A stretch of DNA of 64,000 nt from JBDRCC01 sp043822065 [NCBI: archaeon]. GTDB lineage: Archaea; Undinarchaeota; CAZHTU01. Of the stretch, positions 1 to 64,000 are shown piece after piece. The notes below the pieces were generated by a model. The model ran no database searches. It worked only from the letters and a program-made list of their open reading frames with translations, and was not told where the DNA came from. Positions within the stretch are counted from its first letter, which is position 1; each line of letters starts with the position of its first letter. Position numbers and translations under genes: made by a program. The stretch spans positions 1-64,000 of the forward strand of contig JBDRCC010000020.1 in assembly GCA_043822065.1 (NCBI GenBank), in the 5' to 3' direction.

Positions 1-31
1 ACTTAACACGTCTTAACACGTTCACTTTTCG

Positions 32-1162
32 TCAGACGCGTTCACTCAGGATAGCGCAAATCGCCAGAAGGATTATCAGATAAATCACGTTAAACCCGGT
101 TTCAACCGCAATCAGGAGGTAGCTTATCCCCAGCGCATAGAACGTCTTGTCCCGCCTGTACAGGTTGCCGTACAGTATCCCGATGAGCGCCATAGCCGCA
201 ATCACCTCGAGAATCCCCCCGTCAAGCCAGAGGAACCCGAACATCCCCGGCGTCGTGTTCCGGCGGAAGCCGGTTGTCAGCTCCCCCACGTAAAAGTACG
301 GGCTTGCCTCCCAAAGGCGCCCCTTTGCATGCCCAACCGGGCTGAACGTGTTAACTATGTACTCATATTTGTCATAAGTATATCCTGCGCGGTTGAGGAA
401 AAGCCCAGCCGCCCCCATCCCGGAATCCCCCCTAACGACAGCAAAGAGCATCACGAAAGCCAGGACGGCGGCGAGGCCAACAGCCACCTCCCGCGCGCCA
501 ATCATCCTCCTGTTATGGAGCACAACCACGAGGCTCAGCAGGATTACGACGACTATCCCCCTGTACCCGCCGAGCATGAAGAGCATCCCCAGGAGGGTGT
601 ACAGCGCTATCTCAGCCTTTCCGCTGCGCGCAACCAGGGAGACAAAGCCCAAAACAAAAAGCGCGTCCGCAAGGACTACCGCCGCGGTGTGCCCGCCAGC
701 CTTCAGTCCAGGATTGAAAAGCGGTATCCCCTGCGTCCAGAGGCTTGCCGCGAGGAACGCAAGCCCCCCGAGGAGGAACGCCCAGTCGATGCACTGCCTG
801 TTCCGGATATACATCCTGAGGAGGAGGACGCAGACCGGCCCTGCGAAAATCAGATGCGGCTCAAACCTGTAGAGGTAAGCCGATGCCACGACCAGGATCA
901 GCCCGTAGGAAAGGAAGTTCAGCCACCTGCTCTCGAGGATTTCGGCTCTTTTCGAAAGCGCGACCCCGCCGGCAAAGCAGCCGACCCCGATAATATAGAC
1001 TGAAACCCCAAGCGCGCTGATGCTGAACTCTGGAAAAATAATCGTCGCAGCCCACCCCAGGAGGAGAAAGGCTAAGGCAGCCGCCGGCAGGGCTATCTCG
1101 GGGGCGAACGGCTCCCGCCTAGCCCTCTGTAACAACCCTGAAAGAGTCACTGAGCGCACCAT
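32..1162 (-). CDS. Oligosaccharide repeat-unit polymerase-like membrane protein
   Basis: A 376-residue protein that is almost entirely hydrophobic, with about 10-12 predicted membrane segments. A central loop reads GIPLFNPGLK and a later segment contains GGYRG. The same landmarks (GGTPLLKPGLF, LLGYRTE) recur in the divergent neighbour at 2014, so the two are paralogues. The pattern fits archaeal Wzy-like polymerases, which link lipid-carried oligosaccharide units for surface glycans outside the membrane. The ATG start lies 44 nt inside the end of the upstream gene (1119-1898), suggesting an operon; a TTG at codon 10 is an alternative. The family call rests on architecture and motif resemblance only. 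Confidence 0.6.
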   Translation of the reverse strand: MVRSVTLSGLLQRARREPFAPEIALPAAALAFLLLGWAATIIFPEFSISALGVSVYIIGVGCFAGGVALSKRAEILESRWLNFLSYGLILVVASAYLYRFEPHLIFAGPVCVLLLRMYIRNRQCIDWAFLLGGLAFLAASLWTQGIPLFNPGLKAGGHTAAVVLADALFVLGFVSLVARSGKAEIALYTLLGMLFMLGGYRGIVVVILLSLVVVLHNRRMIGAREVAVGLAAVLAFVMLFAVVRGDSGMGAAGLFLNRAGYTYDKYEYIVNTFSPVGHAKGRLWEASPYFYVGELTTGFRRNTTPGMFGFLWLDGGILEVIAAMALIGILYGNLYRRDKTFYALGISYLLIAVETGFNVIYLIILLAICAILSERV

Positions 1163-1898
1163 CCGGCAAACCCTCTTTTATCTTCTGCCCGTCCTCATCG
1201 GACAGCCTTGAAAGAACCCCTATCTTGACCAAAAAGCTGTTCGTCTTCCCCATCTGTATCGGCAGGCCAAGCGAGCAGAGCTCGTCAAGCCGTATCGACG
1301 TGCTCTCTATCCTGAAACCGTTCGAATAAAGGAAAAGCTCCTCACCCTGGACCAGGCTCATCCCGTTCGCTATGTCGACCTGCTTCGCAGGGTCAAGGTT
1401 CATGTTAATGCCGACAGTCCCCTCGAGGCGGACGCTGCCTACGCCGTAGCCTTTCCCAATACTATCTACAAACCTGTACATTCCGCTGCAGAAGCTGTCC
1501 ATACCCCTGAAGTCCATTGCCTCGTGCCTTACCTGGATTACCGAAGGCGTCCTGATCACGAGCGTTATCTCGCTGGCGGCGATGTCCTCCATGCCGGCAA
1601 GTATCCCGCCGACGCTGTACCTGCGCTCACCTGTGTCTATTGTTATAGAGCTTTTGTCGATGCCTGCGACAGTCCCCTCGATGTAAATGTCCTGCCCAGT
1701 GCTGACCTCCTTTCCGCTTACTGCCATGCCGATGTCAAAGCCCCGCGCGTCGAGGGTCTTGTATTTCGAAATCGCGTAATACACCTCGGCTCCTGAGAAG
1801 CTGTAGGGGTCTGGGTTTATCACGAGGAAAAACGCCAAAAGGCTGAGAATCAGGATAAGAAACACTGCGTCCAGCAGCCCGACCTTTATTTTCCCCAT
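1119..1898 (-). CDS. Membrane-anchored protein, DUF4330-like
   Basis: The protein starts MGKIKVGLLDAVFLILIL, a short basic stretch followed by one transmembrane helix, the start pattern of DUF4330 proteins. About 230 predominantly beta-type residues follow outside or inside the membrane. No catalytic motif is visible. An in-frame GTG at 1931 would add 11 residues. The ATG at 1898 is preferred because a TATA-like TTTTTAATAA lies about 26 nt upstream of it and would fall inside the longer form. The gene overlaps the polymerase-like gene downstream, so a role in surface-polysaccharide assembly is inferred from context alone. Confidence 0.6.
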   Translation of the reverse strand: MGKIKVGLLDAVFLILILSLLAFFLVINPDPYSFSGAEVYYAISKYKTLDARGFDIGMAVSGKEVSTGQDIYIEGTVAGIDKSSITIDTGERRYSVGGILAGMEDIAASEITLVIRTPSVIQVRHEAMDFRGMDSFCSGMYRFVDSIGKGYGVGSVRLEGTVGINMNLDPAKQVDIANGMSLVQGEELFLYSNGFRIESTSIRLDELCSLGLPIQMGKTNSFLVKIGVLSRLSDEDGQKIKEGLPDGALSDSFRVVTEG

Positions 1899-2013
1899 GC
1901 CTCGTATAACGCCTCCCCTTATTAAAAACACATCGGTTTGCGGATGCGTGACCTGAAACTAACAGCACTTACACATAATCAATGATTTATACTAGTTCGG
2001 ATTATATTCCTGC

Positions 2014-3129
2014 ATGGCTAAGCCGGTTTCGCCCTACAACAGCCTGTTTTTCAGGATATGGCACTCCATTGAGAAGCCGGTCTGCCGCGACGACATCTTC
2101 CGCCCGGAGCTTTTCATCGCGTTCTTCCTTGCGTTCCTCCTCTTCGGCATCCGCTCGGCGAGCAGGTACACCGCGGTAATCCCTGCATCCCTGCTTTTCT
2201 TCTATGCCGGCGCAAAGCTCTCGCCGAAGCTCAAGCTGGGCAAGTACTCTTTTTCCTTCCTCACGCCTAAGCGCACCCTCGCCCTGGCAGTCCTTTCAAT
2301 ACTCACCGGCGTATTCGAGCTGGCGCTCATCGGCGGGACCCCGCTCCTGAAGCCAGGCCTGTTCACAGACCACCACGTCATTTTCACAACAATTGCCTTT
2401 CTCTCAGTCCCCCTGGCGGTCATTTATCTTGGCCTTACTGGCAAGGAGAAGCTGCACATTTCGTCAGCCCTGTTCACCGCCGTCCTGGTGCTGATGTCCC
2501 TCCTGGGCTACCGAACCGAGGTCGTCGCCCTCCTGATAGCGTTCTTCGCAACTGCGTTCTACATGAAGCTCCTGCCCCAAAAGGTCCTTTACGTCGGAGT
2601 CGCCCTGTTCGTCTTCTCCATCCTCGGCTTGGGGCTGCTCAAGGCGCAGAGCGCCGGCGCCTCCGAGCTCAACGTCCTGACCACCCGCGCAGAGACCACG
2701 CTCTCCGTCAGCAACTATCTTACAGAGATATCCGGAATGACTGGGGTCTACCATGGCAGGGTCCACCTGTCAGCGTTCTCAACCCTGCTCAAGACGCCTG
2801 GTCCGAAGTTCGGCCCTAGGACGCTGATTGCGAACACAATCCAGGCGCGCCCGGGGGTAACAATCACCAGCACCCTTGCAGGCCCTCTCATCCTTGACTT
2901 TGGCATAGCCGGCTCGCTTGTGGGCTTCCTCCTCCTTGGCGTAATCCTCGGCAGGGCGCACGGCGCGGCAAGGACCGGGATGGACTATGCGGTTTATTCC
3001 GTCCTCCTTGCATTCGCCCTCATCTCAATCGAAACAGGTTTAATCGACGGGATAGTTTTAATATACTACATCCTGGGCACGGTGTATTTTTTCAGGCCAA
3101 GGCAGTGCGCCCATGGTCTAGTGGTATGA
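2014..3129 (+). CDS. Oligosaccharide repeat-unit polymerase-like membrane protein (paralogue)
   Basis: A 371-residue polytopic protein paralogous to the product at 32-1162. It shares the GGTPLLKPGLF loop, the GYR motif and a final block of hydrophobic helices. It also has a hydrophilic loop around residues 225-285 containing TTRAETTLSVSNY and GPRTLIANTIQARPG. By family analogy it would polymerise oligosaccharide units at the outer membrane face. A TATA-like TTTATACT at about 1985 precedes the ATG by about 26 nt, consistent with leaderless transcription. The last eight codons and the TGA stop lie inside the tRNA-Gly gene on the same strand. Confidence 0.65.
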   Translation: MAKPVSPYNSLFFRIWHSIEKPVCRDDIFRPELFIAFFLAFLLFGIRSASRYTAVIPASLLFFYAGAKLSPKLKLGKYSFSFLTPKRTLALAVLSILTGVFELALIGGTPLLKPGLFTDHHVIFTTIAFLSVPLAVIYLGLTGKEKLHISSALFTAVLVLMSLLGYRTEVVALLIAFFATAFYMKLLPQKVLYVGVALFVFSILGLGLLKAQSAGASELNVLTTRAETTLSVSNYLTEISGMTGVYHGRVHLSAFSTLLKTPGPKFGPRTLIANTIQARPGVTITSTLAGPLILDFGIAGSLVGFLLLGVILGRAHGAARTGMDYAVYSVLLAFALISIETGLIDGIVLIYYILGTVYFFRPRQCAHGLVV

Positions 3130-3177
3130 TTCGAGCTTCCCAAGCTCGCGGTTCGGGTTCGATTCCCGGTGGGCGCA
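3107..3177 (+). tRNA. tRNA-Gly (CCC anticodon)
   Basis: A 71-nt cloverleaf. The acceptor arms GCGCCCA and TGGGCGC pair, with discriminator A at 3177. The anticodon stem CGAGC/GCTCG encloses the loop TTCCCAA, giving anticodon CCC, which reads GGG. The T arm contains GGTTCGATTCC. No CCA is encoded and no intron is seen. Its first 23 nt are the 3' end of the upstream polymerase-like gene. Confidence 0.95.
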
Positions 3178-3210
3178 TCCATTTTATATCCCTGAGCTAA
3201 TATATCTAGC

Positions 3211-3924
3211 ATGGCAAAGTGCACTATTGTCGACTACAAGGGGAAGTCATACGACCTTTCAGACCCCACCCAGGAGATTAAGTTCCACGCCACAACCAAC
3301 CATGACCTCCTTACCGAGGATGAGTCGCAAAGCCCAGCCATGAGGGTCATGGTTCTTTTCAAGACAAAGTTCATACTCAAGAACGTCAGCGACGGCTCGG
3401 CAGTCCTGCTTGTCTCAGGCAGGGAGATGGCCCTCACCTAGGAGCTTGGAAAACGGAAAATCGACCTGACGGTAATCGACATCGTGCGCGAGACAATCGA
3501 GGCCGCAGAAAAAAATGCCAGGAACAAAAGAATCAAGTTTGTTGCCGCTGATGTCAGGTCTATGCCATTTGCCAGCTCCGCCTTTGATGCCGTTATACTC
3601 CCTGATGTCCTGGAGCATGTCTACTTGCCGGAGCGAAGCCTCAGCGAGGTAAAGCGCGTGCTGAAGCCTGGCGGCAGGGTCATAATCACCGTCCCTGACG
3701 AGAAAAAGGTCCAGGCTGCAAAAAGCATTATAGAGCTTGTGCCTATTCTCGCGGACCGGCTCCTCCACACCAAGGGGCTTTCTCCAAATCACATAAACGT
3801 CTTTGATGAAGCGTCCCTTAAGTCCGCACTAAAAAAAGAGGGCTTCAAGGTAGTTAGGCTTAGGAAGTCCCCCGCCGGCGTCGGCCTGCGGCTGATGTGC
3901 GTGGCAGTTAAAAGTGCAGAATAG
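3211..3924 (+). pseudogene. Class I SAM-dependent methyltransferase interrupted by an in-frame TAG
   Basis: A single reading frame runs from the ATG at 3211 to the stop at 3924, broken only by TAG at 3439-3441. The part after the TAG is a clear Methyltransf_11-type domain: IDIVRETIEAAEKNA, then FVAADVRSMPFASSAFDAVILPDVLEHV, then RVLKPGGRVIITVP. The part before it ends VLLVSGREMALT, which occupies the place of motif I (typically VLDVGCGxGxLT) but has lost its acidic and glycine residues. So one methyltransferase seems to span both parts, with an eroded cofactor-binding motif. A GTG at 3484 could start a 146-residue remnant lacking motif I. A TATA-like TTTATATC lies about 26 nt before 3211. TAG is a normal stop elsewhere in the window. 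Decay is the simplest reading; the 76-residue product 3211-3441 could still be made. Confidence 0.7.
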
Positions 3925-3931
3925 GCCTGCC

Positions 3932-4126
3932 TCAGTAGCAGCTGCACTCTATCGGAAGCAAAGAGACGAGCTCGCAGGGGAAGTAGGCGGCCAGTATGAG
4001 CATGATTGCGCCACCTATTATAATTCCGGCAAGCAGGAGCCAGAGTATATAACCTATCACATCCCCGAACACGCTTTCCAGGGCTTCTTCAAGCATTCCC
4101 CATGCAGGATAAAATTTTAGCATCAT
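3932..4126 (-). CDS. Small membrane protein with CxC tail
   Basis: A 64-residue product with an amphipathic N-terminal segment, one long hydrophobic segment (YILWLLLAGIIIGGAIMLIL) and the C terminus IECSCY. It is a paralogue of the adjacent upstream gene: both have a VFGDV/IFGDI motif before the membrane segment and a CxC tail. The start is one of two adjacent ATG codons just after the stop of the upstream gene, so the two are probably cotranscribed. The function is unknown. The cysteine tail recalls the class III signal-peptide proteins at 4902-7572. Confidence 0.65.
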   Translation of the reverse strand: MMLKFYPAWGMLEEALESVFGDVIGYILWLLLAGIIIGGAIMLILAAYFPCELVSLLPIECSCY

Positions 4127-4127
4127 T

Positions 4128-4325
4128 TTAGCAGTTGCACGCCACGTTCGGGAGGATAGCGCCAATCCAGCAGCCATTGAAGTACATGAGCGCGGCGAAT
4201 ATGAGAATCCCCATTATTACCCCTATCAGGACTGTCCAAAAAATCCCGCCAAGGATGTCACCGAAAATGCCCTTGAATACCTCTTCCCCTACATCGAACA
4301 CAATTGGGAGAGCCGAAAATAGCAT
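4128..4325 (-). CDS. Small membrane protein with CxC tail (paralogue)
   Basis: A 65-residue protein with one membrane segment (FWTVLIGVIMGILIFAALMY) and the C-terminal end VACNC. It aligns with the product of 3932-4126 through EEVFKGIFGDILG against EEALESVFGDVIG and is a tandem duplicate. A TTTTTAATA TATA-like element about 28 nt upstream of the ATG supports this start. No family is recognised. Confidence 0.65.
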   Translation of the reverse strand: MLFSALPIVFDVGEEVFKGIFGDILGGIFWTVLIGVIMGILIFAALMYFNGCWIGAILPNVACNC

Positions 4326-4413
4326 CTATATCCATAAAATCGTCCCAGTATTAAAAACTAACTGTATGCCAAGCACCGCCCTCAATAAATTTATGTACTG
4401 CCCCCGTTAGTAT

Positions 4414-4869
4414 ATGTGCATGGGCCTGCAGAAAGTTATCGACCGGCTTGGGCTGAACGCGGAGATTATCCGCTTTTCCAAGCCAGTCACGACAACACGC
4501 GAGTCAGTCCTCGCCCTCGGCATCTCGCCGGAGCAGATAGTCAAGTCAATCCTCCTCATCCTCGATGAGAAGCGCCCGCTGATGTGCATCCTACGCGGCT
4601 CGGACCGGATTGACTTCAAGGCGCTCCGCCGCCTGTACAGCATCAATAACATCCGCACAGCAACGCCGGCTGAGGTCCTCCAGCACACAGGCTACGAGGT
4701 CGGCGCGGTCGCGCCCATAATTCCTGACCTTGAGTCGATTGCAGACCGGAGGATAATGAACTACGCCGACGTTTACGGCGGCGGGGGAACGACCACTTCC
4801 CTTGTGAAGCTATCCCCTGACGACATACTCCGCTATGCAAAGCTCCAGGACTTTGTGATTTCACCATAA
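4414..4869 (+). CDS. YbaK/prolyl-tRNA deacylase-like protein
   Basis: A 151-residue protein of the YbaK/aminoacyl-tRNA-associated domain fold, which hydrolyses mischarged tRNAs such as Cys-tRNA-Pro or Ala-tRNA-Pro. Supporting segments are the early VTTTRESVLALGISPEQIVKS, a central ILRGSDRIDFKAL, and YADVYGGGGTTTSLVKLSPDDIL near the end, where the substrate-pocket glycines lie. The length matches the stand-alone family. The ATG at 4414 or the one at 4420 could be used; a TTTATGTA element lies about 25-30 nt upstream. Confidence 0.85.
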   Translation: MCMGLQKVIDRLGLNAEIIRFSKPVTTTRESVLALGISPEQIVKSILLILDEKRPLMCILRGSDRIDFKALRRLYSINNIRTATPAEVLQHTGYEVGAVAPIIPDLESIADRRIMNYADVYGGGGTTTSLVKLSPDDILRYAKLQDFVISP

Positions 4870-4901
4870 GGCTTATTAACCTCCAAGGCTTTAACCCTCC
4901 C

Positions 4902-5180
4902 ATGCAAAGGGGAATAGAGCTTTCCATACAGATGCTCGTCATACTAGCCCTCGCGCTGATTGTCCTCGTGACCGTCTCCATCTTTTTTTCGTCCGGCGCG
5001 ACAAACTTCATGTCCAAGATTTTCAAGTTCGGGAAGGCTGCCGGCGCGGACGATACCTCAGTAATCGAGAATACTTCCGTCTGGGCAAACCCGTTTAGCT
5101 CCTGCAAAACAAAAGACGACTGCCCTAGGAAAGGGGCGCTTACCGCAACTGCATGCACGGACAACAGGTGCGTCTACTAA
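4902..5180 (+). CDS. Class III signal-peptide protein, Cys-tailed (array member 1)
   Basis: A 92-residue protein beginning MQRGIELSIQMLVILALAL: a short basic leader, a glutamate and a long hydrophobic helix, the layout of archaeal prepilin-like class III signal peptides. The C-terminal domain carries four cysteines (SSCKTKDDC, then TACTDNRC). It is the first of seven similar genes on this strand. Its stop codon overlaps the next ATG (TAATG). The product is expected to be processed by a prepilin peptidase and placed in a surface filament or the outer face of the membrane. Confidence 0.7.
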   Translation: MQRGIELSIQMLVILALALIVLVTVSIFFSSGATNFMSKIFKFGKAAGADDTSVIENTSVWANPFSSCKTKDDCPRKGALTATACTDNRCVY

Positions 5181-5461
5181 TGAAAAAAGGAATGGAGTTC
5201 ACAATGTCGACGATTATAGTCATCATAATACTGTTAGTCACCGCTTTGTTCATCCTCCAATTCCTTGCGGCTGGCTTCCCAGCCGCGACAAAGCCGCTCT
5301 CTGGCATCATTGGCGAGGTCAAGGATGAGACCGGGGGGAAGCTTGTCGGATGCGGGAACAACATACGGGAGTCCTATCTCGGCGAGAAATGCGACGGAAC
5401 TGATTTTGGGCCGGATTGCGCTGTTGGCGCCACCGTATGCACTGACTGCAAGACCTGCTAA
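5180..5461 (+). CDS. Class III signal-peptide protein, Cys-tailed (array member 2)
   Basis: A 93-residue product starting MKKGMEFTMSTIIVIIIL, followed by about 60 residues with six cysteines in a GCG..KC..DC..VC..DCKTC arrangement. The start at 5180 overlaps the previous stop by one base, implying translational coupling; a longer in-frame start at 5153 would lie within the previous gene. The leader matches the other array members (basic pair, small residue, E, F/L, T). Confidence 0.7.
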   Translation: MKKGMEFTMSTIIVIIILLVTALFILQFLAAGFPAATKPLSGIIGEVKDETGGKLVGCGNNIRESYLGEKCDGTDFGPDCAVGATVCTDCKTC

Positions 5462-5500
5462 TAAGCAATATTTATTAACCCCCCACCCTTTCACACTACC

Positions 5501-5797
5501 ATGCGGGCATTTGAACTTACACTGACAACGGTGATAGCCCTTATAATCGGCTTGGTGACTATGGTCGCTATCCTGATATTTTTCAAGGGCGGCTTCGAGA
5601 TTGGCGGCGGGAGCATCGCAGGCGTGGTAAAGGAGGCAGCCAATGAGACCGGGGGCGACTTGATACCTAATAAAATGTCGTCCAGCCCAAAGGTCTTTTT
5701 CGGCTTCTGCGACTGCGAAACTGCAGGCACGGGTGATCCGGACTGCACAGCGATAGACTATACAAAGACCACCTGCGACGGATGCCACTGCAGCTAA
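5501..5797 (+). CDS. Class III signal-peptide protein, Cys-tailed (array member 3)
   Basis: A 98-residue product with leader MRAFELTLTTVIALIIGL and a C-terminal run of cysteines FCDCE..DC..TCDGCHCS. The segment GGVVKEAANETGG resembles GEVKDETGG in member 2, so the two are related. It has its own TATA-like TTTATTAACC about 27-30 nt upstream. No enzymatic motif is seen. Confidence 0.7.
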   Translation: MRAFELTLTTVIALIIGLVTMVAILIFFKGGFEIGGGSIAGVVKEAANETGGDLIPNKMSSSPKVFFGFCDCETAGTGDPDCTAIDYTKTTCDGCHCS

Positions 5798-5804
5798 CCC
5801 CATA

Positions 5805-5975
5805 ATGGACAAAAAAGCACTTTCAGGCAAGCAGATGCTACTACTCGCCATCCTTGCGCTGGCGGCAATAGCCCTGCTGTTCTACCTCAGACCAGCCCCG
5901 CAGCCTGGCGCCGGCTTGACAATCTACGACAGCATAAACGTGACTGAGCATGTACCATACCCGCACACAGGCTAA
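5805..5975 (+). CDS. Small single-pass membrane protein
   Basis: A 56-residue reading frame beginning MDKKALSGKQMLLLAILALA: a short cytoplasmic head, one hydrophobic helix and a tail rich in proline ending VPYPHTG. It sits 7 nt after array member 3 and overlaps the start of member 4, so it is very likely translated. It lacks the E-containing prepilin leader and cysteines, so it could be an accessory protein of the array. Confidence 0.55.
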   Translation: MDKKALSGKQMLLLAILALAAIALLFYLRPAPQPGAGLTIYDSINVTEHVPYPHTG

Positions 5976-6357
5976 ACGTGGAATCGAGCTGACGATGTCC
6001 GCAGTCGTCATCATAATCATAGTGCTCGCCACCCTGATACTCCTCATACGCTTCTTCACAGTCGGCTTTTCCGAGTCAGTCTCCTCCCTCTCTGAAATAC
6101 CGGAGAAGCTCGAGGAGCAGGGTGCCGAAGGCGTTACCCGCGTCACCGGAAGGTGCCCTAAACTGGATGATGGCACCCAGCTAAATTGGTTTTTGTCCGG
6201 CGGCTGCGAGGAGGCACCACCAGGCTGCACTATAGGGTCTTTTGGCTCAGATGCAGAGGCATACAACAAGTGCCGCAAGTGCGCCAGCGAGTCCATCCGG
6301 CTTATGAAGAGCAGGACCGGCACCAGCGGCGATGAGTGCGAGTGCGAATGCGTATAA
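5950..6357 (+). CDS. Class III signal-peptide protein, Cys-tailed (array member 4)
   Basis: A 135-residue protein with leader QAKRGIELTMSAVVIIIIV. A hydrophilic region of about 90 residues ends CRKCASESIRL..DECECECV. It is the longest basic leader in the array (11 residues before the processing site). The ATG overlaps the small membrane-protein gene upstream by 26 nt, and the next gene begins 1 nt after its stop. The C-terminal CECEC run is typical of the array. Confidence 0.7.
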   Translation: MYHTRTQAKRGIELTMSAVVIIIIVLATLILLIRFFTVGFSESVSSLSEIPEKLEEQGAEGVTRVTGRCPKLDDGTQLNWFLSGGCEEAPPGCTIGSFGSDAEAYNKCRKCASESIRLMKSRTGTSGDECECECV

Positions 6358-6358
6358 A

Positions 6359-6745
6359 ATGCGTGCCATAGAATTTACCATAACAACGATTGCCACCATA
6401 GTCCTCGCCCTGGTCAGCCTCACCCTCGTGATTATCGTCTTCAACTCCCAGTTCAGCAAAACATCGGAGCCCATGGAGGAGCTGACCACCGAGTCTGATG
6501 ACCTGCCTAGCGGAATCGACACCACGATAATACTCGGCAGGTTCAACATCTGCCCGAAAAACGCCAAGTACAAGTGCTTCCAGCCGCCGCCGTTCGACAA
6601 CGAGTGGTGCGGGAGCAGCTCAACATATAATTCAATGGGGGATTGCGTCAACCCATGCGCCACTGCAAGCGCAAAAATGGGCGGCGATGACGGCAACACG
6701 TACTCGGATACCGGGCAGTGCTACTGCAGGTGCGTAAATGGGTAG
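6359..6745 (+). CDS. Class III signal-peptide protein with QPPPFD motif (array member 5)
   Basis: A 128-residue protein with leader MRAIEFTITTIATIVLAL. The extracytoplasmic part contains KCFQPPPFDNEWCG and ends CYCRC. The same [KR]C[VF]QPxPFDxE[DW]CG block occurs in members 6 and 7, defining a subfamily. The start directly follows the previous stop; an in-frame ATG at 6332 would overlap that gene and disrupt the leader. Confidence 0.7.
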   Translation: MRAIEFTITTIATIVLALVSLTLVIIVFNSQFSKTSEPMEELTTESDDLPSGIDTTIILGRFNICPKNAKYKCFQPPPFDNEWCGSSSTYNSMGDCVNPCATASAKMGGDDGNTYSDTGQCYCRCVNG

Positions 6746-6746
6746 C

Positions 6747-7139
6747 ATGCGCGCGCTTGAGATGACGATAAAGACAATCGCGGTAATAATAGCCGCCCTC
6801 GTCTGCGCATTTTTAATCCTCCGCTTTTTTACCTCCCAGCTTGACTGGGCAACCGACAAGACAGACGCAACAACCCCAGACACCAGCCAGGACATAGGCT
6901 TTACAGGGATATACGGCGTCCTCGGCGCCTGCAAGGCGAAGGAGGGTGAGACCGTCGTCTGGAGGTGCGTCCAGCCGCCGCCGTTCGACAGCGAGGACTG
7001 TGGCGTGCCCTACGCGTTTGCCTCAAAGCACGAGTGCACCTACGGAATAGCTAGCGGGGGCACTACAACACAAGAGGGCTGCCGGTACATAACCTCCGAC
7101 TACGACAAGGACTGCTTCTGCAAGTGCTCCTCCGAATAA
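6747..7139 (+). CDS. Class III signal-peptide protein with QPPPFD motif (array member 6)
   Basis: A 130-residue protein with leader MRALEMTIKTIAVIIAAL. The outer domain contains LGACKAKEG, RCVQPPPFDSEDCG and the tail DCFCKCSSE. It is closely related to member 7, with ITSDYDKDCFCKC against RGSSYDDDCFCKC. It starts 1 nt after the previous gene; the in-frame ATG at 6738 is less likely because it precedes the usual leader length. Confidence 0.7.
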   Translation: MRALEMTIKTIAVIIAALVCAFLILRFFTSQLDWATDKTDATTPDTSQDIGFTGIYGVLGACKAKEGETVVWRCVQPPPFDSEDCGVPYAFASKHECTYGIASGGTTTQEGCRYITSDYDKDCFCKCSSE

Positions 7140-7179
7140 GAACCTTAAGTTTTATCAATTCAGCCAACATTATCCCAGC

Positions 7180-7572
7180 ATGCGCGCAATGGAGTTCACA
7201 ATAGAGACAGTGGTCATCGCAATCATTATGATAGTCGTCCTTGCCGTAGTCTTGATATTCTTCAACCGAAGCTTCCAGGACTCCTCCGAGGTAATAGGGC
7301 AGGCGGAGACTCCAGCCGAGAAAATAAACGCAATCCAGGACATGGGCAGCCTGTTCCGCTACCTCGGCGCCTGCCCTAGCGACGCGGTTTGGAAGTGCGT
7401 CCAGCCGAGGCCTTTCGACGACGAGGACTGCGGCTCAAACCCGTCACCAGGCTTTCTAACGAAGAAAGACTGCATGTACGGTGAGGGGTTTTCTAACACA
7501 TATGGTGGATGCAACTTCAGGGGGTCTAGCTACGACGACGACTGCTTCTGCAAGTGCTTTCCGCCGGCGTAG
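7180..7572 (+). CDS. Class III signal-peptide protein with QPPPFD motif (array member 7)
   Basis: A 130-residue protein with leader MRAMEFTIETVVIAIIMIV. The outer domain has LGACPSD, KCVQPRPFDDEDCG and the tail DCFCKCFPPA. A TATA-like AAGTTTTATC lies about 30 nt upstream, so this last gene may have its own promoter. Its 3' end overlaps the convergent kinase-like gene by 47 nt. Confidence 0.7.
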   Translation: MRAMEFTIETVVIAIIMIVVLAVVLIFFNRSFQDSSEVIGQAETPAEKINAIQDMGSLFRYLGACPSDAVWKCVQPRPFDDEDCGSNPSPGFLTKKDCMYGEGFSNTYGGCNFRGSSYDDDCFCKCFPPA

Positions 7573-8200
7573 CCGAAAGAAGCCTTACCACGTCACACCC
7601 ATCTGCAACAAGCTTTTTTATCTCGCCAAGCTCCAGCCCGAATGCTTTCCTCACAAGCCTGGCAGTCTCGCTATTGGGGTTCAGCACCAAAAAAGATAGG
7701 AGCGAGTTGAAGTTGTGCGGCTTCCTCGCCGAGCTCCCCCTTTCAAAGTCTATCAGGACAATCTTCTTTCCGACTATGATGTGCTTCGGTGCAGAGCTCA
7801 GCTGCCCGTGGTCTATCCCGGCGCCGTCCAGCCTTTTAGCCTGGCTGAGGACATCCAAAACGACTTTCCTGATCCTCGCGCCCGGCGCGCTGCCTACCCA
7901 CTTGCCGAACGCCTCGCCGCCGGCAAACTCCATGGCGATTGCTTCCATCTTTCGGTCGTACCCTAGAAGTTTCGGCCCGACGCCGACTGCGTTAGCCTTC
8001 TTCAGCATCTCCGCCTCGCTTTTGAGGCTTGTCCCGGGAACCTTGTTCCTCAGGACCTTGAGGCAGATTACCCCCTTTTCAGTGTCCGCCTTGTAGACGA
8101 CACCGCGCCACCCCCTCTTCTCCAGCTTGCTGTTTTCCCAGGGCACAAGCCGGAAAACCCGGAATGGAAATTTGAAATCAGTTCGCCCGTCACTCTTCAT
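7526..8200 (-). CDS. Predicted protein kinase-like protein (COG2112 type)
   Basis: A 224-residue protein with kinase-fold landmarks: GWRGVVYKA (nucleotide loop), ICLKVLRNK (lysine), SEAEMLKKA (glutamate), IAMEFAGGE (hinge), HGQLSSAPKHIIV where a catalytic loop would lie, and VLIDFERGS in place of DFG. The HGQ form and the following NFNSLLSFL segment match what I recall of the archaeal COG2112 family. The substrate is unknown. The 3' end overlaps the last pilin-like gene on the opposite strand. Confidence 0.65.
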   Translation of the reverse strand: MKSDGRTDFKFPFRVFRLVPWENSKLEKRGWRGVVYKADTEKGVICLKVLRNKVPGTSLKSEAEMLKKANAVGVGPKLLGYDRKMEAIAMEFAGGEAFGKWVGSAPGARIRKVVLDVLSQAKRLDGAGIDHGQLSSAPKHIIVGKKIVLIDFERGSSARKPHNFNSLLSFLVLNPNSETARLVRKAFGLELGEIKKLVADGCDVVRLLSATPAESTCRSSRRRS

Positions 8201-8311
8201 CGCAATTGCTCAGTGAGATACAGTTTCATCATCTGCAAGAACTAGGGCTAAAGCAAAAGATATACTTTTTGGTCGGTTAACGTATATAAGAGGGAAGACA
8301 ATATTTATCCG

Positions 8312-8650
8312 ATGGTCATCTCTCGGACTTCAATCGTCGTCACCGCGTCGCTACTATTCATACTGCACTTCTTCAACCCGTCAGTCCAGCAGGTAATCAT
8401 GATAGGGATTGTCTTTGTCCCGCTCCCCCTCTACTACTTCGGAATCATCGGCGACCCATTCCCTTCAAAGACATCCGTCATCAGCACAGCCGGGGTGATA
8501 CTCCTCGACCACTTTTCAGTCAGCCCCTGGAAGACGTTCCTAGTCTGCGTCGTGGTCTCCTCCATACTTGACCTGTACTTTAAGGGGAGAAAGCGCCCTG
8601 CGTTCGAGAACGTCGTCGACCTCTCAGAAAGCCAGAAGAAAACGCTTTAG
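8312..8650 (+). CDS. Small polytopic membrane protein
   Basis: A 112-residue protein with four hydrophobic segments and a basic, serine-rich tail ending SESQKKTL. No family was recognised. A TATA box (CGTATATAAG, 8281-8290) sits about 26 nt before the ATG. Its TAG stop abuts the stop of the convergent protease gene with no spacer. Confidence 0.55.
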   Translation: MVISRTSIVVTASLLFILHFFNPSVQQVIMIGIVFVPLPLYYFGIIGDPFPSKTSVISTAGVILLDHFSVSPWKTFLVCVVVSSILDLYFKGRKRPAFENVVDLSESQKKTL

Positions 8651-10324
8651 CTACTGCCTGCCGAAGAACTCAAGCACGTTCTGGATAAGCCTCAGGAAGC
8701 TCTGGGTCTCGACCGCCAGCGGCTTTTCGACCTGCACCGTCTCACGCGCCCTTTCCTCTATTACGTATCCGTTCGCCTCAAGGTCGAACTCAGCATATTC
8801 CTTTGCCATCAGCCCGAAAGCGCACGCCTCGCGCGTGTTGTTCTCAAAGAATGCTATTTTCGCCTCCCCGAGGTACTGCTCAGCCCAGAAGCCAAGCCCC
8901 TTTTCCATTGCGGCTGAGACGTACCCTTCCGCCTCTGCAACCCTTCTCTTTGCGTCCTCATCCATCTCCTTGCCGTCGCCTATGCAGAATGCCCGCGCCT
9001 TTGCGTTTATCGCGTCATACCCCATCTCATAGTACCATCCCTGGCGCCTGTCATATTCCGCAGCGCTTGCTATATGGGTCGAGTCATACGGGTCCTGGTT
9101 CAGGACGAAATCCGCGGCAATCTCCTCCTTTGCCTCTTCGAGCCGCATTTCCGCAAGGTGGGCAAGCTGCGAGGAGAACTCAACTCGTTCCCCGCCAACA
9201 TTGTCAAGGAACCTTGCCGAGATGTCAAGCCAGCCGTCAGCAGCCTCAAGCCCTGCGGCATCCTCCGTTCCCGAAAGCCTTTGAATCCAAATCTCGCTCA
9301 GGGTCCAGGAATACCTCTCCCTTCCGGCGACAAGCATCGGAAGAGGCTCGGAGTATCCTGCAGGCATCTCCAGCGCCTCGGCCTTCAGCCGCACCCTTTC
9401 CTTCAGCTCTCCCGTGCCAAACTCCTCGCCCCCGTATGTCCTGGCGTCAATCAGCGCTTTGAACGCCCTGTTTGCGGCGGAATACGGGTACCCCATCCCG
9501 AGGTATTTTTCTGCGCTAGCGATATTATCCTCAATCAGCTGCCGGTCCTCCCCCTCCGGCATGCCGGCCGCAATCCCGCGCGCCTCCTCTGCGAATTCCC
9601 GCGCGACGCTGGCAAGCGGCTCCTCGCCCTTCCCAATCTCACGCGGCTCGAGCGAAATTTTTGTAGCCTCCCGCGGTCTGTACGGCTCCGGTGCAAACGC
9701 TATTTTCGCAAGCTCACCAATCGTCCCGACCTCAACGACCTCCAACCCCCAGTGCTGGCGCGCATACCGCTCAATGTCTATGACTACCTTTTCCTCAACA
9801 AGCACCGGCTTGCCGTCGTCCTCCCTGACGAAGGGCGCAACAGCCTCGACGCCGAGCTGGCCGGCAGGGACTATGAACAGCCCGTATCCCTTGGACGGGT
9901 AGAGCTTCTCAAGGATTCCTGAGACCTGGAGCACCTTTCCATCCTCGCCTATGCCGCCGGTCATTATGATGTCGTCCCTTATCCTCCTGCCCTGGAGCTT
10001 TGCTATTGTCTCAAGCGCCATCGCGGCGCCCGCGCTCCCGCCCTCGACGGTGGTCGCATTTGCGTAGAAAGTATAAATAATGTCCCGCATGCCGAGCTCC
10101 TGCCCGGTGTAGTTCAGGGCGGCTTCGGCTGCAATCCTGCCAGAGTACTGGGTGTCTATCCCTGCAAACGGCGCGCTTGCAATCAGGACCCTGCCCTTGC
10201 CTGGGACAATCTCAGCCTCAACTTGGAGCACAACCCCGTTCCGCTTGTTGTCTATCGCGGCAACGTTTACCGCCGCCACAGGGCACACAAGAACAAGCAC
10301 CATCAAAATATACGCCAGCCGCAT
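8651..10324 (-). CDS. Secreted Lon-type (S16) serine protease, COG1750-like
   Basis: A 557-residue protein with an N-terminal signal sequence (MRLAYILMVLVLVCPVAA). The next 200 residues are an S16 proteolytic domain without an AAA ATPase: Ser97 lies in EGGSAGA and Lys140 in GILEKLYP. The 43-residue spacing equals the Ser679-Lys722 spacing of E. coli Lon. The C-terminal 300 residues are helical, repeat-like and rich in YxxA and AEEY-type segments, with no recognised domain. The layout matches the predicted archaeal serine protease family COG1750, and action outside the cytoplasm is inferred from the signal sequence. Confidence 0.8.
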   Translation of the reverse strand: MRLAYILMVLVLVCPVAAVNVAAIDNKRNGVVLQVEAEIVPGKGRVLIASAPFAGIDTQYSGRIAAEAALNYTGQELGMRDIIYTFYANATTVEGGSAGAAMALETIAKLQGRRIRDDIIMTGGIGEDGKVLQVSGILEKLYPSKGYGLFIVPAGQLGVEAVAPFVREDDGKPVLVEEKVVIDIERYARQHWGLEVVEVGTIGELAKIAFAPEPYRPREATKISLEPREIGKGEEPLASVAREFAEEARGIAAGMPEGEDRQLIEDNIASAEKYLGMGYPYSAANRAFKALIDARTYGGEEFGTGELKERVRLKAEALEMPAGYSEPLPMLVAGRERYSWTLSEIWIQRLSGTEDAAGLEAADGWLDISARFLDNVGGERVEFSSQLAHLAEMRLEEAKEEIAADFVLNQDPYDSTHIASAAEYDRRQGWYYEMGYDAINAKARAFCIGDGKEMDEDAKRRVAEAEGYVSAAMEKGLGFWAEQYLGEAKIAFFENNTREACAFGLMAKEYAEFDLEANGYVIEERARETVQVEKPLAVETQSFLRLIQNVLEFFGRQ

Positions 10325-10361
10325 GCTACCACTAATGTCTAAAAACTTTATTAACTAACCG

Positions 10362-11678
10362 CTAAAACAGTGCCCCCCAATATGCAGCCGCAAACATGAC
10401 CAGCAGGCAGGCGGAAATCAGGCTCATCACAATCCCTGACCTCATCATCTGCCTCATGCTTACCTCGCCGGAGCCGTAGGCGAGCGCGTTCGGCGGCGTC
10501 GAGACCGGAAGAACGAACGCCAGGCTTGCGGCCACCCCACCGATGAGCATGACCGGGGCTCCGAACTCCCCTGCGACCCTTGCCAGTATCGGCACCGTCA
10601 GGACGGCGGCGGCGGTATTGCTCGTGAACGTCGTCAGCACAATCACGAAAAGCGCAACAGAAAGGTACAGGAGCGCGGTGGAGCCGCCAATCCCTCCAAT
10701 CAGCAGGCTTGCCATGTAGTCCGCCCCCCCGCTTTCTACGAGGACGGAGCCGAGGGAAAGCCCGCCGCCCATCAGGAGCAGGATGTCCCAGTTTATCTCC
10801 CTGAGGTCGGAGGTGTCGAGCAGCCGGAACATGTAGAGCATTGTGGCGCCAAGCAGCCCGACGATGCCGTAATTTATGCCGTGAGCCGACTCAGTCAGCC
10901 AGAGGAGGAAGACAACCGCCATCGTCAGGATGGTATAAGCCTCCTTCGAGCCCATCCTGCCGAGGTCCTCAAGCGACCTGAGGCAGTGCGCCACCTGCCG
11001 CCTCTCTATGTTGTGCGGGTTCAGCCGGATGACTGCAAACCAAAGGATGAAAAGCAGAATCACCCCGAACGGCACCGTCGCAAGCGACCACTGGTAAAAG
11101 CTTATGCCGGCGCTCTCCGCGGCTATCGCGTTTGGCGGGCTCCCGACGAGCGTCATCAGCCCCCCGATGCTTGCCGAGAACGCTATGCCAAGTATGACTG
11201 CTGCGGAAAACGGCTTGCCCTTCTGCCCGAGGCTCCTGACTATCGAAATGCCTACCGGAATCATCAGCACGGCCGCGGCAGTGTTGTTCATGAACGCGCT
11301 GAGCGCGGCTGTCGTTATCATCAGCCCTAGAATAATATACTCAGACCTCTCGCCCATAGCTCCGAGGACATGGTTCGCAAACCTCCTGTCCAGCCCGTAC
11401 TTGCCCACCGCCCTAGCAAGAAGGAAGCCGCCGAGGAAAAGTGCTATCACCGGGGAAAAAAACGGGCTTAGCGCGTCAGTTGGGCTGAGCAGCCCGAGGA
11501 CTGACGCCAGCACCGGCACCAGCATCGCAGTAACATAGAGCGGGAATACCTCCGCAACCCAGAAAACCGCCGCAAGCACCGTTATCCCTATGCCGAATTT
11601 TGTGTTAGTGCCCACCGGCAGGAAGTACGTCAGCGCGAATCCAGCAACCCCGAGAATGAATCCAATCAGCCGTTTCAT
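10362..11678 (-). CDS. SLC13/DASS-family anion symporter
   Basis: A 438-residue transporter with about 11-12 membrane helices. It shows the duplicated family signature: GSPPNAIAAESAGISF in the first half and STPPNALAYGSGEVS in the second, plus two NTAAAV motifs (FMNNTAAAVL and FTSNTAAAVL) that form the sodium and substrate sites. The family moves dicarboxylates, citrate or sulfate with sodium; the substrate cannot be read from sequence. The ATG directly follows the TAG of the HTH gene upstream, making it the last gene of a four-gene operon. Confidence 0.88.
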   Translation of the reverse strand: MKRLIGFILGVAGFALTYFLPVGTNTKFGIGITVLAAVFWVAEVFPLYVTAMLVPVLASVLGLLSPTDALSPFFSPVIALFLGGFLLARAVGKYGLDRRFANHVLGAMGERSEYIILGLMITTAALSAFMNNTAAAVLMIPVGISIVRSLGQKGKPFSAAVILGIAFSASIGGLMTLVGSPPNAIAAESAGISFYQWSLATVPFGVILLFILWFAVIRLNPHNIERRQVAHCLRSLEDLGRMGSKEAYTILTMAVVFLLWLTESAHGINYGIVGLLGATMLYMFRLLDTSDLREINWDILLLMGGGLSLGSVLVESGGADYMASLLIGGIGGSTALLYLSVALFVIVLTTFTSNTAAAVLTVPILARVAGEFGAPVMLIGGVAASLAFVLPVSTPPNALAYGSGEVSMRQMMRSGIVMSLISACLLVMFAAAYWGALF

Positions 11679-11978
11679 CTATGCCTTCCTGTAATACACC
11701 TTCTTGCCGCGCCTTACCTTCTGGACAAGCCCCATCTCATACAGCCTTTTGCACGCCTGGACCGCGGCCGCGCGGGAGGTGTTCCGCTTATTTGCTATGT
11801 CCTCCGCAGTCAGCTCCTCCACTTCAAGCAGCTCAAGGACCGCTTCCGTCATCCCGGTCATCTCCTTCCGCGAAATCCCCTCGAGCAGGATGCCAAGCCG
11901 CCTGTAAAAGTCGTCGAGCTCCTCGTGCACCGCCTGCTTCACAAGCAATTTTAACCTGAGTTCGTCGGCCCTATTCAT
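11679..11978 (-). CDS. Winged-helix transcriptional regulator
   Basis: A 99-residue protein whose C-terminal half, LTAEDIANKRNTSRAAAVQACKRLYEMG followed by the wing VRRGKKVYYRKA, is a winged helix-turn-helix. The N-terminal half is a helical region that could dimerise. The ATG at 11978 overlaps the upstream TAG stop (ATGAATAG), so it is favoured over 11987. It lies between two small membrane proteins and the SLC13 gene and probably regulates this operon. Confidence 0.75.
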   Translation of the reverse strand: MNRADELRLKLLVKQAVHEELDDFYRRLGILLEGISRKEMTGMTEAVLELLEVEELTAEDIANKRNTSRAAAVQACKRLYEMGLVQKVRRGKKVYYRKA

Positions 11979-12282
11979 TCCCGTCAAACAGCCCTATCTT
12001 CTCGTGCCTCCAGAGTATCATCAGGAGGATTGCGACCGAGAGCAGGGCGTATGCCTTGTCAATCAGCCCGCCAAGAAGCATCTTCGTGAGCGTTATGTTG
12101 TCAAGCACGTTGAGTATGAGATAGCAGGTCAATCCCCCGAACAGCTCAAGGAAGAAGTCGTCGCGCCTCTCCTTGAAGCCGGAGAACGTCAGGAATACGA
12201 GCGCGGTGTATATCCCGTACGTGAAAAACAGGAGGGGTATCCTGAGCTGCGCGAGTATCGCGACTATCGCCTCAGCGTGCAT
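11971..12282 (-). CDS. Small membrane protein, four helices
   Basis: A 103-residue protein with four predicted helices and a cytoplasmic loop FKERRDDFFLE. It overlaps the upstream membrane gene by 11 nt and the HTH gene downstream. Pairs of such small membrane proteins next to a winged-helix gene occur in haloarchaea, so a role in signalling to the regulator is possible but inferred only. Confidence 0.55.
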   Translation of the reverse strand: MHAEAIVAILAQLRIPLLFFTYGIYTALVFLTFSGFKERRDDFFLELFGGLTCYLILNVLDNITLTKMLLGGLIDKAYALLSVAILLMILWRHEKIGLFDGNE

Positions 12283-12526
12283 GAGTGTACCTCCAGTAGT
12301 ACAGCCCGAACACAGGCAGGAGAAGTATCCCTGTCAGCTCAAGGTAGTGCTGGAAGAAAAGGGAGCCGAGGTACCTTGACAGGTCGAACATCGCATACAC
12401 GAGCGCGATTATCGAAAGAACATACGTGAGCTCGCGGTACATCTTTTTTTTCGAGCTCCTGGCGTGCATGAAAAGTACCGCGCTTGTTGCGAGCATGCTC
12501 GCGAAGGCTATCAGCAGCACAACCAT
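12272..12526 (-). CDS. Small membrane protein, three helices
   Basis: An 84-residue protein with three hydrophobic segments separated by a basic loop (ARSSKKKMYRE). It is the first gene of the four-gene operon ending with the SLC13 transporter. It resembles its neighbour at 11971-12282 in size and layout. No specific family is assigned. Confidence 0.5.
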   Translation of the reverse strand: MVVLLIAFASMLATSAVLFMHARSSKKKMYRELTYVLSIIALVYAMFDLSRYLGSLFFQHYLELTGILLLPVFGLYYWRYTHAR

Positions 12527-12606
12527 AGCCTAACTAATCCACCGCTATTTAAATATTTTACACGAAAACAAGGTTTATTTATGACTTTTACTATAGTATT
12601 TCTCTA

Positions 12607-13122
12607 ATGGAGCTTTCAATAGTCCCAGTGGGGACTGTCCCAAACGCGCTGCTCAACCACCTGAAATACGCCCTTCCCGAGCACATCGGCTTTGAGAAGG
12701 TAACTCGGGAGCGCGACCTTCCCCTGCCGAGCACCTACGACGGGCCGAGGAAGCAGTACTGCGCAAGGGGCTTTTTCTCGCTGCCAATAGAATCCAGGGC
12801 AGGCATCAGCCTTCTCGTGACTGACGTCGACATATTCATCGAGCCGCTGGAATACGTCTTCGGCCACTACCAGGGCAGGACTGCCCTAGTTTCAGTGCGC
12901 CGGCTCAGCCCAGCGTTTACCGGCGCCGACAACCCGGAATCCCTCCGGACGCGCTCCTTAAACCACTCCCTCCACGAGATAGGCCATGCACTCGGGCTTG
13001 GCCACTGCAAAAAAGGCTGCGTAATGCGGCTTTCGCCAAGCGTCGTATCCCTGGACAGCCGCCCCATTGGCTACTGCCCGTCCTGCAAGAAACAAATAAA
13101 CAAGAGCCTTAAGAAAAAATAG
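12607..13122 (+). CDS. amzA: Archaemetzincin (M54 zinc metallopeptidase)
   Basis: A 171-residue protein with the diagnostic motif HEIGHALGLGHCKKGCVM (His123, Glu124, His127, His133, Cys134, Cys138, Met140), followed by CPSC (157-160). The three histidines bind the catalytic zinc, and the four cysteines form the second zinc site of archaemetzincins. Length is normal for the family. Peptidase substrates are unknown. A TATA-like GTTTATTTATG lies about 28-36 nt before the ATG. Confidence 0.95.
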   Translation: MELSIVPVGTVPNALLNHLKYALPEHIGFEKVTRERDLPLPSTYDGPRKQYCARGFFSLPIESRAGISLLVTDVDIFIEPLEYVFGHYQGRTALVSVRRLSPAFTGADNPESLRTRSLNHSLHEIGHALGLGHCKKGCVMRLSPSVVSLDSRPIGYCPSCKKQINKSLKKK

Positions 13123-13138
13123 CCAATCCGCCAGCCGC

Positions 13139-13774
13139 CTATTTTTCCACGACTATGCAGCAGTGGTCCCTCTCGTACGGTTCGAGCTCCAGCGACTCTT
13201 TCACCTTCAGCTCCTTTGCGACCTTCCCCTGCACCCTGCTGTAGACATCCTTGGGCTCCATCACGACGTCAACGCTCCGCGCCTTGACCATCAGCACGCC
13301 GCTGCCGCCGCCCCGCAGGAATTTTTTGCAGTTTGAAATGAATATTTCGCCCTGGTTCTTCTGCGCAACGTCCTGGTACACCACATCGACCATCCCGACG
13401 TAGGCATACTCCTCCGGGAAGTTCGCGTCCGCGAGAATTGGCACCATGTTCTTCCTCCGCTCGCACACCTCTATCAGCTCGCGCATCGTCCGCGCTGAGA
13501 ATTCAACGCAGTATACGACCCCTTCCTTCCCGACGACGTCGCTGAAGTGCGAGGCGGTCGTCCCGTTTCCGGCGCCCAGGTAAAGAATCTTGTCGCGCGG
13601 CTTCACTGGGAACGCCTTCAGCCCGCAGAGTATCGCCGCTGCAGGCTTCGACCTGCGGGGGTTCCATGTCCTGTACGCCCCGACAAACTTTTCGCTGTAA
13701 ACCTGCTTGTTGTCCAGAGCCTTTGTCAGAATCCCCTGCTCAGACTTGAAAACTCCCGGAAAAATCTCAATCAT
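13139..13774 (-). CDS. flpA: Fibrillarin-like rRNA/tRNA 2'-O-methyltransferase
   Basis: A 211-residue protein with the fibrillarin cofactor site ILYLGAGNGTTASHFSDVVG, then YCVEFSARTMRELIEVCE, ADANFPEEYAYVGMVDVVYQDVAQKNQ and a final SLELEPYERDHCCIVV. It is the catalytic subunit of the archaeal C/D-box guide RNP, which 2'-O-methylates rRNA and tRNA. Its ATG overlaps the stop of the Nop5 gene by 4 nt, the usual archaeal gene pair. Confidence 0.97.
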   Translation of the reverse strand: MIEIFPGVFKSEQGILTKALDNKQVYSEKFVGAYRTWNPRRSKPAAAILCGLKAFPVKPRDKILYLGAGNGTTASHFSDVVGKEGVVYCVEFSARTMRELIEVCERRKNMVPILADANFPEEYAYVGMVDVVYQDVAQKNQGEIFISNCKKFLRGGGSGVLMVKARSVDVVMEPKDVYSRVQGKVAKELKVKESLELEPYERDHCCIVVEK

Positions 13775-14520
13775 CTTATGTTTTTGAGCCGCTGTTTGTA
13801 TTTCTCAATTAGCGCGCTGTTAATGGCTGGGTTTGCATAGTCAATCCTCGCCGCTATGGCAAGCTTTGCAGCCAGCATCCTTGCAATCCTTCCCCGCTTC
13901 GGCTTGTCGGCTCCGTGGATCGCGTCAACCTGGAATATAACGCCGTACTTCGGCGGATTCGCCCCGGTCTTCAGGTGCCTGAACAGCGCCTTTTCAGCCC
14001 CGAGGACCTGTATCGTCGAGGAGGGCATCCTCGCAAGGTTCTCGAGCGAGCCTGCGAGCTTTATCAGCCGCGCGCCGACGGTCGGGCCGGCGAGCTCGCT
14101 TATGTTCGGCGCCAGCCGCTTCATGCTCTTGTCGACGTACTTCTCGATGTCGTCCCTCAGCTTGTACATCTCAAGGGCCTGCCCAGCGTACCTCCGTATT
14201 ATCTTGTACTCGTCCTCGCCAAGCTCCGCGCCGACGCTCTTTTCCGCCATGTTTTTTATCTTCCTGTCCTCAATCTCGGTCCGCGGGCCTGCGAAGGCGT
14301 ACTCTGAATACTTCCTGTGGTCCTTCACCACGGAGTCCAGCTCCGGGAAGTGCAGGGAATACCACTCCCTGAGCCTCTCGACAAAGACGTTCACGTCCTT
14401 GTCCACATCGTCGAGCGCGGAAATCGCCTGGATTACCTGGGCGTCCTTCTTCGCAAAGCTCTTCCTGAGCCCCTTTCTTGCGTCGGCAAAAGCCTTTTGC
14501 CTGATTTCCTCAAGGTTCAT
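13771..14520 (-). CDS. Nop5/Nop56-like C/D-box RNP scaffold protein (short form)
   Basis: A 249-residue protein with the Nop domain signature GPTVGARLIKLAGSLENLA, then STIQVLGAEKALFRHLKTG and PPKYGVIFQVDAIHGA, which binds L7Ae-bound guide RNA. A coiled-coil region precedes it. At about 250 residues it is much shorter than the usual 380-400, lacking most of the N-terminal fibrillarin-binding domain. Its promoter appears to be the TATA element CTTTATATAG (14545-14554, read on this strand), about 29 nt upstream. Confidence 0.92.
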   Translation of the reverse strand: MNLEEIRQKAFADARKGLRKSFAKKDAQVIQAISALDDVDKDVNVFVERLREWYSLHFPELDSVVKDHRKYSEYAFAGPRTEIEDRKIKNMAEKSVGAELGEDEYKIIRRYAGQALEMYKLRDDIEKYVDKSMKRLAPNISELAGPTVGARLIKLAGSLENLARMPSSTIQVLGAEKALFRHLKTGANPPKYGVIFQVDAIHGADKPKRGRIARMLAAKLAIAARIDYANPAINSALIEKYKQRLKNIR

Positions 14521-14529
14521 TTCGCCAAC

Positions 14530-14554
14530 TTTATAAATCTCCGCCTATATAAAG
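14530..14554. promoter_or_regulatory. Interlocked divergent TATA boxes for nop5 and rps17e
   Basis: TTTATAAAT (14530-14538) is about 29 nt upstream of the S17e GTG at 14563. CTATATAAAG (14545-14554), read on the minus strand, is about 29 nt upstream of the Nop5 ATG at 14520. Each promoter thus lies on the far side of the other, and both genes would be leaderless. Confidence 0.65.
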
Positions 14555-14562
14555 AAGACGCC

Positions 14563-14829
14563 GTGGGCAACATCAAACAGAGCTTCATCAAGAATGCGGG
14601 GAAGAATCTCATCAGCCAGCACGCTGCGGAGTTCAGCAAGGACTTTTCCCAGAACAAGCTGATTGTCTCGAAATACATCGAGGCGAACAAGGTCCTGCGC
14701 AACAAGGTAGCCGGGTACATCACCCGCAAGATGAAGACAAAGGACAGGCCGCCATCAAAGGTCTACATCCAGAAGGCGATTGAGAAGCGCGCAAAGAGCA
14801 CTGTGCGGCGCAGGCAGCCACGTTTTTAA
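14563..14829 (+). CDS. rps17e: Ribosomal protein S17e
   Basis: An 88-residue protein starting at GTG: V/MGNIKQSFIKNAGKNLI, then FSQNKLIVSKYIEANKVLRNKVAGYITRKM. This is the conserved core of archaeal S17e in the small ribosomal subunit. The frame stays open far upstream, but the family N terminus and the TATA box at 14530 fix the GTG. A run of T residues follows the stop and may end transcription. Confidence 0.92.
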   Translation: MGNIKQSFIKNAGKNLISQHAAEFSKDFSQNKLIVSKYIEANKVLRNKVAGYITRKMKTKDRPPSKVYIQKAIEKRAKSTVRRRQPRF

Positions 14830-14912
14830 ACATCAGAAAAACTGCGTTTTTCCGATACCTTTTCCCTATGCGGACAGCCAAGCTTTTAAACTCCTGAACC
14901 CACCGGCATTTT

Positions 14913-15470
14913 ATGGAAAGCGGGAGAGGGTATTTTTCACTTTTTTCAGCCATAGGCATCGTCCTGATGGCGTACTTCCTTTTCTCAGTCTACTCCTTGC
15001 ACACCTCCATCCTTTCTGAGGGCCGCTCTACGTCAATCCTCCTCGACCGGCTCTACACCTCGAGGAAAGGCGCGGAAACACTTTTTTGGGAGGCTGCGCT
15101 CGTCAAGGATTCCAACGATGAAAAGATGCTTTCCTGGGAAGCCGCCCTCGAGAACGATCAGATAAGCACCGCAGCATGGGTCGGCGACGCGATAAACTCC
15201 TCTGCCCTCTCCTGCAACCTCTCCGCAATGCAGCTCCAGCACGGGGGGACTGACCTCAGCGATAGGGTTGACGATTCCCCTAATAAAACCTACGAATTCG
15301 TTGACTGCCTCGCCCCGCCGCTTTCGGGCCAAGAGGATTCAATCCAGGTCCATCCGTGCAACGTCTCAGGCATCCCCGCCTTCGCCGCCGTCATCTGTTT
15401 CAAAAGCCCGGAAGCAGCCACCTATTTCGCGGCAAACAGCGGCGACCTCAAATCCATACCCACAACCTGA
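14913..15470 (+). CDS. Membrane-anchored extracytoplasmic protein, pilin-like head
   Basis: A 185-residue protein with an N-terminal helix (GYFSLFSAIGIVLMAYFLF) after a short polar leader, a coiled region and a C-terminal domain with four cysteines. A TATA-like GCTTTTAAAC lies about 27 nt before the ATG. It faces the pilin-like operon on the other strand and overlaps its last gene by 23 nt. The size and layout suggest a pseudopilin or minor pilin; no family is recognised. Confidence 0.5.
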   Translation: MESGRGYFSLFSAIGIVLMAYFLFSVYSLHTSILSEGRSTSILLDRLYTSRKGAETLFWEAALVKDSNDEKMLSWEAALENDQISTAAWVGDAINSSALSCNLSAMQLQHGGTDLSDRVDDSPNKTYEFVDCLAPPLSGQEDSIQVHPCNVSGIPAFAAVICFKSPEAATYFAANSGDLKSIPTT

Positions 15471-15801
15471 GGGTATACACATCGTTCCCGGAAAAAAACA
15501 TCCGCTCGGCAGATACCCTCTCCCCCACCCTCTGGTTATACCCTATTCCCATTTCCACTATGCTAAACCCGAATTCATACTGCGGGCTCAGCAGCCCCAA
15601 CTTTTTCTTAATTTCGCCCTGGATGCAGCTTTCATCATACTTGCATCCCTGGACCATCCCATCTCTTACAATCCTCACTAGCACGTCGTTCGCATGCAGC
15701 TCCATCAACCTGTAGTTCGGCCCGGCCTGCGGCTCCGGCGTCATGGTCGCGAGCATTATTATGAACACTACCGCGAGGAAAACCGGCTCCATTAGGTACA
15801 T
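15448..15801 (-). CDS. Pilin-like or membrane-anchored extracytoplasmic protein
   Basis: A 117-residue protein from the ATG at 15801, with a G-rich Shine-Dalgarno-like stretch 8-13 nt upstream. It has one N-terminal membrane helix (MEPVFLAVVFIIMLATM) and an outer domain with two cysteines (GCKYDESC). It is the last gene of a run of small membrane-anchored proteins that ends next to a TadC-type platform gene, so a place in the same pilus is likely. Confidence 0.5.
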   Translation of the reverse strand: MYLMEPVFLAVVFIIMLATMTPEPQAGPNYRLMELHANDVLVRIVRDGMVQGCKYDESCIQGEIKKKLGLLSPQYEFGFSIVEMGIGYNQRVGERVSAERMFFSGNDVYTLRLWVWI

Positions 15802-15808
15802 CAGCCCC

Positions 15809-16339
15809 CTAGTAGACCGCAACCGTAAGCACCGCATCCTGCTCCACACCCCCAACCTGCACGCCAACAAGCCGCTTCACGACAGCCCGATTATCCGCAT
15901 CAGGAAGCCTGTCAAGGTACTCCATCCCGCCAGCCTCAATCCCGACCGACAGGTTGTACTTCCCAAGCCCGTACATCTCCCGCACCTTGTCCCTGCCTGC
16001 TTTCAGCATTTCATCAAGCGCGTTTACCTTGCCAATGTCCAGCACCCGTTCTTCTACCGATTTACTTTCCCAGTCGTAATGCGCAAGCCCCGGGTGGTAA
16101 ACGTCCTGAGCCGTCCAGTCCACCCCCGTTTGGCTATACCCTGGATTGTGCACAAGGTCATTCGACACGGTGACCGCAATCTCCTCCATCACCACTCTCC
16201 TGTGCGCCTCGGAAACAGCCTCCGCGCTCCCTGCCAGGTATGCCAGCGCGACAAACACTAGCCAGAGCGACGCCACAAGCCCGACCATGGCGGAAAGGCT
16301 ACTCTGCCCTGACCGTGACCGAACCGTTGGCATTTTCAA
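15809..16339 (-). CDS. Class III signal-peptide protein (pilin-like)
   Basis: A 176-residue protein with leader RSRSGQSSLSAMVGLVASLWLVF. The RSG|QSS arrangement resembles the usual archaeal prepilin cleavage site before Q. The outer domain is polar with no cysteines. It overlaps the upstream gene by 41 nt; an ATG at 16333 is an alternative start. It is predicted to be a pilin subunit. Confidence 0.6.
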   Translation of the reverse strand: MKMPTVRSRSGQSSLSAMVGLVASLWLVFVALAYLAGSAEAVSEAHRRVVMEEIAVTVSNDLVHNPGYSQTGVDWTAQDVYHPGLAHYDWESKSVEERVLDIGKVNALDEMLKAGRDKVREMYGLGKYNLSVGIEAGGMEYLDRLPDADNRAVVKRLVGVQVGGVEQDAVLTVAVY

Positions 16340-16679
16340 TTCTCACCACCCCGCTATACGCCTTATCCTCGGCAGAGACGTTCCCGAAAACCCGTTTCGA
16401 AACCTCCGCCCCGCCCCGCTTCATAGTCAGCTCAGTCCCATTCGACTCAAGGGTAAAGTTGCTCACTTCCAGCCGGAGGCTCACTACGTTCCCGTCGCCG
16501 AGGAAGTGCACCCCGCCGGCGGCATTCGCAATTTTCGTTAGCTCAAGGTTCATTTTCGCCTTCGAGCCGAAGTGCTCCTCCTTCTCGCTGAATCTTATGT
16601 ATATCCCCCCGAAGGCTGCGATTATCATGGCGGAAGCCGCCAGGACCATCATTGCCTCGAGGGCAGCCTGCGCCCTCAT
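16299..16679 (-). CDS. Class III signal-peptide protein (pilin-like)
   Basis: A 126-residue protein starting MRAQAALEAMMVLAASAMIIA, the canonical class III form with E at +5 from an A|Q cleavage site. The outer domain is beta-rich with several N-x-S/T sequons (SNFTLESNGTELT, GNVSAED, NANGSVT). It is separated by 3 nt from the preceding gene, in a tight operon. Confidence 0.7.
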   Translation of the reverse strand: MRAQAALEAMMVLAASAMIIAAFGGIYIRFSEKEEHFGSKAKMNLELTKIANAAGGVHFLGDGNVVSLRLEVSNFTLESNGTELTMKRGGAEVSKRVFGNVSAEDKAYSGVVRIENANGSVTVRAE

Positions 16680-16682
16680 GCC

Positions 16683-16874
16683 CTATTTGGCAAGCTCTGC
16701 CAAGGCGCCATTCAGCTGGCTTGCCGCAGTCTTGTTCAGCTCTAACGCCGCGCCCTTCGCAAACCCGACGGCTATCGACGCGACGGCTATCCCCACCGCG
16801 AGCATCATCAGCGTTACCAGCGCGCCGGAGACCGCCCTTGATGCCATCAGCCTTGTCCTGAGTATTTTCCACAT
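16683..16874 (-). CDS. Small pilin-like membrane protein
   Basis: A 63-residue product from the ATG at 16874, with GAGGTG 7 nt upstream as a good ribosome-binding site. The sequence is a basic leader (MWKILRTRLMASRAVSG), a long hydrophobic helix and a short helical tail (LNKTAASQLNGALAELAK). It looks like a major pilin or archaellin-like subunit of minimal size. It begins the pilin-like gene run on this strand. Confidence 0.6.
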   Translation of the reverse strand: MWKILRTRLMASRAVSGALVTLMMLAVGIAVASIAVGFAKGAALELNKTAASQLNGALAELAK

Positions 16875-16970
16875 ACTGCCCACCTCAAACTTCCGGCGGG
16901 TTCGCTTGCTTATAAATCTTCCCATAACAAGATATTTAAACAACGGAACTTTTCTCTAATTGGAGGTAAC

Positions 16971-17306
16971 ATGGCACTAATAGTCGAAGGAGCCGCAATG
17001 GCTTTGACCCTTTTCGTCATCGGCGTACTGGCGAACTATTCCGGAATCGTGAAGAAGGCAGAGAAAGGCTTTGAGTTTATCATCGCCGGAGCTTTCCTGT
17101 ACATCTTCACCGCCGCTCTCCAGTACACTCTGACATTCAGGGTTGCTGGTGTCTACATCGTGGAGCTCAGCACAACTTTCGGCATACTGATGGCGCTTGT
17201 CGCAATGGCTTCGAGCCTGCTTGCGCTGTTCTGCGTCCTTATGGGCGCGCTGTATGCTGTCGAGGAGCTCAGCCAGCAGCACGCAAAGCGATCCGGGAAG
17301 CGATAG
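16971..17306 (+). CDS. Small membrane protein, three helices
   Basis: A 111-residue protein with three to four hydrophobic segments and a basic C-terminal tail (QQHAKRSGKR). GGAGGTAAC directly precedes the ATG, a strong Shine-Dalgarno site. It separates the pilin genes from the platform gene and runs in the opposite direction. The function is unknown. Confidence 0.55.
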   Translation: MALIVEGAAMALTLFVIGVLANYSGIVKKAEKGFEFIIAGAFLYIFTAALQYTLTFRVAGVYIVELSTTFGILMALVAMASSLLALFCVLMGALYAVEELSQQHAKRSGKR

Positions 17307-17351
17307 GCGGCATTGCAGCATTGGGGCATCATTTCAGGTTGCCCTCGCATA

Positions 17352-19091
17352 TCATATAAGGCTAAGGCTTTTTGTTATGCTGAACAGTGCGTTCCCCCCT
17401 ACCAAAAGGATGGGAAGGTACATCAGCATCTTTTTTTTGTTCCCCTCCAGGTTGGCGACTGAAAAAGAAATAACAAACGGCTGGACCAGGAGGTTCAGCT
17501 GGATGCCCTTCACGAGTGCGTCAAGCATTCCTAGGTCTACCGTGAACAACGTCCCGTTAAGCAGGCCCACCAGCCCGCCGCCCATCGAGACCACGACGCC
17601 GAACAGGCATGACGCTATCATGAATCCGGCAAGCTGGGTCATCCTCTCGCTTGCAGTCGCCGACCTTGCCTCCTGCATGAGGTACTTTACCCTCCGTATG
17701 TATTCCGACGTCTCAAGGAAAGCCTGGCGCATGTTCACCCCCGTCTTGTGGGCGTCAACAAGCAGCGAAGAAGCCCGCTTCACGAGCTCTGAGCCGGTGT
17801 CCCTGTAGATTTTTGAGAGCGACTCCTCGACCGTGCTCCCCGCCTCAATCTCCCTCGAAGCCATGGAAAAGTGCCAGCTTATCCCATTGAGCCCGAGCTT
17901 TCCTATCCCGCTGACTATCCTCTCCGTCCTGTCCTCCGAAAACTGCGCAGCCTGCTCAAGGACGACTGGGAGGTTTTCCTCAAGGTCCTTTAGGAAGGAC
18001 GCGTACTGCACAAGGGGGTAGGCGATGAACGCCCCGCCGGCGAACGCGCCTGCGGCCGCGGAAAATGCGACCGAGTTAAACGCCCCTGCGCCAAGCGCCC
18101 TTGCAAGCAGGATGCTGCCTGCAAAAGCCCCCACACCAAGCGCCATCCCAGCCCCAACTCGAAATCCCGCTCCGTGCCCGTACCCCAGCACTCCAAGCGC
18201 CCTGTCGAGCTCGTCCAGCATGCCATCCTTCCTCGTGCCGTGCAGCCTCTTCACGAAAACCGGCACTGTCGAAAGCTGGTACTGGTAAAGGCATATTGCG
18301 GCGAAGCTGAAGCCAAAGCCTATCCCCGAGCTTATTGCAAGCTCAGAGACGTCCGGCGAGTAAATCAGCATGCCTATCATCAGCAGGCAGACAAGAAGCG
18401 TCGGGAATACGACGGTAAAAACGGTCGACGTCTGGCTTAGAATGCCCGACTTCGCGTTGTGCTCCCTCAAAACATTCTCATTTTTCTTCAGTATGGCCTC
18501 AGCCACCTGCCGTATGCTCCCGCTGTTCGGCTGGGCGTACGAGCTCTTGAGCGCGGCAATTCCCTGGCCAACGAGCACCGAGTCGACTGAATCCGCTACC
18601 CTGTCCAGCCCGTCGAGGATGCTCGCCCCAGCCCGTTCCCAAATCAGGACGCGCCTTACCTCCTCGGAAAAATGGCCGTAGCCGGAGGAAACGCGCTCAA
18701 GGCATTTCCGGAACAGCCTGCCGGAGCCCATATCCGCCGAAACCACAAGGAGCCCGAGCCCCATGTCCGTTTCGAATTCCTCTGCGTACCTCTTCCTGCA
18801 CTTATCAGGCTCAATCAGCGAAAGCGCAAAGCAGCCAAAGCCAGCCATCCCGGCAGCCAAGAGCGCCCTTGAAAGCCCACCCCCAAGCAGCCCAAACAGC
18901 GCGAGGAGCAGCAGGAAAACCATGCCGAAACCCAAAATTCCCAGGAACACAGAATACACAAACCACTCCTCCGCAGAATGCTCGAGCTGCGACTTTGCAA
19001 GGCTCTTTCCAAGGTATTCTCTTGCCGTAGAGGGTATTGGTACAAGCGGTTTTATCTTTTGGCTGAGCTCTACGAGGCTGTCCTTTTTCAA
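17352..19091 (-). CDS. TadC/type II secretion F-family pilus platform protein
   Basis: A 579-residue membrane protein with two F-domain-like cytoplasmic regions between helix pairs. The signatures are FETDMGLGLLVVSADMGSG and LEENLPVVLEQAAQFSEDRTE, each followed by helical segments such as GSTVEESLSKIYRDTGSEL. This is the membrane core that works with a PilB/TadA-type ATPase to assemble archaeal type IV pilus-like filaments. The start is TTG, 4 nt after a small upstream gene. No ATPase or prepilin peptidase gene lies in this window. Confidence 0.8.
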   Translation of the reverse strand: MKKDSLVELSQKIKPLVPIPSTAREYLGKSLAKSQLEHSAEEWFVYSVFLGILGFGMVFLLLLALFGLLGGGLSRALLAAGMAGFGCFALSLIEPDKCRKRYAEEFETDMGLGLLVVSADMGSGRLFRKCLERVSSGYGHFSEEVRRVLIWERAGASILDGLDRVADSVDSVLVGQGIAALKSSYAQPNSGSIRQVAEAILKKNENVLREHNAKSGILSQTSTVFTVVFPTLLVCLLMIGMLIYSPDVSELAISSGIGFGFSFAAICLYQYQLSTVPVFVKRLHGTRKDGMLDELDRALGVLGYGHGAGFRVGAGMALGVGAFAGSILLARALGAGAFNSVAFSAAAGAFAGGAFIAYPLVQYASFLKDLEENLPVVLEQAAQFSEDRTERIVSGIGKLGLNGISWHFSMASREIEAGSTVEESLSKIYRDTGSELVKRASSLLVDAHKTGVNMRQAFLETSEYIRRVKYLMQEARSATASERMTQLAGFMIASCLFGVVVSMGGGLVGLLNGTLFTVDLGMLDALVKGIQLNLLVQPFVISFSVANLEGNKKKMLMYLPILLVGGNALFSITKSLSLI

Positions 19092-19095
19092 ATCT

Positions 19096-19218
19096 TCAGA
19101 ACGGCAGCGAGATTGGCATGCTTATGAACCCAAACCACTGCAGCACGAAAACTATGACGATTACCGCAAGGACTGCGATAACCGCATACACCAGCTTTCT
19201 CTTCGTCTCGTCTTCCAT
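19096..19218 (-). CDS. Tiny single-pass membrane protein upstream of tadC-like gene
   Basis: A 40-residue reading frame: a charged head MEDETKRK, one hydrophobic helix (LVYAVIAVLAVIVIVFVL) and a short tail ending SLPF. It ends 4 nt before the platform-protein start and is probably translated first in the same mRNA. A TATA-like TTTATATGC lies about 40 nt upstream. The function is unknown, but the position suggests a pilus accessory protein. Confidence 0.5.
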   Translation of the reverse strand: MEDETKRKLVYAVIAVLAVIVIVFVLQWFGFISMPISLPF

Positions 19219-19281
19219 CAAAACCGCCCAGTACCAGTCTTTTTGGCTTAACTTGCATATAAACCTTGTTCGCTGGTGAAA

Positions 19282-20001
19282 TCAGAACTTTATAAAACTA
19301 TCTAACTTCTCGCAGCCGAAGCTCACCCACAGCCCGAGGAGGTAATGTGATAGGAAGCCATAAGTCCCGCCGGTGCCGTACGCCAGGTAGGCAATCACAA
19401 GGAATCCGGCAACCCCGATGCCGACGCGCTTCCTGTCGAACCCGCGCGGCGTCTTTACTTCAGTAAGGTAGCCGAGACCAAGCCCGAGCAGCGAGCCGCT
19501 GTACTCGCTGTACATGAATCCAGGGCTTATGTAGAGCGCAAAAATAGTGAGCGCGAGAACTCCGCCGAGCAGGTACCACCTGTACCTCTTTTCAACCTTG
19601 TACTCCGGGAATCTCTTCCAGAGGCTGAATACAACGTACCCTTCCACCGCGCCTATAAGCAGCCCGGCAACAACGTCCTGCCAGAAGTGTTCCCCCATGG
19701 CCACCCTGCTTATCGCGACCAGCAGGGCAAGGGAGTAATACCACGGCTCCTCCCTGAGGAATGAAAGCAGCGCGCTTATCCTGGAGGTGTGTGCGCTCGG
19801 GAAAGAGTAGCTTGGCTCAGTTGCGCCGGCAGGCCTCTGGACCGCGAAAAAGTTCTTCAGCCCCCCGATGAGAAGCGAGTCCAGGAGCAGTACGCCTGAC
19901 AGCCCGATGCTCCGCTTCCGCTGGCCAGTCCAGACAAGAAGCCCTATGACTAGCAGGAAAAAGTAAAGCCCGCCAAGCTCCGTTACTATTTCCCAGACCA
20001 T
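19282..20001 (-). CDS. PAP2-family membrane phosphatase
   Basis: A 239-residue polytopic protein with the three PAP2 motifs: KNFFAVQRP, PSAHTS and SRVAMGEHFWQDV. These hold the catalytic histidine and phosphate-binding residues of lipid and undecaprenyl-type phosphatases. The likely role is dephosphorylation of isoprenoid or lipid phosphates at the outer face of the membrane. The ATG at 20001 (MVWEIVTEL) is preferred over 20049 because the extra residues would overlap the divergent promoter. Confidence 0.85.
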   Translation of the reverse strand: MVWEIVTELGGLYFFLLVIGLLVWTGQRKRSIGLSGVLLLDSLLIGGLKNFFAVQRPAGATEPSYSFPSAHTSRISALLSFLREEPWYYSLALLVAISRVAMGEHFWQDVVAGLLIGAVEGYVVFSLWKRFPEYKVEKRYRWYLLGGVLALTIFALYISPGFMYSEYSGSLLGLGLGYLTEVKTPRGFDRKRVGIGVAGFLVIAYLAYGTGGTYGFLSHYLLGLWVSFGCEKLDSFIKF

Positions 20002-20052
20002 AGCTCCCCTAAATATACCAACATTTAAAATCTTATGCCCCTTATACAAACC

Positions 20053-20235
20053 ATGAAGCGCGGAGTCTCGCTTTCCATGGAGCTTGTGGTTTCCCTTATC
20101 CTCCTGCTGTGCGTGGGAATCCTGCTAATACTCTTCTTCCAGGGAAGGATTTATGAAACAGTCAAGATGGTGGAATTCGGCGGCTCTTTCAGCGCCGAAG
20201 AGGGCGCTGGCAGGATAATCTCCGGCTACTCATAG
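20053..20235 (+). CDS. Class III signal-peptide protein, very short
   Basis: A 60-residue protein with leader MKRGVSLSMELVVSLILLL and an outer tail of about 25 residues without cysteines. A TTTAAAATC element about 26 nt upstream supports the ATG at 20053. It is pilin-like in form; its short outer part is similar to that of the product at 16683-16874. Confidence 0.6.
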   Translation: MKRGVSLSMELVVSLILLLCVGILLILFFQGRIYETVKMVEFGGSFSAEEGAGRIISGYS

Positions 20236-20269
20236 GCATTTTATATATTCTGAAACCCACCCCATTCTC

Positions 20270-21019
20270 ATGAAGCGCTTGCTCTTGCTGTTCCTCCTAG
20301 CTGCAGCCGCGGCAGCCAGCCCGCTCTCCGAAACCGAAACCGAGTTCAGCCTGCCTGCCGCAGGGATAAGCCTCTACGGCACAAACTCGACATACTCGGT
20401 CTCTGACATTGAAAGTTCTGTCAAGAAGTTCCAGGCGCAGAAGGTCGAGCCCGCGGACTATGCCTTTCAGGCAGCGCTATTTGCTGCGGAAGCCGCAACC
20501 TTCACCGCGCTTGAGGTCAAGTTCTCAAAAGCCCTACGGTTTTCTGACGAGGCTTACAAGAAGGCAGGCTTGACAACGCGGGGCAAGACGGCATCAAAGG
20601 ACGTCCTGAAAGCCGCAGGCAAAAAAGTCAAGGAGGAATCAGCAGGCACGTTCTCCGCGCTCCAGCTCACGGCAGACGCAGTCCGGGCGCTTGCGATCTC
20701 CGGGCCAACGCCAGGCGGGCTTAGGAAGGCGGCAAAGCACGCAGTCTACTGCGCTGCGGAAAACTACGCCTACGCCCTGTCGAAGGGCGTCTCCCCTGGC
20801 GACCCGAAGATGAATGAGGCAGCAGACTACCTCCGGCTGGCAGTCCTGCACTACCGCAGCTTTTCCCCAGCCATAGACGCGGCTTCCCTTACCTACACAA
20901 AATACACCCCCACTGGCTTCAACAAGGTCGTCGAAAATTCCATCCTTTCAGTCCAGGCCAGCAAGCTCGCCCTGAAAAACAAGCCGGCAAAAAAATCCGC
21001 CCAGCTCTCCATCCGATAG
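20270..21019 (+). CDS. Secreted alpha-helical protein of unknown family
   Basis: A 249-residue protein with a clear signal peptide (MKRLLLLFLLAAAAAASPLS) and a mature part made of alanine-rich helices. It ends in a basic segment (NKPAKKSAQLSIR). No domain was recognised. A TATA box (TTTATATATT, about 20240) lies 26 nt before the ATG. It may be exported with the pilin-like proteins nearby. Confidence 0.6.
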   Translation: MKRLLLLFLLAAAAAASPLSETETEFSLPAAGISLYGTNSTYSVSDIESSVKKFQAQKVEPADYAFQAALFAAEAATFTALEVKFSKALRFSDEAYKKAGLTTRGKTASKDVLKAAGKKVKEESAGTFSALQLTADAVRALAISGPTPGGLRKAAKHAVYCAAENYAYALSKGVSPGDPKMNEAADYLRLAVLHYRSFSPAIDAASLTYTKYTPTGFNKVVENSILSVQASKLALKNKPAKKSAQLSIR

Positions 21020-21049
21020 GCTTTTATTGAATCGCGCCTTTAGCAAACC

Positions 21050-21457
21050 ATGGACGGAAAGGAATACCGGGTTCTAATGCGGGTTGGCGGAGCGACATTC
21101 GTGACAATCTTCATCCTTTTCATCTTTGTAGGCGCCGTCAGCGGAGAAAGCATCTGGGAGATGGAGGCCCTCAACCTCGTAGAAATCTTCGTTGCAATCC
21201 CAATCCTCTCTGTGGCATACTACTGGCTAATATCCAGCAAGGTGGAGGAGTTCGAGAAGCGGCTTGAGGTCCAGGAAAAGCTCTTCGAGAAGATAGTCAA
21301 GGAGTTCGGAATCGAGGAGGAGAAGCTTACCCTCGAAGAGAATGACATCTCGCAGGAGGAGAAGACCCTGAAAGAGGACATAGGCGAGCTAAAGGGCCTT
21401 GTCAAGCACATGCACTCAGACCTCACCGTTTTGCGGGAGAAGCTGAAGCGGAAGTGA
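21050..21457 (+). CDS. Two-helix membrane protein with cytoplasmic coiled coil
   Basis: A 135-residue protein with two membrane helices (residues about 12-30 and 45-62). A highly charged coiled-coil tail follows, with many EEK and LEE repeats, ending EKLKRK. A TATA-like CTTTTATTG lies about 26 nt upstream. No enzyme motif is present. Confidence 0.6.
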   Translation: MDGKEYRVLMRVGGATFVTIFILFIFVGAVSGESIWEMEALNLVEIFVAIPILSVAYYWLISSKVEEFEKRLEVQEKLFEKIVKEFGIEEEKLTLEENDISQEEKTLKEDIGELKGLVKHMHSDLTVLREKLKRK

Positions 21458-21495
21458 CCACAAACCTTTTTTAAGCCCCCACGATTGGTAATATC

Positions 21496-22347
21496 ATGAA
21501 ACAGTCATTAGATTCCGTAAAGCGCGGGTTTGCGCAGATGCTCAAGGGCGGCGTCATAATCGACGTCACCAGCCCTGACGATGCGAAGCTTGCAGAGCAC
21601 GTAGGCGCTGTTGCAGTGCTCGTCACCGAAAAGCTCGCCGCTGACACCCGCGGGACTGATTACATCGGGCGGATGGCAGACCCAAAGGTCATCACTGAAA
21701 TCTCCAGCGCAGTCACAATCCCTGTGATTGCCAAAGTCCGGCTTGGCCACATATCCGAGGCCCAGATTCTAGCGGAGCTAAACGTCGACATGATATTCGA
21801 GAGCGATGACACCCCGGCGCCAGGCATCTGCTACATAGACAAATGCGAGTTTTCCACGCCGTTTGTCTGCGGCGCATCAACCCTCTCCGGCGCGCTGAAG
21901 CGCATCGACGAGGGCGCATCAATGATACGCATCAACGGCGACTCCGGCTCCGGCAGCGTCTCAGAGCTTATCGGCAATATACGCACCATCAGCAGCGAGG
22001 TGCGTGCGCTTGTCGAGAACAGGAACAGCAGCTCCTTTTTGGCGAAGAAGGCTGACGAGTACGGCGTCTGCTTCGAGCTGGTCGAGGACACGGCTAAAAT
22101 CGGCAGGCTTCCCGTCGCTTGCTTTGCCGCAGGCGGCATAAGCACCCCTGCCGACGTCGCGCTTGCCATGCATATGGGCTGCGACGGCGTTTTTGTAGGC
22201 TCAGGGATATTCAAGGCGCAGCACCCTGACAAGATGGCGAAAGCTCTTGTCTTTGCATCTGACAACTACTCAAAGCCGGACATACTTGCTAAAGTGACTT
22301 CTGCGGCCGGAAGGCCGATGCCTGCGAAGAAAAAGCTGCAGGCCTGA
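21496..22347 (+). CDS. PdxS-like pyridoxal 5'-phosphate synthase subunit lacking the second catalytic lysine
   Basis: A 283-residue beta/alpha barrel protein. It keeps the PdxS landmarks GGVIIDV (Asp24 equivalent), RMADPKVI, IPVIAKVRLGH (Lys81 equivalent), PFVCGA and the C-terminal FAAGGISTPADVALAM..GCDGVFVGSGIF. PdxS condenses ribose 5-phosphate, glyceraldehyde 3-phosphate and ammonia to PLP in a complex with the glutaminase PdxT. At the place of RTKGEPGTG it reads RINGDSGSG, so the lysine equivalent to B. subtilis Lys149 is Asn. No pdxT gene is adjacent. It may be a regulatory pseudoenzyme or have another activity. A TTTTTTAAGC element lies about 25 nt upstream. Confidence 0.85.
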   Translation: MKQSLDSVKRGFAQMLKGGVIIDVTSPDDAKLAEHVGAVAVLVTEKLAADTRGTDYIGRMADPKVITEISSAVTIPVIAKVRLGHISEAQILAELNVDMIFESDDTPAPGICYIDKCEFSTPFVCGASTLSGALKRIDEGASMIRINGDSGSGSVSELIGNIRTISSEVRALVENRNSSSFLAKKADEYGVCFELVEDTAKIGRLPVACFAAGGISTPADVALAMHMGCDGVFVGSGIFKAQHPDKMAKALVFASDNYSKPDILAKVTSAAGRPMPAKKKLQA

Positions 22348-22386
22348 TTAGAGCAGAATTACCATCAGGTCGAATATGACCGAGCT
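22348..22386 (-). repeat. Orphan copy of the CPBP gene 3' tail
   Basis: These 39 nt repeat the last 13 codons (including stop) of the gene at 22418-23029, found there at 22418-22456, with 36 of 39 positions identical. In that reading frame all three differences are silent: ATT/ATC, CTC/CTT and stop TAA/TAG. The copy begins directly after the pdxS-like TGA stop. Confidence 0.9.
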
Positions 22387-22407
22387 CAGCTTTTTGAGAA
22401 AAAGCTG
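22387..22407. terminator. Bidirectional T-rich hairpin
   Basis: CAGCTTTTT, a 3-nt loop and AAAAAGCTG form a perfect 9-bp stem with five T residues on each strand. It lies between convergent genes and between the two tail copies, so it could end transcription from both sides. Confidence 0.6.
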
Positions 22408-22417
22408 ATGCAAAAAC

Positions 22418-23029
22418 CTAAAGCAGGATTACCATCAGGTCGAATATGACCGAGCTTATGAAATGCATCAGGAAGCTTGGCAAAATCGAATTTGTCTTCA
22501 GGTCAACCCACCCGAAGGCGTAGCCCGCGAAAAACGAGTATGGCACCTCAAGCCAGGGCTTTCCTATATGGACCAGCATGTACACGAACGAATGGACCAG
22601 GTTCCCCCACCACTTGTCCTTCAGGCTGAACAGCAGGAAGCCCCTGTAAAAGAACTCCGTCGAGAACATTATAACACCAACCAGCGCCTCGAAAGCTATG
22701 AACATCCACCAGCTGTCAAGCGCCCCCTTCCACTCGGGGTAGTACAGCTTGAAGTCCCCAAGCATTGCGCCGTATGCCATTATCGGCATTGCTACCAGAA
22801 GGAGAATTGCGGAATACTTCAGCCCCGTTCTCCAGTCCCCAAGCTGCATCCCATACGCTGGGAGCTTCTTGCCCCACGCATGCAGGACAATCATCGGGAT
22901 TGCCGCAAGGAAAAGGAACGTGTGCGCCGTCCTCATGAACACGCCTGGCGGGCTTGTGAAATAGCTGCACCATGCCAGGACGCCGGCAAGGGCGAGCACC
23001 AGCAACTTGTTGACTTTCTCAATCTTCAT
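22418..23029 (-). CDS. CPBP/CAAX-family intramembrane protease-like protein
   Basis: A polytopic protein of about 203 residues with the family motifs STEFFYRGFLL (E..xxR motif, one of the usual two glutamates replaced), FVYMLVHIGKPW and a C-terminal FLMHFISS. The family contains prenyl-protein endopeptidases and related membrane proteins. The ATG at 23029 is favoured over 23035 because the TATA box at 23050-23061 is about 26 nt upstream. Its last codons are duplicated at 22348. Confidence 0.75.
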   Translation of the reverse strand: MKIEKVNKLLVLALAGVLAWCSYFTSPPGVFMRTAHTFLFLAAIPMIVLHAWGKKLPAYGMQLGDWRTGLKYSAILLLVAMPIMAYGAMLGDFKLYYPEWKGALDSWWMFIAFEALVGVIMFSTEFFYRGFLLFSLKDKWWGNLVHSFVYMLVHIGKPWLEVPYSFFAGYAFGWVDLKTNSILPSFLMHFISSVIFDLMVILL

Positions 23030-23049
23030 GCCCACGTATAATATCTAAA

Positions 23050-23061
23050 TCTATTTATACT
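23050..23061. promoter_or_regulatory. Shared symmetrical TATA box
   Basis: CTATTTATACTG reads as a TATA element on both strands. Its centre is about 26-27 nt from both divergent ATG codons, at 23029 (minus) and 23083 (plus), so one box may serve both genes. Confidence 0.5.
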
Positions 23062-23082
23062 GAAAACTGCAATATTCCCCCC

Positions 23083-23598
23083 ATGCCAGCCCGCACTTTC
23101 ATGGGCAAGTCCCCAAAGTGGGACCAATCCTGCTACATCGACCAAGCGGCAGTCCTGATTGGCGACGTCACCATAGGGAAATCATGCAGCGTCTGGCCTG
23201 GAGCGGTAATCCGCGCCGACGTGAACAAAATCCAGATTGGGGACAACACAAGCGTCCAGGACAACTGCGTCCTGCACGTCTCCGCCGCCAGGGGGATAAA
23301 AATCGGGAGCAATGTCGTCATCGGCCACGGCGCCATAATCCACAGCTGTGAAATCGGAGACAGCTGCGTCATCGGGATGGGCGCTACAATCCTAGAGGGC
23401 GCGAAAATTGGAAGGGGTGCCGTCATCGGGGCGAACTCGCTCGTCCGCGAGGGGCAGGAAATCGGGGAAATGGAGCTCGCAGTCGGTTCGCCCGCAGTTG
23501 TGAAGAAAAAGCTTGCCGACCTTTCCCTAAACAAGCACCTTCTTGGGGAGTACGCACTCCTGGCTGCCAGGCATCGGTCAGAAAACATTAAAAAATAG
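23083..23598 (+). CDS. Gamma-class carbonic anhydrase family protein
   Basis: A 171-residue left-handed beta-helix protein built of hexapeptide repeats. Zinc-ligand histidines lie in CVLHVS and in GHGAIIHS, where two histidines are five residues apart as in gamma carbonic anhydrases. The C-terminal helix is shorter than in Cam and the acidic loop is absent, as in the YrdA/CamH type. Carbonic anhydrase activity is therefore possible but not assured. Confidence 0.85.
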   Translation: MPARTFMGKSPKWDQSCYIDQAAVLIGDVTIGKSCSVWPGAVIRADVNKIQIGDNTSVQDNCVLHVSAARGIKIGSNVVIGHGAIIHSCEIGDSCVIGMGATILEGAKIGRGAVIGANSLVREGQEIGEMELAVGSPAVVKKKLADLSLNKHLLGEYALLAARHRSENIKK

Positions 23599-23614
23599 CC
23601 GCCATTCAGCACTT

Positions 23615-23812
23615 ATGAAGCTTATACTCGCCGCAATCCTGCTCTGCCTGCTTGTTATCCCGGCAGCCGCCCAAGTGGAGGAGCCCCAGAAAATTAATGT
23701 GTTCGAGGTAGTAAAGAAGATTATCAATGCCGTTGGCGACTTCATCATGCGCGCCTTTGACCGGGTTTTCAAGTTTAACGAGACTGAAGCAGAACTATCC
23801 GACTGGGAATAG
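23615..23812 (+). CDS. Small secreted protein
   Basis: A 65-residue protein with a signal peptide (MKLILAAILLCLLVIPAAAQ) and a mature part of about 45 residues ending ELSDWE, mostly amphipathic helix. An ATTAAAAAAT element lies about 26 nt before the ATG. No family recognised. Confidence 0.55.
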   Translation: MKLILAAILLCLLVIPAAAQVEEPQKINVFEVVKKIINAVGDFIMRAFDRVFKFNETEAELSDWE

Positions 23813-23848
23813 TAAATATTTAAATACCCAACTGTCCAATAGTCTTCT

Positions 23849-23992
23849 ATGGCAGAAGAGCACAAACACGAAACGCTCCATGAGGAGACTGGCATTAGCA
23901 AGTACCTCATAATAGCCATAGTCCTTGCGATAGTCGTAATCGCAATATTGCTAATGCCCGCTCACTGGTTCTACTGGCTAACCTACAGGTAA
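23849..23992 (+). CDS. Tiny single-pass membrane protein
   Basis: A 47-residue reading frame: a histidine-rich head (MAEEHKHETLHEE), one hydrophobic helix and the tail HWFYWLTYR. A strong TATA-like TATTTAAATAC lies 27 nt upstream. Its final codons overlap the orphan copy of the convergent gene's 3' tail. Confidence 0.55.
   Translation: MAEEHKHETLHEETGISKYLIIAIVLAIVVIAILLMPAHWFYWLTYR
23974..23992 (-). repeat. Orphan copy of the 3' tail of the gene at 24084
   Basis: CTGGCTAACCTACAGG (16 nt) recurs exactly at 24080-24095, the 3' end of the minus-strand gene 24084-24398. The adjoining codon is TTA here and CTG there, both leucine in that frame (LPVG then stop). This copy also forms the end of the plus-strand gene 23849-23992. 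Confidence 0.75.
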
Positions 23993-24079
23993 GCATCGCT
24001 TTTTGCATAAGCTTCCCGGACGAACTACGTTCGTCTGGACCCAGAAAGCTTCGCTTTTCCGGGTTTTGTAAAAAGCTGT
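23993..24079. other. Hairpin-rich insert between tail copies
   Basis: About 87 nt with nested inverted repeats: GACGAAC/GTTCGTC around a 3-nt loop, a CCCGGA/TCCGGG pair, and an outer GCTTTTTGCA/TGTAAAAAGC pair. The long imperfect palindrome could form a cruciform or a bidirectional terminator between convergent genes. No coding capacity was seen. Confidence 0.6.
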
Positions 24080-24083
24080 CTGG

Positions 24084-24398
24084 CTAACCTACAGGCAGTT
24101 TTGCTATCTGCAGGACGACGACTGTCCCTACAAGCCAGGCAACATACCCATCAAAAACAGCCAGGTTACCGAGCGAGTACCTGAAAAGCAGGGTGCTAAG
24201 GACCAGGATCACAAGGCTCATAGGCCCGGCAAGCGGCCTGACCCCGCGGTGCATAAGGTAAAGGAACTGCGCGGCTATTGTTACCAGCGCGAACGCGCCA
24301 AGCAGGTACGGGTTTGCCGCCCCGGAAAGCATGCCCCTGAACAAAATCGCCCCCACAATGACCGAAACTATGTTCGCAGGCAGGCACAGCATGAACAT
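24084..24398 (-). CDS. Small polytopic membrane protein
   Basis: A product of 104 residues with four hydrophobic segments (for example ANIVSVIVGAILF and GPMSLVILVLSTLLF). The ATG at 24398 is chosen because the TATA element TATTTATAAT (24421-24430) lies about 27 nt upstream; longer forms starting at 24416 or 24452 cannot be excluded. No family recognised. Its last codons are duplicated at 23974. Confidence 0.5.
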   Translation of the reverse strand: MFMLCLPANIVSVIVGAILFRGMLSGAANPYLLGAFALVTIAAQFLYLMHRGVRPLAGPMSLVILVLSTLLFRYSLGNLAVFDGYVAWLVGTVVVLQIAKLPVG

Positions 24399-24420
24399 AC
24401 CCAGCCTAATCCGCATTAAG

Positions 24421-24430
24421 TATTTATAAT
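24421..24430. promoter_or_regulatory. TATA box serving divergent genes
   Basis: TATTTATAAT is centred about 26 nt from the plus-strand ATG at 24451 and about 27 nt from the minus-strand ATG at 24398, a symmetrical arrangement. Confidence 0.5.
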
Positions 24431-24450
24431 ACCTCCGTCTCCTAACGCCC

Positions 24451-24540
24451 ATGGAAGAAAACAAGCAAACCTTCGTCCAGAAGATAAAGGCGAAGCTCAA
24501 ATCGAAGCCAAAGCCAAAGCCGTCCTGCTGCTGCCGCTGA
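24451..24540 (+). CDS. Cys-tailed 29-residue peptide coupled to the permease
   Basis: A short frame encoding a basic peptide with KxKP repeats and the C terminus SCCCR. It has a perfect leaderless promoter geometry (TATA at 24421). Its TGA overlaps the ATG of the permease (TGATG), so translation of the two would be coupled. Three adjacent cysteines on a basic peptide suggest binding of a thiophilic metal or metalloid for the permease, which is inference. Confidence 0.55.
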   Translation: MEENKQTFVQKIKAKLKSKPKPKPSCCCR

Positions 24541-25487
24541 TGATTAGCGAATTCAGCAATTGGCTGGTTTACGGATTATTTGGGATTTCAGCCGGCTCAC
24601 CCTCAGGTGCAGCCTTGGAGTTTTTTGTTTCTGACGCAATAAAAATCCTTCTCATGCTCCTTGTTATGATAACCTTGATATCCTACCTCCGGACCTACGT
24701 CTCCGAGGAGCGCATACGCAAGTCGTTCACGGGTAAAAAAGCCGGCGCAGGGAATATTGCAGCCGCATCCTTCGGCGCGCTGACGCCTTTCTGCTCCTGC
24801 TCCTCAATCCCGATATTCCTGAGCTTTGTCGAAATGGGAATCCCGCTCGGCGTGGCATTCTCGTTCTTGATAACCTCTCCCCTGATAAACGAGTACCTTG
24901 CAGTCCTCATGTTCGCCACTTTCGGCCTGAAAGTCACTGCAATCTACATCGCAAGCGGCATGGCGATAGGAATCCTCGGTGGAATCCTCCTTGACCGCCT
25001 TGGCATGGAGAAATACCTCATCCGCGATGTCACCAAGCTCAAGTCGTGCTCCAAGAAAGCCGAGCCTAAGTCCTGGCAGGAGCGGCTTTCCTACTCCCTT
25101 TCCCAGTCAAATGCGATAATCCGGCGGATATTCCCCTACGTCCTCCTTGGGCTTGCAGTCGGCGCCTACCTGCACGCCTACATCCCTGAGGCGACTGTGC
25201 AGTCCCTCATAACTAGGACCGGCATCTTCGCAGTCCCGCTCGCCGTCGCCCTCGGCGTCCCGCTCTACGCCAACTGCGCCGCAATCGTGCCAATCGCCGT
25301 AGTCCTCTTCCAGAAGGGCATCCCCCTCGGCACAGTCCTCGCGTTCATGATGTCGACCGCCGCCCTCAGCCTGCCGGAAGCGGTAATACTCAGCAGGGTT
25401 ATGAAGCCGAGGCTCGTCGCCGTTTTTTTCGCAGTAATAGCGCTTGCAATAATTTTTACAGGCTACCTTTTCAATTTAATAATCTAG
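24540..25487 (+). CDS. COG0701 permease (ArsP/YraQ family)
   Basis: A 315-residue membrane protein with about 8 helices. It has the family signature TPFCSCSSIPIFLSF in the first half and a matching second-half segment VPLYANCAAIVPIAVVLF. A cytoplasmic loop contains KLKSCSKKAEPK. Known members export organoarsenicals or are linked to copper and other thiophilic ions; the CSC motif supports such a ligand. It is translated from an ATG overlapping the stop of the CCC-tailed peptide gene. Confidence 0.82.
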   Translation: MISEFSNWLVYGLFGISAGSPSGAALEFFVSDAIKILLMLLVMITLISYLRTYVSEERIRKSFTGKKAGAGNIAAASFGALTPFCSCSSIPIFLSFVEMGIPLGVAFSFLITSPLINEYLAVLMFATFGLKVTAIYIASGMAIGILGGILLDRLGMEKYLIRDVTKLKSCSKKAEPKSWQERLSYSLSQSNAIIRRIFPYVLLGLAVGAYLHAYIPEATVQSLITRTGIFAVPLAVALGVPLYANCAAIVPIAVVLFQKGIPLGTVLAFMMSTAALSLPEAVILSRVMKPRLVAVFFAVIALAIIFTGYLFNLII

Positions 25488-25501
25488 CCGAACATCAGCA
25501 A
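25484..25501 (-). repeat. Orphan copy of the 3' tail of the thioredoxin/DsbD gene
   Basis: An 18-nt copy of 25539-25556 with one difference, which changes the stop codon TAA to TAG in that gene's frame (LLMFG then stop). The copy overlaps the TAG stop of the permease gene by three bases. Confidence 0.8.
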
Positions 25502-25505
25502 CGAC

Positions 25506-25521
25506 CTTCTTTCAAAAGAAG
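25506..25521. terminator. Bidirectional hairpin between convergent genes
   Basis: CTTCTTT, a 2-nt loop and AAAGAAG form a 7-bp stem, bordered by CGAC and CTCG. It lies between the tail copies in the 37-nt insert and may end transcription both ways. Confidence 0.5.
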
Positions 25522-25538
25522 CTCGACCAAGAAACCAT

Positions 25539-26705
25539 TTAGCCGAACATCAGCAATTCTGGCTTAAGTATCAGGACAAATCCGAGCCCCGCAATCATCA
25601 GCCCGCTCACCAGCTTGAGCCACTTGCCCTCTTTCTGCGTGACTTGGTGCTTCGTCATCGTGTAGACCGCAATCGCGAAGATAGCAAGGTCGTCAAGCAT
25701 GTACATCAGGATGTACAGGGCAAAATACAGGTAGTACTCTATCCTCGGCAGCTCGTGCATCGAGATTATCGTTGAATATATCACCGGCAGCCCTGCCGTG
25801 CACAGCAGCTCCACGAAGTTCACGGTGACCGCGACTGCCATCACACCAAGCATCATAGCGGGCGCTATACTCTGCTTGACGAGCTCATTCATCCTGTGGA
25901 CGATCTTCTTCTTCAGGTGGAGCGGTATCGACAGTGAGATGCCCTTGCCGAACCAGAAGAAGTCCTTCAGGTTTATCACTCCAGCAGCTATCGCGCCGAG
26001 CCCGACGACTGCCCTCAGCCAGGGCATGTACTTCAGGTAGCTCACGACATTGAACGCCGCCGCTATGAACATATAATATACAAGCCCGGAGACGAAAATG
26101 AACGTCCCGCCGATTATCATCATCTTTTTCCGGTCCCCGCTCCCTATCAAAAGGGCAATCAGGAATGTCAGCACCCACATCGCGCAGGGGTTGAACCCGT
26201 CGAGCAGGCCTATCACTACCGTGAAAACCGGGAGTGAAAATGCGTCAATCCCCACCCTGCCTAAAAACGGAAGGGTAACCGTGTCTGTCGCCTCGCAGCT
26301 TTCCACTCCGTTCGGCTCGGCAATCTCCAGCGCGTCCCTGCAGCCGTTTTCTATGCACCCGGCAATCTCTGCCTCAATCTCCGCGCTGGATGTCTCATCA
26401 CTGTCATAGCCGACAAAATGTTTCTCGCCAATTATTAGGGTAGGCACCGAGGATGGGTTGAACCCGCAGGTTTCCCCCATCTGCAGGAAAAGCTCCTGGT
26501 TCGGCACGCTCTCAAGGAGTTCGTACCTGTGGACCTCAAGCTCCGGGTATTTTGCCTCCATCGCGTCAAGGAAAACCTGCTCCTTGTGGCAGTGCGGGCA
26601 GCCCTCTGCCCAGAACATGTACGCCTTAGTCTCGTGCCCGCCTGCGGCAAAGCCAAAGCTGCTGAATAGGAGCAATACTAAACAAGCGATGAAAAGCTTT
26701 TTCAT
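25539..26705 (-). CDS. Thioredoxin-like domain fused to DsbD/CcdA-type membrane domain
   Basis: About 388 residues: signal peptide (MKKLFIACLVLLLFSSFGFA), a thioredoxin fold with CPHC at about residues 38-41 (FWAEGCPHCHKEQVF), a loop with four cysteines, and six membrane helices carrying GFNPCAMWV and ELLCTAGLPVIYS. The paired cysteines are those that pass electrons across the membrane in CcdA/DsbD proteins, so the protein probably supplies reducing power to extracytoplasmic thiols. It follows the Cys-rich peptide gene by about 60 nt and may be the last gene of the ABC/DUF2318 operon, though a CATTAAAAG element could be its own promoter. Its last codons are duplicated at 25484. Confidence 0.85.
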   Translation of the reverse strand: MKKLFIACLVLLLFSSFGFAAGGHETKAYMFWAEGCPHCHKEQVFLDAMEAKYPELEVHRYELLESVPNQELFLQMGETCGFNPSSVPTLIIGEKHFVGYDSDETSSAEIEAEIAGCIENGCRDALEIAEPNGVESCEATDTVTLPFLGRVGIDAFSLPVFTVVIGLLDGFNPCAMWVLTFLIALLIGSGDRKKMMIIGGTFIFVSGLVYYMFIAAAFNVVSYLKYMPWLRAVVGLGAIAAGVINLKDFFWFGKGISLSIPLHLKKKIVHRMNELVKQSIAPAMMLGVMAVAVTVNFVELLCTAGLPVIYSTIISMHELPRIEYYLYFALYILMYMLDDLAIFAIAVYTMTKHQVTQKEGKWLKLVSGLMIAGLGFVLILKPELLMFG

Positions 26706-26764
26706 GCGAGCCATATTGTTTATTTCTTTTAATGGTTTTAGTCCCTAGGCAACTAGCTATTTGG

Positions 26765-27052
26765 CTATCCTCCACAGCCTCCTCCGCAGCTGCCAGTGCA
26801 TGACGACCCGCCAGTGCAAGTCGGGCTTCCGCAGCTGCCGCTCCCTGGCGGCCCGCCCGGGTTGCTTGGCTGTGCTTGGACTTCCACTATCCCAGCACCT
26901 CCGCCGCCCGAAGACCCAAAATCTGTGCCCAGTCTGTAGTTGTAATACAGATTCAGCGATCCGGCTGCCATGGCGGCTAAAAGAAGGAGCCCGACAACAA
27001 AAATCAGCAGTTCGTTTCCAAGTAGTTCTTTTATTGCAGTTGTTTTTTTCAT
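26765..27052 (-). CDS. Membrane-anchored Gly/Cys-rich small protein
   Basis: A 95-residue protein: a basic head (MKKTTAIKELLGNE), one helix (LLIFVVGLLLLAAMAAGSL), a glycine-rich linker and a tail with six cysteines in the arrangement CGSPTCTGGSSCTGSCGGGC. It lies directly after an 11-G tract that follows the permease stop codon. The function is unknown. In the context of DUF2318 and a thioredoxin/DsbD protein, the cysteines may bind metal or be redox substrates. Confidence 0.65.
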   Translation of the reverse strand: MKKTTAIKELLGNELLIFVVGLLLLAAMAAGSLNLYYNYRLGTDFGSSGGGGAGIVEVQAQPSNPGGPPGSGSCGSPTCTGGSSCTGSCGGGCGG

Positions 27053-27053
27053 T

Positions 27054-27064
27054 CCCCCCCCCCC
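27054..27064 (-). repeat. Poly(G)11 tract upstream of the Gly/Cys-rich gene
   Basis: Eleven C residues on the plus strand read as G11 between the permease TAG stop and the ATG at 27052 (only one A in between). It can act as the ribosome-binding site, and such homopolymers slip easily during replication. Confidence 0.8.
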
Positions 27065-28308
27065 TATATCTGCCTCAGAGCCTCCGCAGGATCTATCTTC
27101 GACGCCTTTAGGGCCGGATAAACTGTGGCTGCTGTCCCCACGAGGACCGCTAAAGCTACAGCTGCCACTGCAAGGTACGGGTCAAAGGCACTGGCAATCT
27201 CTACTTCAGCAATCAGGGATCCTGCAATTGATGTGACTATAATGCCTAAGGCATATCCAATTGCTCCGGATACAAGGCTAAGCACCAATGCCTCGGTTAT
27301 GAATATTCTGGCAATGTGCTGCTTTCTGAAGCCAATTGCCCTGAATATCCCAATTTCCCTTGTCCTCTCGTTTACAGAAGCCATCATCGTTGTGAACACC
27401 ATCAGCGAGCCAATTAGGAGTATAATTACCCCAACGGCCATGCCAAAGTTGCTTATCTGCTTTATTGTTTGCATCTTCTGTTCCACAACCTGCTTTATGG
27501 GCGTGGCTTTGCCATCAGGAATTGCCTCGTTTATCTGCCTCGCCATTTCCTCTACTGGGCATCCTGAGCATATAGCTGCAACTTCCACAAGGGTTATCTC
27601 ACCTTCTTTGCCAAGCAGCCGCTGGGCTGTCCGCAGGTTCATGAAAATTATTGAGTCGTCCTGGGAACCCGTTTCCTCGATGACGGCTCTTACATTGAAA
27701 CTCATCTCCCTGCCATTGCTGGAGAGTGTTACCGCATCCCCAGGCTTCTTGTTTAGCTTTTCAGCCACGCCAGACCCTATTAGGATATCTTCCTCTTTCA
27801 AGCCTGCAATTTCAGTCACAGTCACCATTTTAGTTGGGTCTATCGGGCTGGCCTTCTCCACGCGGACCAGCTCTATACCGCTCTCAGGGGTAAACTTCCA
27901 CCATTTCTTTAGCTTAATTTCAGTTGCCAGCTCGGCACCGACTAGCAGTATGGTTTCTCCATCAACATCAACTGCGCCAAGCAGCTTTTCTGACACCGTT
28001 GCAAGATTATTCTTATTTTTAATCTCCCAGATACTGTCTATCCTCTCCTCTTTTATTTGCCGAACGTCATACTGGGCGCCTGGGATTGATATCCCCCCGT
28101 AGGTCATGGACAACGTATTTGCTTTCGGGACAATCATGATGTTTGCCCCGTATTCGTCCAGCTTCTGCTGTACGTCCTGCTGCATTGCCTCAGTAATGGA
28201 GAAAATAGTCACTATGGTCGCTATGCCAATCACCATGCCAAGGACAAGGAAGAGCATCTTCTTCCTCCGCCTTTTTATGTTGTCCATTGCTATGTTTCCG
28301 AGCTTCAT
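27064..28308 (-). CDS. MacB/FtsX-family ABC transporter permease
   Basis: A 414-residue protein with one N-terminal helix (MLFLVLGMVIGIATIVTIFSI), an extracytoplasmic MacB-type domain of about 220 residues with a CSGCP motif, and three C-terminal helices including TREIGIFRAIGFRKQHIARIF and the final PALKASKIDPAEALRQI. The first base of its start overlaps the last of the DUF2318 gene. It should form the membrane part of the transporter with the ATPase at 28723-29406. Confidence 0.88.
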   Translation of the reverse strand: MKLGNIAMDNIKRRRKKMLFLVLGMVIGIATIVTIFSITEAMQQDVQQKLDEYGANIMIVPKANTLSMTYGGISIPGAQYDVRQIKEERIDSIWEIKNKNNLATVSEKLLGAVDVDGETILLVGAELATEIKLKKWWKFTPESGIELVRVEKASPIDPTKMVTVTEIAGLKEEDILIGSGVAEKLNKKPGDAVTLSSNGREMSFNVRAVIEETGSQDDSIIFMNLRTAQRLLGKEGEITLVEVAAICSGCPVEEMARQINEAIPDGKATPIKQVVEQKMQTIKQISNFGMAVGVIILLIGSLMVFTTMMASVNERTREIGIFRAIGFRKQHIARIFITEALVLSLVSGAIGYALGIIVTSIAGSLIAEVEIASAFDPYLAVAAVALAVLVGTAATVYPALKASKIDPAEALRQI

Positions 28309-28730
28309 TAGAAGTATTTCCCTCCCAGTTCAATGTCAGCTTTTTTGATTAGCACGTTTCCGCCTATAACTTCTCGGTCCAATGGCGCCGGGTTGCATCC
28401 GCCTTCCTCTATGTTTATCCTCGTGGAGGGAAACCTCCGCCCGCAGTTGTTGCAAACCATATAGTCCCCTTCCTGCCTGTAGCCCTTCTTAGCCTCAAAG
28501 CAGACATCGCAGGCGTCAAACGCCGCCCTGTATACCCCATCACTGGACTTAAGCACAAAAAAGCGGATGGTTTTCCCCCCAGCGCCGTTATAGCTGTAGA
28601 AATGCGCCTTTCCGTCATTGATTTCTGAGATTGGTATCTTTAGGGTCTGGCCCTCCTGCTGGACTTTTTCCCCACTAACACACCCTGCAACAAGAAAAAC
28701 CAAAAGAATAACGAGTCCAGATTTACCCAT
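28308..28730 (-). CDS. DUF2318-type iron-sulfur/metal-binding lipoprotein
   Basis: A 140-residue product with a lipobox-type signal (LLVFLVAGC). It has the DUF2318 cysteine pattern [27 protein letters not shown] and [10 protein letters not shown], and the terminal [12 protein letters not shown]2318 proteins accompany periplasmic iron-uptake systems, as in the Campylobacter P19 cluster with MacB-like ABC proteins and thioredoxins. The ATG at 28730 overlaps the ATPase stop, so the genes are coupled. Confidence 0.85.
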
Positions 28731-29406
28731 TTTTGACCTCCCGGTCCAGCTTGCCATCCCTCAAATGCACTATTCTATGCGCGCTCATAGCTATTTTTTC
28801 ATCATGCGTGACCATCACAATCGTTTGCCCCCCCTTGTTTAATTCCTTTATCAGGCTCAGGATCTCGTCACCGGTTTTCGAGTCAAGGTTTCCGGTCGGC
28901 TCATCCGTAAGCAGAATCTTTGGAGTATTCACAATTGCACGCGCAATTGCCACCCGCTGCTGTTCCCCCCCAGAAAGCTTGTCTGGAAGCCTATTCTCCT
29001 TGCCATGCAAGCCTACTCTTCTGAGGGCGTCCATTGCCTTCTCGAGCTGCTTTTCGCCTGGCATCTTAGAGATTGAAAGCGGCAGCATTACATTCTCCAT
29101 CGCCGTCAAATATGGGATTAGCTGGTATGACTGAAAAACAAATCCAAGGTTCCGGAACCGGAAATCTGCCTGCTTTTCCTGGTTTAAATCATATACTCTT
29201 ATATTGTCCATGGAAACAATCCCTCTCGTTGGGGTATTCAAAATTCCAAGAATGCTCAGCAGAGTGCTTTTTCCAGAACCAGACGGTCCCATAACAGCAA
29301 GCATCTCCCCTTGCTTCACATTTAAGCTCACATCCTTAAGGGCAGAGATAACCCTATTTCCATCCTCATACTCTTTTGTTATATTCTCCAATTCAATTAT
29401 GTTCAT
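28723..29406 (-). CDS. ABC transporter ATP-binding protein (MacB/LolD type)
   Basis: A 227-residue ATPase with Walker [11 protein letters not shown]-loop FVFQSYQL, signature [14 protein letters not shown], Walker [13 protein letters not shown] and H-loop MVTHDE. This places it in the MacB/LolD group, which drives mechanotransmission or export rather than solute import. It is the first gene of the operon leading to DUF2318, permease and the Cys-rich proteins. The TATA-like GCTTAATAG is about 26 nt upstream, with a palindrome behind it. Confidence 0.92.
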
Positions 29407-29444
29407 GCCTACTCTAAGGATGAAACAGCTATTAAGCTCTTGTT

Positions 29445-29458
29445 TGAAACTAGTTTCA
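29445..29458. promoter_or_regulatory. Candidate operator palindrome
   Basis: TGAAACTAGTTTCA is a perfect 14-bp palindrome directly upstream of the TATA element of the ABC operon. It is 37 nt from the stop of the membrane-bound regulator gene at 29495-29974, the most likely candidate to bind it. Confidence 0.5.
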
Positions 29459-29494
29459 CAACGTAAGACGGGTGTGCCTTAGATAGAAACAGTA

Positions 29495-29974
29495 TTACTT
29501 CAAAATAACGACGTTGGTCATGCCGCGCCGCTTGCGCTCGATGACGCCCTTTCCCTCTAGCTTGTCCAGGATCCTTGTGACCTTGACCTTTGTCATGCCA
29601 GCCTTCTCAACCAGCTCTGCCTGGAAAATCGCGCCGTCAGCCTTTTTTATCTCCTCATACAGCCTTTTTTCGTCTTCGGCAAGAGGCGGAAGCCTTACTG
29701 CCTTTCTTCCTGCCCAGTCATCCCCCTTAAGGTACACAAGGACACCCGACCCGCATAGGGCTATTATGAAAAAGAAATTCAGGAAAACATACGGCGGGAG
29801 GCCTTCTGTATGGGTGCATCCCTCGTGCCCCATGTCCCCGCAAACCAGCGCGCACTGCTCAGCCTCTTTCTTTAGGCTGTCCGAAATGGAATAAAAGGAA
29901 ATCACGAGAACTAGGGCTGAACATAGGACTATCCCAACTCCCAGCTCCCGTGGCCCAAACTTGCTTAGAGGCAT
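29495..29974 (-). CDS. Membrane-bound winged-helix regulator with cysteine-containing loop
   Basis: A 159-residue protein with two membrane helices (about residues 10-31 and 63-82). The loop between them carries CALVCGDMGHEGCTHTEG, and a C-terminal winged helix (EKRLYEEIKKADGAIFQAELVEKAGMTKVKVTRILDKLEGKGVIERKRRGMTNVV) follows; quoted here in shortened form: AELVEKAGMTKVKVTR. The loop could sense metal or redox state outside the membrane and control DNA binding inside. It begins 2 nt after kbl and lies upstream of the ABC/DUF2318 operon. Confidence 0.7.
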   Translation of the reverse strand: MPLSKFGPRELGVGIVLCSALVLVISFYSISDSLKKEAEQCALVCGDMGHEGCTHTEGLPPYVFLNFFFIIALCGSGVLVYLKGDDWAGRKAVRLPPLAEDEKRLYEEIKKADGAIFQAELVEKAGMTKVKVTRILDKLEGKGVIERKRRGMTNVVILK

Positions 29975-29976
29975 CT

Positions 29977-31155
29977 TTATATCAGCTTCATCTGCTTCCC
30001 GACCTTCTCGAACTTCTCTATGCAGAAGTCCAGGTCGGCTTTTGTGTGCCCGGCATTAACTATTGCCCTGACCCTCGACGTGTCCTCAGAGACAAGCGGG
30101 TAGACAATCGGCCTGACGAAGACGCCCTCTTCGAACATCCTCTTGCTCAGCTCGACCGCGGTCGAGCTCTTGCCCACAATTATCGGCGTTATCGGCGAGA
30201 CGCTCCGCCCGGTGTTGAAGCCGAGCGCTTTGACCTTCTCCTTGAAGTGCTTGGTGTTCTTCCAGAGGTTCTTCAGGTGCTCTGGCTCGTCCCTGACGAT
30301 GTCAAGGACCTCCATGCACGCGGCAACGACCGCCGGCGGGTGCGAAGTGGTGAATATGAAGCTCCTCGCCCTGTTCGTCAGGTAGTCCTTCAGCTCCTGC
30401 ACCCCGGCGACGTACCCTCCGAGGCAGCCGAAAGCCTTTGATAGGGTCCCCATGTCGATGTCCAGCTTGTCAGCGACGCCGTAGTGGTGCGCCGTTCCCC
30501 TGCCTTCCGGGCCCATGACGCCGTCGCCGTGCGCGTCGTCTACCATGAGTATGGCGTCATATTTCTCGGTCAGCTCTGTTATCTGGTCAAGCGGCGCGGT
30601 GTCGCCGTCCATGCTGAACACCCCGTCAGTCACGACAAGCCGCTTCTCGTACTTCGCGCTTTGCTTGAGCGCCTCCTCAAGCCCAGTCATGTCGCAGTGG
30701 GGGTAAATCTTCCTCTCCGACTTGGTGAGCCTTACGCCGTCGATTATGCTCCCGTGGTTCAGCTCGTCGCTGATTATGACGTCCTTTTCCCCCATCAGCG
30801 CCTGGATTGTGCCTCTGTTCGCGGCAATCCCTGCGACGAAGATGAGCGAAGCCTCGGTCTTCTTGTACTCCGCAAGCTTCTTCTCAAGCTCTAAGTGAAT
30901 TGGCATCGTTCCGGCAATCTGCCTGACTGCGCCGGTTCCGAAGCCGTATTTGTCAATCGCTTCCTTCGCCGCCTTTACGACCCGCGGGTGGTTTGTAAGG
31001 TTGAGATAGTTATTTGTTGATAGTGTGACGACTTCCTTCCCGTTCATCTTCACGCGCGGACCCTGCTTTCCCTCGAAAACCGGCAGCTCGCCGAACTGGC
31101 TCTTGCTCTTCAGGTCCTGGATTACATCTTTTAGGAATGATAAGTGATTCGTCAT
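29977..31155 (-). CDS. kbl: Glycine C-acetyltransferase (2-amino-3-ketobutyrate CoA ligase)
   Basis: A 392-residue PLP enzyme of the alpha-oxoamine synthase family. It has LSTNNYLNLTNHPRV near the N terminus, DELNHGSIIDGVRL, VTDGVFSMDGDTAPL, MVDDAHGDGVMG and the PLP lysine in MGTLSKAFGCLGGY. Together with the divergent tdh gene it converts threonine to glycine and acetyl-CoA. Its promoter overlaps the palindromic AATTTATATT shared with tdh. Confidence 0.93.
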   Translation of the reverse strand: MTNHLSFLKDVIQDLKSKSQFGELPVFEGKQGPRVKMNGKEVVTLSTNNYLNLTNHPRVVKAAKEAIDKYGFGTGAVRQIAGTMPIHLELEKKLAEYKKTEASLIFVAGIAANRGTIQALMGEKDVIISDELNHGSIIDGVRLTKSERKIYPHCDMTGLEEALKQSAKYEKRLVVTDGVFSMDGDTAPLDQITELTEKYDAILMVDDAHGDGVMGPEGRGTAHHYGVADKLDIDMGTLSKAFGCLGGYVAGVQELKDYLTNRARSFIFTTSHPPAVVAACMEVLDIVRDEPEHLKNLWKNTKHFKEKVKALGFNTGRSVSPITPIIVGKSSTAVELSKRMFEEGVFVRPIVYPLVSEDTSRVRAIVNAGHTKADLDFCIEKFEKVGKQMKLI

Positions 31156-31229
31156 GTTTTTACCCCCAATCTACTCAATATGGATAAATTTATATTGTTT
31201 CTGCCCATTGCTTTGGCGGGGGAATTCTC

Positions 31230-32267
31230 ATGGCAGAAATGCAAGCAGTTATGAAATTGAAGGCCGAGAAGGGCATGACACTTACAACGACTAAGGAGCC
31301 GGCGGTGAAGCCGGACTACCTAAAAGTCAAAGTCAGGGCGACCGCAATCTGCGGGACTGACAAGCACATCTTCGACTGGCACGCCCCATGGGACACCCGG
31401 ATCAAGCCGCCCAAGATAATAGGCCACGAGCTGTGCGGTGAAGTCGTCGAAATCGGCGGCCACGTCTCAGGCTTCGAAGTCGGGGACATGATTTCTGCCG
31501 AAACCCACGTCGCGGACTGGACCTGCCCCCAGTGCCTGCGCGGAAACGCGCACATCTGCCAGAACATGAAGCTCTTCGGCGTCGACATCGACGGCGTCTT
31601 TGCTGATTATGCAGTCGTCCCGGCCAGAAATGCCTGGAAAAACGACCCCTCAATCCCATTCGAGATGCAGGCCGTCCAGGAGCCCCTTGGGAACTCAGTC
31701 TACACGACATACTCCACCAACCTGCCGGGGAAGCGGGTCTCAATTTTCGGCTGCGGCCCCACCGGCCTTTTCTCAATAGCGCTTGCAAAGGCGGCGGGCG
31801 CGTCGCAGGTCATAGCAGTTGCGGGGAGCAAGACGCACCTCGACTTGGCCAAAAAAATGGGCGCAACCCACATCATAAACCGCCACGAGAAAGACCCTGC
31901 AACGGAGATACTTGAAATCACCGGCGAAGGTGCGGACATAATGCTGGAAATGTCAGGAAGCGCCAGCGCCCTTGACCAGGGGCTGAAATCCCTGCGCCAG
32001 GGGGGCGAGGTCTCAATCCTCGGGCTTTACTCAAAGCCGCCGCAAATCGACTGGTCAAAGGACATAGTCCTCAAGAATGTCACCCTCTACGGAATCAACG
32101 GAAGGCTTATGTTCAAGACATGGGAAACCGTCGCATGGCTCCTCAGGGAAAAGGTCATCGACATATCGCCAGTCATCACCCACAAGTTCAAGCTGTCCGA
32201 ATTCGACAAGGCGATGGAGGTCGCCCTTTCAGGAGAATGCGGCAAGGTCATAATGTTCCCAAAGTAG
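31230..32267 (+). CDS. tdh: L-threonine 3-dehydrogenase
   Basis: A 345-residue medium-chain zinc dehydrogenase. Catalytic ligands are Cys41 (AICGTDKH) and His66-Glu67 (IIGHELCGE), and the cofactor motif is [13 protein letters not shown]. The segment [22 protein letters not shown] matches archaeal threonine dehydrogenases. The structural-zinc loop reads [12 protein letters not shown]: compared with the usual C-x2-C-x2-C-x7-C it lacks three residues and the third cysteine. Threonine dehydrogenase with kbl on the other strand forms a complete two-step pathway. Confidence 0.92.
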
Positions 32268-32764
32268 CGCTGGCAGTCATTCTTATTCTGCTGGCAGGAG
32301 GATGCATAGAAATGGCGAAACCAAAGGCAGGTCAGAACAGGATAGCGGTAGTTGACACGAGCAAAGGCGCGTTCAAGTTCGAGCTCTACGAGGCGCAGGC
32401 GCCAGTCACCACTGCAAACTTCATCAAGCTGGCAAGCGCAGGCTTCTATAACGGGCTCACCTTCCACAGGTACGAGCCTGGCTTCGTCATCCAGGGCGGG
32501 GACCCCAACGGCGACGGCACAGGCGGCAGCGGGGAAAATATCCCCCTTGAAATCAAACCTGAACTTAAGCACACCGCGGGGGCAGTCGGCATGGCGCGCT
32601 CCCAGAACCCGAACTCCGCATCAAGCCAGTTCTACATCTGCCTTGACGACGCAAACTCCCTCGACGGCAATTATGCAGTCTTCGGGATGGTCACCGAAGG
32701 CATGGACAACGTCCTCAAGCTGCGGGTTGGAGACGAAATCACCTCAATAACAATCGTGGGTTAG
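32237..32764 (+). CDS. Cyclophilin-type peptidyl-prolyl isomerase, probable lipoprotein
   Basis: A 175-residue protein with cyclophilin landmarks [61 protein letters not shown] and [10 protein letters not shown]. The N terminus contains [14 protein letters not shown], a lipobox-like signal, so the enzyme is probably anchored outside the membrane. The ATG at 32237 overlaps tdh by 31 nt. A cytosolic form could start at ATG 32312, where GGAGG lies 10 nt upstream, so both starts are possible. Confidence 0.85.
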
Positions 32765-32842
32765 TGCATGGCAGCTGCCGCCTGCGCATAAGCAATCCCG
32801 CCCTTGGTGAAATATATATACCTGCGCCGCATTACGAAGAAT

Positions 32843-34135
32843 ATGGGAAAAACAGAGGGCATAATTCGGCGTGACAAGAGAGTTATCTCGCCATCTTTCG
32901 CACGCTCATCGCCCGTGGTCTTTGAAAAAGGGAAAGGCTGCTACCTGTGGGATGTTGAAGGCAAGAAGTACCTGGACTTCCAGAGCTCCGTCACAGTGTG
33001 CGGCGTCGGCTACCAGAACCCGGATGTCAAAGCTGCAATCCGCAGCCAGCTGGACAAGCTGATGAACTGCAACTTCCCGGACTACTACTCCGAGCTGCCT
33101 GTGAAGGTTGCTGAAAAGCTGGTCACCAAGGTACCGATTCCAGGCCAGAAAAAGGTCTTTTTTGCAAACTCCGGCACCGAGTGCGTCGAGTGCGCGCTCA
33201 AGCTTGCGCGCTGGCATACCGGGAAGACAAACCTAATAGGGTTCTATGGGGACTTCCACGGCAGGAGCTACGGAGCGGTCAGCCTGACCTGCTCGAAAAA
33301 GCTCCAGCACCAGGGCTTCGAGCCGCTGCTGCCGGGCGTGAAGCACAGCCACTTTGCATACTGCTACCGCTGCCCCCTTAACCTGGAGTACCCAGGGTGC
33401 GGTGTCGCTTGCGCGGATTACCTGGAAGAGGTTGTGCTAACCGATTCTCCGCCAGAAAACACGGCTGGGCTCATCTTTGAGCCAATACAGGGCGAGGGAG
33501 GGTACATAGTCCCACCCAAGGAGTTCCTCCCGCGGGTGCAAAAAATCTGCAACCGGAACAAAGTCCTTTTCATCAGTGATGAGGTCCAGACCGGGCTGTG
33601 CCGGACTGGCAGGTGGTCTGCATCAGAGGTCTTCAAGATAAAGCCCGACGTTGTCCTGCTGTCCAAGTCAATAGCCAACGGCATGCCCTTCGGGGCGGTG
33701 ATTGCGAAAGAGAAATACATGCGCTGGCCCTCCGGGAGCCACTCCAACACCTTCGGCGGGAACGCGCTCGCATCAGCTGCGTCGCTCGCCGTGATAAATT
33801 ATATGGAGAAAAAGCGGCTGTGGAAGAATTCAGAACAGGTGGGCAAATTCGCGATGGAGCGGCTGGAGAGGATGAAGGAAAAATACCCGATAATCGGCGA
33901 TGTGAGGGGGAAAGGGCTCATGATTGGCGTTGAATTCATTAAGGACAGGAAGAAGACGCCGGCAGTGAAGGAACGGGACAAGATTGTGAAAACCGCCGTC
34001 CTGGAGGGCTTAATCCTTCTCGGCTGCGGCAAGAGCGTAATCCGGATAGCCCCGCCGCTTACCATAACCGAGGCGGAGATGGAAAAGGGGCTCAACTTGT
34101 TTGAGAAAGCGTGCAAGAGCGTGCGGACGTCCTAA
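32843..34135 (+). CDS. Class III PLP aminotransferase
   Basis: A 430-residue protein with FANSGTECVECALKLAR, GFYGDFHGRSYGA, EPIQGEGGYIVPP, LFISDEVQTGLCRTG and the PLP lysine in LLSKSIANGMPFGAVI. A cysteine-containing insert (YCYRCPLNLEYPGCGVAC) is typical of archaeal members, which transaminate 4-aminobutyrate, ornithine or branched amino acids; the substrate is not certain. TATATATACC at about 32811-32820 supports the ATG at 32843. Confidence 0.88.
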   Translation: MGKTEGIIRRDKRVISPSFARSSPVVFEKGKGCYLWDVEGKKYLDFQSSVTVCGVGYQNPDVKAAIRSQLDKLMNCNFPDYYSELPVKVAEKLVTKVPIPGQKKVFFANSGTECVECALKLARWHTGKTNLIGFYGDFHGRSYGAVSLTCSKKLQHQGFEPLLPGVKHSHFAYCYRCPLNLEYPGCGVACADYLEEVVLTDSPPENTAGLIFEPIQGEGGYIVPPKEFLPRVQKICNRNKVLFISDEVQTGLCRTGRWSASEVFKIKPDVVLLSKSIANGMPFGAVIAKEKYMRWPSGSHSNTFGGNALASAASLAVINYMEKKRLWKNSEQVGKFAMERLERMKEKYPIIGDVRGKGLMIGVEFIKDRKKTPAVKERDKIVKTAVLEGLILLGCGKSVIRIAPPLTITEAEMEKGLNLFEKACKSVRTS

Positions 34136-35097
34136 AACGCAGTTTTAGCCTTTAGTCCCTGGCCCCGTAGACTGATTTCAGCCATCACGCACTTGCCGTG
34201 CACGACCTCGATGCCATTGTTTTTGCTGAAACCGATGGCTTCTCCCGATTCCGAGCTAGGCTGCATCCACACCTTCTTTATTTCTGCGTCCTTGCACGCC
34301 CTGACGATTTTTTCCGTGACCTGCGGCGAGACGACAATGTCCACAACATCCGGCTTCTTCGGCAGGCTCTTCAGGTCAGGGTAGCACTTGCGCTCCAATA
34401 TCTTTTCCGCATTAGGATTAACTGGATAAGCCTCGTATCCCTGCGCCAGCAGGAACTTGAAAATTTTATGGCCGTATTTTCTAAAATTTGCCGAAGCCCC
34501 CACTACGGCATAAACATTTGTTTTCTCAAGAAACTTTTTTACCAGCGCCGCGTCGTCCTCGAAGCTCATCCCCATCTCATGCCACTCTGCGCCGCCGTGG
34601 GTGGACGCCGACTTGCCAGTGTAAACAAAGCCGAGCTTCCTGTAGTAATCAACCATGTTTTCCTTGCATATCAGCAGGACCTTTTCTTTTCCGAGCCCTT
34701 TGGAAATCTCCACAAACCTCTCGACCAGCCGCCTCGAAACCCCAAGCCCCCTGAACTCCGGCAGGACTGCGACAGTGAACACGACAACATTCTTCCCGCC
34801 CGGAACATGGCCAACCATGCCCTTCAGCTCCTCTGCACTGATGTCCTCCTTTTCTATTGTGGCGCCGTTTATTATGCCGATTATTTTCCCGCCCAGCTCG
34901 GCGACAAGAAATCCCTCTGGGAACAGCTCAATCCTTTTCCTGAACTTTTCCTCCGAAGCCACCTCAGGTGGAGGATAGCACCTGTCCTCAACAATCCACG
35001 CTGCATGCAAATCAGCCAGCCGCACCTGCCTGATGATTATCTCGTCCGGGCTCACCCCAATGCCCTCAGAAGCAGAGGTCACGTTTGCCATCTTCAA
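34132..35097 (-). CDS. GNAT acetyltransferase fused to CoA-binding domain
   Basis: A 321-residue fusion. Residues about 20-180 are a GNAT domain with VFTVAVLPEFRGLGVSRRLVERF (acetyl-CoA loop) and a YYRKLGFVYTG segment. Residues about 185-310 are a YccU-like CoA-binding domain with YAVVGASANFRKYGHKIF, YPVNPNAEKILERKCYPDL and KKVWMQPSSES. The combination suggests acetylation or acyl-CoA sensing. The start overlaps the end of hydG by 32 nt, so the gene is the third of the HypC-HydE/HydG operon. The stop overlaps the convergent aminotransferase stop by 4 nt. Confidence 0.82.
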   Translation of the reverse strand: MKMANVTSASEGIGVSPDEIIIRQVRLADLHAAWIVEDRCYPPPEVASEEKFRKRIELFPEGFLVAELGGKIIGIINGATIEKEDISAEELKGMVGHVPGGKNVVVFTVAVLPEFRGLGVSRRLVERFVEISKGLGKEKVLLICKENMVDYYRKLGFVYTGKSASTHGGAEWHEMGMSFEDDAALVKKFLEKTNVYAVVGASANFRKYGHKIFKFLLAQGYEAYPVNPNAEKILERKCYPDLKSLPKKPDVVDIVVSPQVTEKIVRACKDAEIKKVWMQPSSESGEAIGFSKNNGIEVVHGKCVMAEISLRGQGLKAKTAF

Positions 35098-36454
35098 GCT
35101 CCTTAAGCCGCTTTATGGTCAGCTCCCGCCTCTTTTTGCCCTCAATGCCCTTTAGCTGGTCCTCTATGACATTGTCCCCGAGTTTCCTCAGCTCTTCATC
35201 TGCATAGTCCAGCAGGTACTCCTTGAAAGTCAGAAGCGAGTTCGGCAGGCAGAAGTTCCTAATCAGCCCCGGTTTTGCCATGTCCATGAAGTCCTTTCCA
35301 GTCCTTCCCAGCCGGTAGCAGGCGGTACAGAAGCTCGGGCTGTAGCCCATCTTGCAGATGTCCTCCACAATTTCAGCCATTGACCTTGAGTCATGAAGCG
35401 TGAACTGCTCCGCATCCCCTTTGCTGTCCTCCGAATACCCGCCGGGGTTCGTCCGCGAGCCCGCGCTTATCTGCGAGATGCCCAAGCCGAAGACCTCGTT
35501 CCGCATCTTTGCAGTTTCCCTTGTAGACAGAATCATCCCAGTGTATGGGACCGCCAGCCTGAGTATTGCAACCATCTTCTTGAAGTCGCCATCCGAAACA
35601 GGCGCCGGCGGCGTGCATGCGGCGGGCGCGTTCAGCGCCGGCTCGAGCCGCGGGACGGAAATCGTGTGCGGTCCGACGCCATACTTCTCGTCAAGGTGCT
35701 TCGCGTGGTATAACAATCCCATGATCTCAAACTTATAATCATAAAGCCCGAACAGCGCGCCAATCCCGACGTCGTCAATCCCACCCTCCTTGGCGTTATC
35801 CATCGCATATAGCCTGTTCAGGTAGTGCGACTTCGGCCCAGAGACATGCATCTTTTCATACGTCGGGCGGTGGTAGGTCTCCTGGAACTCCTGGTATGTC
35901 CCTATCCCCTTCGCTTTGAGCCTCCTGTAGTTCTCGACGGTCTGCGGGGCAATGTTGATGTTAACCCGCCGTATCTCCCCCTTCCCGACCTTCGTCGAAT
36001 AAACAGTGTCAATAGCGTTCTCGAGGTACTCAATGTTCGCGGTGTTGTTGTCTTCTCCAGCGACAAGCAGGAGCCGCTTGTGTCCCTCCTTTTCGAGGAG
36101 CTCGACCTCGCGCCTTATTTCATCCGTTGACAATACCTTCCGTTTCAGCTCCTTGTTGTCCTTCCTGAAGCCGCAGTAAAGGCAGTTGTTTACGCAGACG
36201 TTCGTCAGGTAAAGCGGCGCAAAAAATACCAGCCTCTTGCCGTAAATATCCTCCTTTATCTTCCGCGCCGCAGTGAAAATCTTCTGTATTACTTCTTTGT
36301 CCTCTGTCTGGAGCAGGACGGCTGCCTCCGCCGGCGCCAGCCCCTTCAGCTTGAGCGCCTTTTCGACAACAGCAAGCGCTTCCGCGTGTGAAGCCTTCTT
36401 CCCCCTGGCAAGCTCTTCCTCTATTTTTTTCTGGTCAATGAAGCTTTCCATCAT
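35066..36454 (-). CDS. hydG: [FeFe]-hydrogenase H-cluster radical SAM maturase HydG
   Basis: A 462-residue radical SAM protein with the cluster motif CVNNCLYCGF (CX3CX2C) and the C-terminal second-cluster motif CTACYRLGRTGKDFM followed by a later Cys (NFCLPN). HydG cleaves tyrosine to make the CO and cyanide ligands of the H-cluster. HydG is rare in archaea. The ATG overlaps the stop of the HypC-HydE gene by 4 nt. No hydrogenase catalytic subunit or HydF is in this window. Confidence 0.93.
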   Translation of the reverse strand: MMESFIDQKKIEEELARGKKASHAEALAVVEKALKLKGLAPAEAAVLLQTEDKEVIQKIFTAARKIKEDIYGKRLVFFAPLYLTNVCVNNCLYCGFRKDNKELKRKVLSTDEIRREVELLEKEGHKRLLLVAGEDNNTANIEYLENAIDTVYSTKVGKGEIRRVNINIAPQTVENYRRLKAKGIGTYQEFQETYHRPTYEKMHVSGPKSHYLNRLYAMDNAKEGGIDDVGIGALFGLYDYKFEIMGLLYHAKHLDEKYGVGPHTISVPRLEPALNAPAACTPPAPVSDGDFKKMVAILRLAVPYTGMILSTRETAKMRNEVFGLGISQISAGSRTNPGGYSEDSKGDAEQFTLHDSRSMAEIVEDICKMGYSPSFCTACYRLGRTGKDFMDMAKPGLIRNFCLPNSLLTFKEYLLDYADEELRKLGDNVIEDQLKGIEGKKRRELTIKRLKELEDGKRDLCF

Positions 36455-37740
36455 AATCCCAAGTCCGTCGGAGCCCTTCCCAGCCTCTTCAGCAGGGCTA
36501 CGGTCTCATCGACGCTGTCCGCAGCCTCCGAGCCGCTTCCTGCCTTGTCCGGGTATATTGAATACAGCATCTTGTACTTTTTAGGCGTGACGTTAACCAT
36601 CAGCGAGTTCCCGCCAGACTTAAGCCCCTTCTCCTTCCCTTCCCTGCCAAGTGTCTCGACAGCAGTCGTTACAAGTATCTTCGCGTCCGGCTGCATAAGC
36701 CTTGAAACAGCGAGCGCCTTCATAGCCAGCTCCAGCGGCGGCTGCGCCTCCTTTCCCAGCGGCGTGTCAGGGTGCGGGATGAACGGCCCGAAGGAGTACA
36801 TCTCAGTCCCGAGCTCCTTTGTAAGCGCGATATCATTAACCAAGTCATCTTCCGTCTGCCCAGGAAGCCCAATCAGCCCCCCTGTCGCGATAAGGTAGCC
36901 CATCTTTCCAATCTCGCGTATCAGCTTCACCTTGTCTTCGAGCTTTTCTCCGGGGTGCAGCTTTGCATAAAGCTTAGGATTCGATGTCTCAAATCTCATC
37001 AGGCACGCCCTTGCGCCGGCGTCATAGAACTTCCTGTACGATTCCGCCGGCCTGTCCCCGAAGCTCACGAAAATCAGCGCACTGCACCTCTTCCAAACCT
37101 CGCGCACTACCCTTGCCAGGTCTTCGTCCGAATAATAGTCATCCTCGCCTGACTGTAAAACAAACGCTTTGAACCCAAGCTCCGTCGACGCCTTTTCCGC
37201 GGCTGCTATAATCTCGTCTGGCTCCATCCTGTACCTCTTCAACTCCTTGTTTCCTGCCCTCAGCCCGCAGTACTGGCAGTTCTGCTTGCAGTAGTTTGAG
37301 AACTCGATTATCCCGTGGACGCAGCATGCGTTCCCAAGAGCCCGGTGCCTCACCTGGTTTGCAGTCTCGTACAGCAGGCGGAGCTCGTTTTTGTCGGAAG
37401 TCTCCATCAGCCTGAGCCCGTCAGCCAAGCCCAAGTCAGGCGTCTGAGACGCCCTGTTGATTATCCGCCTAAACTCGCCAGAAACCTTTATGTCGTGGAC
37501 CTCTGCCTGCGCCTCGTCAGCTCCCTTCAGCTGGAAGAACAGCTCCCTCCATTCCTTTAATATCTCAAGCGCCTCATCCCCAGGTATCTTCCCCACGATA
37601 AAACCGCCCTGGGCGTAGACATATTCGCCAACTTTAGGCATTATAAGGTCCGCCCTTGCTTTCCTTATCTCGCCAAAATACTCAACATCAGCGTTCTGCC
37701 CGCTTATCGCAGCAACTCTGCCGGGTATCGCATAGCACAT
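36451..37740 (-). CDS. hydE: HypC-like domain fused to radical SAM maturase HydE
   Basis: A 429-residue protein, about 80 residues longer than a usual HydE. Residues 1-80 match HypC/HupF: MCYAIPGRVAAISG, an AdVeYFGEIRKARADL-type strand and VGEYVYAQGGFIVGKIPGDEALEIL. The Cys2 motif is kept, but the histidine of the usual VHAGFAI is Gln. Residues from about 110 are HydE: GIIEFSNYCKQNCQYCGLRAGN (quoted motif core CKQNCQYC), QSGEDDYY, and GGLIGLPGQTEDDL. HydE makes a precursor of the dithiolate bridge. TATTTATAATA lies 26 nt upstream. Confidence 0.9.
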   Translation of the reverse strand: MCYAIPGRVAAISGQNADVEYFGEIRKARADLIMPKVGEYVYAQGGFIVGKIPGDEALEILKEWRELFFQLKGADEAQAEVHDIKVSGEFRRIINRASQTPDLGLADGLRLMETSDKNELRLLYETANQVRHRALGNACCVHGIIEFSNYCKQNCQYCGLRAGNKELKRYRMEPDEIIAAAEKASTELGFKAFVLQSGEDDYYSDEDLARVVREVWKRCSALIFVSFGDRPAESYRKFYDAGARACLMRFETSNPKLYAKLHPGEKLEDKVKLIREIGKMGYLIATGGLIGLPGQTEDDLVNDIALTKELGTEMYSFGPFIPHPDTPLGKEAQPPLELAMKALAVSRLMQPDAKILVTTAVETLGREGKEKGLKSGGNSLMVNVTPKKYKMLYSIYPDKAGSGSEAADSVDETVALLKRLGRAPTDLGL

Positions 37741-37800
37741 GCTATCCCTTTACTACCGTATTATAAATAATTTCTGCCCAGCCGCAACGCCGATGCAATA

Positions 37801-37818
37801 AGTTAGGCAAAACTAACT
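37801..37818. promoter_or_regulatory. DtxR-type operator 1
   Basis: AGTTAGGCAAAACTAACT: arms AGTTAG and CTAACT separated by 6 nt. It lies upstream of the TATA box (TTTATATAC, 37830-37837) of the DtxR gene and matches the second copy downstream. It is also about 60 nt from the hydE start on the other strand. Confidence 0.75.
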
Positions 37819-37838
37819 CTACAGAACATTTATATACA

Positions 37839-37856
37839 AGTTAGCCTAAACTAACT
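37839..37856. promoter_or_regulatory. DtxR-type operator 2
   Basis: AGTTAGCCTAAACTAACT: the same arms as operator 1 with a different 6-nt core. It sits between the TATA box and the ATG at 37862, so binding would block initiation and fits autorepression by the DtxR-family protein. The TTAGNCNAAACTAA form resembles DtxR/MntR boxes. Confidence 0.8.
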
Positions 37857-37861
37857 CTCCA

Positions 37862-38272
37862 ATGAAAAACAAAACGCGAGAGGACTACCTTCGTGCAATA
37901 TTCCTAATCTACGAAACCCAAACTAGAAACCTGGCTGGGGTAAAATCAGTCGATATCGCGAAATCCCTGGCGGTTTCAAAGCCGAGCGTTTCCAGCATGG
38001 TTTCCAAGCTTTCAAAGGAGGGGCTTGTCCGGGCTCATCCCTATGGATTGGTATTCCTTACAAAGAAAGGGATCTCTGAGGCAAAGAAAATAACAAAAAA
38101 GCACAGGGTAATCGAGGTTTTCCTGACTGATATCCTTGGCTACGCGATTAACGAAGCAGAAGACGAGGCTCACCGGCTTGAGCACGCGTTTTCTGACGAG
38201 TCCATAAAACGGCTCTCTAAGTTCCTAAACAATCCACGGAGGTGCCCGCATGGCAACAGAATCTATAGTTAG
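37862..38272 (+). CDS. DtxR/MntR-family metal-dependent transcription regulator
   Basis: A 136-residue protein with the winged HTH VDIAKSLAVSKPSVSSMVSKLSKEG and the metal-binding and dimerisation region (KKHRVIEVFL, AEDEAHRLEHAFSDESIKRL). His and Glu residues in HRVIE and EAHRLEH are the metal ligands of the family. It is followed directly by feoA and feoB, so iron (or manganese) repression of ferrous uptake is likely. It overlaps feoA by 23 nt. Confidence 0.9.
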   Translation: MKNKTREDYLRAIFLIYETQTRNLAGVKSVDIAKSLAVSKPSVSSMVSKLSKEGLVRAHPYGLVFLTKKGISEAKKITKKHRVIEVFLTDILGYAINEAEDEAHRLEHAFSDESIKRLSKFLNNPRRCPHGNRIYS

Positions 38273-38519
38273 CAAGGTCCCCCTTACCTCCATAAAACCC
38301 GGCGAAAAAGCAGTTATAAAACAGATACATGGGGGCGTCGCCGCAACACAGCGGCTTACGGATATGGGGCTTACAATCGGAACAGAAATTGAAGTTACGA
38401 AATGTGCCCCCTTCCTGGGCCCGGTCTGCATACGCGTCCGCAACTCCTGCCTTGCGATAGGCTATGGGCTCGCTTCAAAGATTTCTGTGGTGAAGAAACT
38501 TGAACGAAAAAAAGCTTAG
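38250..38519 (+). CDS. feoA: FeoA-domain protein
   Basis: An 89-residue SH3-like protein with GEKAVIKQIHGGVAATQRLTDMGLTIGTEIEV and the final RNSCLAIGYGLASKISV, as in FeoA. FeoA assists the FeoB ferrous transporter. The TAG stop overlaps the feoB start, coupling their translation. Confidence 0.9.
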   Translation: MATESIVSKVPLTSIKPGEKAVIKQIHGGVAATQRLTDMGLTIGTEIEVTKCAPFLGPVCIRVRNSCLAIGYGLASKISVVKKLERKKA

Positions 38520-40419
38520 GATAGTGCTCGCTGGGAATGCCAACGTCGGCAAGAGCGTCCTCTTCAACGCCTTAACCGGCATGCACCAGCACATAGGCAA
38601 CTGGCCCGGAAAGACCATAGAAAAGGCAGAGGGCACTTTCTACTTCCATGACTACTTAATAGACGTCATAGACCTCCCAGGCATCTATTCCCTCTCCACC
38701 TTTTCAATCGAGGAGAAGATTTCCAGGGATTATATCGCCTTAGAAAATCCAGACGTCGTAATAAACGTTATAGATGCCTCTGTGCTTGAACGAAACCTTT
38801 TCTTCACCCTCCAGCTAATCGAGATGGGCGCCCCTCTCGTCGTTGCACTAAACCAGGTGGACCTAGCCAAGAAGAAAGGGATAACAATCGACCACGAAAA
38901 ATTATCAGAATTGCTTGGCGTCTCTGTTGTTCCGACGGTTGCAATCAAAGACAAAGGCATATCCGCGCTTCTTGCAGAGGTCGTTTCAGTTTCCAAACAA
39001 AAACAAAGGAGGCATGAGCTAAAATACGGCAAACAGGTCGAAGAGAAGATATCAGAAATAAGCAGGCTTCTCAAAAAACACCCACCTCTCTACCCTCCAA
39101 GGTGGATGGCAATCAAGCTCCTGGAAAAAGACCATGAAATAACAAAGCAGGCAGACTCCTCAATAGTCTCAAGGGCGGGGGTTCTCTCAAAACAGCTCGA
39201 GAAAATCCATGGCGAGACCTCTAGTGCAGTGATATCTGGCGAGCGGTACTTCATCGCGTCTGGCGTTGCAAAAAAGACGATGAAAAAAATCGAATACAAG
39301 GAGACCCGTTCCGACCGGGTCGACTACTGGGCAACCCACAGGATATTTGGCTATCCTATAATGCTCTTTTCCGTCCTTTTAACGTTCTTCGCCATCTTTT
39401 CCTTTGGCAACTATGCCTCCGAACTAATGGTCTCCTGGTTCGCTAACAGCCACCTCCTTGTTAACCTGGTCTTCGGCAGCGGCGCGTTATCCGAAATTGT
39501 ATGGAGCGCATTGGAGGGGCTGATTGCCGGCGTCACCATCGCACTTCCATACATCATCCCTTTCTACGTCGCCCTCTCTCTTCTCGAGGACACGGGATAC
39601 CTCTCAAGGGTCGCCTTCCTAACGGACAAGATAATGCACCAAATCGGATTGCACGGAAAGGCGTTTATCCCGCTCATACTCGGCTTTGGGTGCAACGTCC
39701 CTGCCTGCCTTGGCTGCAGGATAATGGAGCGCTACCGTGAGCGGTTCATAACCGCTTTTCTCGCGACCCTCGTGCCGTGCGCCGCGAGGACGGTCATCAT
39801 TATGGGGCTGGTTGCCGCGTATGTCGGCTTCGAATGGGCGATTGCCCTCTACCTTTTCGACATACTCATAATCTTCTTGCTGGGGAAGCTTGCAAACCGC
39901 GTGATGCCAGGCGAGCCGGTCGGGCTCATACTCGAGATGCACGCCCTCAGGAAGCCCTCAATAAAAATAGCGTTCAGCCAGGCGTGGTTCCGCGTGAAGG
40001 ACTTTATAACCGTGGCATTTCCAATAATCATAGCCAGCAGCATCGTAATAAAAATATTCGATATCTTCGGCCTTCTTACAAAACTCTCTGACCTGCTTTC
40101 GCCCGTAACGGTAGGATGGCTCGGCCTTCCATCCATAGTCGGGCTAATCCTAATCTTCGGGATACTGCGAAAGGAGCTTATCCTAATCATGCTCGCAACA
40201 CTTGTCGGCACCACCAACTTCGCTTCGGCGCTGAGCCCGCTGCAGATGCTAACTCTTGCCATTGTTACCATGCTCTACGTACCATGCGTCGCAACAATAG
40301 TGGCCCTGAAGAAGGAATTTGGCTGGAAAAAGGCAATCGGGATATCCGCTTTCGAGGTATTTTTTGCGATACTTGTTGCAGGCCTCGTGATGAGGGTGCT
40401 GGCGTTCGCTGTTTTTTGA
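38500..40419 (+). CDS. feoB: Ferrous iron transporter FeoB
   Basis: A 639-residue protein. The N-terminal G domain carries [19 protein letters not shown] and NQVD. The membrane domain has the two gate motifs, [12 protein letters not shown] and [11 protein letters not shown] in the first half and [13 protein letters not shown] in the second. The start is TTG (LNEKKLRIV), inside feoA. The reaction is GTP-regulated uptake of Fe2+. It ends 6 nt from a convergent radical SAM gene. Confidence 0.95.
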
Positions 40420-40425
40420 TTTCTT

Positions 40426-41208
40426 TTAAAGCACTGGCCTTCTTTTCTTCATCTCAGCCATGTCCATGACCTCTACTTTGGGTTTTATCCCCTCGTAATA
40501 AGTCCTCACATTAAGCCCCTCAAACTTTTTCTTTAGTTTGGTTATCTCCTCTTCAGAGACTACTTCAATGCCTTTTCTCTTCCAGGGGACGTTTACGTAG
40601 GTCATATCCGGTTTTATCTTCCTCGCAAGCGCGGCCATTTTAGCAGCTGAACCCTTATTCTCATTCAAAAGCATCATCTGGAGGCAGAACTTCCCCTGAA
40701 ATCCCTTCCTGAATTTCCCTATTCCTTCGACCACTTCATCAAATTCGATCCCCATTGCCGGCCGGTTGACTTTCTTGAATGTTTTTCCATCAGCCGCATC
40801 AAGGGTCGCAACGACCATGTCCATCTTTTCCAGGTCATTTCTGACATCCCCCCTATGTAGAAGGCTTCCGTTCGTGAGAATTGCAACTGGTGTTTTCTCA
40901 TGCTTCGTGCCCTTCAGCGTTTTTCTTATCTCGTCCACCATCTCTCCAAGATTTTCCGCAAGCGTCGGCTCTCCAGTCCCAGAAAAAGTTATTATGTCAA
41001 ATTTTGGGTTTTTCTTGAGCGCATCCTGCAGGTCTTTACCAACAGCCCCTGTCCCGACAAAGACCCGCCTCGCGGCAGTTTTTTCAGTAGTGCTTCCCAG
41101 CTGGCAATAAATGCAGTCAAACGTGCACACTTTCCGCCTTGATATGGGGTCGACTCCAAGAGACCTCCCGAGCCGCCAGGAAGGCACTGGCCCGTATATC
41201 GTGCTCAT
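40426..41208 (-). CDS. Radical SAM protein of the COG0731 family
   Basis: A 260-residue protein with the cluster motif CTFDCIYCQLG, GTGEPTLAENLGEM, ILTNGSLLHRGDV and LDAADGKTFKKVNRP. It lacks the long C-terminal region of wyosine synthase TYW1 but shares its core, so a wider role in cofactor or RNA modification is possible. It is the last gene of the eight-gene NifX/permease operon, with a 4-nt overlap. Confidence 0.8.
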   Translation of the reverse strand: MSTIYGPVPSWRLGRSLGVDPISRRKVCTFDCIYCQLGSTTEKTAARRVFVGTGAVGKDLQDALKKNPKFDIITFSGTGEPTLAENLGEMVDEIRKTLKGTKHEKTPVAILTNGSLLHRGDVRNDLEKMDMVVATLDAADGKTFKKVNRPAMGIEFDEVVEGIGKFRKGFQGKFCLQMMLLNENKGSAAKMAALARKIKPDMTYVNVPWKRKGIEVVSEEEITKLKKKFEGLNVRTYYEGIKPKVEVMDMAEMKKRRPVL

Positions 41209-41567
41209 CTGGACCTATGCTCCTCACACACGTTCTGCAGGCTCGCACTTTCCAGCATCCCCTGCTTAAATGATTCGATAGCGTCTTTTGCAGTTCCCAT
41301 AGCCCCGACGTAGACAGCTACACCCATCCCACAAAGAAGCTGAAGCGCCCGCGGGCCGAGCTCCCTGCAGACCAAAACGTCCGCTCCAGTCCGTTTTATT
41401 ATCTCCGGCGGAAGCCCAGTTCCGCCCATGTGCGAGCTCGTGTTCGGGAAAACTTTTACTTCCGCGGTTCCAGTATCATAAAGCGTGTACGTCCCGCACC
41501 TTCCGAAGTGCTGGGCTACAGGCGCGCCAAGCCCTCCATCTCCATCAGTTGGTATGCATAGTCTCAT
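41205..41567 (-). CDS. NifX/NifB-like iron-molybdenum cofactor-type domain protein
   Basis: A 120-residue protein with IPTDGDGGLGAPVAQHFGRCGTYTLYDT and NTSSHMGGTGLPPEIIKRTGADVLVC, the pattern of dinitrogenase iron-molybdenum cofactor-binding domains. Nitrogenase is absent; such proteins bind iron-sulfur or metal cofactors in other archaea. It overlaps its neighbours by 4 nt on each side. Confidence 0.82.
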   Translation of the reverse strand: MRLCIPTDGDGGLGAPVAQHFGRCGTYTLYDTGTAEVKVFPNTSSHMGGTGLPPEIIKRTGADVLVCRELGPRALQLLCGMGVAVYVGAMGTAKDAIESFKQGMLESASLQNVCEEHRSR

Positions 41568-41821
41568 TTGCCCATTGCCTCCCTTCCCCTGCCCTTGTAT
41601 CCGATAAAGGCGAGAATCCCTGACGCAACCAGAAGTGCCTTCTCAAGCAGCGTCGGCAAAAATAATGCCATGGATAGGAGCATGGTTGGCAGCATGTACC
41701 TCCTGTACCAGCACCTGTCCTGCAGCGACGTCAAGTAGAATACAAAAGAGAATACGATAGCGCTTACCGCGATTGGAAGTGTCCCATAGGACTGTATGCT
41801 CTGGAGTATTGTCTCAAACAT
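41564..41821 (-). CDS. Small membrane protein in NifX/permease operon
   Basis: An 85-residue protein with two or three hydrophobic segments and a basic tail (GYKGRGREAMGK). No family recognised. It lies between DUF134 and the NifX-like gene with no spacing. Confidence 0.5.
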   Translation of the reverse strand: MFETILQSIQSYGTLPIAVSAIVFSFVFYLTSLQDRCWYRRYMLPTMLLSMALFLPTLLEKALLVASGILAFIGYKGRGREAMGK

Positions 41822-42160
41822 TTATCTCATCCCTCCTCTTAGTCTGTTGCGGTCCCTGCCGAGGCCGTATGCCATCTGGTAGCTTCCGCCCTCTATTCGG
41901 ATTGCCTTTCCATTAACTAGGGCATCCGAAACCTTCTTCCTTGCCGAAGAGAGTATCCTGTGGAATGTTGGCTGGGAGACGTCCATCTTCCTTGCTGCCT
42001 CGTCCTGGCTCAGCCCCATCGAGTCCCCAAGCCTCAGAGCCTCAAGCTCGTCTCTCATAAGAACCTCGAACTCCAGCTGGTTTGCAGGTATTCCTGCCGG
42101 CTTGTACAAGCAGACTTCCGGCTCGAAAAAGACCCGCCTAAACCTTCTTGGTCTCGGCAT
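41822..42160 (-). CDS. DUF134-family HTH protein
   Basis: A 112-residue protein starting MPRPRRFRRVFFEPEVCLYKPAG and carrying LGLSQDEAARKMDVSQPTFHRIL-type HTH (MGLSQDEAARKMDVSQPTF), as in DUF134 proteins. These are typical companions of NifX-like genes in archaea and are probably DNA-binding. It overlaps the upstream NifX-like gene by 23 nt. It may regulate this operon. Confidence 0.82.
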   Translation of the reverse strand: MPRPRRFRRVFFEPEVCLYKPAGIPANQLEFEVLMRDELEALRLGDSMGLSQDEAARKMDVSQPTFHRILSSARKKVSDALVNGKAIRIEGGSYQMAYGLGRDRNRLRGGMR

Positions 42161-42449
42161 CCACAGCCTCCCTGACGGTTTTTCCAGTTACCACTTTTGC
42201 GGCGACCTTTCCGTCATCCAAAGCCATTTTCATATTTCCGCCGAAGTTTCCAGCGACTACCTGCTTAACCTTCTCATTGACAAGCATCCTGGCGACAGCG
42301 AATCCCGCGCCTCCACCTAACCTGAATGGGTTCTTTATTGCCTTAACCAGCTTGCCGCCCTCAAAAATAAGATAGTAGGGTGCCTGGCCGCTTACCTGGC
42401 TTACTTTCGAGTCCTCAGTTTCACCTTCCGAAGCAACTGCAACTTTCAT
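42138..42449 (-). CDS. NifX-like cofactor-domain protein (second)
   Basis: A 103-residue protein (MKVAVASEGETEDSKVSQ) with APYYLIFEGGKLVKAIKNPF and VNEKVKQVVAGNFGGNMKMAL, the NifX/NifB C-terminal fold. It is divergent from the NifX-like gene at 41205, which has FGRC. The start ATG at 42449 overlaps the upstream permease gene by 4 nt. Confidence 0.75.
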   Translation of the reverse strand: MKVAVASEGETEDSKVSQVSGQAPYYLIFEGGKLVKAIKNPFRLGGGAGFAVARMLVNEKVKQVVAGNFGGNMKMALDDGKVAAKVVTGKTVREAVDAETKKV

Positions 42450-42949
42450 TTCCACACCTCCATTATCCGCTCAACAACAATTCCCTGCAAAAAGGAAAAG
42501 CTGATTATTACAAACGTCAGCACAATGGTATACGCAGCCCCAAAATAGATAATCATCATGGGCATCAGCGGGACCTTTATCGCCCTTGTGTACAGAAATG
42601 CCGCCACCAGCCCGTTCCTTGCCCCCTTCTGCTGTATGTCCTGCAGGAGAGGGTACCACATGTACAGCGGCCCAGTCGAGATGATTCCCCCGACTATGGC
42701 AACGAGCCAGCCATTGAGACCAGATTCTTTCCCCATGTACCTCGCAATCGTGTCCGGGCTGACGTAGTAGTTGACTACCGCCATAAGGCCGAATATGATG
42801 AAAAGGATAGGCACTACCTTTACGAATATCTGATAGGCAAAGCCAAGGCTCAGCGCGAATACCTCAAAGGAAAAAGCCCCTGTGAGGGCATAGAGCAACA
42901 GGACAATTCCAAGAAAATACCAGCTAGCGTAGCTCGTTTCGCTCCTCAT
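42446..42949 (-). CDS. Half-size COG0701-like permease subunit B
   Basis: A 167-residue membrane protein with GWLVAIVGGIISTGPLYMWYPLL and KVPLMPMMIIYFG segments, resembling one half of YraQ/ArsP permeases. It overlaps the preceding gene (42946) by 4 nt and partners it. The long extended frame upstream lies within that gene and is ignored. Confidence 0.68.
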   Translation of the reverse strand: MRSETSYASWYFLGIVLLLYALTGAFSFEVFALSLGFAYQIFVKVVPILFIIFGLMAVVNYYVSPDTIARYMGKESGLNGWLVAIVGGIISTGPLYMWYPLLQDIQQKGARNGLVAAFLYTRAIKVPLMPMMIIYFGAAYTIVLTFVIISFSFLQGIVVERIMEVWK

Positions 42950-43362
42950 AACATCACCACTATGCCGGCCGTGACAAGCGCAACAGCAATGGAAAGAATA
43001 AAACTGCAGAGATTCCTGGTCAATGCAAACTTTTTTCCGAGCATGATGGACTCTGCTGGAAGCGTGACAACGCCGACAGTTACCCACGCAACTATAAACG
43101 CGGTAACCGCCACGAGGCTGACGCCCTGGCCCAGGAGCTCACCGCCTATTACGTAGCTTGTCACGGGATTCCCCGCTAGTATGCTGCCAGCCGCGCTTCC
43201 GATTACAGAGTCGGCGAGAAGGCTGTGGCCAAAAACCTTCCCGTAGGCTGACTTTGGTATAAGCGCGTTGGCAAGGCTTACCAATAGAACGACCCCTACC
43301 AAAACCGGCAGGCTCTTCCATATGGCCCTTCCTGCCCTGCTTACTGCGCCTTTTACGTCCAC
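42946..43362 (-). CDS. Half-size COG0701-like permease subunit A
   Basis: A 138-residue membrane protein with SAYGKVFGHSLLADSVIGSAAGSILAGNPVTSYVIGGEL (core: AGSILAGNPVTSYVIGGEL) and VVTLPAESIMLGKKF. The segments match the two halves of the permease fold. It lacks the CSC motif of the larger permease at 24540. Together with subunit B it should form a transporter linked to the NifX-like proteins. Confidence 0.68.
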   Translation of the reverse strand: MDVKGAVSRAGRAIWKSLPVLVGVVLLVSLANALIPKSAYGKVFGHSLLADSVIGSAAGSILAGNPVTSYVIGGELLGQGVSLVAVTAFIVAWVTVGVVTLPAESIMLGKKFALTRNLCSFILSIAVALVTAGIVVML

Positions 43363-43363
43363 T

Positions 43364-43639
43364 TTACTTTAGTTCCTTAAGCCTCTTTTCTATTTCAGCC
43401 TTTTCGGCTTCAATTTCCTTCAAATCGGCTTCAAGGAACTTTTTCTCGTCTTCCTTGGTGTAGGCTGGCTCTGGGTATCCATACGTGGGCGGATACATTC
43501 CCCTCCCAGTATAACCTCTTCCGAAGCCCCTGCCAAAGCCCCTTCCAAATACCCTGCCCCTTCCCGGGCAGCAGTACCCGAAACCCCTTCCGGTCGTCGG
43601 GCCTTCTCCAGATGGTCCTGTCCTGTCATATCCTGGCAT
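43364..43639 (-). CDS. DUF5320-family Gly/Arg-rich small protein
   Basis: A 91-residue protein starting MPGYDRTGPSGEGPTTGRGFGYC, with a run of GRGFGRG repeats and a C-terminal coiled coil (EKAEIEKRLKELK). This is the DUF5320 pattern. The ATG at 43639 has GAGGTG 7 nt upstream. It is the first gene of the eight-gene operon; DUF5320, NifX-like and DUF134 genes are often neighbours in archaea. Confidence 0.8.
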   Translation of the reverse strand: MPGYDRTGPSGEGPTTGRGFGYCCPGRGRVFGRGFGRGFGRGYTGRGMYPPTYGYPEPAYTKEDEKKFLEADLKEIEAEKAEIEKRLKELK

Positions 43640-43652
43640 GCAATTCACCTCA

Positions 43653-43672
43653 TTATGAATATATATTCATAA
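43653..43672. promoter_or_regulatory. Operator-like perfect palindrome around the TATA box
   Basis: TTATGAATATATATTCATAA is a perfect 20-bp palindrome centred on TATATA, 14-33 nt upstream of the DUF5320 ATG. It covers the promoter of the eight-gene operon, so a repressor bound here would block transcription. DUF134 is a candidate. Confidence 0.65.
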
Positions 43673-43746
43673 CTATTTAAGCCTATCGGCAGCAGTCTCT
43701 TGTAAACAATCCCAAAAAATAAATACTGCCCCCGCATTTCCCCTAT

Positions 43747-44229
43747 ATGGACTTCCAGCCGAAAGAGATTGGCAAAGCCTTCCTTTGGGTCATCCTCTGC
43801 CAGCTTGCAGGCGCCATCGGCTCAATCGCGACAGCCAGCTCAGTCTCGACATGGTACCAGGCACTGAACAAGCCGTGGTTCACCCCTCCGAATTGGGTTT
43901 TCGGGCCGATGTGGGTTACTATTTACACAATGATAGGCATCTCCGCCTACCTCATCTGGAAGCAGGGAATCCAGAAGCCGGAGGTAAAATACGCAATGCA
44001 GGTCTTCGGCATCCAGCTCCTGCTCAACACTTTATGGTCATTCGTCTTCTTCTGGCTCCGCTGGCCCATGGGAGGGTTCTTTTTCATCCTCATGGTCCTC
44101 GGCGTAGTAATATACAACGCCGCCCTATTCTACGAAATCTACAAGCCGGCAGGCTGGCTCTTCAGCCTTTACATCCTGTGGGGGAGCATCGCCACTGCGG
44201 TAGCGTTCTACGTCTGGCTCCTGAATTAG
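43747..44229 (+). CDS. TspO/MBR-family membrane protein
   Basis: A 160-residue protein with five helices and the family Trp-rich features WYQALNKPWFTPPNWVFGPMW (core: LNKPWFTPPNWVFGPMW), LLLNTLWSFVFFW and AGWLFSLYILWGSIAT. TspO proteins bind porphyrins and affect photooxidative or tetrapyrrole stress. TATA-like AATAAATACT lies about 26 nt upstream. Confidence 0.92.
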   Translation: MDFQPKEIGKAFLWVILCQLAGAIGSIATASSVSTWYQALNKPWFTPPNWVFGPMWVTIYTMIGISAYLIWKQGIQKPEVKYAMQVFGIQLLLNTLWSFVFFWLRWPMGGFFFILMVLGVVIYNAALFYEIYKPAGWLFSLYILWGSIATAVAFYVWLLN

Positions 44230-44255
44230 CTTCCAGACGCCCCTCCCAAAGCCTT

Positions 44256-44681
44256 CTACTTGAAGACCTTGGCAATCACTATCCCGATCAGCACGGTCTG
44301 CAGGAACGCCTGCACAGTCCAGGTCACGACCATCGCGCCGCTTATGAGGAACGTCGAGTAGCTCATAAGCATCCCCGGAATCCCGAGAAGGAATACCAGG
44401 AGCCCGAAGTGCGTGCCCTTCTTGCACAGCGTATCCGCCTTTATGGAGTCCTTGACGAAGTTGTAGACCACCGCCATGAACAGGCCGGCGAAGAACGGGT
44501 GGACGAACACATAAGACATCCACGGGTCGCTCCAGGGCCTGAAAATGCCTGCAGCCCCATACTCTGCCATGACCCCCGGCGCAACTATCTTGAAAACAGG
44601 CTGCAGGGCGAAGAAAACAACAAGCCCCACGACCAGCGCGCCGAGTGCCGAGATGATGATGCTCCTCCAGTCGAGCTTCAT
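44256..44681 (-). CDS. Four-helix membrane protein
   Basis: A 141-residue protein with four membrane segments and a loop PWMSYVFVHPFFAGLFMAVVYNF. It resembles small DUF-type membrane proteins (DUF1761-like), but the match is not firm. It converges on the TspO gene with 26 nt between the ends. Confidence 0.5.
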   Translation of the reverse strand: MKLDWRSIIISALGALVVGLVVFFALQPVFKIVAPGVMAEYGAAGIFRPWSDPWMSYVFVHPFFAGLFMAVVYNFVKDSIKADTLCKKGTHFGLLVFLLGIPGMLMSYSTFLISGAMVVTWTVQAFLQTVLIGIVIAKVFK

Positions 44682-44761
44682 AAATCACCTAAACAAAACA
44701 AGTATATAATCCCTATAGCACCTCAAAAACCTATTTAAGCCATCCCCAATTTATTGCAATA

Positions 44762-47700
44762 ATGCAGAAGATTGTAAAGCGTGCGTTGCACCCGGTACTC
44801 GGCATATTCCTGTTTTTAGTGGTAGTCTTTGCGGCACCGCAATTTGAAATTGGAAACCAAAGTCCAGTAAACGGATCTTTTTCCAGGTTCAACTATACTG
44901 CCATTAATGAAACGATAACTGAGCAGAACATGGACTCTTTTATCCTTAACTGGGACGGCGCAAATTACAGTTTTTATGAGGACAGCCTTGTCCTGATGAT
45001 GAGCTTCGAAGACTCCGCAGGATTGGGCGAGAGCTATTCAGCTTCCGACTCGTTTGTACGCGACACCTCAAAATCTGGAAATAACGGAACCACATGCGGC
45101 GGGTTGGGGGCTACTTGGACTTCTGCAGGCAAATACGGCGGAATGACTGTTTACAACGGCTCCACACAATATGTTGACATATTAAACTCGCCAACCCTCA
45201 ACTTTGGGCAAAGCGACGACTCGACAGTCATGGGCTGGGTTAAGACAAACATGGTAGGCTACCAAACGTGGTTTGACAAGTCCGCAAACAACTCGGCAGA
45301 GGGGGCAAACAAGTACCACATGTGGTACCTGCTTACGCCCAACCAGAAATTCGACTGCCGCACTGGAAAGGAGGCAGTTGCTTGGGACTCCTTTGAGTCG
45401 CTGAGCACATACACTGTTGGCGAATGGGCGCACATCGCATGCGTGAAGTCAGGGAACACAATATACCTCTACATAAATGGCGAGTACGACAGCCAAAGCC
45501 CACTAGACCTATTCTCTGGCGCCACGCCAAGCATTGACCACGCCAACATCGGAAGGTTTAGGCGGGACAATATATACTACTTCAACGGCTCGATAGACGA
45601 AGTACGCGTCTACAGAAGGGCGCTAACGGGCGCTGAAATATGGCAGCAGTACTCTTCAAACCTGAGGGAGTACGACTCAAACAAATGGGAGTTCTACTCC
45701 AACCAGACAAACCTAACTGACCGGGCTTATTCTTTCTACACATATGCGAACGACACGGTAGGGGGCTCAGCTACAACAGAAACTAGGACTGTAACCGTGG
45801 ATACCGGATTTCCTTCGACAAATTTCTCTGCCCCAACGCTTGAGAACGCCACGCACATCCGGGTGCTCTCAACAATTGTAAACCTCACGTCTTCTGATTC
45901 AAACTATCATTACGTCATCGCGGACTGGAACCGGAGCCTGGTGGGATGGTTTGGATTCGATTCGTACAACAGCACGCATGTCACTGACAGCTCCACGTGG
46001 GGCAATGATGCATGGTTCGGCGGCAATTTTAATGAGCGAAATTTCACCGGTGGCAAATATGGGCTGGCATTAGCGTTCGACGGTACGAATGACTACATAG
46101 AGGTCAACCAGACACAAAGCATCAACAACATAAACTCAGGATTCACTTTCACCGGGTGGGTCAACTTCCATCAAGTGGACCGGGCAACGGACACGTACGA
46201 CTGGCAGACGTTCTTTGCTAAGAGCAATTATGGCTCATGGTACAGCCTCATGCTCTGCACAGAGGCTGCAGACTGCGGGGGCAACAAGGTACTGAGGTTT
46301 TATACCCCTGGTTTGACCCCCACCTCAGTTGACTACAACTGGAATTCTGTGCAGGCAAACGTTTGGTACCATGTTGGAGTAACCTACAACACAACCCACA
46401 TTGCGTACTACATAGACGGGAACCAGGTTAGCGCCCCAACCGTCAGCGGGGCAGTCACCACAAACAGCAATCCGCTACTCATCGGATACGCTAAAAATGG
46501 CCCGTATCCCTTCGATGGACAGATGGATGAGCTAACATTCTGGAACCGGGCACTCTCGCCACTGGAAATAAATGCAACAATGAATGCCAGCCTGCCCAGG
46601 TATGAATACAATTTCACAAACCTGCCAGACGGCCCATACACACTCCAGGCTTATTCAAAAGATGCAGCAGGAAACGTAAACCAGACTGAACAGCTGGCAA
46701 TAGCCGTCGACACCCGAGTGCCCGGCGCCTATTTTGACAGCCCAACGCCTGCAAACAACTCCCTCTCCGGCCAGAACTCAGTTTATGTCAATATAACTGC
46801 ATCAGATGCGAACCAGCGCCATGTTGTCCTTGACTGGAATAACTCGCTAAAGGGATGGTGGAGGCTAGAGGACAATTTTGTCGACGAGAGCGGAAACAAC
46901 AATTTAGGCGAATGCACAAACTGCCCAAGCTATACCCTCTCCGGAAAGTCCGGGGGGGCTTACCAGTTCAACTCGGATACGTCCAGCTATATACTAATAA
47001 ACGACTCATCCAGCCTTGACGTCACTAAGCAGATTACCCTCGAAACATGGATTAAGCCTGCGACCTACCGGCCGATGGCAATTGTCGGCAAGTGGAACAC
47101 TGTCGGCGGCGGGCACTCGTATGTGCTGTACTCAAACGGCATTGCCTCAGCAGGCTTCAGGCTGAACAACGGCGCTACCAACTTCATTCAGCTTACAGGA
47201 TGGTCAACCGATCCCCCCCTCAACCAGTGGAGCCACCTTGTTGCAACTTACAACGGCACTACTGCAAAGGTGTATGTAAACGGGGATGAGGTCGCCTCCC
47301 AAACTGCGGTTAGTACTATCCTTAGCTCGGCCAGCTGGGTTTCCATTGGGCGGGAGGGCTATGGCAATTATTACAACGGCAGCATCGATGAGGTCAAGAT
47401 ATACAGCCGGGCGCTGCATCCTGACGAGATAAACGCATCAATGAATGCAAACCTTTGGAAATACGGGCACAACTTCACAAATCTAGCAGACGGAGCGTAC
47501 AACTTTACGGCTTACGTGGTAGATGCTGCTGGGAACAAGAACCAGACTGAGGCAAGAACTCTGACAATCGACAGCACAATACCCCAAATACAATTTGAAA
47601 CTCCAACATACCCCAACAACACAATATTGACCCTGGAAAATGCGCCAATAAACATTTCACTAACCGAAGCTAACCTAAACGAGTTTATCCTGAACTGGAA

Positions 47701-49909
47701 CAACACAAACATTTCCCTTTACGACGATTCCCTACTGGCCATGTTTAATTTTGACAATGTCGCATCAATAGGGGACAGCGCCTCGGCAGCTGCTGATTTG
47801 AGCAAAAGCGAGAACAACGCGTCCATAAACTCTGCAACTTACAGCACTGACAGCAAATACGGAAGCTCAATCTACTTTGACGGCTCGAGCTCATATGTTC
47901 AGCTTTCCAATCCCGGAAACTTCAACTTCAGCGGGGGAAGCTTTACTGCGTCAGCTTGGATAAAGGCAGAGGGCCTTGGCTCAAACAGCATGGGTGCCAT
48001 AGTGGCTAGGGATGTGGGAACAAACTTTAAATCCTGGTGGATACGGGTTGAGTCAGACTACCGGGTTAGATTCCTATTATCCGAGGATGGCGGCCCCGAG
48101 CCAAATGTTTACTCCACATCAACCGTCCAAAACCAATGGACCCATGTCACAGCAGTGAAGGACAATGACAATGAACGGATATACATGTACATAAACGGGG
48201 TAATGGAGGGAAATGTTTCCGATACCTCTGGTTCGAATGACCCGACAAACCCAATTCCTGTCCGGATTGGGGACTTCTATTCAGCTGTGGGGCGGGAGTT
48301 TAACGGCAAGATAGATGAGGTCAGAATCTGGAACAGGAGCCTTGCCCCATACGAGGTTAAGCAGGTATACTCTGCAAATCTAAGGAAATATGATTTATCG
48401 AGATGGGCGCTTTTCTCGAATCAGACTAATTTAACAGACGGAATCTACACCTATTATGGATATGCAAAGGACGTAGCACTGAACGCTAATCAGACAGAAA
48501 TCAGGACGCTTGTCATAGACGTTACGCCGCCCAATGTCTCCCAGAATACCCCCCTCGCCAATTATCTGAATGACACGAGCTATCCAGCTAACATCCTCTT
48601 CAACTGCTCTGCGGCGGATTGGTATGGGTTGTCAAACATCAGCCTGTACATAACAAACAGCCAGAACAGCAGCTTTGCGCTGTCTAATTCCTCGGACACC
48701 GGCGGAAGCCAGAACTCAAGCATCTGGGCTCTGGCCCTGTCATACGGCAACTATACCTGGGGGTGCCTGGCGCATGACCTAACAAACCATTCAACGTGGA
48801 CCGCTAACCGGACAATTACAGTAAACTTCACAGACATGGATGGGGATGGAATTGCCGACCCAGTGGATAATCTAGAATGGAGTGCATCAGATGTTGATGT
48901 AACTGGTGCGACAAACTTCGATATCACCATCAGCGGGAACAGCACAACGGGGACTTATGATGATGTCCATGATGTTGCTTTCTACGATGCATCTAGCAGG
49001 ATAATGAACTTTACCCACAACTTCACGGCTGCGAAGTTTAATCTCGCAAGAGTCTCAGTAAAACTCTCACCAACCTATATTATCGCAAACCTGAGTGGTC
49101 AGCTTCAGGGAAGAAAAACAATGTATATCGCCGACAATAACTTCATCGCCCTCTGCGTCAAGGACGCAGAAATAAGCGACATCTCGAGCATGACCGCAGA
49201 CTGCAGCGGTGTGAATGAAACTGACTTCACAACTTGCCTTGGAAACAGCACAGGCGTGACAAACAATTCACTCACCTGCTATGATGAAGGAAGCATGATT
49301 AGAATAACCAATTTAACCTATTCTGCCCTCCGCGGAACGCCCGCTCCGGCAACGGGTGGAGGCGGCGGAGGCACCTTAAAAGCACCCGTAGGCTACAACA
49401 TAACCTCCGAGATTTCCCTATTTGGCATTTCCAGCATAAAACTCTCTTTAGCAGAAACCCAGGACTTTGATTATATCCTCTATGATTTCGACGAGACTAC
49501 TTTCGAGCTGAAGATTTCCAAAAGATACACTTTCCTCAAAAACGCAGTCTTTGAGCTTCTGCCAACTCAAAAGGAAATAAGTCTAAATACCGGCGAATAC
49601 AAGCCCTTAGATCTAAACGGCGACGGTAAGAAAGACATAACCCTCACCCTGGATGAAGTCAAACACGGCTACGTGAGTGTGACCGTTGCAAGGTTCCCAG
49701 AACCGGCTCATGCAACGCCCATCTCAGACAACGAGGAATCTCTTCAAATTCCAACCCCTAAAAAAGAATCCGTTGCCGAACAACCAGAAACAAAAGAGCC
49801 AATACTGGCTGCCGAGATGGAGACTAAGAAACATTTCCCGTGGTGGCTGCTATTAGTCATATTATTACTTGCAGCTTATCTCCGCTATAATTCCAAAAAT
49901 AGAACTTAA
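44762..49909 (+). CDS. Giant multi-LamG surface protein with C-terminal anchor
   Basis: A 1715-residue protein with an N-terminal hydrophobic signal (VLGIFLFLVVVFA). Four LamG/concanavalin-like domains (about residues 75-305, 390-615, 690-900, 985-1200) are each joined to an Ig-like linker of about 100 residues; landmarks are FNGSIDEVRVYRRAL, FDGQMDELTFWNRAL, YNGSIDEVKIYSRAL and FNGKIDEVRIWNRSL. A DMDGDGIADPVDN calcium-type loop lies at about 1360 and LDLNGDGKKDITLTLD at about 1620. A Gly-rich linker (TGGGGGGTLK) and one helix (WWLLLVILLLAAYL) with a short basic tail end it. It is rich in N-x-S/T sequons. Probable function: adhesion or carbohydrate binding on the surface. The gene is visibly more A/T-rich than its neighbours. 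Confidence 0.85.
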   Translation: MQKIVKRALHPVLGIFLFLVVVFAAPQFEIGNQSPVNGSFSRFNYTAINETITEQNMDSFILNWDGANYSFYEDSLVLMMSFEDSAGLGESYSASDSFVRDTSKSGNNGTTCGGLGATWTSAGKYGGMTVYNGSTQYVDILNSPTLNFGQSDDSTVMGWVKTNMVGYQTWFDKSANNSAEGANKYHMWYLLTPNQKFDCRTGKEAVAWDSFESLSTYTVGEWAHIACVKSGNTIYLYINGEYDSQSPLDLFSGATPSIDHANIGRFRRDNIYYFNGSIDEVRVYRRALTGAEIWQQYSSNLREYDSNKWEFYSNQTNLTDRAYSFYTYANDTVGGSATTETRTVTVDTGFPSTNFSAPTLENATHIRVLSTIVNLTSSDSNYHYVIADWNRSLVGWFGFDSYNSTHVTDSSTWGNDAWFGGNFNERNFTGGKYGLALAFDGTNDYIEVNQTQSINNINSGFTFTGWVNFHQVDRATDTYDWQTFFAKSNYGSWYSLMLCTEAADCGGNKVLRFYTPGLTPTSVDYNWNSVQANVWYHVGVTYNTTHIAYYIDGNQVSAPTVSGAVTTNSNPLLIGYAKNGPYPFDGQMDELTFWNRALSPLEINATMNASLPRYEYNFTNLPDGPYTLQAYSKDAAGNVNQTEQLAIAVDTRVPGAYFDSPTPANNSLSGQNSVYVNITASDANQRHVVLDWNNSLKGWWRLEDNFVDESGNNNLGECTNCPSYTLSGKSGGAYQFNSDTSSYILINDSSSLDVTKQITLETWIKPATYRPMAIVGKWNTVGGGHSYVLYSNGIASAGFRLNNGATNFIQLTGWSTDPPLNQWSHLVATYNGTTAKVYVNGDEVASQTAVSTILSSASWVSIGREGYGNYYNGSIDEVKIYSRALHPDEINASMNANLWKYGHNFTNLADGAYNFTAYVVDAAGNKNQTEARTLTIDSTIPQIQFETPTYPNNTILTLENAPINISLTEANLNEFILNWNNTNISLYDDSLLAMFNFDNVASIGDSASAAADLSKSENNASINSATYSTDSKYGSSIYFDGSSSYVQLSNPGNFNFSGGSFTASAWIKAEGLGSNSMGAIVARDVGTNFKSWWIRVESDYRVRFLLSEDGGPEPNVYSTSTVQNQWTHVTAVKDNDNERIYMYINGVMEGNVSDTSGSNDPTNPIPVRIGDFYSAVGREFNGKIDEVRIWNRSLAPYEVKQVYSANLRKYDLSRWALFSNQTNLTDGIYTYYGYAKDVALNANQTEIRTLVIDVTPPNVSQNTPLANYLNDTSYPANILFNCSAADWYGLSNISLYITNSQNSSFALSNSSDTGGSQNSSIWALALSYGNYTWGCLAHDLTNHSTWTANRTITVNFTDMDGDGIADPVDNLEWSASDVDVTGATNFDITISGNSTTGTYDDVHDVAFYDASSRIMNFTHNFTAAKFNLARVSVKLSPTYIIANLSGQLQGRKTMYIADNNFIALCVKDAEISDISSMTADCSGVNETDFTTCLGNSTGVTNNSLTCYDEGSMIRITNLTYSALRGTPAPATGGGGGGTLKAPVGYNITSEISLFGISSIKLSLAETQDFDYILYDFDETTFELKISKRYTFLKNAVFELLPTQKEISLNTGEYKPLDLNGDGKKDITLTLDEVKHGYVSVTVARFPEPAHATPISDNEESLQIPTPKKESVAEQPETKEPILAAEMETKKHFPWWLLLVILLLAAYLRYNSKNRT

Positions 49910-49916
49910 CTTTCGA

Positions 49917-50075
49917 TTAAGCGCGCCGCCTGCCCTTTCTTGGGACATCATTCTGCCCGTATTCTGCCAGCCTTTTCCTGGCATCGGCATCGCTTAAGCC
50001 GGACCGCGTGGAATCAAGCTTCCCCAGAAGCGCATCAGCATTCATGCTCCAGGGCGACTCTATGCGGGCAGCCAT
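49917..50075 (-). pseudogene. Fragment of a cation-transporting P-type ATPase N terminus
   Basis: A 52-residue frame: SPWSMNADALLGKL, then GLSDADARKRLAEYGQNDVP and the end GRRRA. This is the cation-ATPase N-terminal domain (W-x5-L...GLSxxDAxxRLxxYGxN) that normally precedes about 800 more residues; here it stops after the first loop. It is most likely a decayed or truncated copy left by a rearrangement. It has an intact start and could still be expressed as a peptide. Confidence 0.75.
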
Positions 50076-50115
50076 ACGCTTAGAATGAGCGGGGGTATAT
50101 ATTGGTTTATTGAAG

Positions 50116-50201
50116 CGCCGGGAGAGGGATTTGAACCCCCACGGGCCAAAGGCCCATACGCTCTCGAGGCGTACGCGTTAGCCAGATTCTGCCATCCCGG
50201 C
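50116..50201 (-). tRNA. tRNA-Ser (CGA anticodon)
   Basis: An 86-nt type II tRNA: acceptor GCCGGGA/TCCCGGC, discriminator G, anticodon stem TACGC/GCGTA with loop CTCGAGA (anticodon CGA, reading TCG), and a long variable arm GGGCCTTTGGCCC. No intron and no encoded CCA. It lies between lysS and the P-type ATPase fragment. Confidence 0.95.
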
Positions 50202-50208
50202 ACCGCCC

Positions 50209-51711
50209 TTATTTTTTCTCCCGCGACTTTATACCCTTATCTATCTTGTCCTTTATCTGTTCCGACTCCTTTTCGCCCTCAAGGGTCCTCATGTGCGGGA
50301 ACAGGACGACATCTCTTATCGACGGCGAATTAGTGAGCACCATAACAAACCTCTCAATTCCGAGCCCCCAGCCCGCGGTCGGCGGCATCCCGTACTCGAG
50401 CGCGCGGACGTAGTCTTCGTCCATCATGTGCGCCTCCTCGTCCCCGGCCGCCCTGTCCTTGAGCTGCCCCTTGAACCTTTCGTCCTGGTCCACCGGGTCG
50501 TTCAATTCCGAATAAGCATTCACGAGCTCCATCCCGCCAACGTACATCTCAAACCTCTCGACGAGGTCCGGGTTGCCCCTCTTCCTCTTCGCAAGCGGGG
50601 AAAGCTCAAGCGGGTAGTCGTATATGAAAGTCGGCTGTATGAGCTTCGGCTCGACAAGCTCGCTGAATAATTCGTCTATCGCCTGCGCCTTGGTCGCGTT
50701 CGGCTCAAGCCGTATCCCGTTCGCCTCAGCCAGCTCAAGCAGCGCGTTCCTGTCTTTCCCCTCGACATCCACGCCGCCAATCTTCTTCAGCCCCTCGTAA
50801 ACTGTGTACTTCTTGAACGGCGCCTTGAAGTCAATATCATTCCCGCCGTACTTGACCTTCAGCCCGCCGGTGGCTTTCTTGACAATCTCAGAAAAGAACG
50901 TCTCAGTGAAGTCCATCAGCTTATTGTAATCAGCATACGCCCAGTAGAACTCCATCATGGTGAACTCCGGGTTGTGCTTCGTCGAAATCCCCTCGTTCCT
51001 GAAGTTCCGGTTTATCTCGTAAACCTTCTCGAACCCGCCGACTATCAGCCTTTTCAGGTAAAGCTCAGGAGCAATCCTCAGGTACAAATTCCTGTCCAGG
51101 ACATTGTGGTATGTTATGAACGGCTTTGCCATCGCCCCGCCGGCAATCGCCTGGAGCATCGGGGTCTCGACCTCAAGGAAGCCCTCGCCCTCCATGAACT
51201 CGCGTATCGCCTTTACAATCCTGCTCCTTGCGACAAAAGTCTCCTTGACCTCCGGGTTGACTATGAGGTCCAGGTACCTCTGGCGGTAGCGGAGCTCAAC
51301 GTCCTTCAGCCCGTGCCATTTCTCAGGCAGGGACCTCAGCGCCTTGCAGAGTATCTCGATTTTTTTCGCCTTTACGCTGACCTCGCCCCTTTTGGTCTTG
51401 AACACCTCTCCCTCGACGCCGACAAAGTCCCCTATATCTAGGTACTCGAGCATGGCATACTTGTCTTTCATGTCGTCCTGGAAGAAAGCCGCCTGTATTT
51501 GCCCGGAGTCGTCCTTCAGGTGCATGAAGCTTATCGCGCCGTGCTGCCGCAGGCTCATTATCCTGCCAGCGACCTTCGCCTTCTTGCCTTCGAGCTTTGA
51601 GAAGCCGTCAAGCACTTCCTTCGCATGGTGCGTCCTCTCAAAGATGTAGGGGTACGGCTCGATGCCATCCTTCCTCATCCTGTCGAGCTTTGCCTTTCTC
51701 TGCTCTTCCAT
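50209..51711 (-). CDS. lysS: Lysyl-tRNA synthetase, class II
   Basis: A 500-residue synthetase with an N-terminal OB-fold (VAGRIMSLRQHGAISFMHLKDDSG; core GRIMSLRQHGAISFMHL), class II motif 1 region (EGFLEVETPMLQ), motif 2 (FRNEGISTKHNPEFTMMEFY; core FRNEGISTKHNPEF) and motif 3 (GWGLGIERFVMVL). Many archaea use the unrelated class I enzyme instead, so a class II enzyme is a useful lineage clue. Confidence 0.95.
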   Translation of the reverse strand: MEEQRKAKLDRMRKDGIEPYPYIFERTHHAKEVLDGFSKLEGKKAKVAGRIMSLRQHGAISFMHLKDDSGQIQAAFFQDDMKDKYAMLEYLDIGDFVGVEGEVFKTKRGEVSVKAKKIEILCKALRSLPEKWHGLKDVELRYRQRYLDLIVNPEVKETFVARSRIVKAIREFMEGEGFLEVETPMLQAIAGGAMAKPFITYHNVLDRNLYLRIAPELYLKRLIVGGFEKVYEINRNFRNEGISTKHNPEFTMMEFYWAYADYNKLMDFTETFFSEIVKKATGGLKVKYGGNDIDFKAPFKKYTVYEGLKKIGGVDVEGKDRNALLELAEANGIRLEPNATKAQAIDELFSELVEPKLIQPTFIYDYPLELSPLAKRKRGNPDLVERFEMYVGGMELVNAYSELNDPVDQDERFKGQLKDRAAGDEEAHMMDEDYVRALEYGMPPTAGWGLGIERFVMVLTNSPSIRDVVLFPHMRTLEGEKESEQIKDKIDKGIKSREKK

Positions 51712-51793
51712 ATCAGGTTATACCGTCCGGAAATTAATAAGCTTATTGAACTCTGCCGACATCTTAAATATTACTTCCGACTTAGCTTTCTCC

Positions 51794-52978
51794 ATGCTCA
51801 AAGCAGCCCTCGGTCTAATCGCGCTTGCAGTTGCTGCAGCGCTGCTCTGGACGGACAGGAAAAACATCGAGCGCTCTTCTGTCTTCTTTGTCAGGCGCAC
51901 CAAGAAGGGCATTTACCTCCTCGACAGGCTCGCCAAGATTCCCGGGCTGAGGCTCTTCTACTCGGTAGGCATACCCCTCTGCCTGCTCGGCATCCTCTAC
52001 ATTCTGCTAATCGTCGGCTCGAACGCCATCTACATATTGACGCATCCGGCTGCCTCCCCCGGGCTCGCGCCAATAATACCCGGCGTCAGAATCCCGGGCT
52101 CGCCGGTTTACGTCCCGCTTGGCTACGGCATCCTTGGCCTTTTCATCCTGCTCATAGTCCACGAGGGCTCCCACGGCATAACCGCACGCTTAGACAAAAT
52201 AAAGGTCAAGAGCACCGGGCTTCTCTTAGCATTAGCAATCCCCGGCGCATTTGTTGAGCCTGACAAGAACTCCTTCGAGCGCGCAAAGACAATGTCCAAG
52301 CTCCGCGTCGCTGCGGCAGGCTCGTTTGCAAACATCCTTACCGCGGGAATCTGCGTCCTCCTGATTGTCTTCGCGCTTTCGGCATATTCTCCAACCGGGG
52401 TAGTCGTTGTTTACACCTTCAACGACACGCCTGCGTTTGATGCGTTCAACCAGACCACGGTTATAACGCACTTCGAGGGCGAAAGAATAAGGACTGTGAC
52501 CGAGCTCGGGGTTGCGATAAACAGGACATCCCCAAACCAGACTGTTTCCTTCGATGTGCTCCAGCTTGACGATGAGCGCGTCGTTCCAAGGCAGGTCTCC
52601 CTGACGACAATACACGCCCCGAACAACACCGCCCAGAGCTACGTCGGGCTGAGCGCGGTCGAGCCCGTCGCCCAGGGCCTTATCTTCTCCCTCCCAATAT
52701 CCTCGATTTCGCTTATAGAATACGTCAACCCGCTTTACTGGTCGATACCGCAGGAGTCTTACCTCTGGTACGTCCTCAACTCCCTGAAGTGGATTGCATT
52801 CCTCAACTTCGCAATAGGCGCGGTCAACCTCCTCCCAGTCCAGCCGCTTGACGGCGGGCTGATGGTGAAAGAAATCGCAAAAAAGGTTTCCGCGAAATAC
52901 GAAAAGTATGTCACCGGGCTGTTCTCGCTGCTAGTCGTGGCTATTTTTGCCCTTAACCTTCTTCCCTATTTCCTTTGA
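51794..52978 (+). CDS. Site-2 protease-family (M50) metalloprotease
   Basis: A 394-residue membrane protein with an N-terminal helix (MLKAALGLIALAVAAALLW), the zinc motif HEGSHGI at about residue 122, an extracytoplasmic PDZ-like insert of about 150 residues and the late LLPVQPLDGG motif that provides the third metal ligand. It would cleave membrane-bound substrates within the bilayer. CTTAAATAT about 28 nt upstream supports the ATG at 51794. Its 3' end overlaps the convergent Elp3 gene by 48 nt. Confidence 0.9.
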   Translation: MLKAALGLIALAVAAALLWTDRKNIERSSVFFVRRTKKGIYLLDRLAKIPGLRLFYSVGIPLCLLGILYILLIVGSNAIYILTHPAASPGLAPIIPGVRIPGSPVYVPLGYGILGLFILLIVHEGSHGITARLDKIKVKSTGLLLALAIPGAFVEPDKNSFERAKTMSKLRVAAAGSFANILTAGICVLLIVFALSAYSPTGVVVVYTFNDTPAFDAFNQTTVITHFEGERIRTVTELGVAINRTSPNQTVSFDVLQLDDERVVPRQVSLTTIHAPNNTAQSYVGLSAVEPVAQGLIFSLPISSISLIEYVNPLYWSIPQESYLWYVLNSLKWIAFLNFAIGAVNLLPVQPLDGGLMVKEIAKKVSAKYEKYVTGLFSLLVVAIFALNLLPYFL

Positions 52979-54442
52979 TACGTAAAACCCGTCGTCCCTG
53001 TACCCAAGGTTCCTGTAATACGGCTTAGTTCCGATTCCGCTGAGAACGTAAAGTTTCCCGCCGCCTGCAATTCTCTCTGCCTCCTCAAGGAGGCTCTTCC
53101 CGAGCCCGAAGTGCTGCTTCGCGGACGAAATCCTCCTGCCAATCGGCACCTGCTCGCCGTACACCCGCAGCTCGCGCACGACCGGAATGCTGCCAAGCCT
53201 CAGCCTGAGGAAGGCGGCTATGCTGTCCGTCCCCTTATCCTCATACGAAAGGAAAACCTCCTTCCCGCCCGACGCCTCATACTCAATCTTCTCAAGCCCG
53301 AGGTCCGAGACCTTCACTCCCCTGCGCCCGACCTCCCTGCACCTTATGCAGGGGCATGACCTCTCCTCTTCCGCCAGCCTTTCGGCGACAAGCTCGGTGA
53401 TGTTCGACTTCTGCGAGCCGGCTGCTATCTTGTTGATTGGGATGTCCCTTTGCATCCTCATTATCCTAAGGTACCTTGGGAAATAATTTGTCGCCTTCGC
53501 AACCACGTCGACTATGTCTTCGGCCGAATAGGGCACGTACTCCCCTTTTTTCCACATCTCATGCAGTTTCGTGCCGGGAATGACGAGGCAGGGGTAAATC
53601 TTCATCATGTCCGGCCTGAACCTCGGGTCAGAGAACAGCCCCCTGAACATCTCAACATCCCTCTTCTTGTCCGATCCCGGCAGCCCAGGCATGATGTGGT
53701 ACACAACCTTCATTCCAGCTTCCCTTGCGAGCATGCTCGCCTTTGCAGTCGCCTCCACACTGTGCCCCCGGCTCACCTTTTTCAGGACGTCATCGTAAAT
53801 GCTCTGGACGCCAAGCTCGACCCGGGTCGCGCCAAGCCCGAGCATTACGTTAATCTCCTTCTGCGAGCAGAAGTCGGGGCGCGTCTCCACAGTCAGCCCG
53901 GTGCACCTGTTCCTGGCACTCTCATTCAGCATCTGCGCCGAGCGGAGCGTCTTGGAAGTTTTTCCATTCAGCGCATCAAAGCACCTTTTGACAAACTTTG
54001 CCTGATACTCCGGCTTTTCAGACGGGAACGTCCCGCCCATGACTATCAGCTCGCACTTGTCAGTCACGTGCCCGCCCTCCCGAAGCTGCTTCAGCCTGTT
54101 TGTGACCTGCCTATAAGGGTCGAACTCGTTAGACCGCGCCCTTCTCGTAGCAGGCTCATACCCCGTGTAGGACTTTGGGGCAATCTCGGACGTCGGGCAG
54201 TATATGCACTCGCCAGGGCACTTGAACCCAGGGTACATCACGGCAAGGACTGTTATCCCCGAGAGGCTCCTGACCGGCTTCGTCTTCAGGACCTTCAGCT
54301 CCGCCCGTTCCTCTTCAGAGCACTCGGCAAGGATGTCTGCGTTCGAAAGCACTTTTCCATGCTTCCTGGCGTACTCCCTCCTCAGCCTCTCAAGGTTTTC
54401 ATGCGTCGGCTTCTTCAGAAGCCCGCCAATTATCTCCCTCAT
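52931..54442 (-). CDS. Elp3-family radical SAM/GNAT tRNA uridine-34 modification enzyme
   Basis: A 503-residue protein with the radical SAM motif CPGECIYC in MYPGFKCPGECIYCPT, GTFPSEKPEYQAKF, TVETRPDFC and the C-terminal GNAT domain (RISSAKQHFGLGKSLLEEAE; core HFGLGKSLLEEAE) with YYRNLGYRDDGFY. Elp3 uses acetyl-CoA to begin cm5U formation at tRNA position 34. Full length for the archaeal family. Confidence 0.95.
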   Translation of the reverse strand: MREIIGGLLKKPTHENLERLRREYARKHGKVLSNADILAECSEEERAELKVLKTKPVRSLSGITVLAVMYPGFKCPGECIYCPTSEIAPKSYTGYEPATRRARSNEFDPYRQVTNRLKQLREGGHVTDKCELIVMGGTFPSEKPEYQAKFVKRCFDALNGKTSKTLRSAQMLNESARNRCTGLTVETRPDFCSQKEINVMLGLGATRVELGVQSIYDDVLKKVSRGHSVEATAKASMLAREAGMKVVYHIMPGLPGSDKKRDVEMFRGLFSDPRFRPDMMKIYPCLVIPGTKLHEMWKKGEYVPYSAEDIVDVVAKATNYFPRYLRIMRMQRDIPINKIAAGSQKSNITELVAERLAEEERSCPCIRCREVGRRGVKVSDLGLEKIEYEASGGKEVFLSYEDKGTDSIAAFLRLRLGSIPVVRELRVYGEQVPIGRRISSAKQHFGLGKSLLEEAERIAGGGKLYVLSGIGTKPYYRNLGYRDDGFYVSKEIGKKVKGKNSHD

Positions 54443-54478
54443 CGCAACTCTTTAATAAGCCCCCGATATACCAAAATC

Positions 54479-55345
54479 ATGGACAAGGTCTATTTAGTGC
54501 TTATCGTCGTTGGGCTGCTTTTTATCGGCTCCGTCACCTATTCCTACATGGCATTCACCGACGGGTTCCCCTGGGGGGACAAAATCGCGGTCATCGAAAT
54601 CAACGGCCCAATCGACTTCGGCCCGATGCAAAACGGGGTTGCGCCGGTGCAAATAGCCAGCCTTATCAAGGAGGCAGAGGAAAACCCCTCCGTCAAGGCA
54701 ATCGTTCTTGAAATCAACTCGCCAGGCGGCTCCCCAGTCAGCTCAGACGAGATTGCAAGGGCGGTCCGCGACGCTGAGAAGCCGACCGTTGCCTGGCTCG
54801 GCGACATCGCGGCAAGCGGCGGATACTGGATTGCAGCCTCCGCAGACAAGATTGTCGCGCACCCGATGAGCGTAACCGGCTCAATCGGCGCGTTCTCCCT
54901 GCTGGTCGAGCTGTCAGACCTTATGGATGACGTCGGCGTGAATGTTGAATACATACAATCCGCAGAATACAAATCGCTCGGAAGCCCGTTCCACAATGCC
55001 ACCGACGAGGAGAAGCAAATCCTCCTGGACATGGTACTGGAAATACATGAGCAGTTTGTCCAGACTGTCGCGGAAAGCCGCGGCATGGATGTAGAGGCTG
55101 TCCGGAAAATTGCGGATGGCAGGCCTTTTTCCGGGCGGACTGCCTATGAGCTTGGTCTTGTCGACTCCCTTGGCAACGAGCAGGACGCGATAGAGCTCGC
55201 AAAGGAGCTTGGCGGAGTGGAGGGCGAGCCTGAGATTATCAGGATGCAGCCGAAGAAGCCGCTGTTCCTTGACCTTTTCTCAACCCCGTTCACCCTTGCA
55301 AAAGGCGTAAGCGGCTTGGAAGCCGGTAACCTGATTACGACTTAA
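54479..55345 (+). CDS. sppA: Signal peptide peptidase SppA (S49)
   Basis: A 288-residue protein: an N-terminal membrane helix (VYLVLIVVGLLFIGSV), the S49 domain with Ser113 (DIAASGGYWIA) and Lys165 (SAEYKSLGSPF), and LEINSPGGSP. These form the Ser-Lys dyad of archaeal SppA-type proteases, which degrade signal peptides in the membrane. The long open frame to the left is antisense to Elp3; the ATG at 54479 is chosen by the family N terminus. Confidence 0.93.
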   Translation: MDKVYLVLIVVGLLFIGSVTYSYMAFTDGFPWGDKIAVIEINGPIDFGPMQNGVAPVQIASLIKEAEENPSVKAIVLEINSPGGSPVSSDEIARAVRDAEKPTVAWLGDIAASGGYWIAASADKIVAHPMSVTGSIGAFSLLVELSDLMDDVGVNVEYIQSAEYKSLGSPFHNATDEEKQILLDMVLEIHEQFVQTVAESRGMDVEAVRKIADGRPFSGRTAYELGLVDSLGNEQDAIELAKELGGVEGEPEIIRMQPKKPLFLDLFSTPFTLAKGVSGLEAGNLITT

Positions 55346-55365
55346 ATCCCATAACTCTGAGCGAA

Positions 55366-55393
55366 TTAATTCAGGTCTACGCCGTGTTCCCAG
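55366..55393 (-). repeat. Orphan copy of the TrmB gene 3' tail
   Basis: 28 nt repeating 55473-55500, the last codons of the TrmB gene (WEHGVDLN then stop), with 26 identities. Both differences are silent in that frame (GAA/GAG and AAT/AAC). It lies 20 nt after the sppA stop. Confidence 0.9.
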
Positions 55394-55426
55394 CGACCTT
55401 TTCTTTTTAGAAAAAAGAAAACGTCG
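55394..55426. terminator. Bidirectional T-rich hairpin between tail copies
   Basis: CGAC, CTTTTCTTTTT, a short loop, AAAAAAGAAAA and GTCG form a stem of about 15 bp with runs of T on both strands. It lies between the convergent sppA and TrmB genes in the insert between the two tail copies. Confidence 0.65.
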
Positions 55427-55472
55427 ATGAAAAGAAAAACTACTTTAGTGTTCGCTCCGCTCACAGATATAA

Positions 55473-56261
55473 TTAGTTCAGGTCTACGCCGTGCTCCCAG
55501 TGGTGGTCGAACAGGTCCTGGAGGTTTCTGACAAAGTGCTCTGACTTTATCCAGATCCCATACTCCTGCTCCGCCTGGTCAGGCGACATTATCAGGAGCG
55601 CCTCTTTCCTGTCCTTGAGGAGTATCTTCGTGTTTATGCTGGCCTTCCTTATGCGGCCGTGCTTTGAAATATTCCTTGCATGCTCTGCGTGCTTCGTCTC
55701 TATGTTCCCAAGAACCTTTATCTCGATGCCCTTGGCCTTCGCCTCTTTCAGGTGGTCGACGTGGTTTGCGGCGAGGTTCCTGAGCCCATCGCCCGTGGTG
55801 AACTTGCAAATAGATTTCTCAGCCGAGAGTATCATTTCTTCGCGTTGCCGCCTCATATTATCTGTCCCCTTTATGAAGCCGCTCAGGCTTGCCGGGTCGA
55901 GCGCTGCGCTTGCGGACCGGTATATCGGGGCGAGCGTGTCGACAAACTCCTTCTGGAGCTTTTCAAGCTCGGCAACTCTCTGCTCGAACTCCTCCTGGTA
56001 ATCCGCCTTTATCCGCCTTATGACCTCTTCTGGCTTTGCAGGTATGTACCTTACCGGCCTGTCGTTCTGGACCTTTACGAAGCCTCTTTTCTCCAAGCTG
56101 GACAGGACGTCATACGCCCTGCTCCTCGGGACTCCGGATATGTCAGAGACCTCTCCCGCCGAGGAAACCCCGGTCGAAAGCAGGCCAACATACACCTTTG
56201 ACTCGTACTGGTTAAGCCCAAGCCTCTTCAGTAATGAAAATGTCTTGCCATTGCCTATCAT
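55473..56261 (-). CDS. TrmB-family transcriptional regulator
   Basis: A 262-residue protein with an N-terminal winged helix (LLKRLGLNQYESKVYVGLLSTG, core GLNQYESKVYVGL; ISGVPRSRAYDVLSSLEKRGFV, core GVPRSRAYDVLSSLEKRG) and an effector domain with CKFTTGDGLRNLAAN and FVRNLQDLFDHHWEHG. The domain resembles TrmB regulators of sugar transport, though the sugar-binding C terminus is short. A TTTATATACTT element lies about 28 nt upstream. The last codons are duplicated at 55366. Confidence 0.85.
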   Translation of the reverse strand: MIGNGKTFSLLKRLGLNQYESKVYVGLLSTGVSSAGEVSDISGVPRSRAYDVLSSLEKRGFVKVQNDRPVRYIPAKPEEVIRRIKADYQEEFEQRVAELEKLQKEFVDTLAPIYRSASAALDPASLSGFIKGTDNMRRQREEMILSAEKSICKFTTGDGLRNLAANHVDHLKEAKAKGIEIKVLGNIETKHAEHARNISKHGRIRKASINTKILLKDRKEALLIMSPDQAEQEYGIWIKSEHFVRNLQDLFDHHWEHGVDLN

Positions 56262-56381
56262 GGTATGAAACTAATATCACAATTTAAGTATATAAATGTT
56301 ACCATTAGTGAGTGGTAGTTTTCCGGCATGCCTGGCAAGCCGTAGATTAATTATTTAAGCAGCCGCTCGCTTATATCTAGT

Positions 56382-57239
56382 ATGATAATTGGGGGATCTG
56401 CTTCTCTTGAGCTGGCAAAAAAAATCTCCGCGGAGTCAGGCGAGCCGCTCGCCGCAGTCAAGCACAAAAAATTCCCTGACGGTGAGGTCTATGTCAAGCT
56501 CGAGCAGGGCAAAGTCGGCGAGGACGTCACCATCGTCCAGTCCACGCACTTTCCGCAGTACGAGAACTTTGCCGAACTGCTGTTCCTTGCCGAGATAGCA
56601 AAGCAGTACGGTGCAAAGAGGATACGCGCAGTCGTGCCGTACCTCACGAACGCAATGCAGGACAAGGTCTTCGAGCCTGGCGAGATACTCGCGGTAAGGC
56701 CAATCGCCAGCGCGATGAAAGCCGTTGGCATAGAAAAAATACTCACCGTCGACTGCCACTTCTACAGGAAGGAGGGGCCCTTTGACGCCTTCGGCATTCC
56801 GGCCTACAACATCGGCGCCGCCCCGCTCCTGCTAGACCACGTCTCAAAGAAGTTCAAGGACTTAGTCATCGTCACTCCAGACGCCGGCTCCGCAGAGCAG
56901 GCAAAGCAGGTCGGGGGGCAGAACATGAAGAAGAAGCGCATTTCTTCCTTCGAGGTTGAGATCGAGGGGCTGCCAGACGTCTCAGGAAAGAACGTCCTGA
57001 TAATCGACGACCTGATAGAGACCGGCGGCACAGTCCGAAAAGCCATTGACAATGTCAAGAAAGCCGGTGCGGCCAAGGTCGCTGTCGCCGCAACCCATGC
57101 AGCCTTCTGCTGCCAGGCATACGATAAGATAAAGCCGATGGCAGACTACGTCGTAACGTCCGACACAATCCCGCACGAAACATCCAAAGTGACAGTCGCA
57201 AAAAAAATTGCCGACACAATGAGATTAGGAAAATGGTAA
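56382..57239 (+). CDS. prs: Ribose-phosphate pyrophosphokinase
   Basis: A 285-residue enzyme making PRPP from ribose 5-phosphate and ATP. Motifs are KKFPDGEVYVKL, VDCHFY, VTPDAGSAEQAKQ and the PRPP-binding loop VLIIDDLIETGGTV. It is the first gene of a prs-rpiA-unknown operon. AATTATTTAAG lies about 26 nt upstream of the ATG. Confidence 0.95.
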   Translation: MIIGGSASLELAKKISAESGEPLAAVKHKKFPDGEVYVKLEQGKVGEDVTIVQSTHFPQYENFAELLFLAEIAKQYGAKRIRAVVPYLTNAMQDKVFEPGEILAVRPIASAMKAVGIEKILTVDCHFYRKEGPFDAFGIPAYNIGAAPLLLDHVSKKFKDLVIVTPDAGSAEQAKQVGGQNMKKKRISSFEVEIEGLPDVSGKNVLIIDDLIETGGTVRKAIDNVKKAGAAKVAVAATHAAFCCQAYDKIKPMADYVVTSDTIPHETSKVTVAKKIADTMRLGKW

Positions 57240-57919
57240 GCCAGAAAAAATTAGAAACCGAATCCAAAAAGCAGAACGAGAAGCTCAAGCAGATGGCAGG
57301 TACAGCGGCCGCACGCTACGTCGACGGCGGGATGGTCGTCGGGCTTGGCACGGGCTCAACCGTGAAATACACAATCCAGGAAATTGGAAGGCTGAAGCTC
57401 AAAATCCTCGGCGTCCCGACGTCTAAGGCGACCGAGCGCCTCGCAAGGACGTGCGGCATCCGGCTCACCAGCCCGAACAAGGTCGACAGCATTGACGTCA
57501 CCATAGACGGTGCCGACGAGATTGACGCTGAAATGAACCTCATCAAAGGCGGCGGAGGCGCGCTGACAAGGGAAAAGATTGTCGCCTCAATGAGCAAGCT
57601 CTACGTTGTTGTCGCCGACGAGTCAAAGGTCGTACAGACCCTTGGCAAATTTCCCCTTCCGATTGAAGTCTTAGAATTCGCAAAAAGGAATGTCTCCCGG
57701 ACGCTCCTAAAGTTTGGTGCGACTTCTGTCACCGAGCGCAAAGGGAAAACCGACAACGGCAACATCATCCTCGACGCCAAGTTCCCAGCAATACTGAACC
57801 CGCTCAAGCTCGAGAAAGATTTAAATAATCTGCCCGGCGTAATTGAGAATGGGATATTCCCGAAGCGGTACGTCAACTACGTCGTCATCGGGACAAAGAA
57901 AGGCGTAAAAACAGCATAA
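57233..57919 (+). CDS. rpiA: Ribose 5-phosphate isomerase A
   Basis: A 228-residue isomerase converting ribulose 5-phosphate to ribose 5-phosphate, the substrate of the gene upstream. Motifs are VGLGTGSTVKYTI, VDSIDVTIDGADEIDAEMNL (core TIDGADEID) and KGGGGALTREKI. The ATG overlaps prs by 7 nt, and the stop overlaps the next ATG (TAATG). Confidence 0.95.
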   Translation: MVSQKKLETESKKQNEKLKQMAGTAAARYVDGGMVVGLGTGSTVKYTIQEIGRLKLKILGVPTSKATERLARTCGIRLTSPNKVDSIDVTIDGADEIDAEMNLIKGGGGALTREKIVASMSKLYVVVADESKVVQTLGKFPLPIEVLEFAKRNVSRTLLKFGATSVTERKGKTDNGNIILDAKFPAILNPLKLEKDLNNLPGVIENGIFPKRYVNYVVIGTKKGVKTA

Positions 57920-58224
57920 TGCCAAGGACAATAAACTACGAGGAAAAGAAATTCAGGGCGAGGCAAAAAGGCCTCGGCCACATCGGCAAGGCAAGGGAGC
58001 GCGTCTGCCCGTTCTGGATTACCGCCGCAGTCGAGGAGGTCTACCGCCCGGAGCCGCGGGCAGTTTTTGTCACCCACTGCATGGCGACGGGACGGATGAT
58101 CTGCCCGCGCGACCCATACCACTACGAGACCTGCGAGTACTACCAGAAGTTCAGGCGCTCAAAGGACGAGAATGTCGACAGGACAACGACAATGCCGAGG
58201 TTCCCTGTCCCAAGCCCGGACTAA
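57919..58224 (+). CDS. Small cysteine-containing protein of unknown family
   Basis: A 101-residue soluble protein with four cysteines (RERVCPFWI, VTHCMATGR, MICPRDPYHYETCEYY) that could bind one metal ion, and the tail PRFPVPSPD. It is cotranscribed with prs and rpiA. No family recognised. An extra copy of its final 12 codons is found at 59629-59664. Confidence 0.6.
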   Translation: MPRTINYEEKKFRARQKGLGHIGKARERVCPFWITAAVEEVYRPEPRAVFVTHCMATGRMICPRDPYHYETCEYYQKFRRSKDENVDRTTTMPRFPVPSPD

Positions 58225-58256
58225 ACTATTTATAACTCAAAGTTCAAACACATTCC

Positions 58257-59525
58257 ATGAATGAAATTAGAGACTATCTCGGCCAGATACGTGCCGACGC
58301 CTTTCTAGCTTACGTCTCGCGCGAAACCCACGGTACCATAACGCAAGACATTCTGGGCGTCCCGCCCGATGCAATGACCTCAAGGGAACACTTCGCCTTT
58401 ATCTATACAGACAAGAAAAAAGTAGACTTCTTCGCCTCAAAAATCGACGAGGCTCACGTATCTGATCTTAAACACGACATCACCTTTTACTACAGCTACA
58501 GGAACAAGTACAAGCTCCTTGAAGACAAGCTCAAAGATCTCAACACCATACTGCTCGACTACTCCTTCCAGCATCCTGAGGAAGTGAAAACCCTGAAGAT
58601 GGATCCTTCAAGGTACATCAAGAAGGGTCCCGTCATTCCAGCCCTGGAGTTCGTAGATCTGCTAAAAAAGAGGGACGCTCAAATCGTTAATCAGCTGGTA
58701 CCCAAGATTGCGTTCATCTCAGACACCGGATATCTAAGCCACACCTATGCAGCAGAAAAGCTTACCGGAATCGTCTTGGACGCCTTTGAGCTAATCCGGA
58801 AAGAAGCTGGAAAAATAAGGGAGGGCGATGTGTGCAAGTTCATATACGACGAAATTAGAAAGAAAGGGATGGCGATGGAAAATCTTCCCTACGAAAAAGG
58901 GGAACAGATCCCTAATTCCAGCCCCATAGTCTCCGTCAATGAAAATGCAAGCAATGTCCACTACAAGGCTAAATTCGGCAAGGGGGCGAAAATCAAGGAA
59001 GGAGATCTCGTCCTAATAGACCTCTGGGCGAGGACACGCAGCCACTCCCCGGTTTTCGCTGACATAACCTGGATGGGCTACGTCGGTGAGGAAGTACCTA
59101 AAAAACTTGAGGATATATTCCAAACAGTCATCCAGGCAAGGGACGCAGCTGTCAGCCGGCTAATGGAGAACTATCCTGGAAAAATAACTGGCCAGGAGCT
59201 TGACAGAGTCGCCCTTGATGTCCTTGGAGGTGCTGGCTACAAGGAAGAAGCAATCATTAGCAGGCTGGGGCATGCTATGGACATTCAGGATCATGGTAAA
59301 GGAGTAAATCTTGACGACTTTGAGATCCCAGACGCAAGGGAGCTCAAGCCAAGGCTCCTCTTTACAATAGAACCTGGCCTCTACCTCCCGAAGTACGGCT
59401 TCAGAAGCGAAATAGATATCTTCCTGCACCACAACCGAGCCGAAATAACCACAATGCCCTACCAGACAAAGGTAATCCCGCTTCTCGCACCTAGGTCGTC
59501 CTGGAGCTCCTGCTGGAAAGAATAA
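58257..59525 (+). CDS. M24-family metallopeptidase (aminopeptidase P-like)
   Basis: A 422-residue protein with an N-terminal non-catalytic domain of about 170 residues and a pita-bread domain. The metal ligands fit D in LIDLWA, D in ADITW, H in GHAMDIQ, E in TIEPGLYL and E in RSEIDIF. These are the five ligands of Xaa-Pro aminopeptidases and prolidases. The gene is more A/T-rich than prs-rpiA. Its own TATA (CTATTTATAAC) is 25 nt before the ATG. It lies in the insert between the two tail copies (58189 and 59629). Confidence 0.85.
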   Translation: MNEIRDYLGQIRADAFLAYVSRETHGTITQDILGVPPDAMTSREHFAFIYTDKKKVDFFASKIDEAHVSDLKHDITFYYSYRNKYKLLEDKLKDLNTILLDYSFQHPEEVKTLKMDPSRYIKKGPVIPALEFVDLLKKRDAQIVNQLVPKIAFISDTGYLSHTYAAEKLTGIVLDAFELIRKEAGKIREGDVCKFIYDEIRKKGMAMENLPYEKGEQIPNSSPIVSVNENASNVHYKAKFGKGAKIKEGDLVLIDLWARTRSHSPVFADITWMGYVGEEVPKKLEDIFQTVIQARDAAVSRLMENYPGKITGQELDRVALDVLGGAGYKEEAIISRLGHAMDIQDHGKGVNLDDFEIPDARELKPRLLFTIEPGLYLPKYGFRSEIDIFLHHNRAEITTMPYQTKVIPLLAPRSSWSSCWKE

Positions 59526-59556
59526 AAAGTTTATATCTCCTTCGCGATAAGTCTAT

Positions 59557-59664
59557 ATGGCTTTCGTTGGTAGAACTCGATATCTAGAACTCTTGGTGGG
59601 GCTTGTTGATAACATCGAGCTAGGCATGACCCTGCCAAGGTTCCCGGTGCCGAGCCCGGACTAA
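59557..59664 (+). CDS. 35-residue frame ending in the duplicated gene tail
   Basis: A short frame from ATG at 59557 (MAFVGRTRYLELLVGLVDN) to TAA at 59662-59664. Its last 11 codons, T-L-PRFPVPSPD, copy the end of the gene at 57919. TTTATATC lies about 24 nt before the ATG, so it may be transcribed. It may be a relic of the original gene end rather than a protein gene. Confidence 0.35.
   Translation: MAFVGRTRYLELLVGLVDNIELGMTLPRFPVPSPD
59629..59664 (+). repeat. Orphan copy of the 3' tail of the gene at 57919
   Basis: 36 nt matching 58189-58224 with 30 identities. In that reading frame five of six differences are silent (Thr, Pro three times, Val) and one is Met/Leu; TAA is kept. The pattern is that of two coding ends that diverged under selection. 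Confidence 0.85.
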
Positions 59665-59697
59665 GCATTATATACTAAAATAGCTCATTAACAGGAT

Positions 59698-60744
59698 ATG
59701 GCGGCTTCACCAAAGCAGTTTATATCTCAGATAGAATCCAACAAGGAATACCTACGAATTGCGAAGATAGTTGTCGAAAGAACACTTGCTCTCAAGACAA
59801 CCGAGACGATTTCAATTTTTGCCGACAACGCAGCCGGTAAAATCGGTGCGGCAGTCTTCCTTGTTGCCGAAGGCATTGCAAAACAGGCGAACTTCAGGAT
59901 AATTGAGCACAGCTACGGCAAAAGGCCGATAATTGGGATCCCTACGGAAATTAAAGAGCTTACAGAGGCAAGCGATGTCGTAGTCTACGTCCTAGGCGAC
60001 CAGTACGGCGAAGAGCGCGCCGAAAACGGGATCCGGGCTTATTGGATGTTCGAATGGGCTCTCACTAAAAAGTTGGGCAGGTGCACCGGGATGCCTGGTA
60101 TCACTGAGCAGATGTTCCTTAATCTAGTCGACATAGACTACCAAAAATTAAAGGGGCGGGCGACCAAGATAGCAAAGCTCATCGCGGGGAGATACATACA
60201 CATTATTACCCCAGCCGGAACAGACCTAATATTTAGCCTCTTGAAAGCGGACGGCACCCCATGTGAGACAGACCCGGATATAGGCGAGAACCACGAGAAA
60301 GGCAAGCCTGGCGTCGCAAACATCCCCTGCGGGGAAATCTGCTATATGTATGAAATGAACACTAACCACTGCCACGGGACTGTAGTAATTGACGGTGCCA
60401 TCGGGGACTTTGGCCTTGTCGACCAGCCGCTAAGCTTTGATGTCTACAAGGGGAGGATACTCTTAGACACCATCAAAGGCGGCAAAGCTGCACAATACCT
60501 GAAGAATGAGATAAAGCGCTCCAAGGACGGCGAAGGCGCAGTCTTCAGCGAGCTGGGCATCGGCCTGAACGAAAAGGCAAAACTGCACCCCAACCTGAAC
60601 TGCCTTGAGGCGGAGAAGATATGGGGCACGGTCCACGTCGCATTTGGGCGCAAGGTGCACAACGACTGCGTCCTCAAAAACCCCAAGGTCATCGCACTTA
60701 AGCCGGAGACCGTAAAGGAGCAGAAGGAAAGCTGGAAAATCTGA
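59698..60744 (+). CDS. M29-type (leucyl aminopeptidase T-like) metallopeptidase
   Basis: A 348-residue protein with the M29 pattern: NIPCGEICYM (Glu), a VVIDGAIGD segment, SELGIGLNEKA (Glu) and GTVHVAFGRKVHNDC (His, His, Asp). It shares MPGITEQMFLNLVDIDYQKL with the product at 61945. It should be a metal-dependent aminopeptidase. A TATTATATAC-type TATA lies 26 nt upstream. Confidence 0.83.
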   Translation: MAASPKQFISQIESNKEYLRIAKIVVERTLALKTTETISIFADNAAGKIGAAVFLVAEGIAKQANFRIIEHSYGKRPIIGIPTEIKELTEASDVVVYVLGDQYGEERAENGIRAYWMFEWALTKKLGRCTGMPGITEQMFLNLVDIDYQKLKGRATKIAKLIAGRYIHIITPAGTDLIFSLLKADGTPCETDPDIGENHEKGKPGVANIPCGEICYMYEMNTNHCHGTVVIDGAIGDFGLVDQPLSFDVYKGRILLDTIKGGKAAQYLKNEIKRSKDGEGAVFSELGIGLNEKAKLHPNLNCLEAEKIWGTVHVAFGRKVHNDCVLKNPKVIALKPETVKEQKESWKI

Positions 60745-60779
60745 GCAATCCCCGAAGCATCTCGTTTTAGCTCAGATTT
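60737..60779. other. Inverted repeat at the end of the first M29 gene
   Basis: AAATCTGAGC (including the TGA stop) and GCTCAGATTT form 10-bp arms around a 23-nt loop. It could be a terminator-like hairpin or processing signal between the first two M29 genes. It is followed by the TATA box of the next gene. Confidence 0.55.
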
Positions 60780-60832
60780 CGCAGTGCAGAAACCGCAGTT
60801 TTTATATATGCCACTAGCAAATAGTATCTCTA

Positions 60833-61912
60833 ATGGGGAGCTTGCAACAGGGCGCATATAACGCAGTCAAAGTCTGCATGGGCGTCAAGAGGGGCGAAAG
60901 AGTCACAATAATAACTGACGACTCTGCAATGCAGATTGCAACCGCCCTCAGAACAGAAGCGGAGAAACTTAAAGCAAAGGTTTCTTTCTTCAACCTCGAT
61001 GATTTTGAGAACCGGAGGGCGAGCAAGAAAAACCTCCTTAAGAAGGCGCCGAAGGAAGTCCTCGAAGCCATAGAGGACTCGGACATCACTTTCTACAATG
61101 CCGCGGACAAGCAGTTTGGCTCGAATACCGAGGTCCAGGCTAGAATCAAGATATGGGAGCACGCCATACAATATGCCCGGCACGCCCACATGCCCGGAGT
61201 AAGTGTTAAGATGATGGAAACCGGCATGTGCGTCGACTACAAGAAAGTTCACAAAATTACGCACAAAGTCTACGGCGAGTTCCTGAAGGATGCAAAAAGC
61301 ATGCACATAGCATCCAGGGCAGGAACAGACTTAGCCATCATGTTCGGGCCGACAAACAAGTACCCAGATGCCAGATGGCGCGCCTGCGGCGGGCTTTACC
61401 ACAAGAAAGGCGAGAGCGGAAACCTCCCGGAGGGCGAGGTATTCACCTGCCCGATTCGTGTCAATGGCGACCTTGTCTTCGACGGCTGCATCGGGGAGTT
61501 GTCCAAGGACGACCTTGAGGAGACAAACCAGGTAATAAGCATGAAGGTGGTGGACAGCTTTTGTGAGCGGGACAGCATAAACTGCCGCAACAAGGACCTC
61601 GAGTCGGCTTACAGGAACTACCTTTCCAAGCATCAGAATTCTTACCGAGTTGGCGAGATAGGCGTCGGGACCAATGTACTTTTGAGGAAATACGGCTTCG
61701 TCGGGCACATGCTCCAGGACGAGAAATACCCGGGCATCCACATTGCCTTCGGGGAGTCAAGCCCTGACGACACCGGCATCAGCTGGGAGAAGGAAGGCGG
61801 CGACCCGCCGACGCACATAGACGGCTTCATAAAACACGCCACGCTTGATGTCACGGACAAGGACGGAACGACAAAGCGGCTCCTCAAGAACGGAAAATTC
61901 GTTTTCGAGTGA
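60833..61912 (+). CDS. M29-type aminopeptidase, second copy
   Basis: A 359-residue paralogue with NLPEGEVFTCP, GEIGVGTNVLLR, GIHIAFGESSPDD and PPTHIDGF. A region with MPGVSVKMMETGM resembles MPGITEQMF. The sequence is quite diverged from the copies on either side, so the genes are not recent duplicates. TTTTTATATATG lies about 27 nt upstream. Its TGA stop abuts the orphan copy of the topA tail. Confidence 0.83.
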   Translation: MGSLQQGAYNAVKVCMGVKRGERVTIITDDSAMQIATALRTEAEKLKAKVSFFNLDDFENRRASKKNLLKKAPKEVLEAIEDSDITFYNAADKQFGSNTEVQARIKIWEHAIQYARHAHMPGVSVKMMETGMCVDYKKVHKITHKVYGEFLKDAKSMHIASRAGTDLAIMFGPTNKYPDARWRACGGLYHKKGESGNLPEGEVFTCPIRVNGDLVFDGCIGELSKDDLEETNQVISMKVVDSFCERDSINCRNKDLESAYRNYLSKHQNSYRVGEIGVGTNVLLRKYGFVGHMLQDEKYPGIHIAFGESSPDDTGISWEKEGGDPPTHIDGFIKHATLDVTDKDGTTKRLLKNGKFVFE

Positions 61913-61928
61913 TTATTTCTTGCCCCAG
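61913..61928 (-). repeat. Orphan copy of the topA 3' tail
   Basis: 16 nt that match 63169-63184 (end of the topoisomerase gene, WGKK then stop) at 15 positions; the only change is stop TAA against TAG. It starts immediately after the TGA of the M29 gene at 60833-61912. Confidence 0.75.
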
Positions 61929-61944
61929 CCTCGCTAATCCCTAC

Positions 61945-63111
61945 CTACTTGCTTATTACCCACTTGCCTTTCAGGTTAATGCCGGAGGTGCCTTGCAGTA
62001 TCAGTTTGTCACCGATATAAATCGCGGGATTGTACATGAGGTAGTCACAGTGCGTCTTAGAGCCAAATCCCAAGTGGCATGTCCCAACTGCCTTCTCTGC
62101 CTCTAGCAGGGTCGTACCCTTGTAGATACTAGCATTTGGATTAGTGCCTATGCCAACTTCGAATAGGACGCCCCTGTCATTAGGCTCTCCTGCAACAAAC
62201 TCCTTCATCCACTCCGTCGCGTCATCCCTTGCGGGGTCAACCGCCTCTATGGTCCCTTCGAGTATACGCCCGCTCTGGACCTCAAACCTAATCGGTCCAT
62301 CCAATATCCCGCCAGTTTCCTCTTCCTTATACATCCCACTCAAGCCGTCAATAACAACAACGCCGCTGGCTTGCATGTAATCGACAGGCTCCCAGAAAGT
62401 TTCGCCGCCTGGCAAATTCCTCATGTTCTTCACTTTGGTAATATCTCCATTGCTTAAGTCCACTTTACTCTTCCCGCCAAAGAGCCTTATTTTCTTTCCG
62501 GTCACCAGGCTTACCTTGATGTCGGTGCCAGCAGGAGTCCTTATGCGGACATTTTCCTTGTCATTCAATAAGTCCCGTATCGTTTCACAATTTTTTTGTA
62601 TTTCTTTGTAATCTATATCTATCAATGTCGTATACATCTTCTCAGTTATGCCTGGCATCGGGACGCACCGGGTGGCATCTTCTTCCTTTAAGTGCCGCGG
62701 ATACTTCTTGCGGGTATCATCAAAGTTCTTGGATAGCAGCAGCGCCCACACCTGCCTGACTTCCCCCTTCACTATGTCCTCCCCGCCGCTTATCCCATAG
62801 ATGACAATGTCCGCAGATTTGCACTCGTCAATTAAGCGGTCCCCTGGCTTAACTGGGCTCTTCGGGTCGTCAAGGGATAGCGGAACTTTTTTTCCGTAGA
62901 ATGCTGCTGTGCGGTAGCCCTTTTTTATTTCTATGTCGCCGCCATCCACCACGGTTAGGTAAACGTGGCCGCTAATCTTGCGTGCCTCTTCATAAAGGCT
63001 GATAAACATGCTCCTGTGCGCCTTATCCGTGAAAATTAGCAGCTTTTCGTCCTTTCTAAGGCCTATTGCTTCCTTTACAATCCTTGAGCTTGCGCTTTTC
63101 AGGCTTGCCAT
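61945..63111 (-). CDS. M29-type aminopeptidase, third copy (opposite strand)
   Basis: A 388-residue paralogue with NLPGGETFWEP, FEVGIGTNPNASIY, GTCHLGFGSKTHCDY and MPGITEKMYTTLIDIDYKEI. It lies within the segment between the topA tail and its orphan copy, in the same direction as topA. It is visibly more A/T-rich than topA. TTATATACC about 34 nt upstream may be its promoter. Confidence 0.83.
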   Translation of the reverse strand: MASLKSASSRIVKEAIGLRKDEKLLIFTDKAHRSMFISLYEEARKISGHVYLTVVDGGDIEIKKGYRTAAFYGKKVPLSLDDPKSPVKPGDRLIDECKSADIVIYGISGGEDIVKGEVRQVWALLLSKNFDDTRKKYPRHLKEEDATRCVPMPGITEKMYTTLIDIDYKEIQKNCETIRDLLNDKENVRIRTPAGTDIKVSLVTGKKIRLFGGKSKVDLSNGDITKVKNMRNLPGGETFWEPVDYMQASGVVVIDGLSGMYKEEETGGILDGPIRFEVQSGRILEGTIEAVDPARDDATEWMKEFVAGEPNDRGVLFEVGIGTNPNASIYKGTTLLEAEKAVGTCHLGFGSKTHCDYLMYNPAIYIGDKLILQGTSGINLKGKWVISK

Positions 63112-63168
63112 CTGCGTTGTCTTAAATGTTTTGTATCCTGCGGTATATAACTCTTTGTGTCGCTTACG

Positions 63169-64000
63169 CTATTTCTTGCCCCAGTCGGCCTTCGATTTGC
63201 ATTTCGGGTCTATGCACATCTCCCACGGCCTCTTGCCGCGGTTTATTACCTTGATGACCGGCTTGCCGCACTCCTTGCATACCTTGCCCTCACCCTTTAT
63301 CAGCCCTCCCTGCGGGAGCGGGTAGCTATTGCTGCACTTCGGGTAGTTTGAGCAGCCAGCAAACCGTTTCTTCGAAACCTTTGCACGGATTATCCTCAGC
63401 TCGCCCTCGCCGCAGGCTGGGCACTTCCCTATTGCCTTCTCCGCCTTTTTCGTCTCTATGTATGAGGACTGGAGCTCCCTTCCGATTTCAAGCTCGTCCT
63501 CCTTGAATTTTGACAGGACTTCCGTCAGGATGGTCTTCGCGTCCTCAAGAACGTCTTCCTGCCTCATCTTGCCGGACTGTATTGCCTCCATGTCATCCTC
63601 AAACTTCCGCGTCAGCGCGGGGTCTATTATCTGCGGGACGTGCTTCTCGAGCGTGGAAATGATGTTCATCCCGAGCTCCGTGACTTCTATCGACCTGCCC
63701 GTGATGTAGTTCCTGTCCTGCAGGGTGGTTATTATCTGCGCCCTCGTCGACTTTGTCCCGAGCACGAGCGAGTCAAGCTTCCTTATGAGGGACGCCTCAG
63801 TGTACCTTGCAGGCGGCTGGGTCTGCTTTTCGTGCAGCTCTATCCCAAGCACATTTAGACTGCCACCCTTTGACAGGTCAGGTATCTCGTCCTCCTTCAG
63901 CCCGACGTATGGCTCATACAATACGTGCCAGCCCTTCTCGACAGTCCTTGTCCCCTTGGAGATGAACGGCTCTTCCGCGACGAGTATCCTTGCGGCTACG
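63169..64000 (-). CDS. topA: DNA topoisomerase I (type IA), C-terminal part
   Basis: The frame is open to the window edge, so the N terminus with the catalytic tyrosine is missing here. The visible part has YTEASLIRKLDSLVLGTKSTRAQIITTLQDRNYI (core EASLIRKLDSLVLGTKSTRA), typical of type IA topoisomerases, and two zinc ribbons: CPACG..CSNYPKC and CKECG..CIDPKC. The last codons are duplicated at 61913. Confidence 0.93.
   Translation of the reverse strand, partial: VAARILVAEEPFISKGTRTVEKGWHVLYEPYVGLKEDEIPDLSKGGSLNVLGIELHEKQTQPPARYTEASLIRKLDSLVLGTKSTRAQIITTLQDRNYITGRSIEVTELGMNIISTLEKHVPQIIDPALTRKFEDDMEAIQSGKMRQEDVLEDAKTILTEVLSKFKEDELEIGRELQSSYIETKKAEKAIGKCPACGEGELRIIRAKVSKKRFAGCSNYPKCSNSYPLPQGGLIKGEGKVCKECGKPVIKVINRGKRPWEMCIDPKCKSKADWGKK

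What the first reader, a model, noticed from the sequence alone, without database searches (positions are those of the whole stretch)
22348..63184. Six insertions behind gene 3' ends, each leaving a second, synonymously diverged copy of the gene tail
At six loci the last 5-13 codons and stop of a gene occur twice: once intact and once as an orphan tail further downstream. The insert between them is a hairpin-bearing spacer (22387-22417, 23993-24079, 25502-25538, 55394-55472) or a whole peptidase gene with its own promoter (58225-59628, 61929-63168). Across the loci I count about 15 nucleotide differences between copies; 14 preserve the encoded residue or stop, including three TAA/TAG stop-for-stop changes. 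Non-coding duplicates made by simple target-site duplication would drift at all codon positions. The pattern therefore suggests that both tails were once real gene ends, as when an element carries an attP-like copy of its target gene's 3' end, or when DNA from a related strain recombined there. Orphan tails abut or overlap the neighbouring stop at several loci, implying ancestral abutting convergent genes. I know of no named system that matches this.
Basis: partly seen in the sequence, partly recalled or inferred. Interest (0 to 1): 0.9.

Follow-up and report, generated by a model that had tools for sequence, protein, structure and literature searches.

The report
Gene tails doubled by inserted DNA
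At six places in this archaeal DNA a gene's last few codons are present twice, on either side of a small hairpin spacer or a foreign-looking peptidase gene, and the two copies differ like versions of the gene from two related lineages; this looks like the scar of recombination between relatives rather than a dedicated new system, but six scars in 64 kb is unusual.

Summary
Six gene tails (5-13 codons with stop) recur downstream of the intact tail, separated by 31-87 nt (four loci) or by a peptidase-like gene (two loci). Over 50 paired codons there are 15 nucleotide differences; one codon changes its residue and three are TAA/TAG swaps. Drift of a dead copy gives so few residue changes in 0, 0 and 1 of 4000 simulations. 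None of 140 gene tails in three control stretches has such a copy. Similarity stops 0-4 nt past the stop codon, as if the gene end was shared by two lineages and the DNA behind it was not. No integrase, transposase or homing endonuclease was recognised in the 70 of 84 gene calls scanned. Best explanation, inferred: recombination between lineages about 10% apart set a donor gene end with its own downstream DNA beside the last 15-39 nt of the resident gene end. The closest known anatomy, C-terminal duplications of fungal mitochondrial genes, has an endonuclease gene in the insert; none is here. No related genome could be reached, so insert-free forms and an assembly chimera remain untested.

The parts
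22348..22386 (-). L1 orphan tail (12 codons + TAA) of the MrtA-like/Rce1-like gene; starts right after the PdxS-like stop
22387..22417 (.). L1 insert, 31 nt hairpin spacer; holds an 11-nt copy of part of the PdxS-like gene's tail
22418..22456 (-). L1 intact tail (12 codons + TAG)
   Evidence: the gene matches Pfam Rce1-like over the cut-off and NCBIfam MrtA below it
23978..23992 (-). L2 orphan tail LPVG*, overlapping the last codons and stop of the predicted plus gene 23849-23992
23993..24079 (.). L2 insert, 87 nt branched hairpin
   Evidence: z -4.6 plus strand, -2.0 minus strand
24084..24098 (-). L2 intact tail LPVG*; match extends 4 nt past the stop (24080-24083)
25484..25501 (-). L3 orphan tail LLMFG* (TAG), overlapping the plus-gene stop as CTAG
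25502..25538 (.). L3 insert, 37 nt hairpin spacer (weak)
   Evidence: z -1.4/-2.0
25539..25556 (-). L3 intact tail LLMFG* (TAA)
55366..55392 (-). L4 orphan tail WEHGVDLN*, 20 nt after the S49-peptidase stop
   Evidence: S49
55394..55472 (.). L4 insert, 79 nt; a hairpin with 18-nt arms (55391-55429) at its left edge
55473..55499 (-). L4 intact tail of the TrmB-family regulator
58189..58224 (+). L5 intact tail TMPRFPVPSPD* of gene 57919-58224
58257..59525 (+). L5 inserted M24-family peptidase gene, codon-usage outlier (z -4.8)
59629..59664 (+). L5 orphan tail TLPRFPVPSPD*, in frame with a 35-codon open frame from 59557
61913..61927 (-). L6 orphan tail WGKK* (TAA); starts right after the stop of gene 60833-61912
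61945..63111 (-). L6 inserted M29-like gene (Pfam match below its cut-off), codon-usage outlier (z -5.7)
63169..63183 (-). L6 intact tail WGKK* (TAG) of the topoisomerase I gene

Best explanation
The six loci are scars of recombination between two related lineages whose coding DNA differs by about 10%. In one lineage gene B ends against its neighbour A; in the other, B is followed by different DNA (a terminator-like hairpin spacer or a peptidase gene). A recombinant formed with one homologous crossover inside a gene and one non-homologous join at the edge of homology, so the second lineage's B end and downstream DNA now stand beside the last 15-39 nt of the first lineage's B end. Shown: the doubled tails, their synonymous divergence, the end of similarity at the stop codon, the outlier codon usage of the two inserted genes. 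Inferred: two lineages, the direction of transfer, the type of join, and a role of the hairpins as terminators for both genes at L1-L4. No dedicated enzyme is needed, and recombination between the two tails would remove the insert and leave a working gene.
For: 15 differences over 50 codons with one residue change. Under drift of a dead copy so few residue changes arise in 0, 0 and 1 of 4000 runs for all six loci, 0, 1 and 2 of 4000 without L2 and L3, and 1, 1 and 1 of 4000 without L5, at transition weights 1, 2 and 4. Similarity ends 0-4 nt past the stop at all six. By z-score the two inserted genes rank 3rd and 5th lowest in codon usage among 71 genes scored; per codon they are less extreme, about 7th and 9th-10th. 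T runs of 5 or more follow 5 of 8 gene ends at the hairpin loci, 4 of 24 other convergent ends and 7 of 51 codirectional ends (p = 0.023 against the 24). At L1 the right-hand copy also carries 11 nt of the A tail at nearly the same distance from the B stop (10 against 9 nt), as if a second A-B junction stood there. No recombinase recognised in the 70 of 84 gene calls scanned. Illegitimate joining of heterologous DNA helped by a homologous anchor is known from natural transformation (PMC6382021, passages).
Against: No related genome could be searched, so neither lineage has been seen. Nothing here explains why all leftovers are only 15-39 nt. Six events in 64 kb is many. The hairpins of L1 and L2 share 14 of 15 nt in opposite orientation, and that motif has 11 matches with up to 3 mismatches in the window against 3.8 expected, two of the 11 being L1 and L2 themselves, which hints at a repeated element. 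The A-tail match at L1 is barely above its null (11 against a shuffle maximum of 10), a place in another gene matches 10 nt of the same stretch, and one other gene tail scores higher than the own A tail. It does not recur: for L2, L3 and L4 the own A tail ranks 79, 20 and 73 of 84 over 40 nt and 53, 35 and 4 of 84 over 80 nt. The terminator role is weak: 7 or more T in 8 follow 1 of 8 ends at the hairpin loci and 3 of 24 others, and a terminator-like scan of 20-30 kb found 8 sites against 10.9 in shuffles, one of them at L3.
Confidence: 0.48

Rival explanations
1. Insertion with duplication of the target (by a transposase-like or template-switch event), followed by replacement of the B allele through homologous recombination with a relative, so that the orphan is a fossil of the older allele.
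For: Gives the synonymous pattern without a donor that carries the insert; direct repeats flank every insert.
Against: A target duplication need not end at the stop codon, yet all six do (Fisher p = 0.0056, with lengths and overhangs set by hand and the gapped A-tail match at L1 not counted); lengths vary from 16 to 39 nt; no transposase recognised in 70 of 84 gene calls; no terminal inverted repeats at L5 and L6.
Confidence: 0.14
2. Assembly or consensus artefact: two related strains in one sample were merged, and the orphan tails come from the strain without inserts.
For: No genome is held for the window, so it may be a metagenome record; the orphan is what an insert-free strain would show next to gene A.
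Against: All six events sit at gene 3' ends and leave the flanking reading frames whole, which assembly errors have no reason to do; the longest identical run per locus is only 12-29 nt (read); at L2 both copies are needed as the ends of two genes, if the predicted 47-codon gene is real.
Confidence: 0.15
3. Dedicated mobile units, each carrying an alternative gene tail, as in fungal mitochondrial gene hybrids or integrase elements that restore their target gene.
For: Similar anatomy in PMC3630166 (passages); archaeal elements do use 3' ends of genes (14 of 68 with defined sites in PMC6563490, passages); L1 and L2 hairpins share a 15-nt stretch with one mismatch, with more loose matches in the window than expected.
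Against: The inserts encode no recognised integrase, Cas1 or homing endonuclease; four are 31-87 nt; no terminal repeats at the two gene-sized inserts; no shared target sequence apparent.
Confidence: 0.13
4. Plain tandem or target-site duplication with neutral drift of the dead copy.
For: Short direct repeats; the 11-nt A-tail copy at L1 is what a tandem duplication of the junction would leave.
Against: So few residue changes arise in 0, 0 and 1 of 4000 simulations for all six loci at three transition weights; at L1 the 9-10 nt between the matched blocks are unrelated, not mildly drifted.
Confidence: 0.06

Closest known systems
C-terminal gene duplications with mobile ORFs in fungal mitochondrial DNA (Glomus atp6, atp9, cox2, nad3; Allomyces atp6)
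   Same: A downstream insert, a replaced gene tail, the older tail left behind the insert; four genes in one genome; atp6 copies 63.5% alike in DNA, 91% in protein (PMC3630166, passages)
   Different: There the insert encodes a LAGLIDADG or GIY-YIG endonuclease and the compared tails span 51-298 alignment positions; here 31-87 nt hairpins or peptidase genes and tails of 15-39 nt
Archaeal integrated elements using the 3' end of a protein-coding gene
   Same: Gene end reconstituted by the element, old end displaced (PMC6563490, passages)
   Different: Those named in the passages are mostly multigene elements with casposase or tyrosine recombinase; none recognised here, and six different targets
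Homology-facilitated illegitimate recombination in natural transformation
   Same: A homologous anchor plus a join to heterologous DNA (PMC6382021, passages)
   Different: Described there for competent bacteria; the parents of the present joins are unseen, so microhomology cannot be judged
[quoted passage not shown]
   Same: Exchange of gene fragments between species through an insert (PMC7315562, abstract)
   Different: Introns and 5' gene parts; Rfam gave only two tRNAs for the window at gathering score

Membership tests
Fungal-type gene hybrid with mobile ORF | Duplicated gene C-terminus on both sides of an insert | tested here: met
Fungal-type gene hybrid with mobile ORF | Insert encodes a homing endonuclease | tested here: not met
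   L1-L4 are 31-87 nt; L5 is M24, L6 M29-like
Integrase-type element in a gene 3' end | Recombinase gene in the element | tested here: not met
   None recognised in the inserts, nor among the 70 of 84 gene calls scanned; sequence outside the window not searched
Integrase-type element in a gene 3' end | Tail carried by the element restores the target gene | tested here: inconclusive
   Synonymous divergence fits but fits lineage recombination and allele replacement too
Transposon or casposon with target-site duplication | Terminal inverted repeats and fixed-length target duplication | tested here: not met
   No TIR at L5 or L6 above the null; duplications 16-39 nt
Homology-facilitated illegitimate recombination | One homologous junction and one microhomology junction between two known parents | not testable with these tools
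   No relative available
Bidirectional transcription terminator | T-rich tract and hairpin after both convergent genes | tested here: inconclusive
   Hairpins at L1-L4; T runs of 5 or more enriched, p = 0.023, but not windows with 7 of 8 T; no excess in a terminator-like scan; no transcript data

The most novel reading that the evidence does not exclude
Short hairpin elements and single-gene cassettes in this archaeon move as units that carry their own copy of a gene's last codons, swap it for the resident tail on arrival and leave the old tail behind, so that compact, overlapping genes can be separated without loss of function and the insert can be removed again by recombination between the two tails.
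Probability: 0.12. Interest if true: 0.85.

Novelty: new variant of a known kind. Interest (0 to 1): 0.5.

Why it matters
In compact archaeal genomes genes abut or overlap, and it is unclear how new genes and terminators get in without breaking neighbours. Doubled tails with synonymous differences would be a readable footprint of such arrivals, dating the exchange and pointing to the lineages involved. If a mobile unit is behind it, it would be a prokaryotic counterpart of the fungal mitochondrial gene hybrids.

Tried and rejected
Relatives: two scans of genome contigs (the protein at 56382-57239, called PRPP-synthase-like from memory, and Elp3) found no relative; four scans of viral contigs (Elp3, M24, M29-like, PdxS-like) found none. 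The tool picks short exact peptide patterns, so this does not show that no relative is held.

Insert made of a degenerate A tail (tandem duplication of the junction): an exact 11-nt match at L1 (own A tail ranks 2 of 84), not supported at L2 and L3; at L4 the rank is 73 of 84 for 40 nt and 4 of 84 for 80 nt. Kept only as a remark on L1.

Homology extending further inward from the orphan tails: none better than chance; shuffles reaching the score were 194, 49, 99, 297, 147 and 232 of 300 for L1-L6. The local alignments of L2-L4 only matched the insert to itself, because the stretches given overlapped.

Known RNA family in the inserts: none at gathering score. The 35-aa open frame ending in the L5 orphan has an ambiguous coding score, -3.5 in frame.

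One search used L4 orphan coordinates one base off; its totals were discarded and one search replaces it. One search gave the start of the 35-aa frame two bases off; the right start, 59557, is printed in the same call.

Gene calls not scanned against any family library: 14 of 84 (3211, 3932, 4128, 5805, 6359, 6747, 16683, 19096, 20053, 23615, 23849, 43364, 56382, 57233, by first base). Control rows dropped: features cut at the ends (unless the stop lay inside), RNA genes, a mobile-element line and two tiny ORFs (yacM, ypeD).

Literature on this pattern in prokaryotes: the entries listed (some lists cut to the best 8-10) showed no paper describing it; the library lacks most subscription papers. 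Paquin et al. 1994 (Allomyces) was not held and is known here only through PMC3630166. PMC7237163 (archaeal termination) was seen in passages only.
Full report
What was checked. The window is archaeal by content: fibrillarin-like protein, an aNOP56 match below its cut-off, Elp3, TrmB regulators, and TATA-like boxes: of 16 gene starts with a strong match, 11 have it 27-35 nt upstream. That it belongs to a DPANN-like lineage is a guess from memory. No genome is held for it. I built a gene map by codon scoring (84 calls) and scanned every gene tail for a second copy.

The repeats. Six loci stand out. B is the gene whose tail is doubled and A the neighbour. L1: 22348-22386 orphan, 22418-22456 intact. 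L2: 23978-23992 and 24084-24098. L3: 25484-25501 and 25539-25556. L4: 55366-55392 and 55473-55499. L5: 59629-59664 and 58189-58224. L6: 61913-61927 and 63169-63183. In every case the orphan lies downstream of the intact tail on the strand of B. L1-L4 and L6 are convergent junctions, 5 of the 16 in the window; L5 is a tandem junction. The orphan abuts the stop of A at L1 and L6, overlaps the end of A at L2 and L3, and lies 20 nt from it at L4.

Chance. In the window 8 of 84 tails score 15 or more; two belong to tandem paralogues and were dropped, leaving six. In-gene positions gave 3 of 268 and gene starts 2 of 84 at that score, places not inspected. In three outside stretches of 50 kb, 0 of 140 tails did. 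The controls are one haloarchaeal plasmid and E. coli, not close relatives.

The synonymous pattern. 50 codon pairs hold 15 differences, 10% of 150 nt. One codon changes its residue (L5, Met/Leu); three differences are TAA/TAG swaps. Counting one more codon at L5 would add a second residue change, Thr/Met. I simulated duplication followed by free drift of the orphan and synonymous-only change of the intact copy, both at the same mutation rate. At most the observed number of residue-changing codons arose in 0, 0 and 1 of 4000 runs for all six loci with transition weights 1, 2 and 4; in 0, 1 and 2 of 4000 without the overlapping loci L2 and L3; and in 1, 1 and 1 of 4000 without L5. So the two copies most likely diverged while both were under selection as gene ends. 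At L3 the change (ATC TAG against ATT TAG on the plus strand) is silent in the A frame and a stop swap in the B frame (read).

Where similarity ends. Beyond the stop codon of B the copies agree for 0, 4, 2, 2, about 2 and 0 nt. Under target-site duplication with free placement this has Fisher p = 0.0056 (lengths and overhangs entered by hand). Two lineages that share gene B but differ behind it would give this by default. The exception is L1, where after 9-10 unmatched nt an 11-nt stretch of the A tail matches again. On the inner side the copies diverge abruptly, with no further similarity above chance.

The inserts. L1-L4 are 31-87 nt with hairpins: L2 z -4.6 on the plus strand, L1 -2.7, the others weaker. 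Runs of five or more T follow 5 of 8 gene ends at these loci against 4 of 24 other convergent ends (p = 0.023), but windows with 7 of 8 T do not differ, 1 of 8 against 3 of 24, and a terminator-like scan of 20-30 kb shows no excess. A role as terminator for both genes is plausible but weakly supported. Archaeal termination at T stretches, and less efficiently at a hairpin, is described for Haloferax (PMC7237163, passages). The hairpins of L1 and L2 share 14 of 15 nt in opposite orientation. L5 and L6 hold an M24-family gene and an M29-like gene, the latter below Pfam's cut-off; their codon usage ranks 5th and 3rd lowest by z-score among 71 genes, less extreme per codon. The M29-like gene is only 23-28% identical to its two neighbours, so it is not a recent local duplicate.

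No machinery. Among the 70 of 84 gene calls scanned in at least one of NCBIfam, Pfam or PHROGs, with different cut-offs, no integrase, transposase or homing endonuclease was listed. L5 and L6 have no terminal inverted repeats above the null.

Interpretation. The pattern asks for two diverged versions of each gene end. Recombination between related lineages, with a homologous crossover on one side and an irregular join on the other, supplies them without special enzymes; the insert is then the donor's own downstream DNA. An older insertion followed by replacement of the B allele would explain the synonymous pattern too, though not the end of similarity at the stop codon. An assembly chimera remains possible because no reads or relatives could be consulted, but errors of assembly have no reason to fall six times at gene 3' ends while keeping the frames whole.

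Known kinds. Glomus mitochondrial atp6, atp9, cox2 and nad3 each carry a duplicated C-terminus with an inserted endonuclease ORF; the two atp6 copies are 63.5% alike in DNA and 91% in protein (PMC3630166, passages). Thaumarchaeal elements sit in 3'-distal parts of protein-coding genes in 14 of the 68 cases with defined sites (PMC6563490, passages). The present loci look like the aftermath of such events but fail the defining feature of both, an endonuclease or recombinase in the insert.

Noticed in passing
window 59557-59664: A 35-codon open frame with a TATA-like box about 27 nt upstream ends in frame in the L5 orphan tail, so that tail may still be translated in a new context.
   Followed up: partly
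window 37797-37861: Two copies, 38 nt apart, of a palindrome-like motif (AAGTTAGsCwAAACTAACTC) just upstream of a small regulator-like gene followed by feoA and feoB; possibly an iron-regulator operator (inference).
   Followed up: no
window 60732-60784: An inverted repeat (15-nt arms, 23 nt apart) includes the end of gene 59698-60744; an inverted rather than direct copy of a gene tail.
   Followed up: no
window 44762-49909: 1715-codon gene, the strongest codon-usage outlier (z -11.8, scored from 44930), with PHROG matches including a virion structural family.
   Followed up: no
window 6359-7572: Three tandem paralogous genes with a repeated motif, copies 391 and 430 nt apart.
   Followed up: no
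window 27064-29406: ABC-transporter/FtrD-like block with outlier codon usage (z -3.9 to -6.7) lying between ordinary genes; no doubled tail stood out for it in the whole-window scan.
   Followed up: partly
window, 11 places: The 15-nt motif shared by the L1 and L2 hairpins (AAGCTKATGCAAAAA) has 11 matches with up to 3 mismatches against 3.8 expected, L1 and L2 included; the other nine were not examined.
   Followed up: no
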